NCBI RefSeq assembly: GCF_024713945.1
Contig: NC_134685.1
Span: forward strand, 1,979,001 to 2,043,000
Reading direction: 5' to 3'
Origin: Dermatophagoides farinae
Taxonomy: Eukaryota; Arthropoda; Arachnida; Sarcoptiformes; Pyroglyphidae
Length of the DNA: 64,000 nucleotides
Positions 1 to 64,000 of this stretch are shown piece after piece. A program made the position numbers and the translations under genes. Positions within the stretch are counted from its first letter, which is position 1. Every line of letters begins with the position of its first letter. A model generated the notes under the pieces. It did not search any database. It was not told the DNA's origin and was given only the letters and a program-made list of their open reading frames with translations.

Positions 1-978
1 CATTATTATCGTCATCATTATCATCACTTTAACAACAACAACAACAAAAAAAATCCAATCAATTCAATGTCTCGATATTGTGTCATATTATGAACGGAAA
101 AAAAAATTTCCATTCCGATACTACTACTACTACTACTACCATTTAGGTGATGTGATTTTTTCATTCATTCATTCATTCATTCATTCTATTCGATTCTATT
201 CTTTGGTATGAAATGAATGAAAACAAGAAGATGAAAAAAAAAACAACGAAACAACAACAACAACATTGACACACACACACACACACATACATACAAAAAA
301 AAGGGTCAAAAGAAAAATTTTGACCGAAAAAAAAAATACAAATTGAATTCATTGTGTGTGTGTGTGTGATTGAATTATTAAAATGAAAAAAAAAATTTGT
401 AAAGTTTTCGTTGTTATACTACTACTACTACTACTAACACAATGTTTTACATTCATATATTTTTTTTTCTATCTTTCTTCAGGTTGATTGAATCTAATTT
501 GTCTAAATTCAAAGTTTTCCGATATATATTGTATATGTGTATGTGTATGTAATACATATTATTGTTTACCCTACATTTTTTTGTAGTATAAAATCCTTAT
601 GAAAAATTCAAGTTCGAGGACACACACACACACACACAACAGGATAAGAAGAAAAAAAAAGTAGGACAAATCGACGGTCGGTTTTGGGTTTTGGTTTTTG
701 GTTTTTTTCTTTTGGATAGATAATGGCATGACCATTGTGTATATGGCCATTCATATATATATATATTCTACCTGATGATGACCTCGATTTCTTTTTTTTT
801 TTTTTTTTTGTTTTTTGTTTTCATTCATTCGATATATATAAATTAAAAGACCTAACTTGGCTTGATTTTGGATTATTTTTTTTTTTTCTCATTGGTTGTA
901 GGTAGTAGTAGTAGTATACTAGTTTATTATAGGAAAAACATTGGAATTCAAACAATTTATTATACCGGGAAATCATAT

Positions 979-980
<2 letters not shown>

Positions 981-1016
<36 letters not shown>
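981..1016. repeat. (GT)18 microsatellite
   Basis: Uninterrupted run of 18 GT dinucleotides, one of the longest dinucleotide tracts in the window. Confidence 0.95.
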
Positions 1017-1018
<2 letters not shown>

Positions 1019-4000
1019 GTATGGCGCCCGATTCAATCAAAAACAAAAAAAACAATCTGGAAATCATCCAATGTGTTGTGTGTGTGTGTATATGTCTTTG
1101 ATTTAATCAAAATCAAAATCTGATCATGGAAAAAAATACCAAGAATGTATACATTATTACATCATTTATGAATGTGAATGAAAAATTTCGAATGTTTTGA
1201 TTATACGAAATTCGAGCATTGTCATTTGTCGTCGTCGTCGTTGTTGTTGTTCTTGTTGGTGGTAATTATTTACAATTTACAAATTAAAATTTGTATAAAA
1301 AAAATAGAAAAATTACTTGATAATTAATCCATTTAATAATAAAAATGTTCATCAATCAATCAATGATGTTAATGGGATTCACCGTAACGAAAATAAACAA
1401 ACAGTTTGTCAATAATCTATGATTAAAGCATATATATACAATATAATCATCGTTGTCGTCATCATCATCATAAATCTATAATAGAATCAAATCAAATACA
1501 GAACAAGATAATCTACTTGTTGTTGTTGTTGTTTTTTCTTCCATCATCATCAAATTGATCAACAAATAAGCAAAAAAAAAAATCAAATCAAATCAATGAT
1601 AATCAATTCAGGTTCAAATAAGAATCATCATCATCATCATCATCGAAGAGAGGTAAAAACAATTTTTTTTTCTTTTCAAATATTTGGCTGAAGATTAATT
1701 GATCACATATATTTTTTTCTTTAGACTATGTCTTTAGGCTTCCGGGGGCTACTTGATAAATCTTGTTCTTGATATCTTTTTTGCTTTTGAAAGAAGTTTT
1801 TTTTTATTTACGATTGAATTAATTGTAAATTGTATGGTGATGGTGGTGGCCACATATATATGGAATAAACTGGTTCTCTTGTTGATTAATATATATTGAT
1901 TTGATTAAATGAAACGAAACGAAAAGAATCAAACCATCATCATCATCAACACAATCAACAAGATTTTTGTTTTGCCATTGATGATGATGATGATGTCCAT
2001 TAGCCACCAACACACACACACAGGTAACTTGATAGATGAGAATATAAATTTTCATCATAACGAACGTTTTTTTTTTCCTTCTTTACATTAATTCTCAGGT
2101 CAGCCGGTTTTTTTTCGTTTGGCATGTTGTACATACTTTCAAAAAAAATGGGATGGTGGTGAGAGAGAGAGAGGGTACTACATATATCAAACTGACCAGA
2201 CAAGTCTTTTATTATATTACCGTTATATGTTTATGTGATGATGATGATGCTGATGATGATCATGATCATGATCATGACAATGACGACAATTTATTCGAAA
2301 AAAAAGAGAGGTTTCATTTTACACAATATTTCTCTCTCTTTTCGTGGATTAAATGTAAAAAAAAACAACATGAATGTTCATCGTTCGATCACAACAACAA
2401 CTACACAAACATGAATCAACCAGTCGGTTGATTTTTTTTTTTTGTTCTGTAAAACAACAACAACAACAACAACAAAAACAAAACGAGGTCAAGTATATGT
2501 CTATGGAATCCGGTCCGATCTCCTTTTTTTTTGTTTTTTGTTTTGTTTCTCTCGGCATCAATCAACCAATCACCGAATCTTGCCATTCAACTCTATAAGA
2601 TTTTCATCATTTATATCAATATTTCATTTAACCGGATATCATCATCATCGTCATCATCATCATTTTCCAGAATGGTTATTGATGATGATGATGATGATGA
2701 TGATAATTATTAAGCCGATTATTTGTTTGCCTACAATATATTCAATAATTTTTTTTTTTTTTTTGAAATCCAGTTTCACCTGATAAACATTATATATATA
2801 TGAGAAGAGAAAGAAACAACGCCCACGAATTAATTGAAATATATATGAATACAATAATAATTCATCATCATCATCAACAGCAGCAGCAACAACAACAGAA
2901 ATGAAAAAAAAAATAGTAGTAACAAGATAGGACCTTGCATCTTTGTTTGTTTGTTTGTTCGTTATCGTAATTGTAACGGTATGTATGTATGTATGTGTTG
3001 TACACAACACAATACAATTAAGGGCGATGTTTTTTTTGTTTGCTGTTTCGTTTCATTATTTCGAAATAAATTTCGACATGATGATGATGATGATGATGAT
3101 GTCTTGTCTTATTGTCAGCATGATATCTTGTCAGTTATTCAAATATAAAGAATCTATCACATTCATACATTCATTCATTCATTCACGAGGGGTAAATATT
3201 TGACTTCTGAATTTTTCACAGAAAAAAAAATTTTTGCCATTTTTGAAATGATCAAATTTCAGCTGTTTGATAATTAATTTATCCATTTGGTTTCATGAAT
3301 TAATTTTTCTTTTTTTTCTCTTTCTTTTTTTTCAGTGTTATGTAAATTCAAGAATTTCGACATATCGTTACAATGGTGGCCCATTGATTATTATTTTTTT
3401 TCCCATAATTTATTGCCAATTTGGCCATGATTGATATATGAAATCATATCATAAGCATCCAAGACTAATCTAATGAAAAAATTGAATTTCATCTTGAAAA
3501 TATTTGCCTCTTTCTCTACATGATTTCTTACATCCACACTATAACCATAATGGTCATCTTGAATGATCATTATCACCACCACCACCAACATCATCATATG
3601 GATGGTACCAATTGGCACCTTGTTTGTTTAACAACAACAGCAACAAAAGCATATCTTATGACCATACCTAACCATCAACATCATCATTATGATCACTAGA
3701 ATTATGGCAATGTGTAAATAAAAATGAACGAAGAAAAAAAATCAAACAGAACGATGATGAAAAAAAAAATTATCAACACACACACACACACACACAAATT
3801 CAACAAACATCAATTTCATCATCATTCAAAAACTTGTTGACTGACAAGTCTTTTTTTTTTTTTTTTGATTATTATTTCATTTCTTTGAAAACATTGAAAA
3901 TTTCAACGAGGGGTTACTGACTTTGATCATCATCATCATCATCAATGCCATTAGCATTACAGATCCACGATGATGATGATGATGATCATCATCATCACTG

Positions 4001-6174
4001 AAAGAAGAAGAAAAAAAAGAAAGAAAATTCATTCACAAATGTATGGCATGTATATATTATATGAATATTTGTGCTATAAAGACAAGTTTACAATTTGATG
4101 TGGCGCGGTAAATTCATCCAGTATAATCGAATTGAGAGAATGAGAAATGTTTACTATATCAAAAAAAAAAAAAAAAAACAGTACATTCGCGGTACATATC
4201 ATAACGATCATCCTCATCTTGATGGTGGTGGTGGTTGTGGATTTTTATCGACAACATTTTTTTTTCTTTTTTGAATCAGTCATTCAATATTTGAACATCA
4301 AGAAAACATTTAATCAACCAACCAACAACAACAGCAACAAGTAGAATGAATATCTATGAATGTTGATGATGAAAAATCACGGAACTACATTATAAAACAT
4401 CATCATCATCATCATGATGCAAAAATACAAATAGTAAAGATATGTCGTCGAAATGGCTTTTTGTTGTTGTTGTTGTTGTTGTTTATGATGTTTTTAAAAC
4501 ATCAACAATCAACAATGATGATGATAATGAATATTCAAATTCATATGTGAAATTTTTTTTTTTTCGTTGTCGTTGTATGTATGTATGTCTCTCCTATATT
4601 TACATTTCAAATGAAATAATTTTTTTTTCTATATTTCACATCTAGAATATTCTGGTCAAACCAAAAAAACGAGAAAAAAAAATATTCAATCACGAAAATA
4701 AGGAAATTGATCATCATGATTGTGTGTGTGGTGGTGGTCAAGTTTGGTTCATTTCATGCCATGAATTCCTAGTTCATTAAAAAACATTAAATAAAATGGG
4801 CAAAAGAAAAAAAAAATCTTTGTTTCTTATCACATCAACATCTATAGTAGTAAATCTTTCAACGTTTATCATTGATGTTTATCATCTATCCATCATTCAT
4901 TCATTAAAGTATTTGTGTTGTATACACGATTGATGTGAATAATTTATTTTACCAAATCACAAATCACAAACATTATAATTATAATAATAATAATAATTTA
5001 ACCAGGGAGAATAGAATCAGTTTCCTAAATCAGAAACCAGCTGATATGAATCATCATTTTTTTAAGTGAACAAGATGACGATAATGAGTATTGAATGATG
5101 ATCTTGAAAGATAAAAACACATGAAATAAGGAAAATGATCATGATCATCATCGTTATCGTTATCAAAAACTTTTTCGATCAATCGATAAGTGATCAGTAA
5201 CGTTGGGTACGGGAAATAAAAAAGATTTTCATTTTTTTTTCTGCACACATATATCCCAATACCAAACGGTAACCGGTAATTCATTAGTAATACGAATAAA
5301 AAAAAGGAGCAATAATAACGACGACGACTCATTATCATTGTGATGAAACTAGAAAATTTTCAAGTGCAAGCAGACTTTTTCGTTTTTTTTTCATCATCAT
5401 CAAAATATAATTAGTTCAGGTAAATTATTCGAAATTTTTTTTCCAAAAAAAAGGAAAAAAAATTATCTAGAGAGATCATCTTCGAATGAATTAAAATTAA
5501 AAATTTTCATCATATCATTCGGGTTTGTTCATTTGTTGGTCATCATCATCATCATCGATATCTGTGGTATCGATTTAAATTGGGAGATGAAAAAAAAAAT
5601 CCCTTAGAGGGGCTTTCCATATCACCACTATATGGACAACAGGTCTATCATCATCACCGGCGATGATGATTTAAATCCATACAAAATGTTAAGACTTTCT
5701 CTGAAACATTTTTTTTTTTTTTTTTGGTTCATGTTCTGTGCTCTAATTTATTGCACATTCTTTTTTTTCATTCTCATTCGTGTCATTATATTACCCTCAC
5801 ACGCACACACACACACACACATAATACATGAGGCCACACATTCTTTGGTGTGTGTGTGTGTGTGTCCTTGAATATTTTCAGATATACCGGCAACACATGC
5901 ACCAAATTTTTTTTTCTTTTAATGGACCTTTGGAGCTTGATTGCCGATGATGATGATGATGATGAAGCGCCGCTGACCTTATTATTAGTGAAGAATTTTT
6001 TTTTATTTTTCATTTACCAACCACACTTTGATTGGTCATTGGGCTCTCTACACAATCAACAATTCAAAAAAAAAAAAAAAGTTTTTTTCTGGTGAATCAT
6101 CAACAAGTTGGTTTTTTTTGCTTTTGATGATTCAAGATATCCGTAATCATCATAATAATGATGATGATGATGGT

Positions 6175-6204
6175 GATCACCATAATGATGCCATTATGGT
6201 GATC
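6175..6204. repeat. Perfect 13-bp inverted repeat with 4-nt loop
   Basis: The left arm GATCACCATAATG is followed by ATGC and then its exact reverse complement. It sits inside CAT/ATG-rich DNA and could form a hairpin. No gene context explains it. Confidence 0.85.
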
Positions 6205-6872
6205 ATCTTGATCAATCCTTATGATGAATGATAGGTGCATAGGTCAGTACATCATTATGATCATTGGTTTATTTCAGGAATCAAAAGAGAGAGAAAGAAA
6301 GATGAAAAAAATCGAAATCTATCTATTTATCTCTGATTCTATTGTTTTTGGAAAAAAACACAAAACAAGACAAAAAAAAGAAATAAAATATTTTTGCATC
6401 CATTATAAAAAAAATTGGTTGGAAACAATCGAACAGCCAGTCAACCAATGGGCAACCATTGATGATGATGACCTTTGGCCTTTTTCAGTTTTTTTTCTAT
6501 TTTCTTTTCTTTCTATGAAAATTATTTTGAAGAAAAAAAAGAATTTTTTAGGTGTGTGTGTGTGTGTGTGTGTGGTGATGCTAATCAAAATTTCAAAAAA
6601 TCGAAAGTTTGAAAAAAAATCTTCGATCAAATGATGTGCATGTGTGTGTGTGTTGATCGTCATGAGGTTGGGTTAGGGGTCATCATTGAATGGAAAAATT
6701 TTTTTTTTTTTATCATGTCCAGGGTTTGGTTTGTTTGCCCATTATGTTCATATGTGTGTGTGCGTGTGTGTTTGTTTGTTTCATTCCCTTTCATAACTAT
6801 GGTAAACTTTTATTCGAAAAAAAAAATTTTGAAAAAAATGACCAGAAAATTTGCAAAAAAAAATACACTTAC

Positions 6873-7715
6873 CACAAAATGGAATGCCTTCTGGTGTCCA
6901 GGTGCCATTCTGATTACATGCACGTCTTGATGGTCCAAGCAATTCATAGCCATAATCGCATGTATATGTTACAATTGTACCAGCATTTAGACGTTCATTT
7001 GTGAATGTAACCGAACAATGTAATGGTGATCCTGGATAGCTACATGTTTGTTCTGTATTTAAATTCATCAATCAATGAATTTATTATTTTTTACAATCAT
7101 CGATTCACGTATATTTATGCTCAAAGAAAACGTACCTGCAGCAATGAAACTTTGTTTCGGATCAATAGTGATCATTATAATCATTGTAATAATCACTTTG
7201 ATTGGATTTGAATGATGATGAAAAAATAATGGTGATGATGATGTGAATTTGGTTGATGAAAAATTTGATCGCCTATTTTTTGATGATAATAATTTTGTTG
7301 TTTTTGTTGATGATGATGATGATGATGATTGTGATGGGCGACAATATCGATTATTATTATTGAACATTATTGTTGATTTAATTGACTTGATTAATAACAT
7401 TATTAATTCATTAAACGGATATGATGATGAAGATGATGATGATAATGATAATGGCATCGATTGTTTCGATGATGATGGTGATGAGCAAAATTCTTGATTT
7501 GAAAATGGCATTGATGATGAAAATTGTTTCATGAAAGATGACTTAGATGATGATGATGACCAATATGGTTGTTGTGACGATGTAAATGATGATATGACAA
7601 AATTATTTCGATCATTTTGATCATCATACAGTAATGATGAACAAATCATATCATCATCACAATCATCATTTTGATTACGTGGATCATCAATCATTTTTGT
7701 TGTTGTTGTGGGCAT
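6873..7715 (-). CDS. Sushi (CCP) domain protein, first two exons, 3' incomplete
   Basis: Two exons are visible. Exon 1 is 7715-7136 and ends in a strong donor (gcag|gtacgt). Exon 2 is 7052-6873, 180 bp, bounded by an acceptor (aatacag) and a donor (gtaagt). Both junctions are phase 1, the usual symmetric phase of sushi modules. Exon 2 encodes one complete CCP module: C-S-Y-P-G near the start, C in HCSVTF, GTIVTYTCDYGYELLGPSRR, then NGTWTPEGIPFCG with the conserved Trp and last Cys. Exon 1 starts at the only upstream ATG. It encodes about 170 Ser/Asn/Asp-rich residues and then a hydrophobic run (VIITMIIMITI) ending in SFIAAG, which could be a signal anchor or a late signal peptide. CCP modules mediate extracellular protein binding, so a secreted or membrane protein is inferred. 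Later exons were not found. Parent family (for example furrowed- or SVEP-like) is not determined. Confidence 0.75.
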
Positions 7716-10700
7716 ATTTTTTCAATTTATAAACAATTTAAAGATTCAATGTTTTTTTTTCATTCAAACATTCCAAATGATAAATTTTTTTTTTTTTTTT
7801 TTTGATCAAATCACATCACACTTGGTTTTAAGAATATAAACAAAAAAAAAACAGACACACACACACACACACACTGCCACTACTGTGTGGATATAGATAC
7901 ACAATCAAACACCGAATAACCGTTTTGGATTAAGAATCGAAATTCGCATTACACCGAGATTTTTTTTTTTTTTTTTGCTATTGTTGTTGTTGTTGTTGTT
8001 GTTGTTATTAGTTTCAATACTTGGCTTTAACTGACTTTTGCCGCCACTTGTTCATCATTTTCATCATTATCATTTTCGTTTTGTTCATCTTGGTCTTCGT
8101 AGTCGTCGTCGTCGTCTTTGTAAGTTTCTTTTTTATCTTTGTAGCCAGAAAAACGAAATATTCACGAATGCACGAAACACACACATGCACACACAAACAA
8201 GGCACAATCATCTGACAGCAGCAATTTTCAACAAAAAAAAACGAATGAAAAATAAATTTTGTTCTCTCTCTCTTCATCTTTCTTAGGTCGTTCTCTCTCT
8301 ATCTCTCTTTCACAGTTCCTCTGTATGTGTGCATGCTATTTGCTCTCTTTTTTTTTTTGTTTCCTTCATTCAAATTCACCTGGCTTGTCTTGTTGTATGT
8401 TTGTGTGAAAAAAAAAATTTTTGAAAGAAAAAAGAAAAAATCTTACCTGTTCTACCTGTATGAATGAATGAATGGAATGAATGAAACAGGTACGTTGGGT
8501 TAAATTTTTTTTTTATTTTTTTTATTTTTATTTTGTAGCGGTTGAATGGACACAAACACTGTGTATATATTGGATGGATGGTTGGAATATATGGATAAAA
8601 AATCAATGATGGTAAATATTGTAGTTGTTGTTGTTGTTGTTGTTGTTGTTATTATTATCTAACTAAAACGATGACTCCCGATGTTCGATGGTTTATGAAT
8701 AATAATAAATAATCCATCCATTACGGTCAAAGGTTAAATATCATGATCATGATGGTGATTGGTTGGTTGATCCATGTATGGATCATCATTGAATTTCACA
8801 AATGATGATCAGATAAAAAACAATTTTTTTTTCTTTCACATCTTCCATTCATTGGTGATAAATCTTTTCTATCGGTCGGTCGGTAGGTAGGCAGATGAAG
8901 AAAATTTAGTAAAAAAAAAAATTTGATAATCTTCCAATTAATTACATGCGAGAAAAAAAACCAGCCGACAACAACATCAAAAAGGATAAAATTTTGAAAT
9001 TTAAAAAAAAAATTTTTTCATATTCACAGGGTTTTTTTTCTTCCAAAAAAAAAATGGATCATTGACGAAAAATCTTGCACCTTACCTGTTGTGTGGTATT
9101 TTGTCTCGTCGGCGGCGGTGGTGGTGGTGGTGGTGATCACATTAATTATAAGTCAAAAATTGGTTTTTTTCTGACCATTTTGTCCAGTGTGTGTGTGTGT
9201 GTGTGTGTATTTGTTTGTGTGAAAATGACGATTGCCGACACACACACACACACGCAGTGATAATGATTCCAAAATCAAAAAAAAAGGCAAACAAGGGGTT
9301 ATATTTTTTTTTCACCAATATCAGTTTAGAAATGTCATTTTGAATGAATGCCGCAGAAAAAAAAACCTGCTCCACAACAACAATAACAAAAAATAAAAAT
9401 AAAAAAGGTGGTAATAAATTAGCTCTGGACAAACACAACACTGGACACCAGTGGTGATGATGATGATGATGATCAACCAAGAAAAAAAAACTCGAATTAG
9501 AAGAGTCAATATATAAAAAAAATGAATGTCAAACCCTCACATACCGGCTATCATTATGTATGGTATGTGTTGTCATTCATATGTGGAATTCCAAATCCAT
9601 CAACAATCTGTAATCTCACCATCATCATCATCATCATCGAGGTCATATATGATTTTAAATTCTTTAAAAGTTTTTCTAAATTTTTTGTTGTTGTTGTTGT
9701 TGTTGTTACTTTGATTCTACACATTCGATAATCGATAATGAATTTATGCATATATACACATGTGTCACTATATGACCGACCATGACCTGTAAACATATAA
9801 AAAAAATTGAAAACCTAGAATTGAAATCAATCAATAGAGATCAATTGATTATTATGGCCCATGATGATAAATTGGATGACCTTTTTTTCAGTTGTCCATT
9901 TTTTTCAGGGTTTATTACTCTCTCTCCCCCCCCCAAAAAAAAAAATGTGTTCAATTAACTTGTCGAATAATGAAAAAAAAAGAAATTCTTTGACCTTTGG
10001 ACCCAGGTGAGAGTCAGAGACAGCGAGAGAGAGAGTGAAGGCTACCCGATTAGTTGAAAAAAAATCAGATACAACCATAGAATATTTGACCTTTGTTTTT
10101 TATTACAGAAAAGATGACTTCATGACCGTTATGTATGTATGTATGTATGTGAAAGGTCATCACGTGTCATCGCTAAAATAGATAGTTTCATTATAAATAT
10201 TTAACTATAGTATTTATCTGGTCATTTAGGTCATTGACCAGTGATTGATATGAAAAAAATGGGTTTTTGTTGTGTGGGTTGCAGATGATGAATACATTAC
10301 AATTTATAATGTTATATTATACCAGCAGAAATTGAAATTTTCAAATAAAAACAAAAACTAACAAAAAAAAAAAATGAAAAATTCGACGAAATGAAATGGC
10401 CAACCAAACAAACTTGGCCATCAAAAATTAAACTAAACCAAAAAAAAAAAAAAAAAATAGAACCTTATTATCACCAAAATAGTACTCATTTTTACATGCC
10501 AGTGGACCACCATCATGATGATGATGATATTGACGATTTGACCATCGACCACCATTGATGAATGCCATATAATAATGATGATGATAATGACCAAACAGGT
10601 CATTGATGATCATCATCATCATAATGATAATAATAATAATAATAACGATGATTGAAGTCCATGAAACAAAAGAATAATTTTTTTTTTGTTTGTTTACTCT

Positions 10701-12963
10701 CTAAATCCAAAAATGGTTTGATCAAAAAAAAAAACTGAACCAAAAAAAAAAAAAAAAATGAAGCAAAATGAAAAATGAAATCGAAATTAAAAAAAAAAAG
10801 AAAAGAAAATAAAGATAAATCCAGCAGCCTAAAATAAATGGCATCTTTTTCGTTCCCATTTTTTTTTCTATTTATGTGTTGTTGGTCCATCATCATCATC
10901 ATCATCATTACCATTCTTGTATTTAAAATTTCAAACAAACAAACAAACAAACGATGAAGATGATGATATAAATGGTGGTGGTGGTATATATTCAAAACAT
11001 TCTAAAATAGCGCTATTTTTCCATCTAAACAACAACAACAAGAATTGAATGGACAATAGAAAACAAAAAAAAAAGAATTGAAATGGAAAGCTCTCTCCCA
11101 ATATGGAGCAATAATAAAATGGCGATGATTTGTATACAACAACAACAACAACAACAACAACAACAGCAATCGACAACAACAATCGAAAAGCAGACAAATG
11201 AAAATTGAACCAGAAAAGAAGAAAATGAAAATTTTTTTTTTTTGTTGAAACTGAAATTATTTCGTATTTGGACAGCGTAATGATTATCAATGTAAATAGA
11301 ATAAACGTTTTTTTTTTCGTTGTTGCCAAACTTGGATAACAATAGATTGTATGATGATTTGTATTTTTGTTTTCTATTAATCAAGCTTTCATTTAATTCT
11401 TGACATATGATGGATGGATCGGATTTCGGATATCATTTTGGATTACATCATCATTTAGAAAAAAAAAGATTCATCGATGATGATGATGATGATGATTTGC
11501 ACCGAATCGATGCAAACGATCATCAATTGTTCAACAAAAAATAAAACCAAAGAAAGAAAAAACACTTTCTCTGCTGTTTTTTTTAGGACAAAAAAACCAC
11601 CCACAATGTTGAAAGAGCAACGAAAAAAAATAATCTGACCAGGATTCAATGCACTTTTGACTGGTCAAAAAAAAACAAAACAAAACAAAACAACATCACC
11701 AACAACGTTACATTATCATTAATGTGTGAAAAAAAATGTGAATTTTTTTTTTGGGTAAAAGAAAAATTTTTTTTGTTGTTGTTGTTGACACATGTTCAAC
11801 ATTGGGTGCCAAAACAATATATACGTGCATGCTAATTATTTCGGCACTACATTTGTGTGTGTGTGACAATAATTTTAACTAAAAATAACTTTAGCAAAAA
11901 AAAAATCACAAATTGTCACCAAAAAAAAAAACGACGACGACGACGACAACTAATCATTGGTAATTGACGACCAACAACAGCATTGTGTTTGAATATCCAG
12001 GATCCAGGATTATTGACTATTGTTGTTGTTGTTGACCAGAAAAAAAATTTGACAATTTTTTTTTTGGAAGGAAAAAAAATGAAATTCAATCATGTTTTAT
12101 TTTAACCCGGTTATTAAACGGTTATTCTAGAAAAAAAAAATCTGACCACCATTCTGTGTCAGTAGCACCCTCAATATTTGGTTCAAATTGTATTCGCTCT
12201 CTCTCTCTTGCTTTCTGATCTGTGATCCATCCAGATGAATCAGAGCACATCCGTCATATAGGTAAGATGATGACCATCACCACCGCCATACTCACATATC
12301 TATCATTCATTTTTCTTCCTTTATGGTCAGACGAGAGTAACGAAAAACAAAAAAAAATAAAAGAAAACATTCATTCATTTCCCGTACATATAAGATTTTT
12401 TCGGTAGACACATATATATTCAACAGGTGTAACTAGGTGTACCAATGACCATTCGACCATCAAAAAAAAAAAATGAAACAAATTCAGATCATCATCAGAT
12501 TGACCAGCCATTTTCTTGTTATTTCATTTCATTTTTTTTCTTTGGTTTGATTTGATTTTCTTTCATTCAGAAAATTATTCACAAAAAAATGATCCAAAAA
12601 TAACTTGTTGTTGTTGTTGTCATAGTAGTAGTTGTTGTTGTTGTTATTGATATTTTTTTTTTTTTCATTGGACAATAACAATTGCTATGTGTCGTTTTAA
12701 CGAGAAAAAAGAAATAAAATTTCAATCATCATCATCATCATCACAAATGAAACGGTCGATCGATTTATATTTATTTAAAATTTTCATTTTTTTCCACTGT
12801 ATTTACAACCAAAACAGAAACGAATAAATCTCACACGAAAGAAAAAAAATTTCACTACATATGGAAATGGGTGTATATTTTTTTCATCAAAATTTGACTA
12901 TTAAATAGAAAAAAAAACAAGAAAAGAAAAGCAAAGAAAAAATCGAAAAAAAAGTGTCTATCA
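7716..12963. other. Non-coding, microsatellite-rich interval
   Basis: No supported coding exon. On the minus strand there are good splice-donor-like strings (cag|gtaag) at about 8446 and 9085, which could end untranslated 5' exons of the sushi gene, but nothing confirms this. Open frames here are simple-repeat translations. Confidence 0.55.
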
Positions 12964-15900
12964 TCAACGACAATTGACAATCTTATATAGATGATATAAA
13001 TCATTTGAAGCGATTAATTCAAAATATTTGAAAACGTCTTCTTCTTGACCATTATTATTTGGCCGTCCAATCAATAGATGACATAATCGATGGCCATCTG
13101 GTTTATGTTTATCTGGTTGTCCATGTTGTTGTCCGTGTTGTTGTTGCCAATAATTGATACGTTCATCATCATGTCTCCATATATCAATCATACGACAATG
13201 TTGTTTTTGTTGTTGTCCAAAATGTCCATAACAATAGATTGTTTCGATAATTATATATTGTAATTGTAATCCACATAGATCTTTATGTATGGCTCGAAAT
13301 GGTCGTTCACTATAATATTTAGTTAGAATGAGAAGAAAAAAAATGAGAAAAAATTATGAAAAAAAATAATTTCTAATCAATCAATCAATCAATCAATCGA
13401 TTGAAGATAATTATGATTAAAATGAACAAAAATTAAGGATTTATTAGAATTAGAATCAAATTTCTAATGACCGGAAAAAAAATGGAAACAGAGAAACAAA
13501 AAAACCAGCATGCCAAACCCATTCTTACAGAAAAGATCCCGGAAGATTAATTCGATGGAATTATCAAACGGGTAAATTCATTCATTCATCCATTCATTAT
13601 CATTATAATTATTATCAACAACAATTTCAATGATGATAAATGGTCATCATTATCATTTTATCGGATATTTAAAAATATCCGATAACAACCTCTGACAACA
13701 AGATTTATATATATCACTCATGTGTAAGTGTGTGTGTGTGGGCGTTAAGATTAACAATCTGATTATCATCAAGAGCTCTCTACACCTACATTCAAATTAC
13801 CATTAAAAACAAAAAAAACACAAATAATAAGACATCTTTGTTGTTGACATTGACACCAAAAACAAACTATTATAATGATGGACACACACACACACCCATC
13901 ACTTCATCAAATCCTTTAGTCATTATCATTTTTTTTGGACAAAATGAAAAATTTTTTAAAAAAAATCATATATTAATTTTTCATTTAGTAGAAAAAAAAG
14001 GGACAAAATAATAATAATTGATGATGGCCATGCTCTATATGTGGCTATAATGAATTTTTGTTTTTTTTTGTAGTGAATGAAAGAAAAAAAACACAAACCA
14101 TATATATATAAATAAATAAATAAATAAAGGTATCTTGATCATAGTGATACCTGATCATGATTATTGTATAATAACTTTTGAAGTTTTCAAGCAAATGAAA
14201 ACCAAACCAAACTAAACAAAAATAAATAATTTCTCAGCCATCTAAATGGTCATTATATTCATATCCATCACAAACACAATATATATAAGAGATTATTATT
14301 ATTATATATGAGAATCTTGTTAATTATGATCAAGTTCAGCAACAGTAGTGGCTTCAGCAGCAGCAGCAGAAGAAGAAAAAAAATCCTCAAAAAAAAGAAG
14401 AAAATTTTAAGGTCACTCATCAGTCATTAGACGAAAGGAACAGCAGTAGCAGCAACCGTGTAAGCGTTTAATAATCAAAAAAAAAAAAAACAAAAAACAA
14501 ACGGGACTATCTTTTGGGTAAATTTTTTTTTTTGCTGCTTCTTGAAAAAAAAAATTATGACCAAAAGAAAAATGACCAGTATTTTTTTGTTTTGTTTTCT
14601 TAATGATAACCCAAATATATAAATATTTTGTCTTTGTCTTTTGAAATTAAGGTAAAGTAAACCCCCCACCACCACCGCCTACTCCGAAAATAAAACCATT
14701 TTCCACAACAAAAACATACCTGTATATTTGATAGATACGATAAGTACGATGACGTATCGATGAAGATTCATAGAATGGATTATTTGCTAATAGCAACAAA
14801 GAAAGAAAAATAGAGAAAAAAAAACAAATTAGAAAAATGAAAAAAAAATTTTTTTTTTTCATTAAAATTTAAATTTAGAAATTACCAATTTTTCTGCCAG
14901 TCGAAAGCATTACTGTAGCCATTGTTGACATTGATCCTTTTGATGATGATAATTTGGTAAAATTTGTAGGGAAATGCGAAAAGAAAAAACAAAACAAAAA
15001 AAAAATTAGATTCAAATACAGCCACAACAAACAACCGCCACCATCACCGCTGACCACACAATCACATTAATTGATTTATTATGCTGAGAAAAAAAAATTG
15101 AATTTTTCTTTTCACAATTCGTTTCATTTGGTAAATCTCACATACAGCCGGTAATTATATATAACACACACACACACACACAGACAAAGATAGATAAGAT
15201 TATAAGTAATGTTTTCTGTTTACATTTCGTACACAAAAAAAAACATTATTTGAAAACAATAAAATAAAATAAAAATTGAGGACAAACAAAATTGTAGAAA
15301 AAACAAAATTTATTGGGACAAATTTGATGATGACGAATGATGTTGTCTCATCATCAAATCATTGGTCATTATTGTCAAAAATGTTTGTGATGTCCGAAAA
15401 AAAACGGACATCACATATACAAAAAAAATTAATTTAATTTTTTTTTGTTTGTTTGTTCTGTCTGGTAAAATTTAAAATTTTGTTTGAATCTTCATCAAGA
15501 AAAAAATGATCATTTTCTTCATTTTTATTACCGAAAAAACACATACACACACACACATACGACAGAAAGATCGTCGTGATCAATTCACAAACCAAGGATG
15601 ATGATGACTTCATTTGAAAATGAAAGAAAAAATAAAATCTAGAACAATGATTAAATCAATCAAAAACAAACAATAAAAAAATTTTTTTGTTTTCTCTTTT
15701 AACACATCCGGTCAATGTGTTTAATATTAAAACACGAACACACACACACACAGACACACACATATATATGCAGTGGACATTAGCTTTTAATCATTAATCA
15801 TCATCATCATCATCATTATTCTAAAAATCCGTTTTTCACACGTGTGTGTACATATTCAACACACACATATATATTGAATGATGATAATATTAACTTTATT

Positions 15901-18900
15901 CATCCAACTATCAATCGAAGATATAAAAAAAAAATTCCCAGATGACAACAACAAAATTGAATTGACAATCCCGGATGAAACACACAATGCAGGTTTTATA
16001 TATAATCCAAAGATCACATATGCATGTGAGTGTGTGTGTGTGTGTGTGTGCGATAATATGATAATCTGATTTGATACAGATTCAATTGAATCATCAAATC
16101 AAATCAAATAAATTTTCGGGTAAAATGAAATGAAATTAAATTTATAATACCTGATTATCATCATTTTTTTTTGCAACTAATAAAGTCATAACGTTTTTTT
16201 TCAATTGAATTCATCTTCAATGATTTAGTGAAATTGAAAAATGAAAAGTTTTGCTGTCAGTTTTCAAACATTTTTGGAAAAATGTTTGGTTTTTTTTTTC
16301 TTCGGGAAGAAATTTTTTGATATTAAAGATTGAATGTTGTTTATGATGTGAAGAAAGTTCTCAAGATGAGATGAGTTATACACAACAACAACAACAACAG
16401 CAGATAAATCTGTGTGTTAGTGTTTCTGGTCCCTTGGGAACATTATTATTATATTGTATCAACAATATATTGCAAACGATATCGGGTTGTTATTTTTTTT
16501 TTTTTTATTTCTCCGGAAAAGATCCCTATACCGGGAAATAAAAAACAGGAAAATTTACAAGAAAAAAAAATCGAATCATTAATCAGAATTGGATGCAAAT
16601 GAAAAAAAAATTTGATGATGAGAAAAAAAACAACAACATTATCCTTGGTGACAAAATAAAACGTTCACACATGTGAAACAACATTATTTGATTATCAATT
16701 TTGAGGAAATGAATTTTGAAAAATTCATTTGGAAAATAAAAAATTTGATAAAATTCCACAACGAAAAAAAAATCACCAAAACAAGAACAAAATGACCATT
16801 ACTACAGCAATAATAATCGGTTAATTGTATTGTAAAATGAAAAGAAAATCAAACCGTATCCAAAAAAATTTTTTTTTTTCATTTGGATATGCCAACACCT
16901 TCAAACAAATAACAACAACACACTAATAAGCCAAGAGAACATCAACAAAAAAAAAAAAACAAAAACAAAAACAAAAACAATAGAAAATCACATAATCAAA
17001 AGAAAAAAAAATTGGTAAATATAGCCATAGGGTAGGCCGAAATAGCCATATAGATAAATAAATGGTCACTTGGTTCGCCTGAATGATGATTTACATAAGA
17101 TGTTGTTGTAAGACAAGAAAAAAATTCACCATCATTATTCAAAATCAAATCGAGATCACATTATGCACATTTGTAACGGTTATTATATTTCAAAAAAAAA
17201 AAATGTTTACATGCATCTTATTTGCATGTAGTTGTTGTTGTTGTTGTTGTTGTTCATCATCGATTATTATCACTCAAATAATAAAAAATTGTAATGATAA
17301 ATTTAAATTGACCATCATCATCATCATTCTAATCATCACTAAATGATGGACAAAGAAAAAAAAACTGGGGTGGAGGTCATGACCAAATGAACAATTGATA
17401 ATGATGATGATGGGTTTGAAAAGCATTGATAATGACAACAAAAAATTGAAAAGAAAGGGTTTTTCATCAGTAAAAATGGATGAATGGACGATGGTCGATG
17501 TTTTTAGTAAACTAAATTTAGATACCATTCATCATAAATGCCATAGCAAAATAATGGAAATGGAAAAATTACTTTTTTTGTTTGTGTTTGAAAATTTAAA
17601 AATTCAATTCAAGTAGCATCAATCAATCAAACAATTTAATTTATGAGATGAGATTGATATATAGAATAATCGATTTGTATAACGGACAAAAAAAAATTTC
17701 ATTCAATTCTTCAATTGATGAAGAATGAAATTTCTTTTGCCCATTATCAATTGATCAAATCAAATATATGTCAATAATGTAAACAGAGAATGTGGAAAAA
17801 AACCATATCAATCAATCGAATTAACCGTAAGGAAAAAAAATCCAAGTGGTCAAATCGATTATAGACTGATTCATCATCATTAATGATCAAGATTTATAAG
17901 ATTTTCACGAAAAAGCAAAAAATAAACAAAAAAAATCACACTTTTTTGTTGAAAAAAAAATAAATGTAAAATTCCTTAACACTTACCACCTATGATACTA
18001 TCAGATGGTGTTCGTTGCTGTACGGCATTCAATATATTTTCAAATGATTCATTGGAAAATTGTTGCTGCTGTTCCAGATATTCACGCATCATGGGATATG
18101 ATTTTATCGATACTAGGCCAATGATTATACTGAGTATTAGCCAATCAAACCATCCATTGTATTTATATTTCATTGATGATGATGATGATGATGATTTTTT
18201 CAATCGATTTTCTTGATCCAATTTTTTATTATTATAATGATTAGTAAAAATTAATCCAACCGAAATGGCCAATTGTGGCATCATTAATAATTTTAATCTC
18301 ATAATCATTATTGCCATTGCTGTGAAACATCCAGTCATTATACAATGATATATGAATGGTAATGATTTTGTTGATAATCGATTTTGTTGATTATTTTTCT
18401 TTAAAATCCAACGAAATCTTAATAATAATGCCAATATGGTTAATGGTCCAATAAATGTACCATTACAGGTTATTTTCAATAATTCTTGCCAATCAATCCA
18501 ATCATATTCTTTGGAACAAGTATACATAAAGTTATGAAAATTTTCAAATCCACGTAAATTGAATTTCGTTGCTAATATTGACCATATATGTGATGAATCA
18601 TCATCATCATCTAGTTTAATTTGTAGATGTAAATATTTTGAAACAATAATATTCCATACGATTATAATCATAATGGATATGAATTTTATGATTGTTTGTT
18701 TTCTTTTTGTCATTGTTATTGATGAAAAATTATTTTTAATAATTATTGGCAGCAATAATGATGATGATATATATGAAGAAATGAATAAAAAATATGGTGA
18801 TCGTAAAACAAATACATTGCCTAATTGTAGCAATGATTGTAGAATAGTGGCAGCTATATTGATTAGAAAATATTTTTGAATAAATTTTTCATTATTATCT

Positions 18901-19841
18901 GAATGATGATTATGATGATAATTGATAATATTCGGTAATAATTCAATACTTGTATATAGTGAAAATGTTTGAATCAACAAAATGAATGATGAAAATTGCC
19001 AACAAAGTAATTGTGTTAATATCAATAATATTAACCAACAATATGATGATGATGATGATAATAATGTTGATTGTTGATTATTTTTATTCAAAGATTTTCG
19101 ATTTGAATACAAATATTTGATGAGATATAATTGATGGAAAAGAAATAGTGGATAGCCAAAATTTTCACGTAATGGTACTGCCCATTGTACACGTGATGAT
19201 TGTGTTTGATTCAATGTAAACATTATTATTGCCATTATCATTGAACAAATGGAATGATTACCAATATAATAGGCTATCCAACCAATTAGAATGGGTACAA
19301 AACCATTGATAGCGAATATGGAATAAATGTAGAAATAGAATGGTTCACCAATACCTTCACAAGTGGATATTATTGAATTTGGTTGATTATTATTTTGATC
19401 ATGATCATTTTCATCAATAATATTTTCAACCAAATAACAACGGCGCCAATCTTGATCAAAATCTACACGAAAATATTGGATTAATATCGTACGCATTGTA
19501 CGATATGATATGGCCAATAGAATTTCTGGTAAAATTGTTAAAACTTTGAATGCATTTACAATGTTTGGTGCTTGTGATCGATCATCATTGAATATTTTTT
19601 CCACTAATAATTCGGTAAAATTCTTGGGAACAAAATCATCATTATTATTATTATTATTTGCATCATCATTGATTAATACTTTATAATAATAATAATATAA
19701 TGATTGTTCCGATGTTAATGACATTTCACGTTCAATTTCCGTAAGATATTGATATGAACGATCATTTTCAAACATACGATTAAGATACCAAAAATAGAGA
19801 ATATAAACAAATGATGAGATCAATAATTTTTGGCTCAACAT
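12964..19841 (-). CDS. DPY19-like protein C-mannosyltransferase, complete, four exons
   Basis: DPY19 enzymes transfer mannose from dolichol-phosphate-mannose to Trp of WxxW motifs (thrombospondin repeats, type I cytokine receptors) in the ER membrane. Exons are 19841-17987, 14936-14886 (51 bp), 14786-14720 (67 bp) and 13309-12964. Phases match at every junction (1/1/2) and all introns are GT-AG, giving 772 aa against roughly 650-750 for the family. Recognisable family blocks run in order: FENDRSYQYLTEIEREM and SLYYYYYK in the first luminal loop; CEGIGEPFYFYIY; SSRVQWAVPLRENFGYP; LLCWQFSSFILLIQ; KFNLRGFENFHNFMYTCSKEYD; MIMRLKLLMMP. The small exons supply the C-terminal block (SMSTMATVMLSTGR, then NNPFYESSSIRHRTYRIY), and the last exon ends in HLLIGRP...KYFELI....LYKIVNCR. 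About a dozen membrane segments are visible. The start ATG at 19841 opens directly into the first membrane segment. Intron 1 is about 3 kb of simple repeats and small hairpins. Confidence 0.9.
13658..13685. repeat. Perfect 12-bp inverted repeat
   Basis: TTATCGGATATT, a 4-nt loop, then the exact reverse complement. It lies in the last intron of the DPY19-like gene. Confidence 0.85.
15387..15414. repeat. Perfect 10-bp inverted repeat with A8 loop
   Basis: GTGATGTCCG, eight A residues, then CGGACATCAC. It lies in intron 1 of the DPY19-like gene. Confidence 0.85.
16265..16288. repeat. Perfect 11-bp inverted repeat
   Basis: CAAACATTTTT, then GG, then AAAAATGTTTG. It lies in intron 1 of the DPY19-like gene. 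Confidence 0.8.
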
Positions 19842-20090
19842 GATTTTTTTTTCTTTCTTTCTTTCTTCAATTCGTAATTCGTAATTTTAATTCAAATGAT
19901 ATTAATGATTTAATCGTCGTCGTGGTCTACGATAAGTAGTAAATCGATGAAATAGATTGACATCAGATAATTTCAATCCAGGTTAAGTAGATTTTTCTTC
20001 TTCTTTGATGGATTTAGAAATATAAACACATTTAGAATAACAATCATAATCCCATCTGGAACTTTTATGTCTACGCATTAAAAATTTCAT

Positions 20091-20121
<31 letters not shown>

Positions 20122-23100
20122 CAGAAAAAGATTCGAAACCCACGGAGAATTTCGGACTGTAAACAAATCGATTTGAATGCCATCTTTTGGTCAAAATGTT
20201 GGGAATTTTTTCGATTTTTTTTTCTTTCATTCATCAATCTATTTTTTTTTTAATTAATTAAACCAAAAATTAAATCTCATCGTGTCTGGATATCCTTGAC
20301 GACGACGACGGTGACCACAACAAACGAACATTATATTTGCTTTTTAATTAGAATTCATTGTTGAAATGTTTTAGATATTCAATAATTGCATGTTTTTGAC
20401 AATTTCTCTTTGGTTCATTCTCAATTTTTGCATATTTATGGATTTATCGATTTTTTTTTTGGTTCGTGAAGACAAAAACAACACCGAATAACAGCGACAA
20501 CAACAACATTAAAAAACATCGATCCATTTTGGAACGTATTCACATTGAAAAAGACGGCCAAACAAAACAAAAAAAACGAAACAATAAATTTGGAACAATT
20601 GTTCTGAAATGTTATTATATGCATTCTGTTTTGTTTCCCATCAATTTTTTTTTTATTTTTATGTTCCAAATTCTAAAATGATAATAACGACATTCTCTTT
20701 TCTTTTTGGCTGAAATTTTTTTTTTATTGAATTACCGCGTTGGTGTGTGTTTGTGTGTGTGTGTGGGCGTATGTGACGTATATATATAAGTTTGGACAAG
20801 TAGCAGCCAATCGATTGAAATACAGACATGGTCATTTTTCATAAAGATAATCAAAATTTTACACATTCTTTAGTGATGACATTGACCTCAACCTCGCCTT
20901 AATGGTGTTGGTGTTAGATCGAGATAAAGGTCATATCATATATCATCATCATAATGTTAATATATAATAACCGACGATGAAAATGATAATCAATTCAATT
21001 CAATCCAAGCCCAAAATGAAAATACGACAAGAATATTGAGGAAAATTTTTTTTCCCCCACACATACTTGAATCCACTGGTGGTAGTACTACCAATGTGGT
21101 AGTAGCATAAACATATGCATTATGGCAACATATTTAATATGTGATGAATTCTTACCTGTATTTTGGATTTTTAACAACCAAAAAAAAATAGAAGAAAGAA
21201 TTTACTGCTCGAAAAATTGTAGCAGCATTAGTATATTATTATACTACTACAAAAATTTGTGTAAGAAAAAAATAGTGGTAAATATGGTGTAGCTGAATTT
21301 CTGGTAAAATATTTGCCACACAAACATATACACACCCCATTTTTTTTTCTCATAATTTTTGTTTGCTACTACTTTTTTTTTACTGGTTTGTTCAAATCAA
21401 AAACTATGGATGACGTGTTATACGTACATTATTTATATGGACACTGGATATATATTCACATATATACAGTTAATATAATAATAATCAGATTTTGGTACAA
21501 ATTTTTTTTCATTAAAAATAACCAAAAAAAAAAAAATTTTATTTGGATCGATCAATTGTGTTGTTTGAAACATTTTTTTTCCATCGATAATCAAACCAAA
21601 GAAAAACATCCTATTATTATCGCATTATAAAACAAACAAAATCTAGCCAGGATTACCGGAAATGGAATATGAAAAATAATAGAAAGTTTTTCAAGGTATT
21701 AGAATTTTTAATCAAAAACAAAACAAAACAAAACAAAAAACTTTTCACTTTTACATCCCAATCAATTAATTATTAATGAAAAATGGAACCCATCAAGAAA
21801 AAGAATCCTTTTATTTGAAAAAAAATGTTTATTTTTCTACATATAAAAATTTAATGTCCAAATATTTCTGGTATTTCTGATTTTGCTGTTCCAATTTCCA
21901 ACTGCAAATTCCAAATATAATTCCAATCATTTATCATTTATATTTGTTTATTGATCATCGCAATCGCTATTATTATAATTTAAAATAATCATCATCAAAG
22001 TTGAATTTTCAAAATGAATTCTTTGAATTGAATCATCAATGTCGGTGTCCATTTATTTTTTGCATAATAATGATGATGGTATGATATATATGGAATGTAC
22101 ACATATACACACAATATATACCTATATTTTTTTGTTTTCGTTCACGATAATGAAGCTCAACCGTCAACCGTGTATGTGTATGATGATGATAATAATAATG
22201 CAAACGGCCTATGCCACCGTTGCTGAATATTTCGGCTAAATAATAATTTCATTCATTGATTCATTACAAAAATTCTTTATTTTTTTTTTGTATCACGATT
22301 CTAATTTTCAATAAAAAGAATATTATCATCAAAACAAAAAAAAAACTACCAGTGTTATTGTGTACGTGTGTGTGTGTGATGAATCATCAGTTATTTTTTT
22401 TTAACTATAGATTTAAATGTAAATAAAAAAAAGAACAAGAATATTCCAACGAATTTATTCGATTCATCAATCAATCAATCAATCATTTTCGATTCATTTC
22501 TTCATCGATCGATCGATCGATTCTTTATTTTTTTGTTTTCCTTTCTGGTGTTTGAATTATTTATCTATTTGTTTGTGAATTATTCAATAATAAACCAGTT
22601 TTTTTTCATCTCAACCAAATCGTAAAAAAGTAAGAAAAAAAATTTTTGTTTTTTTTTATTCTCAACAATTCATTCTTTGTTTTTTTTTCCTACACAACAG
22701 ATTTTGATTTTCATCATTCATTTAAAATCATCGACCAAAATTAATTGTTAATTAATTGATCAATCAATCAACTATAAGGTGTTGATCGATATTGTCATAC
22801 AAATGATTCGAATGTTTTTTTTTTAATATATAACAAATACACAGTGTTTTATGGATGCTGTACAGCATTGAATGACATTGCTTGATTTTTGTTGTTTTGT
22901 TGTTGTTGTGGTTGTTTTTTTTCATCTTTTTTCCTGTTATAAATACTTGTTGTTTTTTGTGAATTTTTTTTTCAAAAAAAAAGTAGTGACAAGATAAACT
23001 CCCACCACAAATAAAAAACTGAACAATTGTAAATTTGTCATCATCATCATCATCGTCATCAAATACGGGATTTGTTGTTGACAAAGGGGAAAAAAAAGTC

Positions 23101-23472
23101 GAATTTTTTTTTGTTTTGCCGTGAAAACCACCACCACTATTATATCGTTGTTTTTGTCATCATCATATTTCAAAATTTGAGCTTTTTTTCATTTAGCTCA
23201 TTTTCAGTGGTAAGAAGAAAACGAAAACAGAAAAATTTCTGATCATTTTTCTTCTTCTTTTTGTTTTTTAATCCACCCTGGATCAAATTTTAGATTTTCA
23301 TTCAATAAACAACAACAACAACACCGACGACGACGACAACGACAATAACAAATAAAATTTGATCACCATTACCATAATCATAATCAATAACAATAAATTT
23401 GAAACATTAAGAATTTCCCCCTACTATTGATATAATTTTTATTTTCGGTGATTAATCGTTTGATGAACAGTG
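19842..23472. other. Intergenic region between DPY19-like gene and dlg1 (divergent)
   Basis: Shared upstream region of two divergently transcribed genes. It holds CA/TG tracts (about 20090-20118 and 20742-20766), poly-T runs, GATC repeats near 22507 and CAA/GAC repeats just before dlg1. A donor-like cag|gtaag on the minus strand near 21151 might end a non-coding exon. No coding exon is supported. Confidence 0.6.
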
Positions 23473-26400
23473 ATGCGTATTCGTCGCGAGGAGGCACATC
23501 GAGCGTTGGAGCTCCTCGAAGATTATCATCGCCGTTTACAGCAACAACAACAAAATTCATCACCATTATCATCGACAACTACAACAACAATACAACAACA
23601 AGAAGAACTTCGTCAAGCAATTGAACGTATTATAAAAATATTTCGTTCGAAATTATTTCAAGCATTATTAGATATACAAGAATTTTATGAAGTAACATTA
23701 CAAGACGATCATAAAGCAATTGAAACAAAAACACGTGAAACATTAAGAGATTGGCAATATAAAGAACAACAACAACAACAACAGCAGAAGCAACAACAGC
23801 AGAAACGATCAAATACATTGTCATCATCAGCATCAACATCAGCATATGATACAAGTTCATTGACAACAACGGATTTAACATCAAATTCATATACATTATC
23901 AACAAATCATATACATCATCCAACACGAATAAATAACATAATATCGACAAACGGTGGTTATAATAATAATAATAATAATCGCCATCATCAACAGTATTCA
24001 AATTCAAAAACAAATAATAATCATAATAATGATAATGTTGATGATAATTATGTAAATAATCATAATAATAATAATGATGATGATGATGATGATGATGTAA
24101 ATAATCAGCCAATATTAGCATCTGATGTACAAGATTTATTATCTGGCCGTTTAAATGAAATACTTGGTGCCGTATTGAAACATCAACAACAAAAAGAACA
24201 GGATCAACAACAATTGAATCGACGAAAAGAACAACATCATCATCAAACATTATCATCATTGAATCCATTGGAACGAATAGATAATTTAACATCATCAACA
24301 GCCAGACCAGTAATAGTATCAACGACCAATACAAATCAATCGATAAAAAATCATTCCCAATTATTAGATAATAATAATCGAATCAATTCAAATATAGAAC
24401 CATATCAACAACAATCTCGTGTTATAAATAATACACAACATTCAATCATCACAAACGGAATAAATACTAATAATCGTGAAATTGTTCAAGTTGAACAGGT
24501 ACATCTTGAAGACAACGACGACGACGACGAAGACAACGAAGAAGAACAAGAACAACAAAATACAATCGTATATAACGGATTGAATAATAATAACGAACAA
24601 CGTTATCATCATAATATTGAAAATTCAATAATGACTACAGGAGCAGAAGGTGCATGGGAATTTGAAGAGATTATATTGGAACGTGGTAATCAAGGTCTTG
24701 GATTTTCAATCGCTGGTGGTATCGATAATCCACATATTGCTGATGATTGTTCTATATATATAACTAAATTGATACCAGGTGGTTCGGCAGCCGCCGATGG
24801 CCGATTACAGATTGAAGATATTATTTTAAAGGTATTTATTTGTTTAATTTTCTAAACAAATCAATTATTGTTTTTTTTTTTGATTATTTAAACAATAAGG
24901 TAAACGAAACATCATTGATTGATGTAGCACATAAAATTGCCGTTAATGCATTACAACATGCTGGAAATCGTGTACATTTATTGGTTAAACGTCGTCGTAA
25001 CCATATGCCAAAAGCAACAACAACAACGGCATTGCATCAATCACAATCACAATTTCAACAGCTACAACAACAACAACAACAACAATCAATGATACCACCT
25101 TCAGCATCAGCACCGGCAAATATTCAAAATCAATCCATTATGGCATCATCATCATTATCATCATTAACAATGTCCGATTTAGTTCGTATTGAATTATTTA
25201 AAGCAACATCCAAAGGATTAGGTTTTTCAATTGCCGGTGGTGTTGGTAATGAACATCTGCCTGGAGATAATAATATTTATGTGACGAAAATTATGGATAA
25301 AGGTGCAGCTGCATTAGATGGCCGTTTAGAATGTGGTGATCGTTTAGTAGCTGTAAATGATATTTTATTGGAAAATGTTACACATGAAGATGCTGTAGCC
25401 GTATTGAAATCCACTTCTGATCATGTGATATTAACAGTACGTAAACCTCAACAACAATCATCAACATATTCAATGAATCAAATGGGTAATAACAACAATT
25501 CAATAACAGTAGCGGTAACAGCGACAACAACAACAACAACAACAGCAAAAACAACAAATGGTTCTACACGACCACCACCTACATCATTATCATCGACCAA
25601 TTTTTCATCAAATGTTAATAATAATAATAATCATACATTTAATAATCAACGTATGATAATGCCTACAAGAAATTCAATTCATTCATTATCATCATCATCA
25701 GCAGTAGCAGCAGCAGCAACAACAACAACTACAAATACCGGACAGATAAATCCAGTGCAATCATTTAGAAGTGAAGATAATCTTTATAATAATAATAATA
25801 ATAATCAAAGACGTACACGAACAGCAAGTGGTTCAACAAATCTAACTAATACAAACGCTGCTGCTACTATATTGGCGGAAGATTCGGATGAATTAGATCG
25901 AACCGATATTGATCGTGAACCACGTCGTTTAATACTTTCAAAAGGACAATCAACTGGACTTGGTTTCAATATTGTTGGTGGTGAAGATGGTCAAGGAATA
26001 TTTGTTTCATTTATATTGGCTGGTGGACCAGCTGATTCAAGTGGACAATTATATCGTGGTGATCAAATATTGGCTGTTAATGGTATGGATTTAAGACGTG
26101 CTACACATGAAGAAGCTGCAGCTGCATTAAAAGGTGCTGGTCAAACGGTTAATCTTTTAGTTGCTTATCGACCAGAAGAATATCGACGATTCGAAGCTCG
26201 TATTCAAGATCTTAGGGAACAACATTTACAAGCAACAAGTTCATTACCATTATCAGGTGTTTCAACCGGTACGTTACGTACATCACAAAAACGTACCCTT
26301 TATGTACGAGCTTTATTCGATTATGAACCTATACGTGATTCTGGTCTACCATCACGTGGCCTTCCATTCCGATTTGGTGATATATTGCATGTAACGAATG

Positions 26401-27452
26401 CTTCCGATGATGAATGGTGGCAAGCACGTCGTGTATTACTTGATGGTACTGATGATATTCTACTTGGTATTATACCATCAAAACGACGTGTTGAAAGACG
26501 TGAACGTGCACGATTAAAATCTGTAAAATTTCATGGTTCCGATCATTATTCAGATGGCCGTTCATCATCATCAACATTGGATAGAAAGAAAAAGAATTTT
26601 TCATTTTCAAGAAAATTTCCATTTATGAAATCAAGAGAATCTTCAACAGAAGATATTTCTGGTAGTTATGATCATCTTAGTGAACAAGGTGGTGATGAAC
26701 ATTTATCAATGACAAGACATAGTTATAATCATCATGATCGTAGTTCAATATCTGGTTCAAATTCAGCATTAGAAGATATACGTGAAGATCGTCAACAACA
26801 ACAACAACAATCGGATAATAATAATCATATATTAAGCTATGAAGCTGTTATACAGACTGAAATTGATTATATGCGTCCAGTTATTATACTTGGACCATTA
26901 AAAGAACGTATAAATGATGATCTTATATCAGAATATCCGGATCGTTTTGGTTCCTGTGTACCACATACAACACGGCCACCAAAAGAAGGTGAAATACATG
27001 GACGTGATTATTATTTTGTTACAACACGTGAAGAAATGGAACGAGATATTGAATCACATTTATTTATTGAAGCTGGACAATATCGTGATAATCTTTATGG
27101 AACAAAAATCTCCGCTGTACGTGAATTATCATATGATCAACAGAAACATTGTATATTGGATGTTAGTGCAGCAGCTATACGACGATTACAAGCAGCAAAT
27201 TTAATGCCAATTACAATATTAATACGGCCACGTTCAATTGAATTATTAAAAGAATGGGATAAACGTATAACGGATGATGAATGTCGGCGACAATATGAAC
27301 GTTCTATTCGTACTGAACAAGAATATGGTCAATATTTTTTGGCAATCATTTCATGTGATACACCGGAAGAAATTTATGCTAAAGTTAAATTAGTAATACA
27401 TGATAATTCTGGCCCATATATTTGGATATCGGCAAAAAATCAGAAAATTTAA
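23473..27452 (+). CDS. dlg1: Discs large MAGUK scaffold (L27-PDZ1-PDZ2-PDZ3-SH3-GK)
   Basis: This is a scaffold of septate junctions, synapses and basolateral cortex that clusters channels and polarity proteins. Two exons, 23473-24831 and 24900-27452, are joined across a 68-bp GT-AG intron that splits PDZ1, giving 1,303 aa. The start ATG gives the N-terminus [19 protein letters not shown], which matches the beta-type Dlg N-terminus leading into L27 (about 1-75, with [16 protein letters not shown]). Then comes a poly-Q/N/D linker of about 320 residues. PDZ1 is at 394-490 (GLGFSIAGG), PDZ2 at 548-635 (GLGFSIAGG), PDZ3 at 793-880 (GLGFNIVGG). SH3 is at 919-990 (ALFDYEP, DEWWQAR). Next is a basic HOOK segment with [23 protein letters not shown] is at 1111-1300 with the nucleotide-loop degeneration typical of Dlg ([12 protein letters not shown]). 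The family is about 900-970 aa; the excess is low-complexity linker. An acceptor-like AG just before the ATG leaves open an upstream exon or alternative N-terminus. Confidence 0.95.
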
Positions 27453-28932
27453 ATTCAAACAACCTAACCAATTATTTGATGATTACATCAACAACAACAA
27501 CAACAACAACAAAAAATTGGCTATTTTTTCATCACCACCAACATTATCATATCTCATTACATTATCATCATCATCATCATCATTATATCACTGTCAAATT
27601 ATTTGCGTTTTATTTATCAGATAAAAAAAATATGTTTGTGTTGTTTGCTGTATCTCTCTCTCTAACTTTCTCTTTTTATCCGCGTGTTTGTCATATTTTT
27701 TTTTATTCTTACGAATTGAAAACAAAACCACAACCACAACCACAACAACAACAACAACAACAAAAAAATTCTTGGCAATACATAAATCATCAAATTCAGA
27801 ATTGAAATGAAATGAAAAATTACAATTGTGAAATATTTTTTTTCTTAATTAATTAATTAATTAATCAATTATTCATCCACCACCACCACCACCACCAACA
27901 CTACAACCATGTGTGCACACATTATTTTTTTTTCCCCCAATTCGAACGTTTCAACTTTTTTTTTATTTATTTATAAATACACATCTACATGAAAAACAGT
28001 GCGACCTAGTGGTGAAAAACAGAAAAAAAATCAGAAATTTGAATTTTTCTTTCTGTAGTTTTTTTTTTAAATTCTCTCTTGCTCTTATATATCCACTTAT
28101 TATTTTTACTTAAAATTATAATGTACGATTTTTATTTTATATTTATGTGTTTTATCTGGAAAAAAAACTATCATTGATTGCATTTTATCACCAAACACAC
28201 ACACACGCAATCATCAACAACAACTACTCCTTGGTTACATTGCTATTGAAATCAATGTTTTAAACATACACACCTACACACACACATAGTGAATAAATGT
28301 GCTTGAAAATATAAATTTGAAAAATTATTGCATATGTTGTTTATGCATATATGTGAATAAAATAGATAAATATAAATTAAAACCTAAAAAAACATTGCAA
28401 CAGGTGCGCAGAAAAAAAAATGAAAAATTGAATTCCGTTTTCCCATTTGGAATCAAATCACAATTGTTTGTCTATTATTATGTTTTCGATTTTATCGATA
28501 AACCTATGTGTGACCATGGCAAAATTTTTTTTGCAAATCAAATTTTAAATATTTATTATTATCTATCAATAAATTGATATGGATTCCATTATTTGTTATG
28601 AAAATTTGCTCAATTTCTATGCATGAAATCAACATCAAAATCATTGTGGGAAATAAAACTGTGAAAATCATCTTGGAAATTTTTACTCTATTATAAAAAT
28701 TTAAACAAAAAACGCGATTTAATTTGATTTTTTTTTAAATAGAGGGAATAATTACAAAATGGTTTCCATGGTGATTATCATTTTTGATTTGATAATGACA
28801 ATCTGATTTTGAGCATTTATGTGTGTGTGTGTGTGACAATCAACAATCAAACAAATGGCTATATAAAAACACACACACACACATTACATTTTCAATTTGT
28901 GACACAATCATCAAATATAATCATCTTTAACG
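27453..28932. other. dlg1 3' flank / intergenic
   Basis: Immediately after the dlg1 stop there are CAA and CAT repeats, CT runs and CA tracts, presumably 3' UTR at first. AATAAA strings occur near 28288 and 28357. No coding exon is supported. Confidence 0.5.
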
Positions 28933-29070
28933 ATGGCGCAATTCAATCCTAAGAACGAACGTTCAATTTTTGACGTTAATCAAAGTCCCATTATTTTCCT
29001 AAATGAGACAAAATACGCTACAACACTGGCTGAGAAGAATTTCAATCTTCCTGATTCATGTGTGTTGTAG
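28933..29070 (+). CDS. Small uncharacterised ORF, 45 aa (tentative)
   Basis: An ATG-to-TAG frame of 45 codons beginning MAQFNPKNERSIFDVNQ and ending NFNLPDSCVL. Its composition is balanced and not simple-repeat, unlike the flanking DNA, and it is preceded about 65 nt upstream by a CA tract. I do not recognise it. It could be a short peptide gene, an exon of a gene whose other exons I cannot see, or a fragment of a decayed coding sequence. There is no signal peptide or membrane segment. Confidence 0.3.
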   Translation: MAQFNPKNERSIFDVNQSPIIFLNETKYATTLAEKNFNLPDSCVL

Positions 29071-29575
29071 CCAAATCATTTTTATCGATCCTAATCTAGA
29101 ATGGAACGTTTGAAATTTCACATCAACGACAAAATAAATAAATTACGATACCATTGCCTATAGCATGATCCACAACTACGATATTTAAAATATGAATCAA
29201 TAACGATATGCATAGAAAAGTTAATATAATGATGATAATTGATGATGAATGATGATCGTCGATGATGATTTATCATCATTGTCAATCACAGTTAAAACAA
29301 GATTGTTTTATCATATATTACACCTAATATATCCAGATTATAATCGCAAGTTTCTTAGTAGTAAATAGTAACGTGATTCAAACATATAAAAAGAAAAACC
29401 AACAAAAGTACGAAATTTTAAGAAATGAAATGAAAAAACAGATTTACAAAATCACATTTCCTGGGAATATTGAAATGATTAAAGCGAGAAAAAAAAATCT
29501 TTTCTTGATATATTTATTTATTCGTTTATCATCATCATCATCATGATATTTAAAACAAAAATTTGGTTTGATTTT
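29071..29575. other. Intergenic, 3' flank of ABCG copy A
   Basis: AT-rich sequence without a supported gene. The part next to 29575 resembles the 3' flank of the other ABCG copies (the TGATATTTATT..CTCGTTAATCATGATATTT type of sequence, reverse complemented), so it belongs to the duplicated unit. Confidence 0.5.
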
Positions 29576-32500
29576 TCAAAAATAACTATTGTATTTGTAA
29601 GGTTTAATTAAATGTTCATTACGATAATGTTCAATTCGTTCGGCACGTTCATGGCGATTGATTAATGGATTGTACTTGATACAGAAAACAATCAATGCAA
29701 TTGTGTGATAAAATATGGCCAATAAAACAAGTTTCACTATGCATTCATAGAAATATTCATTATTCGTTGGCACGTTCAACATATATAACAATGATTGTAT
29801 TTCATATGGACGACAACGATCACCACCATATATAAGCAATAATGTTGATGGAAATTGATAACGATAAAATGAAAAATTTGATAGAAAACGTACAAAAAAA
29901 TTCTTATCTTCAATTACATTGCATACATCGGATAATAATAGAAAAAAACCTTGTGATGATCCTATCAGAATAAATAAGAGGATGATTGATTTGCGCAATA
30001 ACACTATGATTATATTAACTATGGCCACAAAAGAAAATGATGATAAATATAAATTCAACACTTGCCAGACGAAATAATTATTTGGCGAAACCGATGAATA
30101 GATATCGGTTATATAAACAAACATTATGGCCATTGGTAGAATAGTGATAGCATCGAACAACAATTTCGACAGATAATAAGCACCACAAGTGTACCAACCT
30201 TCAAATTAAAATAAATTAGAATAAGAAAAAAACAAAAAATACAAACCATTTAAATGTTGAGTTGAAAAAAATTTCAATTCTGACGTGAACAAGTTGATCA
30301 TTTGTATGTTCATTATTAAAAAGAATGTGACGCTGGAAAAGAGGGCATAATTTACATTATTGACAAGTCGTAAATCTTCTATAAATTTTTGATTGGTAAC
30401 ATTAGAACAAATAGCGAGGAAATCATCATCCATTGATATACAACCATCAGTTTCAGCTATTTTTTCATCAAAAAGATCGCGAAATGAAGCAGATATAAAA
30501 ATATACATGATTGTATAGGCTAGCCATATTGGCCATTGATATCCGAATGAAAAATGAACTAAACGACGGAATAAAATGGCTACCGATCGCAATGAGAATC
30601 GAATTTGATGAAATTGTACACCATCCTTGATATGAACAGTATCCTGTAACAGCGACGGTGTGATTTTATGGATTTGATTATCGGTTTCTTCAGCTAATCG
30701 TTGCACGATGGGATTCGAGTGACCAGTGCAAGAATATCGAATGAGAGATTCGATTGGAAATCGTTTATCATTGTCAATGGAAGATGCCTCTGTGAGAAAG
30801 CTTTTGATTCCGGATGGAGGTCCCGAGTAGATACCCAGACCATCGAATGCAAGCACATAGCACAGGTCAAACATGTCCAACTGCTCGGTACTAGGTTGGT
30901 GAATGCTGACCACCATAGTGATATCCGGATGTCGAGCAATGAATCGTCGAAGACATTGAAGGACCAACCGTGCTGAATTGGAATCCAGCCCACTGACTGG
31001 TTCATCGATACAGATCAGATTGGGCATTCGAACTGATGTCAGTTCCATCGCCAGAGCCAGTCGCTTCCTTTCTCCACCGGAGCAATTCTGCACCATGGTG
31101 TTGGCCGTGTTGGCCATGTCTAATTCATCGAGAAGTTTGGTTGCCACTTGTTCGTGGTCAATTGTTTGTCCTTGGTGACAATTTTTCAATTTAGAAGCAT
31201 AAACCAAGCTTTGTTTGCTCGTCAAACCAGGTATCAGGTGATTTGACACTTCTTGGTTTATATAGCAAGTTCGAATTGGTACGAAACGACTGAGATAGAA
31301 TTGTGTCGAACCGGTCAGTTTGGTTTTCATTTTGCCATTGAAAACCTTCAATAGTGACGTTTTGCCCGAACCGGAGCTGCCCATGATTGCATTCAATGTT
31401 CCGAACTGAAATTGTCCACTGAGATTCCGCAGTATTAACTTATCTCCAAAATCATCCAGTGATTCAGGTGTCGGACGCACCTCATAGATAGTTTCGGTAG
31501 CAAACAATGTCAAGTGACGCCATCCGATAATATAGCGGCCATTACAAAATTGTTGAAATTCGTTTTCGTTGGGCAAATTAACTTCAAAGTTATTATTACT
31601 GTCGATCATCTGGACAGAAGTAGGCTTTTCATAGAAATCAATTTCAATTGAAGGTGTTAGCATTTTCGTCAAGATTTCCATTTTCTTTTTTGATACGATT
31701 TTCCCATTGTTCACAATTCTAAATGTCCAACGCATCACAACGACAGATATGATTCGAATCACTATTATAATATATATAGGGTACATTATGTTCCAATAGA
31801 CATTGTCTGGGTCGATAAAAAATTGTTTCAAAATCTTTGAATATTCTGTTTGAGGATCACAACGATCAATACCGAAGAATACATAAATAAATCCTTCCAT
31901 TAAATATCGAGTACCAATTATATCTGAAATGGCCAAATAAAATGGTTTGTCCATTATATCAATCGATACCACTAATCCATTAGTCATAGTAGATATGGTA
32001 ATTATCACTTGACATAGTAGAAGAAGTAATTCTAGTTGATCAATACAAGTTGCCAGAACAAAATAACCAAATGATTGACCGTACGAAAATATGAGGTAAT
32101 AAAATAAAATTAAAATCTCCAAACGATGCCAATTGATTTGATATTCATCAACATAGATGATACCGCAAGTTAAAAAGAAAAATATGGCGGTCATTAAAAC
32201 AATGAAAAACGAGGTGATCACGTCATTCACATGAACTGGATAAATCAATGAAGCATAACTGTACCAACCTAGAAGTAAATAATTAAAATTAGCAAATATT
32301 TTTTTCAATGATTGTTTGATGACACATTCCCTTACCATTGCGATATTCATGACGAAGAACTTTCATAAAATTGAGGGCAACCAAAGAATTCATTCCTATA
32401 CTGATTGTTAAAAAAGCAAGCGTAGTGAACGTTAAAAACATGAAAAATGTCATATTTAATCGATCATTTTCCAATTTATTCTGACAAGTTTGATTGTAAT

Positions 32501-33674
32501 GCTCTATATCGAATGGCAGACATCCTTCAGGCATCAACATATCTTTATTGGTGATTAATGCAAACAGTATCAAGTTGATAGTGATATTGGCCAAAACACC
32601 AATCAGGATTCGAACATCGGCAATAAATGCTAAACACAGAAGACGTTTGAATTGTGTCCAAAGATCGAAGAAACGGAATTTTTTTGAATAATGAGGAATG
32701 CCCTTTGGAATCGATTCGAATGGGCATTCGTTTTCGTTTAATTTGTTGATATGAGATGTCAGTCCTCGATGGTGTTGTTGGACACTCTCTTGAGTCAATT
32801 TCCTCACTTGTTCATCATCAATGCCGTTGCTAGCGATACGAAGATATTCTTGAATTGGCGATTCATCCTCATTCAATGCGATTCCTGTGATTCGATTCAA
32901 ATGTGGCCGTAATCGATCCGGATGGTCAGAATAAATGCAAACACCTCCCTTGGCTATGATGTACAGTTGATCGAACATATTCAATATGTCCGAACTAGGA
33001 GCGTGGATTGAGACAATGACTGTGATGCCATTCTGCTTGGACAATCGCTGTAGACACTTCATTACCACTAATGCTGACTCACTGTCCAAACCGGTGGTCG
33101 GTTCGTCGACAAACAAAAATGGTGGCTTCGATTCGATCGACATTAGCTCATGAGCGATGGCCACTCGACGTTGTTCGCCACCAGAACAATTTTCGAAACG
33201 TGTTTGCAACACTTTCGGATTCAACATCAATTCCTGGATTGTTGACTGGATGTGTTGATACGCTCGACCGTGATTGTGAGCAGGATTCTTGAAGCAGAAT
33301 GCATAATACAAAGTCTCGAGAACTGTGAACCGTCCCAAAATGATCTCATGGACGAATTGTGGCACAAAACTGACCAATGAATTCGATGACTTTGCGATTA
33401 TCTCACTGTTGATATAAATTTCTGTGTCGGATGAAATATTCTTGGCTGGAACATTGCCGATGAGACAATTGATCAGCGAAGTTTTGCCGGCACCAGAAGG
33501 TCCGAGCAATGCATTCAGACTGTTCAACCTTACTGAACCATTAAGACGGTTGAGGATTACTTTTCGTTTGCGACTTGCTTTCCAACCGTCGACCATACAC
33601 CATTCATCGACTTCATAGCGTAAATTTTTCCAACAAAGAGAAATTGGCTGATCACAACGTTGTTCGTTCGACAT
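29576..33674 (-). CDS. Full-size ABCG-like transporter, copy A (intact)
   Basis: An ATP-driven efflux-type pump with ABCG reverse order: NBD1-TMD1-NBD2-TMD2. Exons 33674-32336, 32268-30247 and 30198-29576 have matching phase-1 GT-AG junctions and give 1,327 aa with no break. NBD1 (about 20-240) has Walker A GPSGAGKTS, signature NCSGGEQRR, Walker B FLFVDEPTTGLDS and H-loop VSIHAPSS. NBD2 (about 540-770) has GSSGSGKTS, NCSGGERKR, LICIDEPVSGLDS and VSIHQPS. All ATP-binding and hydrolysis residues are present in both sites. Each TMD has about six hydrophobic segments, and each is split by an intron at the same place (N|GWY). The first ATG (MSNEQRC) is used; the frame extends upstream only through a GTG. 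It is one arm of an inverted duplication with copy C. Animal ABCG proteins are usually half-transporters, so the family name is by similarity. Substrate is unknown. Confidence 0.88.
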
Positions 33675-33681
33675 CGTTTGG

Positions 33682-33708
33682 TTAAATAATTTTATGGTCA
33701 CACTTCAT
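33682..33708 (-). promoter_or_regulatory. Upstream ORF (8 codons) before ABCG copy A
   Basis: An ATG that opens an 8-residue frame (MKCDHKII) and stops just before the transporter ATG. The same element is present before copies C and D. Confidence 0.5.
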
Positions 33709-33792
33709 TTTCACAAATATAACAAACCCAGTAAAAATGTTCAATAATGAATTTATACTTTGAATTGAGCATGCGATCAGGAGTTTATCATG

Positions 33793-33800
33793 TTTATATA
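33793..33800 (-). promoter_or_regulatory. TATA element of ABCG copy A
   Basis: TATATAAA on the minus strand, about 120 bp before the ATG, followed about 30 nt later by CTCAATTC, an initiator-like string. The arrangement is conserved in copies B, C and D. Confidence 0.55.
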
Positions 33801-34242
33801 TCAGATTCATTGGAATTTATAAAAAAAAAATTCAATGTCAAATACATTCATATAACCATCAAATCAGAAATAAAATCAGCGTAATCAAAAAAAAAAAAAA
33901 AATAAAATATTCCTGGAAATTTTTTTTTATCAATGCATTATGTTGATTTTGAATTGATGGTGATGCGCATTCTTATTTTAACATTATCTTTTTTTTCTTT
34001 TGTGAATGCAGACATTATCCTATATCGTTTGGATGATGTAGTAAAACAAATTATCATCATATTAATTAATATTCACATTTATCAAATGGCATTATTTTTC
34101 CGTTTTATTGAACAACAATTTATTCGCTTAAACGTTTGAATGAACTGATGATGATAAATTTTGATGATAAGCTGTTCATCATAATTTCATTTTCAAACAA
34201 AAAAAATCATATATAAATCAAACATAGATACTGAATATTTAT

Positions 34243-34487
34243 TGACTTAATTGTGGTGTTCTTGGTCCAATACTGGATGAACCTGTCGTTGATGGCGTTG
34301 ATGTTGATGATGGTTGTATATCACTTTGTTGTCTATGATTATTATCAATATTAAAACCAATAATATCGATAAAGTAGTTATCATCATGTTTTTCATCTTC
34401 AAACCAAATTATTTAATAATTTTTAATCTATATTATCTTTATTTTGTAATATAGTAATGATGTGGTTAATATACGTGGTACATTTGT
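34243..34487 (-). pseudogene. 3'-end fragment of the single-pass membrane protein gene
   Basis: On the minus strand this matches the 3' end of the gene at 48349-49589: the block ending GSSSIGPRTPQLSQ and stop, plus the preceding stretch back to VPRI.TTSLL. It contains changes that break the frame (for example a GAT-to-TAA/ATT series near 34415). It lies upstream of copy A exactly as the intact gene lies upstream of copy C, so it was co-duplicated. Similarity ends abruptly near 34487. Confidence 0.8.
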
Positions 34488-34968
34488 CGATGATGATCGT
34501 CGTTTTTTCGTCATATTTTGACAATGATTTTGTTGTAATATTGTGGATAAGAAGCTTTGTTAAAATATCGGCCAACATTGTTCTTATGGCTGGATATATT
34601 TTATGTCCATTTTTTCAACTAGCGAAAACCGAAAAAGCATTTCTCCAGCACGTCATTTTTGAAAGAGATCTTTTTTCCCGGCAACCCAATGCTATTATTT
34701 CCATGGTGATTATTATCATCATTGTTGATGATGATGCATAATATTGTTATAAGGAATCTTATTTTTCTCGTTTTACAAAGAAAAAGCAATCGATTTGATC
34801 ATGCCAACCTGATTTTGAGCACTTATTATTTATATATGTGTGAGTACTTAATTCTTCAATTTTGATCTTTATTTTAAATGTTGTTTTTTTTAGGTGTGCG
34901 TTTGTGCGTTTCCAATAGAATACAGATATTCGATATTCGATTTTCGATAATCGCAACACTACAATACG

Positions 34969-35895
34969 ATGGGTAATCAATCAGTTGTACGAAATAATAA
35001 TAATGAACATCATGAATCATCATCGAACGAATTAATTGATTTAATGATTGAATTTCATTCAAATCGTTCGAAAGCTGACGATGAATTTCATTCAAAACGT
35101 TCGAAACTTGATGATGAATTTCATTCAAAACGTTCGAAACTTGATGACGAATTTCATTCAAAACGTTCGAAAATTGATGATGAATTTCTGAACGAATTAC
35201 TTAAAATTCAGATGAAAAACAATTACAGTATCAATGAGATGAAAAATGATCAACAATCATCAAACGCAGCAATGTCATCACCGAATAAAACGATTCCAAC
35301 AACAACGTATGAAAAAAACGAATCAAGACAATCAAAATTAACAACATCGATAGATCGAAATTCAACGGCAAATAATAATCCAATTGAAAATGTTCAATCA
35401 CAAACAAACCGGAGGCAGCAACAGCAAAAACAACAACAAACGAATTCTATTGTTCGCCAAACAACAACACAAAAACAATCCAATCAAACAGCAATTCCGA
35501 ATAATAATGGTTTAAAACGAAAATCTGGTCATCATTATGTAGTATCCAATGATAATAATGATTTCAGATTGAAAAAGACACCGAAAATTTCAGCACAACA
35601 GACAATAGTCATAGCAAATAATTTAAACATGAATGATAAAAACGATTCTATTGTTGTTGATGATGATGATGATGATGATGATGACTACGAAAATTCTCGT
35701 TCATCCGCTCATATACCGTTATATCGTTTTCCATGTTCACACAATGGATGTCAATATGTAACGAATAATAATAAATATATGAATAATCATGTGAAACATC
35801 ATGACGGTGTAAAAATTTTTCAATGTACAAAATGTTCTGCAAATTTTCCTACCGAACCTGGTCTACATGGTCATTTTTTTCGTAAACATCAATGA
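34969..35895 (+). CDS. C2H2 zinc-finger protein 1, 308 aa
   Basis: A single-exon frame from ATG (MGNQSVVRNNNNEHHE). The N-terminal third carries tandem 11-residue repeats (DDEFHSKRSKL, four units, 33 bp each). The middle is N/Q/S/D-rich and includes a KRKSGHH basic stretch and an acidic D8 run. The C-terminus has two C2H2 fingers: C-x4-C-x12-H-x3-H (CSHNGCQYV...HVKHH) and C-x2-C-x12-H-x4-H (CTKCSANF...GHFFRKH). Two fingers suggest nucleic-acid or protein binding; the role is unknown. An acceptor-like TTTTTTTTAG at about 34895 could mark a 5' UTR intron. It is paralogous over about 1.3 kb, including flanks, to the gene at 41176-42975. Confidence 0.8.
   Translation: MGNQSVVRNNNNEHHESSSNELIDLMIEFHSNRSKADDEFHSKRSKLDDEFHSKRSKLDDEFHSKRSKIDDEFLNELLKIQMKNNYSINEMKNDQQSSNAAMSSPNKTIPTTTYEKNESRQSKLTTSIDRNSTANNNPIENVQSQTNRRQQQQKQQQTNSIVRQTTTQKQSNQTAIPNNNGLKRKSGHHYVVSNDNNDFRLKKTPKISAQQTIVIANNLNMNDKNDSIVVDDDDDDDDDYENSRSSAHIPLYRFPCSHNGCQYVTNNNKYMNNHVKHHDGVKIFQCTKCSANFPTEPGLHGHFFRKHQ
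35062..35193 (+). repeat. 33-bp coding minisatellite, four units
   Basis: Units of the type GATGATGAATTTCATTCAAA followed by ACGTTCGAAACTT encode DDEFHSKRSKL. The paralogue has only one unit, so the array expanded after duplication or contracted in the paralogue. Confidence 0.8.
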
Positions 35896-36609
35896 TTTGA
35901 TTTTTTGTTTTGTTTTATTTATTTTTTTTTTGTTGTGAAATATCAAGGTTGTTTGTGAAACTTTGGTGATAAGTTAATATATTTTTTCTAAATCAAAAAA
36001 AAATTTACTATTATCGATTTTTAATCAATAATTGTCATTGGCAACATCCACACGCACACATACACACCAACACATTTATCATTCACATTGGCAATTTTAT
36101 TGTATTAAGATTCCTTTTTTTACCCAATTTCCAAAGTAGAATTTGAATAAATAAAATTTAAAGCATTGAATGTTTTTTTTGCAACCATTTTTTTTCGTTT
36201 TTTTTGTGTGTGTTTTTATTCCTTTTCTACCATCCTCATCTCGTGCAATGGAAACACTAGGAGATGCTTCAGGATCTCTGCTTGTGTGTGTGTGTGTGTG
36301 TAACTTGTGTAATAAAATGGGTAATATTGATAATGATAATGATATGTATTGTGTAACAAGTAAAAGTAAAAGTAAAAACAATTAGATTCGTGTTGTGTGA
36401 TTTTCTTATTTGTTGATGTATGTCTTATGTTGGGTGTGTGTTAGTGCGTGGGTGTTTTTTTTTTTAAAAAATTTTAACGGAGCATGACTCCTAGCTTTAT
36501 TTAAAATTATTAAATGATGAAAAATATAAATACAAGAAAAAAAACGAGAATAAAAGTCATAATACAATGTTGATAATCATGTAAATAAAAGATAAAAGAT
36601 TGAGAAAAG
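35896..36609. other. Intergenic, 3' flank of zinc-finger gene 1
   Basis: The first about 170 bp is duplicated after zinc-finger gene 2 (TTACTATTATCGATTTTTAAT and the CATCCACAC run). The rest is AT-rich with a short TG tract near 36284. No gene is supported. Confidence 0.5.
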
Positions 36610-36800
36610 AGCTTTAAATGATAAATTTTAGGCATTTATTCATATCCCTTAAACGTTGGTGGATGAGATGAGAGAAATCGGATAATTTGTTGTTATTTAA
36701 CAATTTTCCAATTGTGGAAATCAAGTGTTCATTGCCGTTAATTTCGAAAATGTTCATAATATCTTCGAACATGGGACATGTGATGATATGGTTATAATTA
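36610..36800 (-). mobile_element. Non-LTR retrotransposon relic, extreme C-terminal end
   Basis: The minus strand translates as HIITCPMFEDIMNIF...NKLSDFSHLIHQRLRDMNK followed by a stop. It resembles the tail after the CCHC knuckle of I/R1-type second ORFs (H-x3-CP-x-F). The upstream side is cut off by a long TG microsatellite. Only the tail is present. Confidence 0.5.

Positions 36801-36839
<39 letters not shown>
36801..36839. repeat. (GT)n microsatellite
   Basis: A nearly pure 39-bp GT run that abuts the retrotransposon relic. Confidence 0.95.
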
Positions 36840-36840
<1 letters not shown>

Positions 36841-37073
36841 TTCGTATCTGGTGAGTGTGTGTGATGGCTTCGGTTGATTAATCAACAACGTATTTAACAA
36901 TTGTAGCTGATCCATATTTTAATTCACAAAAGAAAAGAAAAAAAAATCAAAACCACGCTCTGCTACCATGAAGAAAATAACAATGAACTTTATTTGAATA
37001 TAATAGTGTTTTTATATACAGTGGCTATGTGCCATACAAAAAGCACGTATGCTTAGCCAATATCATTTAACAA

Positions 37074-38217
37074 TTAACTATTGAATTTTGCTATCCCATC
37101 TATGGTTGTTGTGATAAAGTCCTGCCAATCTCTCGTTAATTCGTTGGACGCCAGAATTCTTTTTATGTCCAGTAAATCTCTCGGTTGAATTCCGTGTTTA
37201 GTCGTTAAGAGGTGCCTCTCTCGGGTCCATCCGTCGCAGAATTGAATTGCATGTTCCAGGTGAGTGACCATCGCATGGACATTTATCATCGTTTATGAGT
37301 TTGAATCGGTGTAGATAATGTTTTGTTGGTCCGTGGCCAGTCAGGAATTGGGTAATTTGTTTAGTTGTTGTAGTTTCTATCTTTTTCTCAAATTCTCCGA
37401 TGATTTCGGTGTTTGGCAACAATCGGTTTGTCCATCTTCCGGTGCTCGACGTAGCTGTTCTGATCATCCGTTTTTGGTTCGATTCTTGCCGGCACAAATA
37501 TTTGAATGACGATACTGGTATTTTTTCGTAGATGGCATTGGTTTGGTTTAATGATGCTGTCGCTCCTTTGGCTAGATTGTCTGCCATCTCATTCCATCTG
37601 TAATTGCTGTGTGCTTTGATCGTTGTACAGCTTCGTTGTAACGTTTTTGCCTCTTAATATGTCAATTTGATTGTTTATTTCAAAGACAATTGGATGGCAG
37701 TTCGCTCGATTGGCTATTGACTCAAGGGCTGATCTTGAATCAGAGAAGATGCTGATCGAACTGTAATTCATCTGTTTGCATCTACTGATTGATTCTTTTA
37801 TTGCAATAAGTTCAGCTTGAAATACTGCAACAACCATCTGCCAGTTTCCATTGGTGTTGCTCTATTAATTGCCCGTTTGCTGTGAACACGCTTGCGGCTC
37901 CTGTGCGATTATTTAGTTTGCTGCCGTCAGTGAATATATAGACACCATCCCCCCCAATATTTTTTCATCTATCTGGTTATGGTTCAACATTTGCGTGTAT
38001 CCAGTTTTGAACCATTTGCCTGGGTGCGGTAATTCTGTTGTCGGCACCGGCGTTTCTAACTTCCCGTTGCATAGGTGTAGTTCAATACCGGTGAGTAATT
38101 TTGTTTTTTTCATGGCTGCCCTTTCCATGATTTTAATATCGATAGGTATCACATTGTTGCCTAGGAAGACCGAGGTAGTATATGAGATCGTATATACGAT
38201 TACCACCTACAAGCATT
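37074..38217 (-). mobile_element. Degenerate non-LTR retrotransposon fragment (RNase H domain and C-terminal knuckle)
   Basis: Minus-strand pieces in three frames together read as the end of an I/R1/jockey-like second ORF. They are, in order: a connector (TELPHPGKWFKTGYTQMLNHN), the RNase H motifs YIFTDGSKLNNRTGAAS, then FQAELIAIKESI, then IFSDSRSALESI, then NYRWNEMADNLAKGA, and a C-terminal CPCDGH...EHAIQFC knuckle followed by WTRERHLLTTKHG. The catalytic D-E-D pattern of RNase HI is recognisable. At least three frameshifts separate the pieces (about 37925-37945, 37630 and 37250), so it is inactive. Endonuclease and reverse transcriptase parts are absent (5' truncated, as is typical). The sequence is GC-richer than its surroundings. 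Confidence 0.8.
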
Positions 38218-38311
38218 GACCAAGATTCTCCTTTGGATTTTTACGATTTTAAATGATTTTGTGCATTTGTAAAAAATTGTCTAAATTCCTGTTGTAAAAA
38301 TTGGAATTTGC

Positions 38312-38319
38312 CATGTAAG
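38312..38319. repeat. 8-bp target-site duplication, left (CATGTAAG)
   Basis: Identical to the 8 bp at 40519-40526 and directly abutting the inverted termini of the hAT-type element. Confidence 0.85.
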
Positions 38320-38410
38320 CAGGGCCGGCCCAGGCGCCTGTGCAGACTGTGCACCGCACAAGGCCTCGCGCTACTGAAGGCCTCGCGCTGCCTCCGGCAG
38401 CGCGGTTCCG

Positions 38411-38551
38411 GAAACAGCTCGCAGTCCCAAAAGCTTCGCAGTCCCAAAAGCCTCGCAGTTCCAAGAGCCTCGTAGTACTAAGAGCCTCGCAGTTCCAAGA
38501 GCCTCGTAGTACTAAGAGCCTCGCGGTTCCAAAAGCCTCGCGGTTCCGAAT
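38411..38551. repeat. 17-bp subterminal tandem repeats in hAT element
   Basis: Seven to eight units of the type AAGAGCCTCGCAGTTCC, alternating with a variant ending TAGTACT, so a 34-bp higher-order period is visible. Confidence 0.85.
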
Positions 38552-39234
38552 TTTGGATGATTTAATAAAATGAAAATGTTTTTTGTTTTGATACATTTGA
38601 ATATTATGGTAATCCTGAATCAAAAACATGTACTTCATCTAGTCAAATATCTATTAATAGTTGTGCGAATTGTTTGTAGTGGAACCAATATAGGAAAAAT
38701 AAATAAACAAACAATGTCGATGGCTAAATATCTAACCTAGTAAGTGATAAATCATCAAAGGAAAAATGAATAATGAATGCATTGCCTGACTTCTTTAAGA
38801 TGGATTTATCAATAATTCCAAATTAAACCGATTTTCAATGGATCATGGATCATTTATCCCAAAAATTTGGTGACGAATAGGGTATGCACAATCCCGTTTG
38901 TTCACCAGTCGCCTCATAATTTAAATTCTTGTCTAAAATTCTAAAATCACAAATCAAAAAATTGACTGATTGATTGATTATTTAAATTGGAGAAACAATT
39001 AAATGAAAAAAATGTTGTGTCGACAAATTTCCAACAATCAACATCATAAGCGATTCCAGAAAAAAGAAGTACAGTTGATTCTGTTGAATCAATATTCAAA
39101 CAATTGGAATATATAAAACAACTTTCAGAAGAAATACTGGAAATCTTAGAAAAAGATTATTCGTTGGCGAAGCAAAAATATCCAAAGGATGATGATCCTT
39201 TTAAAGCTGAAAGCCAAAGAAAGATAAATGAAAT

Positions 39235-39637
39235 GACCAGTTCAAAATCGAGAAAATAACAAGTCCAAACTAACACGACCAGTTCAGAATCGAGAAAATA
39301 ACAAGTCCAAACTAACACGACCAGTTCAGAATCAAGAAAATAACAAGTCCAAACTAACACGACCAGTTCAGAATCGAGAAAATAACAAGTCCAAACTAAC
39401 ACGACCAGTTCAGAATCGAGAAAATGACAAATGTCCAAACTAACACGACCAGTTCAGAATCAAGAAAATGACAAATGTCCCAACTAACACGACCTGTTGA
39501 GAATCGAGAAAATGACAAATGTCCAAACTAACACGACCAGTTCAGAATCGAGAAAATAACATGTCCAACCTAACACGACCTGTTCAGAATCGAGAAAATA
39601 ACATGTCCAACCTAACACGACCTGTTCAGAATTGGGA
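39235..39637. repeat. 42-bp minisatellite (about 10 units)
   Basis: Units begin GACCAGTTCAGAATCGAGAA and end GTCCAAACTAACAC. Some units are 44 bp (AAATGACAAATGTCC variant). The repeat is an exact multiple of three, so long open frames appear on both strands; these are shadows. Confidence 0.92.
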
Positions 39638-39660
39638 AAGTAATCAATAAAGCATTGTCA

Positions 39661-39756
39661 ACCAATTCTGAACTGGTCGTGTTAGGTTGGATTTGCCATT
39701 TTCTCGATTCTGAACTGGTCGTGTTAGTTTGGACATTTGTCATTTTCTCGATTCTA
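39661..39756. repeat. Inverted copies of the 42-bp minisatellite
   Basis: Two units in reverse orientation (GAACTGGTCGTGTTAG then TTTGGACATTTGTCATTTTC) follow the direct array after about 25 bp, so the region can fold into a long hairpin. Confidence 0.88.
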
Positions 39757-40518
39757 GTAAATCTTTGAAAGAACAACTCTTTTGCTATGCACTGGTGAAA
39801 TATGTGTGTATGTATTTTTGATTTAAATGAAATAAAAAGATTAAATGTACGTATACGTATTTAACCCATTCACGACCAAGCGTCACACATGTGTGAGGCT
39901 CAAATTTTCCACCATCTCAAATACATTTATCGAGAGCCACAAATAATCTTTTAAAGAGCCGCAGGTTGGCCGTTGGTTGCGGTTGGTTGGTTGGTTATAG
40001 TGATTTAGAATCAAAAATGACACAAAAATCTTAATGCACTTCAGAATAGAGATTGAAAAATTCTTAAAACAATTTCCTTTGTTGAACGATCATGGCAATA
40101 GTTTTACTTGGATTGAATGATTGGTAATGTTATTAATTTCATGAATCTGAAATTTTCAACGCATTTTATAATCAATTTATAGAAAGTCCAAATAAAATCT
40201 AAAATAACCAAAATAGAGTCGAGGTGACATTACTGATTCGAATGACGTTGATGATTTGATGATCATTAGAAAAAATTTAAATTGATTGATACAAGCTTTT
40301 GGAAATTTTTTCGGTCATAAATTGCTGCACAGACTTTATGAACGATCGCAGTTTTTTGCCAGTTGTTTTTTAGCGCGCTTCAAATTAACAATCAAGATTT
40401 TTAACGCTTCAAATTTTTTTTAAGCAATCATTTTTTGAAAATTCCTTAATTTTTTTAAGGCCTCGCGTTTTTCAAGTTGACATTGCACAAGGCCTCGCGA
40501 TTTTCCGGGCCGGCCCTG

Positions 40519-40526
40519 CATGTAAG
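40519..40526. repeat. 8-bp target-site duplication, right (CATGTAAG)
   Basis: Matches the left copy exactly and abuts the right terminus of the hAT-type element. Confidence 0.85.
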
Positions 40527-41175
40527 TATGGATATTTATCTTGCAATGGATGAAAAATTTGTAAAAATTGATATATATGGAAAAAAATGATTCTTATACG
40601 ATGAAATTGAATTTTAAATATGATAAAATAACTGTAAATTTATTTCTGTGAACAATCTGAGAAAATTATTGCTGAAATTTGTAATAATATAAAAATATTG
40701 TTTCTTTAATTGATTTTTTTCATATGAATGAAAAAAAATGATTCAATAGTGAATGAAACTTTGTAATCTTATTTTTATTCATTTTTTAAAACCCAAAAAA
40801 AAAATAAAATAACACGTGTGATTTTTTTTCTCCAGCACGTCATTTTTTAAAGAGATTTTTTTTCTCACAGCAACTCAATATATGATATTATATCCATGGT
40901 GATATAATCATCATTGATGATGCATGATTGTAATATAAGGAATAATAATAAGGAATTTTATTTTTCTCGTTTTACAAAGCAAAATGCAATTGATTTGATT
41001 GAACCTGATTTTGAGCACTTATATTATTAATTATATAATATATGTGTATATGTGTGAGTACTTAATTCTTCAATTTTGATTATTTATTTTGAAATGTTGT
41101 TTTTTTTATGTGCGTTTGTGCGTTTCCAATAGAATACAGATATTCGATTTTCGATAATCGCAACACTACAATACG

Positions 41176-42975
41176 ATGGGTAATCAATCAGTTGTACGAA
41201 ATAATAATAATAATAATGAACATAAGGAAGAATCATCATCATCAAACGAATTGATTGATTTAATGATTGAATTTCATTCAAATCGTTCGAAAGCTGATGA
41301 GTGTTTGAATGAATACTTTAAATTTCTTAACCCTAGAAAGGTAACCTACGTAAAATTTATGCTTTTTGCACTTCAAAATGTTCCAAAAAAACACTCACGA
41401 TGCTAAGACAGCTGGAACCCCTTTCTATTCCTCAAGAATATATTTCTACACCTTTAGAAATAGAAAAGATCCAGTTTTCGCCTTTTATCTGTTATCTATA
41501 AGCTCAGGCGTAAAAGCTTGTACGTAAAATTTACGTATGGTTGCCTGAATCAGCATAGAAAAATCTTAGAAAATTTTGCTGAGAGCGATAGTTTCGGAAA
41601 TTTTTCCCAAAAAACGTCATTTATGAATAAAAATAATTTTAATCTTTTTCTTTTTTTTATCTTTTCACTTGTCAAAAACGTTTTTTCTCGCAATATTTTT
41701 TGAAATAAACGTCTTTTCTGTTCATTTGTTTATGTTTTTCACTTTATTCAAAATTAAAATGCTTGCAAAAAGCGTTTAACAACGACCGGATGTAAACGTT
41801 GTGGCACCGCCCCCGTGACGAATATCAGATAAAAATTTGTCAATCATGTTTCGAAATACAATCATCGATTGATTAATCATATTTACAGGATCATTTTTCA
41901 TTTTTTCTTGACGCTGTGATAATTTCAAAATTGACAATAAAAAAAAATTCAAAATTTACACCATATCTTTGATTTGATATTTTTGAACTTTCCACTTTTG
42001 AAAAATGATTTTTTTTTTCTTTAATATAAAATAGAGGTGTGATTCAATGAATAAACGTTAAAATTTAACATAAATAATCAGATGAATAATTTTTATAGCG
42101 GAAATAAGTTAGGCATATCAACTACGTAAAATTTACGTAGGTTACCTTTCCCGCAATATCGATAAGGTTACCTTTCTAGGGTTAAAAAAACGAATGATGA
42201 ATTTTTGGAAAAATTACGTAATATTCAAATGAAAAACAACAACAATAACAATGAGATGATTGATGGTCGAATTTTGAACAATCAACAATCATCATACGCA
42301 GCAATGTCATCATCGAATAAAACGATTCCAACAACAATGTATGAAAAAAACGAATCAAGACAATCAAAATCAACAACATCGATATATCGACACATGGATC
42401 GAAATTCAATGGCAAATAATAATAATCCAATTGAAAATGTTCGATCACAATCAAACCGGCAACAGCAGCAGCAGCAACAACAACAACAACAAACGCATTC
42501 ATTTGTTCGCCAAACAACAACAACAAAAACATCGTCCAATCAAACAGCAATCCCGAATAATGATGATAATAATAATAATGGTTTAAAACGAAAATCTGGT
42601 CATCAAAATGTAGTATCCAATGATAATAATGATATCAGATTAAAAAAGACATGTCCACCGAAAATTCCAACACAACAGACAATAGTGATTGCAAATAATT
42701 TAAAAATGAACGATAAAAACGATTCTATTGTTGTTGATGATGATGATGATGATGATGATGATGTCTACGAAAATTCTCGTTCAACCGCTCATATACCGTT
42801 ATATCGTTTTCGATGTTCACACAATGGATGTCAATATGTAACGAATAGTAATAAATATTGGCAAAATCATCAAAGACATCATGATGGTGAAAAAATGTAT
42901 CAATGTCCAAAATGTTCTGCAAATTTTCTTAGCGAACCTGGTCTACATGGTCATTTTTTTCGTAATCATCCATGA
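41176..42975 (+). pseudogene. C2H2 zinc-finger gene 2, interrupted by a piggyBac-type MITE
   Basis: Paralogue of the gene at 34969. The 5' part (41176-41330) encodes MGNQSVVRNNNNNNEH...SNRSKADECLNEYFKF. The 3' part (42186-42975) encodes the N/Q/S-rich middle, an acidic D-run and two C2H2 fingers (CSHNGCQYV...HQRHH; CPKCSANF...GHFFRNH). Between them is an 851-bp MITE flanked by TTAA. The two parts with one TTAA total 945 bp, so the frame is continuous (314 aa) across the insertion site. With the MITE in place the frame reads a short way into the element and stops at 41406. Everything else in the gene is intact, which suggests a recent insertion or a polymorphic one. Confidence 0.85.
41331..42181. 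mobile_element. piggyBac-type MITE, 851 bp, TTAA target site
   Basis: Flanked by TTAA at 41327-41330 and 42182-42185. Termini are inverted: CCCTAGAAAGGTAACCT at the left and its reverse complement at the right. The first ten bases agree with the known piggyBac terminus, and TTAA is the obligate piggyBac target. Subterminal palindromic motifs (TACGTAAAATTTACGTA type) occur near the left end, at about 41519 and at 42122-42140. No transposase frame is present, so it is non-autonomous. Confidence 0.9.
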
Positions 42976-43748
42976 TGATTTGCTTTATTTTGTTTTTTCT
43001 AACTTTTGACTTATTTTTTTTTATTGTAAAATATCAACGTTGTTTGTGAAACTTTGGTGACAATATAATATATTTTTTCTATATCAAAAAAAAAAAAAAA
43101 AAAAAAAATTTACTATTATCGATTTTTAATTAATAAATAGTCATTGGCAACATCCACACCCACACCCACACACTTATCACATAAATATATCCAATAAATA
43201 TATTTTCAAGATTAACCAAAGATTTGCCAAACTTGAACAGCATTTTATTTGCAACAAATATTGATTCACATTGATTGATTATATTAAGCCTTTAAAAACC
43301 TGAACACACTGTTGTTGAAATCATTCGATCGATCTAATCATAAGTTTAATCAAACGTTTAAACGAAGAAAAAAATTTTTTTTTTTTCAATAAAACAAAAA
43401 AAAATATTGCCATACGATAAATGTGAATAATTGTGATAATGATAATTTGTTTTACTACAGCGTCCAAACGAGAAAGGGTTATTGCCTTCATCCACAAATG
43501 GAAAAAAATACTATTGATAAAAAATGAATTTCCTGGTATTTTTTTTTTTTATTTCTGACTTGATGGTCTGATTTGAATGTATTTGGCATTGAATTTTTTT
43601 TTTTTTGAAATCCAATTAATCTAATATATAAACATGATATTACTGATTGCATGCGCAATTTAAATTGCGAATTCATTATTGAAACATATTATGGGCCTTG
43701 TTATATTTGTGAAAATGAAATGTGACTTTCAAATTATTCAGTTGAATG
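42976..43748. other. Intergenic, 5' flank of ABCG copy B
   Basis: The first about 180 bp duplicates the 3' flank of zinc-finger gene 1 and includes an A-run of about 27 at 43086. From about 43240 it is homologous to the 5' flanks of copies A and C (TTGATTCACATTGATTG, then GAACACACTGTTGTTG). No other gene is seen. Confidence 0.6.
43625..43632 (+). promoter_or_regulatory. TATA element of ABCG copy B
   Basis: TATATAAA about 117 bp before the MSNEQRC start, at the position conserved in the paralogues. Confidence 0.5.
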
Positions 43749-46700
43749 ATGTCGAACGAACAACGTTGTGATCAGCCAATTTCTCTTTGTTGGAAAAATT
43801 TACGCTATGAAGTCGACGAATGGTGTATGATCGACGGTTGGAAAGCAAGTCGCAAACGAAAAGTAATCCTCAACCGTCTTAATGGTTCAGTGCGGTTGAA
43901 CAGTCTGAATGCATTGCTCGGACCATCTGGTGCCGGTAAAACTTCGCTGATCAATTGTCTCACCGGCAATGTTCCAGCCAAGAATATTTCATCAGAAACT
44001 GAAATTTATATCAACAAAGAGATAATCGCAAAGTCATCGAATTCATTGGTCAGTTTTGTGCCGCAATTAGTTCATGAGATAATCCTAGGACGGTTCACAG
44101 TGCTCGAGAGTTTGTATTATGCATTCTGCTTCAAGAATCCTGCTCACAATCAGGGTCGAGCGTATCAACACATCCATTCAACGATCCAAGAATTGATGTT
44201 GAACCCAAAAGTGTTGCAAACACGTTTCGAAAATTGCTCTGGTGGCGAACAACGTCGAGTGGCCATCGCTCAAGAACTGATGTCAATCGAATCGAAACCA
44301 CCGTTTTTGTTCATCGATGAACCGACCACCGGTTTGGACAGTGAGTCAGCATTGGTTGTAATGAAATGCCTACAGCGATTGTCCGAGCAGAATGGCATCA
44401 CAGTCATTGTCTCAATCCACGCTCCTAGTTCGGACATATTGAATATGTTCGATCAACTGTACATCATAGCCAAGGGAGGTGTTTGCATTTATTCTGACCA
44501 TCCGGATCGATTACGGCCACATCTGAATCAAATCACTGGAATCTCATTGAATGAGGAAGATTCTCCGATCCAGGAATATCTTCGTATCGCTAGCAACGGC
44601 ATTGATGATGAACAAGTGAGGAAATTGACTCAAGAGAGTGTTCAACAAAGCCATCTACGACTGACATCTCATATCAACAAATTAGCCGAAAACGAATGCC
44701 CATTCGAATCGATTCCAAAGGGTATTCCTCATTATTCAAAAAAATTCCGCTTCTTAGATCTTTGGACACAATTCAAACGTCTACTGTGTTTAACATTCAT
44801 TGCCGATGTTCGAGTTCTGATAGGTGTTTTTGTCGAAACCACTGTCAACTTAATACTATTTGCATTAATCACCAATAAAGATATGGTGATGCCTGGAGGA
44901 TGTATGCCATTCGATATAGAACATTACAATCAAACTTGTCAGGATAAATTGAGAGATGATCGATTAAATATGACGTTAATTGTGTTTTTAACGTTCATTA
45001 CGCTTCTTTTCTTAGGACTCAGTATAGGAATGAATTCCTTGATTGCCGTCAATTCTATGAAAGTTTTTCGCCATGAATATCGCAAAGGTAAGACAATGAA
45101 TGGAGAAAAATATTCTCTAATTTGAACTATTTACTCATAGGTTGGTACAGTTATGCTTCATTGATTTATCCAGTTCATGTGAATGACATGATCACTTCGT
45201 TTTTTATCGTTTTAATGTGCGTCATAATTTTGTTTATGACTTGCGGTATCATCTATGTTGATGAATATCAAATAAATTGGCATCGTTTGGCGATTTTAAT
45301 TTTATTTTATTACCTTATGTTTATGTACGGACAATCATTTGGTTATTTTGTTCTGGCAACTTGTATTGATCAACTAGAATTACTTCTATTGCTATGCCAA
45401 ATGATACTTATCATATTTATTATGACTAATGGATTATTGGTATCGATTAATATAATGGACAAACCTTTTTATTTGGCTATTTCGCATATAATTGGTAATC
45501 GATATTTAATGGATGGAATTATTTATGCATTCTTCGGTATTGATCGTTGTGATCCTCATACAGAATATTCAAAGATATTGAAACAATTATCTATCGATCC
45601 AGACAATGTCTATTGGAACATAATGTATCCAATGTTTGTTACAGTAGTGATTCGAATCATATCTGTTGTTGTGATGCGTTGGACCTTTAGAAATGTGAAC
45701 GATGGAAAAATCGTATCGAAAAAGAAAGTGAAAACCTTGGCGAGAATCCTAACACCTTCAATTGAAATTAATTTCCATGAAAAGCCTACTTCTGTTCAGA
45801 TGATCGACAGTAATAATAACTTTGAAGTTGATTTGCCCAACAAAAATGAATTTCAACAATTTTGTAATGGCCGCTATATTATTGGATGGCGTCACTTGAC
45901 ATTGTTCGCTACCGAAACCATCTATGAGATGCGTCCGACACCTGAATCACTTGATGATTTGGGAGATAAGTTAATACTACGGAATCTCAGTGGACAATTT
46001 CAGTTTGGAACATTGAATGCAATCATGGGCAGCTCCGGTTCGGGCAAAACGTCGCTGTTGAAGGTTTTCAATGGCAAAATGAAAACCAAACTGTCCGGTT
46101 CGACACAATTCTATCTCAGTCGTTTCGTACCAATTCGAACTTGCTATATCAACCAAGAAGTGTCAAATCACCTGATACCTGGTTTAACGAGCAAACAAAG
46201 TTTGATTTATGCTTCTAAATTGAAAAATTGTCACCAAGGGCAAACAATTGACCATGAACAAGTGGCAGCCAAACTTCTCAACGAATTAGACATGGCCAAC
46301 ACGGCCAACACCATGGTACAGAATTGCTCCGGTGGAGAAAGAAAGCGATTGGCTCTGGCAATGGAACTGACATCAGTTCGAATGCCCAATCTGATCTGTA
46401 TCGATGAACCAGTCAGTGGGCTGGATTCCAATTCAGCACGGTTGGTCCTTCAATGTCTTCGACGATTCATTGCTCGACATCCGGATATCACTATGGTGGT
46501 CAGCATTCACCAACCTAGTACCGAACAGTTGGATATGTTTGACCTGTGCTATGTGCTTGCATTCGATGGTCTGGGTATTTACTCGGGACCTCCAGCCCGA
46601 ATCAAAAGCTTTCTCAATGAGGTATCTTCTATCGATGATGATAAACGATTTCCAATCGAATCTCTCATTCGATATTCGTGCACTGGTCACTCGAATCCCA

Positions 46701-47851
46701 TCGTACAACGATTAGCTGAAGAAACCAATTATCAAATCCACAAAATCACACCATCGCTGTTACAGGATACGGTTCATATAAAGGATGGGGTACAATTTCA
46801 TCAAATTCGATTCTCATTACGATCGGTAGCCATTTTATTCCGTCGTTTAGTTCATTTTTCATTCGGATATCAATGGCCAATACGGCTAGCCTACACATTC
46901 ATGTATATTTTTATATCGGCTTTATTTCGAGATTTTTTCAATGAAAAAATAGCTGATATTGATGGTTGCATATCAATGAATGATGATTTCCTCGCTATTT
47001 GTTCGAATGTTACCAATCAAAAATTTATAGAAGATCTACGTCTTATCAATAGTGTTAATTATGCCCTCTTTTCCAGTATCGCATTCTTTTTCCTATTGGA
47101 CATGCAAATGATCAACTTGTTCACGTTAGAATTGAAATTTTTTTCAACTCAACATTTAAATGGTTTGTATTTTTTGTTTTTTTCTTTTTCTAATTTATTT
47201 TAATTTGAAGGTTGGTACACTTGTGGTGCTTATTATTGTCGAAATTGTTGTTCGATGCTATCACTATTCTACCAATGGCCATAATGTTTGTTTATTTAAC
47301 CGATATCTATTCACCTGGTTTCGCCAAACAATTATTTCGTCTGGCAAGTGTTGAATTTATATTTATCATCATTTTCTGTTATGGCCATAATGAACATAAG
47401 CATAGTGTTACTACGTAAATCACTAATCGCCTTATTCATTGTTGTAGGATTTTCACAAGGTTTTTTTCTATTATTATCCAATATTTACACTGTAATTGAA
47501 GATTTGAATTTTATTGCGCGATTTTTTTCATTTTTATCAATTTATCGTTATCAATTTCCATCAACATTATGGCTAATCTATGGTGGTGAACGTTGTCGTC
47601 CATATGAAATACAATCATTGATGTATATGTTGAATATTCCAACCAATAATGATGAATATTTTTATGATTGTATGGTGAAACTAATTTTATTGGCCATATT
47701 TTATCACACAATTGCATTAATTGTTTTCTGTATCAAATACAATCCATTAATCAATCGACATGAAAGAGTCGAAAAAATCCAAGAATTTCGTCAAAAACGT
47801 TTAATTAGTTCTTACAAAAACAATAATCATTCGACCAATTTTTTGTTTTAA
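43749..47851 (+). pseudogene. Full-size ABCG-like transporter, copy B (frame broken in last exon)
   Basis: Same architecture as copy A. Exons are 43749-45087, 45141-47162 and 47211-47851; exons 1 and 2 have exactly the lengths of copy A (1,339 and 2,022 bp) and are open. Both NBDs keep Walker A, CSGGE signature, Walker B and H-loop. In exon 3 one base is missing near 47237 (TATTATTGTC where A and C have TATTATCTGTC), giving a stop at 47282. An extra base near 47314 (CACCTGG) would restore the original frame further on, but after that stop. The tail differs from A and C (ends NNNHSTNFLF). Loss of all but the start of TMD2 would be expected to inactivate it, unless one of the bases is an assembly error. 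The start has two adjacent ATGs (MMSNEQ). Confidence 0.8.
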
Positions 47852-48348
47852 ATATCATGATTAACGAGTAAATAAATATCAAGATTTTTTTTTCACTTTA
47901 ATCATTTCAAGATCATCGAATCATAGTTATTTCCTCGTAAATGATTGAAAACCTGTTTTTCATTTCATTTCATAAAATTTTGTTACCATTACTTTTGTTC
48001 TGAAATAATCTGAACATCATCATCAACCAATATATTTATTATTATTATTATTAGCAACAATCGATTCTGATGTGCTTTTTTAATGGCCAAAAAACTTTCA
48101 ATTTTCACTCAATGTTGACATATGTTTGCAGTCATGCGCTATATTGAAACATTGAATTTAATCTATGAAATGAAAAAAAATTCAAAATTATTAATTCATT
48201 TTAATTAAATTTTTTCCACTTATATACTATACTAATAATACCTATATATAATCGATGAATGTTCAATCATTTCAATCAGTTCCAAATTTAGCCAAAATTG
48301 TACGTTTATTGGCAAACAAAACCAAAAAAAAAACCGGCTAAATTATCA
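47852..48348. other. Intergenic between ABCG copy B and membrane protein gene
   Basis: AT-rich. The first part resembles 3' flanks of the other ABCG copies. ATT repeats occur near 48040. No gene is supported. Confidence 0.5.
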
Positions 48349-49589
48349 ATGATTGTGGATTGTTGTAGTCACCATAATTTTCCATTGATGCTGATGATGA
48401 TGATGTTTGTTTCATTCATTTTGATTACATTTGGTGCATCGATTAACAAACAAACAAACAATGATCAACAGGTTGTAAACAAACAATTATCGAATAAAAA
48501 TGATAATCATTCCGGAATTATAATCGATAATGATGATCATCGAAAACAATTTGATAATGAATATGAAATTTCTTTGGATTATAATAACAATGATGATGAT
48601 AATAGTGATCGTGAAACAAGGACAATGATGTTTACACCATTGTCATCAGAAACAAATATGACAACAACAAAAACAATGTTGATAGATGATACGTCCATTA
48701 TGAATGATGCGGATAAATTTATCAATGATGAATTGAATAAATTTCATGTGGAAGAATCACTTTTATGTAAGAATTCATTCATTTTGAATTCATTCATTCT
48801 GACGATGAAAATTATTTTTTTTTTGTTTCTTCCAGCAGCTAAATTATGGATACAAATCATAGTGGCTTCAACGGCATTATTATTCTTTGTCATGTTTATG
48901 ACGATCACTGCAATTATGTGTCAGAAATTTTTACATAATAACAATGATAGTAAAACTATTCAAACGGTGGATACAACAACTGTTAAAACGAATCGTCGAA
49001 AAAATCATGATCATAGACATGGACGATTATCGTCGAAAAAACGACGATCATCATCATCATCATCATCGAGGCGAAAAAAACATCATCGATCAACAACAAC
49101 ATTACCATCGACCAATAATATGGCAGCAACAACAACAATTTCCGATAGTCAACGAAAATCATCATCAATACGTTATCCACAGCATGATAATAATCGAAAG
49201 CTATCATCATTATCATCAACAAAATTATTACAAACAAAAAATATTCAATTACCAATTCATCATCATCATCATCATCAACAACAACAACAACAGGATTATC
49301 GGTATGTTTACCGCCTGTCCAATCTACATCGATACCATCGACAAATGTGCCACGTATATTGACCACATCATTATTATTACAACATAAAGATAATATAGAT
49401 GAAAAATTATTAAATGATTTGGTTCGACGACGAAAACATGATGATAACTTTATCGATATTATTGGTTTTAATATTGATAATAATAATCCTAGACAACAAA
49501 GTGATATACAACCATCATCATCAACATCAACGCCATCTACAACAGGTTCATCCAGTATTGGACCAAGAACACCACAATTAAGTCAATAA
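48349..49589 (+). CDS. Single-pass type I membrane protein, unrecognised family
   Basis: The start ATG opens a signal peptide (MIVDCCSHHNFPLMLMMMM, then FVSFILITFGAS). Next is an N/D/Q-rich ectodomain of about 110 residues. An intron at 48767-48835 (gtaagaattc ... tttcttccag) then joins SLL to KLWIQIIVAS...FMTITAIM, a clear membrane segment. The cytoplasmic part is basic and Ser/His/Gln-rich (KKRRSSSSSSSRRKKHHR). The intron is 69 bp, a multiple of three without a stop, so retention would also be in frame. The frame changes between about 49250 and 49310 within CAT/CAA repeats. The downstream frame continues with PPVQSTSIPSTNVPRIL and ends GSSSIGPRTPQLSQ. Either a one-base indel or an intron I could not place is responsible. 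The duplicated 3' end at 34243-34487 supports that the second frame belongs to this gene. Function unknown. Confidence 0.55.
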
Positions 49590-50073
49590 GTATTCATTCT
49601 TTATGTGCGTGTGTTTGATTTATACATGATTTTTTTTTTTTTTTTTTTTGAAAATGAAATTTTGATGAACAGCTTTTAACGGCAACAAATCTTGATTCAC
49701 ATTGATTATATTGAAAAAAAAATCGAACACACTGTTGTCAAAATCATTAAATTTATCATCATCAGTTTATTCAAACGTTTAAACGAATAAATTATTATTC
49801 AATAAAACAAGAAAATGTCATCATTCGATTAATAATGATAAATTTGTTTTACTACATCAACCGAATGATAAAGGATATTGTCTGCATTCACAAATGAAAA
49901 AAAATAAAAAATAATGAGAGTGTGCACCACCAACAATTCACAATCATCAATCCAGTGATAAAAAAAAAATTTCCTTGTAATTTTTTTTTTATTTTGATTA
50001 CGCTGATTTTTTATATCTGATTTGTGGGTATTTGACATTGAAATTTTTTTTTTATGAATTTCAATGAATCTGA

Positions 50074-50081
50074 TATATAAA
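50074..50081 (+). promoter_or_regulatory. TATA element of ABCG copy C
   Basis: TATATAAA followed 30 nt later by CTCAATTC (initiator-like), then about 90 nt of leader to the ATG. The layout is shared by all four copies. Confidence 0.6.
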
Positions 50082-50163
50082 AATGATAATACTGATCGCA
50101 TGCTCAATTCAAAGTGTGAATTCATTACTGAACATTTTACTGGGTTTGTTATATTTGTGAAAA

Positions 50164-50190
50164 TGAAGTGTGACCATAAAATTATTTAAC
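50164..50190 (+). promoter_or_regulatory. Upstream ORF (8 codons) before ABCG copy C
   Basis: ATG AAG TGT GAC ... TAA (MKCDHKII) ends 6-7 nt before the transporter ATG. It is conserved before A and D; in B the stop is lost and the upstream frame overlaps the start. Confidence 0.5.
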
Positions 50191-50196
50191 CAAACG

Positions 50197-53100
50197 ATGT
50201 CGAACGAACAACGTTGTGATCAGCCAATTTCTCTTTGTTGGAAAAATTTACGCTATGAAGTTGATGAATGGTGTATGGTCGACGGTTGGAAACCAAGTCG
50301 CAAACGAAAAGTGATCCTCAACCGTCTTAATGGTTCAGTGCGGTTGAACAGTCTGAATGCATTGCTCGGACCTTCTGGTGCCGGCAAAACTTCGCTGATC
50401 AATTGTCTCATCGGCAATGTTCCAGCCAAGAATATTTCGTCCGACACAGAAATTTATATTAACAGTGAGATAATCGCGCAGTCATCAAATTCATTGGTCA
50501 GTTTTGTACCGCAATTTGTTCATGAGATAATCCTAGGACGGTTCACTGTGTTCGAAACTTTGTATTATGCATTCTGCTTCAAGGAATCCTGCTCACAATC
50601 ATGGCCGAGCGTATCAACACATCCAGTCAACGATCCAGGAATTGATGTTGAATCCGAAAGTGTTGCAAACACGTTTCGAAAATTGTTCTGGTGGCGAACA
50701 ACGTCGAGTGGCCATCGCTCAAGAACTGATGTCAATCGAATCGAAACCACCGTTTTTGTTCATCGATGAACCGACCACCGGTCTGGATAGTGAGTCAGCA
50801 TTGGTTGTAATGAAATGTCTACAGCGATTGTCCGAGCAGAATGGCATCACAGTCATTGTCTCAATTCATGCTCCTAGTTCGGACATATTGAATATGTTCG
50901 ATCAACTGTACATCATAGCCAAGGGAGGTGTTTGCATTTATTCTGATCAACCGGATCGATTGCGGCCACATTTGAATCGAGTCACAGGTATTGCATTGAA
51001 TGAGGATGATTCGCCGATTCAAGAATATCTTCGTATCGCTAGCAACGGCATTGATGATGAACAAGTGAGGAAATTGACTCAAGAAAGTGTCCAACAAGAC
51101 CATCAACGACTGACATCGCATATCAACAAATTAGCCGAAAACGAATGCCCATTCAAATCGATTCCAAAGGGTATTCCTCATTATTCCAGAAAATTTCGCT
51201 TCTCTGATCTCTGGACACAATTCAAACGTCTACTGTGTTTATCATTCATTGCCGATATTCAAGTCCTGATTGGTGTTTTCGTCTTATGCGCTTTCAGCCT
51301 AATTTTATTCACTTCAATCACCAATAAAGATATGGTGAAGCCTGGAGGATGTCTGCCATTCGATATAGAACATTACAATCAAACTTGTCAGGATAAAGTG
51401 AAAGATGATCGATTAATTGGGACATTTATTATGTTTTTAACGTTTTTAATGCTGCTTTTATTAGCACTCAGTATAGGAATGAATTCCTTGGTTGCCGTCA
51501 ATTCTATGAAAGTTCTTCGCCATGAATATCGCAATGGTAAGGCAATGTGTCATCAAACAATCAATGAAAAAAATATTTGCTAATTTTAATTATTTACTTC
51601 TAGGTTGGTACAGTTATGCTTCATTGATTTATCCAGTTCATCTGAATGACGTGATCACTTCGTTTTTCATCGTTTTAATATGCGCCATAATTTTGTTTAT
51701 AACTAGCGGTATCATCTATGTTGACCAATATCGAATTAATTGGCATCGTTTGGCGATTTTAATTTTATTTTATTGCTTCATATTTTCGTACGGTCAATCT
51801 TTCGGTTACTTGGTTCTAGCAACTTGTATTGATCAACTTGAATTACTTCTACTACTATGTCAAGTGATACTTATTATATCTACTATGACTAATGGATTAG
51901 TTGTATCGATTGATATAATGGACAAACCATTTTATTTGGCCATTTCGCATATAATTGGTACTCGATATTTAATGGATGGATTTATTTATGTATTCTTTGG
52001 TATTGATCGTTGTGATCCTCAAACAGAATATTCAAAGACCTTGAAACAATTTTTTATCGATCCAGACAATGTCTATTGGAATCTAATGTATCCAATGTTT
52101 ATTACAATAGTGATTCGAATCATATCTGTGATTGTGATGCGTTGGACATTTAGGAATGTAAACAATGGAAAAATCGTATCGAAAAAGAAAATGGAAACCT
52201 TGGGAAAAATGCTAACACCTTCAATTGAAATTGATTTTCATCCTACTTCTGTCCAGATAATCGACCGTAATAATAACTTTGAAGTTGATTTGCACAACGA
52301 AAACGAATTTCAACAATTTTGTAATGGCCGCTATATTATCGGATGGCGTCACTTGACATTGTTCGCTACCGATACCATCTATGAGGTGCGTCCGACACCT
52401 GAATCACTGGATGATTTTGGAGATAAGTTAATACTACGGAATCTCAGTGGACAATTTCAGTTTGGAACATTGAATGCAATCATGGGCAGCTCCGGTTCGG
52501 GCAAAACGTCACTATTGAAGGTTTTCAATGGCAAAATGAAAACCAAACTGACCGGTTCGACACAATTCTATCTCAGTCGTTTCGTACCAATTCGAACTTG
52601 CTATATCAACCAAGAAGTGTCAAATCACCTGATACCTGGTTTGACGAGCAAACAAAGTTTGGTTTATGCTTCTAAATTGAAAAATTGTCACCAAGGACAA
52701 ACAATTGATCATGAACAAGTGGCAACCAATCTTCTCAACGAATTAGACATGGCCAACACGGCCAACACCATGGTACAGAATTGCTCTGGTGGAGAAAGAA
52801 AGCGACTGGCTCTGGCAATGGAACTGACATCAGTTCGAATGCCCAATCTGATCTGTATCGATGAACCAGTCAGTGGACTGGATTCCAATTCAGCACGGTT
52901 GGTCCTTCAATGTCTTCGACGATTCATTGCTCGGCATCCGGATATCACTATGGTGGTCAGCATTCACCAACCTAGTACCGAACAGTTGGACATGTTTGAC
53001 CTGTGCTATGTGCTTGCATTCGACGGTCTGGGTATCTACTCGGGACCTCCATCCGGAATCAAAAGCTTTCTCACAGAGGCATCTTCCATTGACAATGATA

Positions 53101-54285
53101 AACGATTTCCAATCGAATCTCTCATTCGATATTCTTGCACTGGTCACTCGAATCCCATTGTACAACGATTAGCTGAAGAAACCGATAATCAAATCCATAA
53201 AATCACACCGTCGCTGTTACAGGATACTGTTCATATCAAGGATGGTGTACAATTTCATCAAATTCGATTCTCATTGCGATCGGTAGCCATTTTATTCCGT
53301 CGTTTAGTTCATTTTTCATTCGGATATCAATGGCCAATATGGCTAGCCTATACAATCATGTATATTTTTATATCTGCTTCATTTCGCGATTTTTCAATGA
53401 AAAAATAGCTGAACTTGATGGTTGTATATCAATGGATGATGATTTTCTCGCTATTTGTTCTAATGTTACCAATCAAAAATTTATAGAAGATTTACGACTT
53501 GTCAATAATGTTAATTATGTCCTCTTTTCCAGTATCGCATTCGTTTTAATAATGTCCATTCAAATGATCAACTTGTTCACGTTAGAATTGAAATTTTTTT
53601 CAACTCAACATTTAAATGGTTTGTATTTTTTGTTTTTTTCTTATTCTAATTTTTTTTTGTAGGTTGGTATACTTGTGGTGCTTATTATCTGTCGAAATTG
53701 TTGTTCGATGCTATCACTATTCTACCAATGGCCATATTGTTTGTTTATATAACCGATATCTATTCACCGGTGTCGCTAAATAATTACTTCGTCTGGCAAG
53801 TGTTGAATGTATATTTATCATTTTTTTCTATTATGGCCATAATGAACATAAGCATAGTGTTACTACGTAAATCACTCATCGCCTTATTCATTGTGGTCGG
53901 ATTTTCACAAGGCGTTTTTCTATTATTATCCAATATTTACAATGTAATTGAAGATTTGAATTTTATCGTTCGATTCTTTTCATTTTTTTCAATTTATCGT
54001 TATCAATTTCCATCAACATTGTGGTTAATCTATGGTGGTGAACGCTGTCGTCCATATGAAATACAATCATTGATGTATATGCTGAATATTCCAACCAATA
54101 ATGAATATTTTTATGATTGTATAACTAAGCTAGTTTTTTTGGCCATATTTTATCACACAATTGCACTGGTTGTCTTTTGTATCAAATACAATCCATTAAT
54201 CAATCGACATGAACGTGCCGAACGAATTGAACGTTATCGTAATGAACGTTTAATTAAATCTTACAAATGCAATAGTTATTTTTGA
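50197..54285 (+). pseudogene. Full-size ABCG-like transporter, copy C (two frameshifts)
   Basis: Closest to copy A over coding and 5' flank. Exons are 50197-51536, 51604-53618 and 53663-54285. Exon 1 is one base longer than in A: an extra G near 50583 (AAGGAATCC) shifts the frame within NBD1, before the signature. Exon 2 lacks six bases (two residues after SIEIDFH) and one T in a T-run near 53392, which gives a stop at 53406 at the start of TMD2. All other motifs are intact, including GPSGAGKTS, NCSGGEQRR, GSSGSGKTS and NCSGGERKR. Both frame changes are single bases in homopolymers, so an assembly error is a live alternative. If corrected, the product would be about 1,325 aa. Confidence 0.75.
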
Positions 54286-55183
54286 AAAGAATCAACCTGT
54301 TTTCGTTCAAAAAATATCATCATGAACTAGTTAATAAATATCAATATAATATTTTTTCTCCATTCAATCATTTGATGATCATCTAATCATATTTATTCAC
54401 TGGAAATCACTTCAAAAACCTGTTTTTCATTTTATTCCATAGAATTTCGTTATCAGTATTTTTATTTTTCGTTTTAAATGTTTGAATCATCACGTACTAT
54501 TACTACTAAGAAACTGTGAAGAAAATCTGGATATTCGATGCAATTTATGATAAAACAATCGTGATTGACAATGATGATAACAGATTTTTAATTCAATAAT
54601 AATCATGCCTTCTAACAACGTTTTCATTGATATTTTTTCCACATGAAAGTTACAAGTCTAGTTGTTGATGTTTATATTTTATATTATTTTAAATTGTTTA
54701 GTATGCATTAAATCCAGATTTGTCTTCAATCAATTAAAAGGTTTTTTAGTTTTTTTTAAATAAACCCATGAGGGAGGTACACACCATCGATTTTTGATTA
54801 TAAATAAATTGTTGAACATTTGAAACTAATACAATTGAGTTAAATGATGATGAGTATTACTAAACAATAAAAAAAACGGTAAAATAATGCCATTTGATAA
54901 ATAATGTGAATATAATTGATGATGATAATCCTTTTTACTTTTTTCGTCAAAAAAAAGGGGATATTGTATGCATTCACAAATGAAATAAAAAGATAATGTT
55001 AAAATAAGAGTGTAAAACCACTAACAATTCACAATCATCATTATAATAATCTACTATTGATAAAAATAAATTTCCTGGTATTTCATTAGTTTGATTACGC
55101 TGATTTTTTTCTGACTTGATAGTCTGATATAAATGTATTTGGCATTGAAATTTTTTTTTATGAATTCAAATGAATCTATCTAA

Positions 55184-55191
55184 TATATAAT
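55184..55191 (+). promoter_or_regulatory. TATA element of ABCG copy D
   Basis: TATATAAT at the conserved position, about 118 bp before the ATG. Confidence 0.45.
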
Positions 55192-55274
55192 CATGATAAA
55201 CTCCTGATCGCGTGCTCAATTCAAAGTTTGAATTCATTATTGAACATTTTACTGGGTTTTTTATATTTGTGAAA

Positions 55275-55301
55275 ATGAAGTGTGACTATAAAATTATTTA
55301 A
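55275..55301 (+). promoter_or_regulatory. Upstream ORF (8 codons) before ABCG copy D
   Basis: Encodes MKCDYKII and stops just before the transporter ATG. It differs from the copy C version by one residue. Confidence 0.5.
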
Positions 55302-56260
55302 CCAAACGATGTCGAACAAACAACGTTGTGATCAGCCAATTTCTCTTTGTTGGAAAAATTTACGCTATGAAGTCGATGAATGGCGTATGGTCGACGGTTG
55401 GAAACCAAGACGCAAACGAAAAGTGATCCTCAACCGTCTTAATGGTTCAGTGCGATTGAACAGTCTGAATGCATTGCTCGGACCTTCTGGTGCCGGCAAA
55501 ACTTCGCTGATCAATTGTCTCATCGGCAATGTTCCAGCCAAGAATATTTCGTCCGACACAGAAATTTATATTAACAGCGAGACAATGGCAAATTCATTGG
55601 TCAGTTTTGTGCCACAATTCGTCCATGAGATCATTTTGGGACGTTTCACAGTGCTCGAGACTTTGTATTATGCATTCTGCTTCAAGAATCCTGCTCACAA
55701 TCACGGTCGAGCGTATCAACACATCCAGTCAACGATCCAAGAATTGATGTTGAACCCAAAAGTGTTGCAAACACGTTTCGAAAATTGCTCTGGTGGCGAA
55801 CAACGTCGAGTGGCCATCGCTCAAGAACTGATGTCGATCGAATCGAAGCCACCGTTTTTGTTTGTCGACGAACCGACCACCGGTTTGGACAGTGAGTCAG
55901 CATTAGTGGTAATGAAGTGTCTACAGCGATTGTCCAAGCAGAATGGCATCACAGTCATTGTCTCAATCCACGCTCCTAGTTCGGACATATTGAATATGTT
56001 CGATCAACTGTACATTATAGCCAAGGGAGGTGTTTGCATTTATTCTGACCAACCGGATCTATTACGGCCACATTTGAATCGAGTCACAGGTATCGCATTG
56101 AATGAAGATGATTCTCCGATTCAAGAATATCTTCGTATCGCTAGCAATGGTATCAATGATGATCAAGTGAGGAAGTTGGCTCAAGAAAGTGTCCAAAAAG
56201 ACCATCGACGACTGACATCTCATATCAACAAATTAGACGGAAATGAATGCCCATTCGAAT

Positions 56261-57415
56261 CGATTCCAAAGGGTCTTCCTCATTATTCAAGAAAATTCCG
56301 CTTCTTTGATCTTTGGACACAAGTCAAACGTCTACTGTGTTTTACATTCATTGCTGATGTCCGAATCCTGATTGGTGTTATTCTGTTGAGCGCATTTGCC
56401 ATTTTTTTAAATACTTCAATCACAAATAAAGATATGTTACTTCCCCGAGGATGTCTACCATTCGATATTGACAATCTTAATCTAACTTGTTCAGATAAAT
56501 TAAAAGAAGATCGGTTAATTGGAACATTCATCATGCTATTAATGATGATGTTAATGTTGATTATATCACTCAGTATTGGAATGTATTCAGTGATGGCTAT
56601 CAATTTTATGAAAGTTCTTCGTCGAATATCGTAAAGGTAACACAATCAAATACTTCACCTATATTTCTAATAATTTCTTCATTTTTCTTACATAGGTTGG
56701 TACAGCTATTCATCATTAATTCATCCACTCTATGTGAATGATATGATTACATCAGTTTTCTTAATCATTGTAATCTGCGTAATAATCTTCTACGTAAGTT
56801 CCGGTATCATCTATGTTGATCATTATCGTATTAATTGGCATCGTTTGGCGATTTTAATTTTATTTTATCAGTTCATATTTTTATATGCACAATCATTTGG
56901 TTATTTATTGATCGCCACTTGTATTGATCAAAATGAATTACTCATTCTTCTTTGTCAAGTTTTTGTGGTTATTTTAAATTTTTCAAATGGACTGATGGTT
57001 ATCGATTGATCTTATGGGTAAACCAATGGATATTGCTGTCTCTCACATAATTGCAACTCGTTATATAGCTGCTGGATTTTTATATTCATTCTATGGTATT
57101 GATCGTTGTGATCCTCATACAGAATATTCAAAGATATTGAAACAATTATCTATCGATCCAGAAAATGTCTATTGGAACATAATGTATCCAATGTTTGTTA
57201 CAGTAGTGATTCGAATCATATCTGTTGTGTTGATGCGTTGGACCTTTAGAAATGTGAACAACGGAAAAATCGTATTGAAAAAGAAAATAGAAACCTTGAC
57301 AAAAATGATAACACCTTCAATTGAAATTGATTTCCATGAAAAGTCTACTTCTGTCCAGATGATTGACAGTAATAATAACTTTGAAGTTGATTTGCCCAAG
57401 GAAAACGAATTTCAT
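56261..57415 (+). repeat. 1,155-bp tandem duplication, first unit
   Basis: Starts CGATTCCAAAGGGTCTTC, which reappears at 57416, and a constant offset of 1,155 holds for landmarks such as TTCTGTTGAGCGCATTTG. It contains the end of exon 1, the intron and the first third of exon 2. Its last about 300 bp match copy B rather than the second unit. Confidence 0.85.
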
Positions 57416-58570
57416 CGATTCCAAAGGGTCTTCATCATTATTCAAGAAAATTCCGCTTCTTTGATCTTTGGACACAAGTCAAACGTCTACTGTGTTTTAC
57501 ATTCATTGCTGATGTCCGAATCCTGATTGGTGTTATTCTGTTGAGCGCATTTGCCATTTTTTTAAATACTTCAATCACAAATAAAGATATGTTACTTCCC
57601 CGAGGATGTCTACCATTCGATATTGACAATCTTAATCTAACTTGTTCAGATAAATTAAAAGAAGATCGGTTAATTGGAACATTCATCATGCTATTAATGA
57701 TGATGTTAATGTTGATTATATCACTCAGTATTGGAATGTATTCAGTGATGGCTATCAATTTTATGAAAGTTCTTCTATTCGAATATCGTAAAGGTAACAA
57801 ATCAAATACTTCACCTATATTTAGTAATAATTTCTTCATTTTTCTTACATAGGTTGGTACAGCTATTCATCATTAATTCATCCACTCTATGTGAATGATA
57901 TGATTACATCAGTTTTCTTAATCATTGTATCTATAATAATCTTCTACGTAAGTTCCGGTATCATATATGTTGATCATTATCGTATTAATTGGCATCGATT
58001 TGGAACAGCATTTTCATTTGTCTCAGTTGTATTTTTATATGCACAATCATTTGGTTATTTATTGATCGCCACTTGTATTGATCAAAATGAATTACTCATT
58101 CTTCTTTGTCAAGTTTTTGTGGTTATTTTAAATTTTTCAAATGGACTGATGGTTATGTTTGATCTTATGGGTAAACCAATGGATATTGCTGTCTCTCACA
58201 TAATTGCAACTCGTTATATAGCTGCTGGATTTTTATATTCATTCTATGGTATTGATCGTTGTGATCCACGAACAGAATATTCACAACTACTAAAACAATT
58301 TTTTGTTGACCAAGAAAATGTTTATTCGAATCTCAAGTATACTGTGATTGCATTATTAGTGGTTCGAATCATATCTGCAGTGTTGATGCGTTGGACATTT
58401 AGAAATGTTAACAATGGAAAAATCGTATCGAAAAAGAAAATGGAAACCTTGGCGAGAATCCTAACACCTTCAATTGAAATTGATTTCCATGAAAAGTCTA
58501 CTTCTGTCCAGATGGTCGACAGTAATAATAACTTTGAAGTTGATTTGCCCAACGAAAATGAATTTCAACA
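57416..58570 (+). repeat. 1,155-bp tandem duplication, second unit
   Basis: Near-identical to the first unit up to about 58250, then diverged (CDPRTEYSQLLKQFFVDQ against CDPHTEYSKILKQLSIDP). Confidence 0.8.
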
Positions 58571-60647
58571 ATTTTGTAATGGCCGTTATATTATCGGATG
58601 GCGTCACTTGACATTGTTCGCTACTGATACCATCTATGAGGTGCGTCCGACACCTGAATTGCTGGATGATTTTGGAGAGGAGTTAATACTACGGAATCTC
58701 AGCGGACAATTTCAGTTTGGAACATTGAATGCAATCATGAGCAGCTCCGGTTCGGGCAAAACGTCGCTGTTGAAGGTTTTCAATGGGAAAATGAAAACCA
58801 AACTGACCGGTTCGACACAATTCTATCTCAGTCGTTTCGTAGCAATTCGAACTTGCTATATCAACCAAGAAGTGTCAAATCACCTGATACCTGGTTTGAC
58901 GAGCAAACAAAGTTTGGTTTATGCTTCTAAATTGAAAAATTGTCACGAAACACAAACAATTGACCATGAACAAGTGGCAAGCAAACTTCTCGATGAATTA
59001 GACATGGCCAACACGGCCAACACCATGGTGCAGAATTGCTCTGGTGGAGAAAGAAAGCGACTGGCTCTGGCGATGGAACTGACATCAGTTCGAATGCCCA
59101 ATCTGATCAGTATCGATGAACCAGTCAGTGGGCTGGATTCCAATTCAGCACGGTTGGTCCTTCAATGTCTTCGTCGATTCATTGCTCGACATCCGGATAT
59201 CACTATGGTGGTCAGCATTCACCAACCTAGTACCGAGCAGTTGGACATGTTTGACCTGTGCTATGTGCTTGCATTCGATGGTCTGGGTATCTACTCTGGA
59301 CCTCCAGCCCGAATCAAAAGCTTTCTCACTGAGGCATCTTCCATAGTTGATGATAAGCGATTTCCAATTGAATCTCTCATTCGATATTCATGCACTGGTC
59401 ACTCGAATCCCATCGTACAACAATTAGCTGAAGAAACCGATAATCAAATCCATAAAATCACACCGTCGCTGTTACAGGATACTGTTCATATAAAGGATGG
59501 TGTGCAATTTTATCAAATTCGATTCTCATTGCGATCGGTAGTCGTTTTATTTTTACGTTTAGCACATTGTTCATTCGGATATCAATGGCCATTATGGTTA
59601 GCCTACACATTTATGTACATTTTTTTGGCTAGTGTATTTCGAAGCTATTACGATTTAACAATTACCGAAATTGATGGTTGTTTATCAATGGATGATGATT
59701 TCCAAAGCCACTGTACAAATGTTACCGATCAAATATGGAAAGAACAATTACGTCTTGCCAATAATATAAATTATGTTCTTTTTTCCGGTTTTACATTCGT
59801 TTTTATAATGGAAGCACAAATAATTAATATGTTTGTGAATGAATTGAAATTTTTTTCCACACAACATCTGAATGGTTTGCAATCTAAATGTTTTGAAAAA
59901 GTTTTTCATTCTAACTTTTCATTTTTCTTTCAATTTTAGGATGGTATTCTTGTGGTACCTATTATCTATCGAAATTGTTATTTGATTCAATCACGATCAT
60001 ACCAATGGTCATCATCTATTTCTATATAACCGATATCTATACACCGGTTACACCAAATAATTTTTTCGTCTGGCAATTATTCATTGCATTTTTATCAGCA
60101 TTATCCATTATGGCCCTGACCAATATAAGCATAATGTTTTTACATAAATCATTTGTTGGCTTATTCATTGTGGTTGGATTTTCACAATGCATTTTTCTAT
60201 TATTATCAAATATTTACAATGTAATTGAAGATATGAATTTTATCGTTCGATTTTTTTCATTTTTTTCAATTTATCGTTATCAATTTCAATCAACATTGTG
60301 GTTAATCTATGGTAGTGAACGTTGTCGTCCGTATGAAATACAAGCATTGATGTATATGTTGAATATTCCAACGAATGATGAATTTTTCTATGAATGTATA
60401 GTGAAACTAGTTTTATTGGCCATATTTTATCACACAATTGCATTGATTGTCTTCTGTATCAAATACAATCCATTAATCAATCGACATGAACGTGCCGAAC
60501 GAATTGAACGTTATCGTAATGAACGTTTGCTTAATCAAGAAGAAAAACATAAAACAATTTTGTTTATTTAATAAATTTTTTAAAAATAATTAGAAATCTT
60601 TATCATTAATAATTTCCAAATAATCATAATCATCATCGATCATATAA

Positions 60648-61239
60648 TCAACATCCACCAGATTTACAGAATAATTTACGTTCAGCAGCACGACGTTTAA
60701 CTAAACCTTGTAAAACTTTACCACCAGCATGGCACCATTTAGGAAATTCATTTGCAGCTGCTTTATAATTATGTGCACGTGCATATTTAGCCAATGATGA
60801 ACTTTCCAATGCACCACAGCCAAGATTATATGCAAATGAAACCAATGCAGCGAATTTATCATTATCCATTTTCGGTACAATACGTTCAACACAGGTTTCA
60901 AAACGTATTATATCATGTCGTAATAATTTTTCACCTTGTGCAACAGTCAATGGTGGATGGATATTATTACAGCTTGATACAGGTATACATGCATGTCCAT
61001 AACCGATTGTTTTGACGCCCTAATAATGCAAAATAATTTTTCAATTAACGAATCAATAAATCAATGAATATACATACAACTGAATCATAATAAAAATTTG
61101 GACGCCATCCTTCAAAACTTTTGATTAGATTTAAACCTTCACCATTAATTTGTCGTGTACTGGCAATCACCTGATGATTCAATGTCAACAACAACAACAA
61201 CGATGAACCAATGGTCACAAATTTATTGTTGAAAATCAT
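60648..61239 (-). CDS. Secreted GH24 lysozyme (phage/fungal-type muramidase)
   Basis: Hydrolyses the MurNAc-GlcNAc beta-1,4 bond of peptidoglycan. Two exons (61239-61078 and 61019-60648) flank a 58-bp GT-AG intron in phase 0, giving 177 aa. The signal peptide (about 1-26) has a hydrophobic core SLLLLLTL and a probable cut near VIA-S. The GH24 domain follows: LIKSFEGWRPNFYYDSVG|VKTIGYGH. It has the E-x8-D-x5-T triad with T4-lysozyme spacing (Glu of SFEGW, Asp of YYDS, Thr of KTIGYGH). Further blocks are LTVAQGEKLLRHD, ALVSFAYNLGCGAL and GLVKRRAAERKLF. Four Cys outside the signal peptide suggest disulfides and extracellular action. The sequence resembles secreted fungal and bacterial GH24 enzymes (KSFEGW, GLVxRRAAE). 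GH24 is not a usual animal lysozyme family, so horizontal origin is inferred. A eukaryotic intron and signal peptide show it is domesticated. Likely role: digestion of bacteria or defence. Confidence 0.9.
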
Positions 61240-61593
61240 TTTTGATTGTAAATTGTAGTAAAGAATATAGATTTTTTTTCCTGGTTAGACAATGATTTGG
61301 AAATGATTACATACCACACCTTTTATATATAAATAAAATTTTTGTGTGCGTATATTGTGTACTTTTACCTGTAAATCGATTGGTAAACCAGAGAGAAAAA
61401 AAATTTTTTGTACAAATAAAATCATTTCAAGTGTTTGTTTTTTTCTGTCTGATGATTTGAAATCATCTCATTGGTTTTAATCAGTTTTTCGTTTTTATTT
61501 CTGACTACAATCTCAAGATAATCGTTACAAGAAAAAAATGATCAAATTTTTTTTTCCATCATTTTTATCGATTTGATTGATTAATAACAAAAT
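61240..61593. other. Intergenic between lysozyme and galectin (head-to-tail)
   Basis: Contains the lysozyme TATA element and AT-rich 3' flank of the galectin gene. Nothing else is seen. Confidence 0.6.
61320..61329 (-). promoter_or_regulatory. TATA element of the lysozyme gene
   Basis: TATATAAAAG on the minus strand, about 85 bp before the ATG. Strong match to a TATA box, as is common for highly expressed secreted gut proteins. Confidence 0.55.
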
Positions 61594-62829
61594 TCAATCA
61601 AAACGATAACTAATCGAATCCAATCGTACACTGCCATTAATTTCAAGTGTATCAATTGTTTTTGGATCATGACGATGATTATATTCAAAACATGATTGTC
61701 CATTGATTATAATCGATACGGATTCCAAACGATTTTTGATACAAATTTCAAACATTGATCCAATTGTGAATGGAAATGATCCTTCCATGTTGGTTTCTTC
61801 TTGACCCCATTCACCATTTATCAATGAATTACGAACAATTTTCGATTGATCAACACGTATACTAATATGGATTGGTATATTCTGTTTTTTCATTTCACAA
61901 TCACCACCGGTATGTGCCAAATTGATAACAAAATATTTATTAAATGGATCCATTATCATTCCATTGATATAGATGTCACAAGGTTTTTCTAGATTTGTAT
62001 TATGCTCAAAAAATGGTATCGATAATGCAACATTGGTTGTGGTGGTGGTTACCATTACATCACGAGTTTTACGTACAATATTATTATCATCATCAGATGG
62101 TTTTATTGCATCAGATGATGATAATGATTGTGATGGCTCAATACCTGGTTCACGAAATTCAATCAATTCAACTGTTAGATTAGGTCCTTCAACATGTATT
62201 CTACCTGTATCACAAAAAAAAATAAGAATTGAATAGATTATTTGAATGATTGAAAATTCAACTTACCAATATCACTGATTGGAAATCGATGTTTGAATTG
62301 ATAATGTGGTTGTTCACCACCATCAACATAGATACGAAATCGATCTTCTTCAGTCAATATCATTATACAGAATGATTGTTCCGGTTGAAATGGAAACACT
62401 GTACTACGTTCATCTTGATCCCATTTACCTTGATGAAATGAATTCATTACTATATAGCTTGATCCATCCAATGCTTCACCGAAACGTGCATTAAAATGTA
62501 ATGCAACAATTCGTTTATTAGGATCATAAAGACTTGTTTTACCATCATCATTACTACGACAATGTTGACAATTACTAGCATAAAGATCGATTCGAAATCT
62601 AAAAAAAAAATTATCATCAGTTAATTAAATTGAATTACAATTTTGTTGATTCATCTCACCTTCCTTGATTACTTGGACAAGTTGCATACACAGTGATCAA
62701 TGATCCTGGTCGTAAATGTCCACCATTTGGCACGGGACAACAAGCCGGTAATGTTGGCTGTGGTACATCCGATACTAATCGTGTACGATCGATTATTTCG
62801 ACTAATTTTAAATTATCCAATAATGCCAT
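61594..62829 (-). CDS. Tandem-repeat galectin (two carbohydrate-recognition domains)
   Basis: A beta-galactoside-binding lectin, usually cytosolic and exported without a signal peptide. Exons 62829-62660, 62598-62267 and 62204-61594 (GT-AG, phases 2 and 1) give 370 aa. CRD1 (about 35-165) starts GGHLRPGSLITVYATCP and carries the sugar-binding set HFNARF, VMNSF, GKWDQDERS and FPFQPEQSF, close to the canonical H-N-R, N, W-E-R pattern. CRD2 (about 168-370) starts GRIHVEGPNLTVEL and is interrupted by a Ser/Asp/Thr-rich stretch of about 40 residues, then continues INLAHTGGD, HISIRVD, VRNSLINGEWGQEETN and FPFTIGSMFEI. In CRD2 the Asn of HFNPR and the last Arg of WGxEER are replaced, so its sugar binding is probably weaker or different. 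There is no signal peptide, as usual for galectins. The start is the first ATG in the exon. Highly plausible role in innate recognition or gut biology; the ligand is not known. Confidence 0.9.
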
Positions 62830-64000
62830 TATATCGATTGATTGACGACGAATGAAATTTGATGACGAACAATTCTAACAACTATTCTGTCATTATAATT
62901 CTTTTTCTCCTTCATTGCATTCACTCACAACATTCTTTAGCCTCATTTATTTAGTTTTTATTTTGCCAAATTATTATTGTTGTCGTTGCCAAATAATGCC
63001 AGCAATAAAGATGCCAGTGTAGAGAGAGTCAGAGAAAAAAAATGAATATGAGACACACCCTTTGAGTTTCATTGGGTTTTATTTATATATATATGACAAT
63101 TAACAGGTTAAATTTAGTGACAGCAGAAATCATCATCATCATCATCATCATAAGGTTTATTTTTAAATTCCAAAAAAAAATAAAATTTCATCATAAATGA
63201 CATAAAATCATCAACAATCAAGGCAATGGTGAAATACACGATCAATAGATGGCGACATTATTTGTATATTTGTTTTATAATAAAAAAAAAATAAAAAATA
63301 AAATCAGATACTACCAATTGTAAACAGTCGTTACTCTGATTACAAATGGCTTGGGTTGTTTGAATTCACAATTATGAAAAATTCATAAACCCAATCAAGA
63401 TCATCATTTGGTGTCGTTAGTTTTTAAACCTAACTGAAACAACAAAGTCAATCCATTGCTAACCACGATAATAAGATATTTTGATTCAAATGATAATATT
63501 ACAGTTTTATTTATTGAAAAATGAATCCATCACCAGCAACATACCACACACACACAATGGACACGACATGTAAATCATGACACGAAACACACAGGACACA
63601 CATACACACACTTGTTGATTAACCTTTGATTTGTTTCAAACCAATAAAGTTCTTCTTCTTCTATAGCTAACATTACCATGATAATAAATTATATTTCAAA
63701 ATATGCTGTATTTACAATAAACTTGCATTTTCTACGACAAAAAAAAACCAATAAATATAAAATTTTATATACAGAAAAAAATTAATCAAATGATGCACTC
63801 AAAAATTCTATTCGATATTTACTGTTATTTATGAATTGATCCATATATATTATATCATCATCATTTGAAAAATGATGAAAAAATTGAATTTCAAAATTTT
63901 CATTCAAACATTATTTCACAAACTACTACTGGATGGCAGTATTTTTGGAAATATATACATAAATAATAGTGGTATAAATGAAAGTTATTATGATGATTGT
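62830..64000. other. 5' flank of galectin gene and intergenic DNA
   Basis: AT-rich with CAT and CA repeats (for example about 63129-63150 and 63545-63610). No coding exon or RNA gene recognised. Confidence 0.55.

Follow-up and report, generated by a model that had tools for sequence, protein, structure and literature searches.

In the accessible portions of PMC3724490, PMC4247197 and PMC6471920, metazoan ABCG proteins are described as half-transporters, wholly or in most species. In the literature searched, as far as its accessible text extends, no annotated full-size ABCG of an arthropod was found, bar one contrary sentence. Animal half-transporters of the ABCG1/4 and white type (NCBIfam model TIGR00955) consist of one unit of ATP-binding domain (NBD) followed by membrane domain (TMD), and fungal PDR proteins such as Pdr5 and CDR1 (TIGR00956) combine two such units, (NBD-TMD)x2, in one polypeptide. 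The arthropod ABCH half-transporters also place the NBD before the TMD; according to the part of PMC3724490 available, they have expanded in T. urticae. Here, we describe a mite gene family in which the fused full-size arrangement, previously described in fungi and plants, has apparently been invented again. A large and conserved full-size ABCG family in a mite breaks the half-transporter rule for metazoans and provides, next to fungal PDR, another origin of full-size ABCG for comparison.

The window, i.e., the whole analysed stretch of 64,000 nucleotides, contains copies A to D of this gene. Copy A is organized as follows:

29576..33674, minus strand: copy A, intact full-size ABCG-like gene, spliced translation of 3 exons, 1,327 aa
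33674-32336, 32268-30247 and 30198-29576 (the last including the stop), minus strand: exons of copy A, with GT-AG junctions
32269..32335, minus strand: intron 1, 67 bp, GT-AG, phase 1, within TMD1 between EYRNG and WYS
30199..30246, minus strand: intron 2, 48 bp, GT-AG, phase 1, at the matching place of TMD2 between QHLNG and WYT
32889..33641, minus strand: NBD1, residues ~12-262, with Walker A GPSGAGKTS, CSGGE, DEPTTGLDS and SIH
30728..31462, minus strand: NBD2, residues ~716-960, with Walker A GSSGSGKTS, CSGGE, DEPVSGLDS and SIHQ

The sequence-only reading had presented copy A as an unbroken protein of 1,327 aa with two complete NBDs in ABCG order. Spliced translation and motifs both agree with this, as the product has exactly that length without any stop or frame break and its domains follow the order NBD1-TMD1-NBD2-TMD2. 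Both NBDs were matched by the Pfam model ABC_tran (E 7e-17 for NBD1, 4e-16 for NBD2) and contain the Walker A, signature (CSGGE), Walker B (DEP), D-loop and H-loop residues. Thus, two NBDs and two TMDs occur per gene model, and not the single NBD and TMD per polypeptide that define a half-transporter. The NBD lies N-terminal to its TMD in copy A and in the loci complete from NBD1 to TMD2 (23 of 30, see below). An ABCG membrane domain has six helices; the hydropathy of the family mean gave five clear segments and a marginal one for TMD1 and six for TMD2, and the first TMD2 segment of copy A by itself falls below the threshold.

The (NBD-TMD)x2 order matches that of the PDR proteins, and horizontal transfer of a full-size PDR transporter from a fungus or another source into the mite, followed by expansion, was considered. 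CDR1 and Pdr5 were also the top solved-structure chains for both NBD exons of copy A by whole-chain score. However, their lead over ABCG1, ABCG2 and ABCG25 was small, and part of the PDR score reflects the matching of two NBDs per chain. By model score, animal half-transporters are nearer than PDR: TIGR00955, the pigment precursor permease model, exceeded TIGR00956, the PDR model, on the exon of NBD1 (170 versus 109 bits) and on that of NBD2 (138.5 versus 91.9 bits), with all four scores of these exon pieces below the models' curated cut-offs. In addition, both ATP sites of the mite family are of consensus type and the Walker A lysine is kept in NBD1, whereas Pdr5 has a C in its place in NBD1 and lacks a normal signature in NBD2. 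The mite proteins are also shorter, ~1,320 aa compared to ~1,510 aa for PDR. A stretch resembling EHRNGWY in the TMD is common to the full-size family and the half-transporters of the same genome, and an RC cysteine site was seen by eye late in each full-size TMD, as in animal ABCG half-transporters. The stretch following the NBD differs, being of NPADF type in ABCG1 and ABCG2 (NPFDF in ABCG5) but similar to PIEEY or FPIEEL in the mite family.

To determine the relationship between the halves, the NBD tree proposed in the sequence-only reading was built with ABCG, ABCH and fungal PDR sequences, the arthropod rows being from the mite's own genome. The first tree comprised 76 rows: 26 NBD1, 26 NBD2, 15 half-transporters (11 ABCG and 4 ABCH type) and 9 PDB domains. 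Among the NBD1 rows, copy C was left out and the NBD1 of L036, taken from L061, was added. The references were three animal ABCG and three fungal PDR proteins from the PDB, with no plant full-size ABCG or other arthropod among them. A mixture-model tree and AU tests were based on 50 of the 76 rows, covering 13 of 26 loci chosen by the authors. NBD1 and NBD2 each formed a clade with a support of 100, and together with the half-transporter L065 they formed one clade (94 under LG+G4, 100/100 under the mixture model). As judged from the aligned domains, the trees demonstrate that NBD1 and NBD2 are sister clades. The closest relatives of each half are therefore the other half and L065, with the PDR halves elsewhere. 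For the same 50 of 76 rows, a single clade of full-size family and PDR was rejected (p-AU 0.0003), as was a grouping of NBD2 with PDR NBD2 (p-AU 0.0001), which makes descent from a transferred PDR gene extremely unlikely. Membership in ABCH was likewise rejected: the genome's own ABCH-type NBDs (L066-L069), which we take to be ABCH from their signature features, are a distant outgroup, and when the tree is rooted on them every full-size NBD falls on the ABCG side (100/100, mixture model).

The position relative to the remaining half-transporters varied with the model. Under LG+G4, seven mite half-transporters joined the full-size family in one clade (support 100), which is absent from the mixture-model tree; a clade with eight mite half-transporters was not rejected (p-AU 0.129). 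The placement of L065 is unsure because of its degenerate NBD and long branch. This locus shares a further feature with the family, a phase-1 intron corresponding to residues 447 and 1121 of copy A (between NEHRNG and WYS or similar). Eleven ABCG half-transporters of the same genome were examined, and among the eight with the TMD site covered the intron is common to L065 only. The occurrence of this intron at the equal spot of both TMDs and in L065 suggests that a half gene was duplicated and fused. We consider it highly probable, on sequence grounds, that the full-size genes arose in this way: an ABCG half-transporter gene would have been duplicated in tandem, the two copies joined by read-through with a joint that lacks an intron, and the fused gene then multiplied to ~30 copies.

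The family extends well beyond the window. A search of 62.4 Mb on 22 contigs identified 30 loci with the (NBD-TMD)x2 plan, located on contigs C3, C4, C6, C7, C8 and C9. According to spliced alignment, 23 of these are intact and full-length from NBD1 to TMD2 with a terminal stop codon, and 21 of the 23 have an in-frame ATG upstream or as first codon. The claim of full-size (NBD-TMD)x2 ABCG-type transporters in an animal is thus borne out, for a family larger than the window had revealed. Since animal ABCGs are known as half-transporters, it may be argued that each locus is a head-to-tail tandem of two half-transporter genes that are transcribed separately and fused in appearance only, a point raised beforehand. 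For L019, this is countered by the gene structure, as its NBD1, TMD1 and NBD2 lie without an intron in a single frame of 1,122 aa, which argues against separate half transcripts at this locus. The TMD1 intron of copy A is present in 27 of 30 loci and the TMD2 intron in all 30; the intron within TMD1 means that in these 27 loci the exon bearing NBD2 also holds the end of TMD1. Between the TMD1 intron and the end of NBD2 no frame break was recorded in any locus, and the aligned codons of all loci contain no stop. Given the base composition of the window, a run of 100 codons without a stop has a chance of ~3e-4 per locus. The linker between the halves had a dN/dS of 0 to 0.73, below 1 in all 12 tested pairs (hand-chosen from 253 possible). 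Together with the 23 loci that are intact through to TMD2, these findings render separately transcribed halves very unlikely.

The remaining copies in the window are arranged as follows:

43749..47830, plus strand: copy B (L010), three-exon plan as A, 88% identity to A, 2 frame breaks
50197..54282, plus strand: copy C (L012), plan as A, 91% identity to A, 2 frame breaks
55309..60532, plus strand: copy D (L013), plan as A, plus a direct duplication of 1.16 kb inside the gene that runs through TMD1; start taken from the reading frame
56259-57414 and 57414-58567, plus strand: duplicated units within copy D, direct repeat of 1.16 kb, 93.7% identity

The plan of copy A, which copies B to D had been said to share, was recovered in all three, but B and C are frame-broken and D carries the duplication, so that, of the four copies, A alone reads intact. 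Both breaks of copy B lie in TMD2; of the two in copy C, one is in NBD1 and the other close to where TMD2 starts. The breaks in copies B to D may be real or may be assembly errors. Copies A and C match over 4.9 kb in inverted orientation, flanks included, with 90.3% identity. Further frame breaks occur in L031 and L033, and the NBD1 motifs of L038 (L062) are degenerate. Such defects would be expected if the family consisted mainly of decaying tandem copies and the full-size form were non-functional. However, most loci are intact (23 of 30), and the ATP sites are conserved in the family alignment, which covers 26 of the 30 loci (L013, i.e., copy D, L031, L036 and L038 were left out). The Walker A lysine, DEP, CSGG and the H-loop H of NBD1 are present in all 26, the broken copies B, C and L033 included; the motifs deviate in L028 (NBD2 signature and NBD1 Q-loop) and in L037 (NBD2 signature). 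The whole-gene dN/dS was 0.16-0.49 in each of the 12 pairs mentioned above. In one pair TMD1 reached 0.95, so constraint on this domain may be weak. At the level of codon substitution, these ratios demonstrate that the full-size family is under purifying selection, and a family mainly in decay is hardly credible.

A single chain of ~1,300 aa with the order NBD1-TMD1-linker-NBD2-TMD2 would represent a complete exporter on its own, whereas other animal ABCG proteins need two halves. Each protein may work as a monomer that uses ATP to export hydrophobic compounds, namely lipids or xenobiotics, and may be situated in the outer membrane of cells of the gut, the cuticle or the excretory system. The TMDs, which change fast, could provide different substrates for each copy. 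We lean towards a joint reading in which independent invention in an animal (tandem duplication, read-through fusion and expansion to ~30 genes) was accompanied by partial gene conversion and yielded a counterpart of the broad-substrate PDR network. The gene conversion would have affected at least one cluster, with the ATP-binding domains most visibly alike and the membrane domains diverging. A role in export of endogenous lipids or sterols at cuticle, egg or gut, as opposed to xenobiotic efflux, has a chance only slightly short of even. ABCG1 handles sterols, and the full-size family and mite half-transporters join ABCG1 with a support of 67 in one of two trees (LG+G4), but the mixture-model tree places ABCG1 elsewhere. 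The numerous copies with diverging TMDs would suit a lipid role and are equally compatible with a xenobiotic one; the handling of xenobiotics, too, typically involves large transporter families that change fast. The mite full-size genes are thus candidates for lipid or xenobiotic export. As the fusion fixes which halves pair, an animal protein can be used to study asymmetric ABCG function. Fused loci of this kind may have been mis-scored in gene counts based on a single NBD per ABCG gene.

In the accessible part of PMC12364353, a table lists two genes named "ABC transporter G family member 20", whose values there range from +1.1 to +1.5; they may or may not belong to the fused family. The window had also been attributed to a probable mite, in line with an ML-domain protein for which the mite allergens Der p 2 and Der f 2 are the best relatives of solved structure. 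This protein, the best of seven loci and the sole one tested, resembles Der p 2, yet differs from it.

Copy A was found to encode a product of 1,327 aa without stops or frame breaks in its spliced translation, and removal of its two GT-AG introns (67 and 48 bp) gave the same length that the sequence-only reading had proposed. Its first nucleotide-binding domain (NBD1) is followed by a membrane domain (TMD1), and a hydrophilic linker, roughly 90 residues long, leads on to NBD2 and TMD2. The Pfam family ABC_tran was matched in both NBD exons, and the third exon had no Pfam match. The four full-size ABCG-like genes of the window are:

33674-29576, minus strand: copy A, three exons, from spliced translation
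43749-47830, plus strand: copy B, plan as in copy A, two frame breaks, both in TMD2 (spliced alignment)
50197-54282, plus strand: copy C, plan as in copy A, two frame breaks, in NBD1 and near the TMD2 start (spliced alignment)
55309-60532, plus strand: copy D, with a 1.16-kb direct duplication through TMD1 (93.7% identity)

The earlier view that copies B to D share this plan held for their layout; none of the three reads intact, B and C having frame breaks and D the internal duplication. Copies A and C are inverted partners across 4.9 kb at 90.3% identity.

The assembly (62.4 Mb, 22 contigs), in which the window lies at C9:1979001-2043000, was searched with the three exons of copy A, match counts being lower bounds. 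At least 30 loci of the copy A plan were identified on contigs C3, C4, C6, C7, C8 and C9, including a single array of six copies at C3:5.61-5.64 Mb. By spliced alignment with a purpose-written protein-to-DNA aligner, 23 of the 30 loci are full-length and intact, all with a downstream stop codon; in 21 of them an in-frame ATG coincides with the first aligned codon or precedes it. Pairwise identity among these 23 ranges from 35 to 94% (median 43%). The seven loci not scored as intact comprise four with frame breaks (copies B and C, L031 and L033), copy D with its internal duplication, and L036 and L038, which extend beyond the fetched stretch.

The gene structure indicates that both halves are probably encoded as one polypeptide. 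As the first TMD intron lies within TMD1 in 27/30 loci, the exon that ends TMD1 runs on into NBD2; in locus L019, TMD1 has no intron, and NBD1, TMD1, linker and NBD2 share one 1,122-aa reading frame. Across the 30 loci, the aligned codons contain no stop, and no frame break was recorded from the TMD1 intron to where NBD2 ends. Given the window's base composition, a run of 100 codons free of stops would arise by chance with a probability of about 3e-4 in each locus; as the loci are related, these probabilities do not multiply. Whole-gene dN/dS was 0.16-0.49 in all 12 pairs tried and 0-0.73 for the linker, with the loosest values in TMD1 (up to 0.95, in one pair).

Motifs were aligned for 26 loci, including the broken copies B and C and L033 and leaving out L038, whose NBD1 is degenerate. 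Both NBDs of all 26 keep Walker A including the lysine, DEP and the histidine of the H-loop, and the CSGG signature is present in all NBD1 and in 24/26 NBD2 (CSDG in L028, CSNG in L037); L028 also has an NBD1 Q-loop without Q. Two consensus ATP sites set these loci apart from the fungal transporter Pdr5, whose first NBD has C at the position of the Walker A K in the alignment.

In favour of an origin from the fungal full-size (PDR) type, CDR1 and Pdr5 ranked first among solved-structure chains when scored over the whole chain, slightly above ABCG1, ABCG2 and ABCG25, a score that for PDR chains comes partly from two NBDs matched per chain. However, on both NBD exons of copy A the NCBIfam model for pigment permeases, TIGR00955, outscored TIGR00956, the one for PDR (NBD1, 170 vs 109 bits; NBD2, 138.5 vs 91.9 bits), all four scores lying below the curated whole-protein cut-offs. 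In addition, trees constraining the full-size NBDs with PDR (p-AU 0.0003), or NBD2 with PDR NBD2 (p-AU 0.0001), were rejected. Confidence against a PDR origin is high.

In a tree of 76 NBDs (LG+G4, 234 columns), the sampled loci formed an NBD1 and an NBD2 clade, each with support 100; both grouped with the half-transporter L065 (support 94), and this group with seven mite ABCG half-transporters (support 100). Under a mixture model with 50 rows, the group of NBD1, NBD2 and L065 received 100/100, and its clade with the mite half-transporters was not recovered; a constraint joining the full-size NBDs to eight mite half-transporters was not rejected (p-AU 0.129). A phase-1 intron occurs at the same residue in TMD1 (27/30 loci) and TMD2 (30/30) and in one of eight half-transporters with TMD coverage, L065. 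The simplest reading, held with moderate confidence, is that a half gene already carrying this intron underwent tandem duplication and read-through fusion. L065 itself (C5:5257912-5259775, minus strand) has degenerate ATP-site motifs and a long branch and groups with the NBD1 clade; it could possibly be a relic of the pre-fusion stage, its degenerate NBD and long branch calling for caution.

In available excerpts of earlier surveys, metazoan ABCGs are reported as half-transporters only (Tetranychus urticae; PMC3724490) or in most metazoans (copepod, PMC4247197; Anopheles, PMC6471920), arachnids have a low median ABCG gene number (PMC8290562), and the ABCG numbers or remarks given on other mites include no mention of full-size ones (PMC7738191, PMC5467014). 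Against novelty, a sentence in the excerpt of PMC4247197 refers to ABCG full transporters in oyster and shrimp, the cited titles naming ABC or multidrug transporters generally. Beyond the literature covered, full-size ABCG genes of other mites may already be annotated in subscription journals or general protein databases. With high confidence in the architecture, the family is a genuine and unexpected form within an established class of transporters, namely ABCG of full size in an animal. It most likely arose through a fusion of its own, for whose route our confidence is moderate, and expanded to about 30 loci.

If the protein works like known ABCG and PDR transporters, a single chain would supply the two ATP sites and the complete membrane channel, so no partner would be needed and the two membrane halves could differ. 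From hydropathy, each TMD is predicted to have five to six membrane segments. Instead of the NPADF-type stretch of ABCG1 and ABCG2 (NPFDF in ABCG5), the family has its own PIEEY and FPIEEL-like motifs. Lipids and xenobiotics are both plausible substrates, function being assigned with low confidence.

Divergence within the C3 array (L020, L021, L022, L023, L026 and L029; 15 pairs) was measured at fourfold-degenerate third positions. Pooled differences were 0.24 for NBD1 and 0.23 for NBD2 vs 0.40 for TMD1 and 0.41 for TMD2. NBD2 was closer than TMD2 in 12/15 pairs and NBD1 clearly closer than both TMDs in seven, as in L023/L026 (NBD1 6/101 vs TMD2 34/66); the five pairs with L021 had no NBD1 contrast, and the direction was reversed in L022/L023, L022/L029 and, only slightly, L023/L029. 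Gene conversion of gene parts would explain both directions. No contrast appeared among 66 pairs of dispersed copies (NBD1 0.57, NBD2 0.61, TMD1 0.58, TMD2 0.54), and no clear one within the A group, compared in ten pairs (0.20, 0.25, 0.26 and 0.23, respectively).

Other features of the window are:

17976-19886, minus strand: Dpy19 homologue (Pfam)
23467-27452, plus strand: Dlg-like MAGUK with L27, PDZ, SH3 and guanylate kinase domains (Pfam)
34951-35895 and 42166-42975, plus strand: two related low-complexity proteins, between copies A and B
37198-37653, minus strand: open frame resembling an RNase H or retroelement fragment, by eye only
60648-61239, minus strand: phage-type (GH24) lysozyme gene (Pfam Phage_lysozyme, E 8e-34)
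61594-62262, minus strand: galectin (Pfam)

By their Pfam matches, the MAGUK, Dpy19 and galectin genes are ordinary animal genes. The low-complexity pair, with zinc-finger-like C-terminal ends by eye, is 85% identical in DNA over about 890 bp and was therefore duplicated as well; the protein at 34951-35895 matched no Pfam family. The lysozyme gene, the sole Phage_lysozyme match found in this genome, contains a GT-AG intron of 58 bp (61020-61077), and its N-terminus looks signal-like by eye; it may have been acquired long ago by horizontal transfer, with bacteria or phage as the source.
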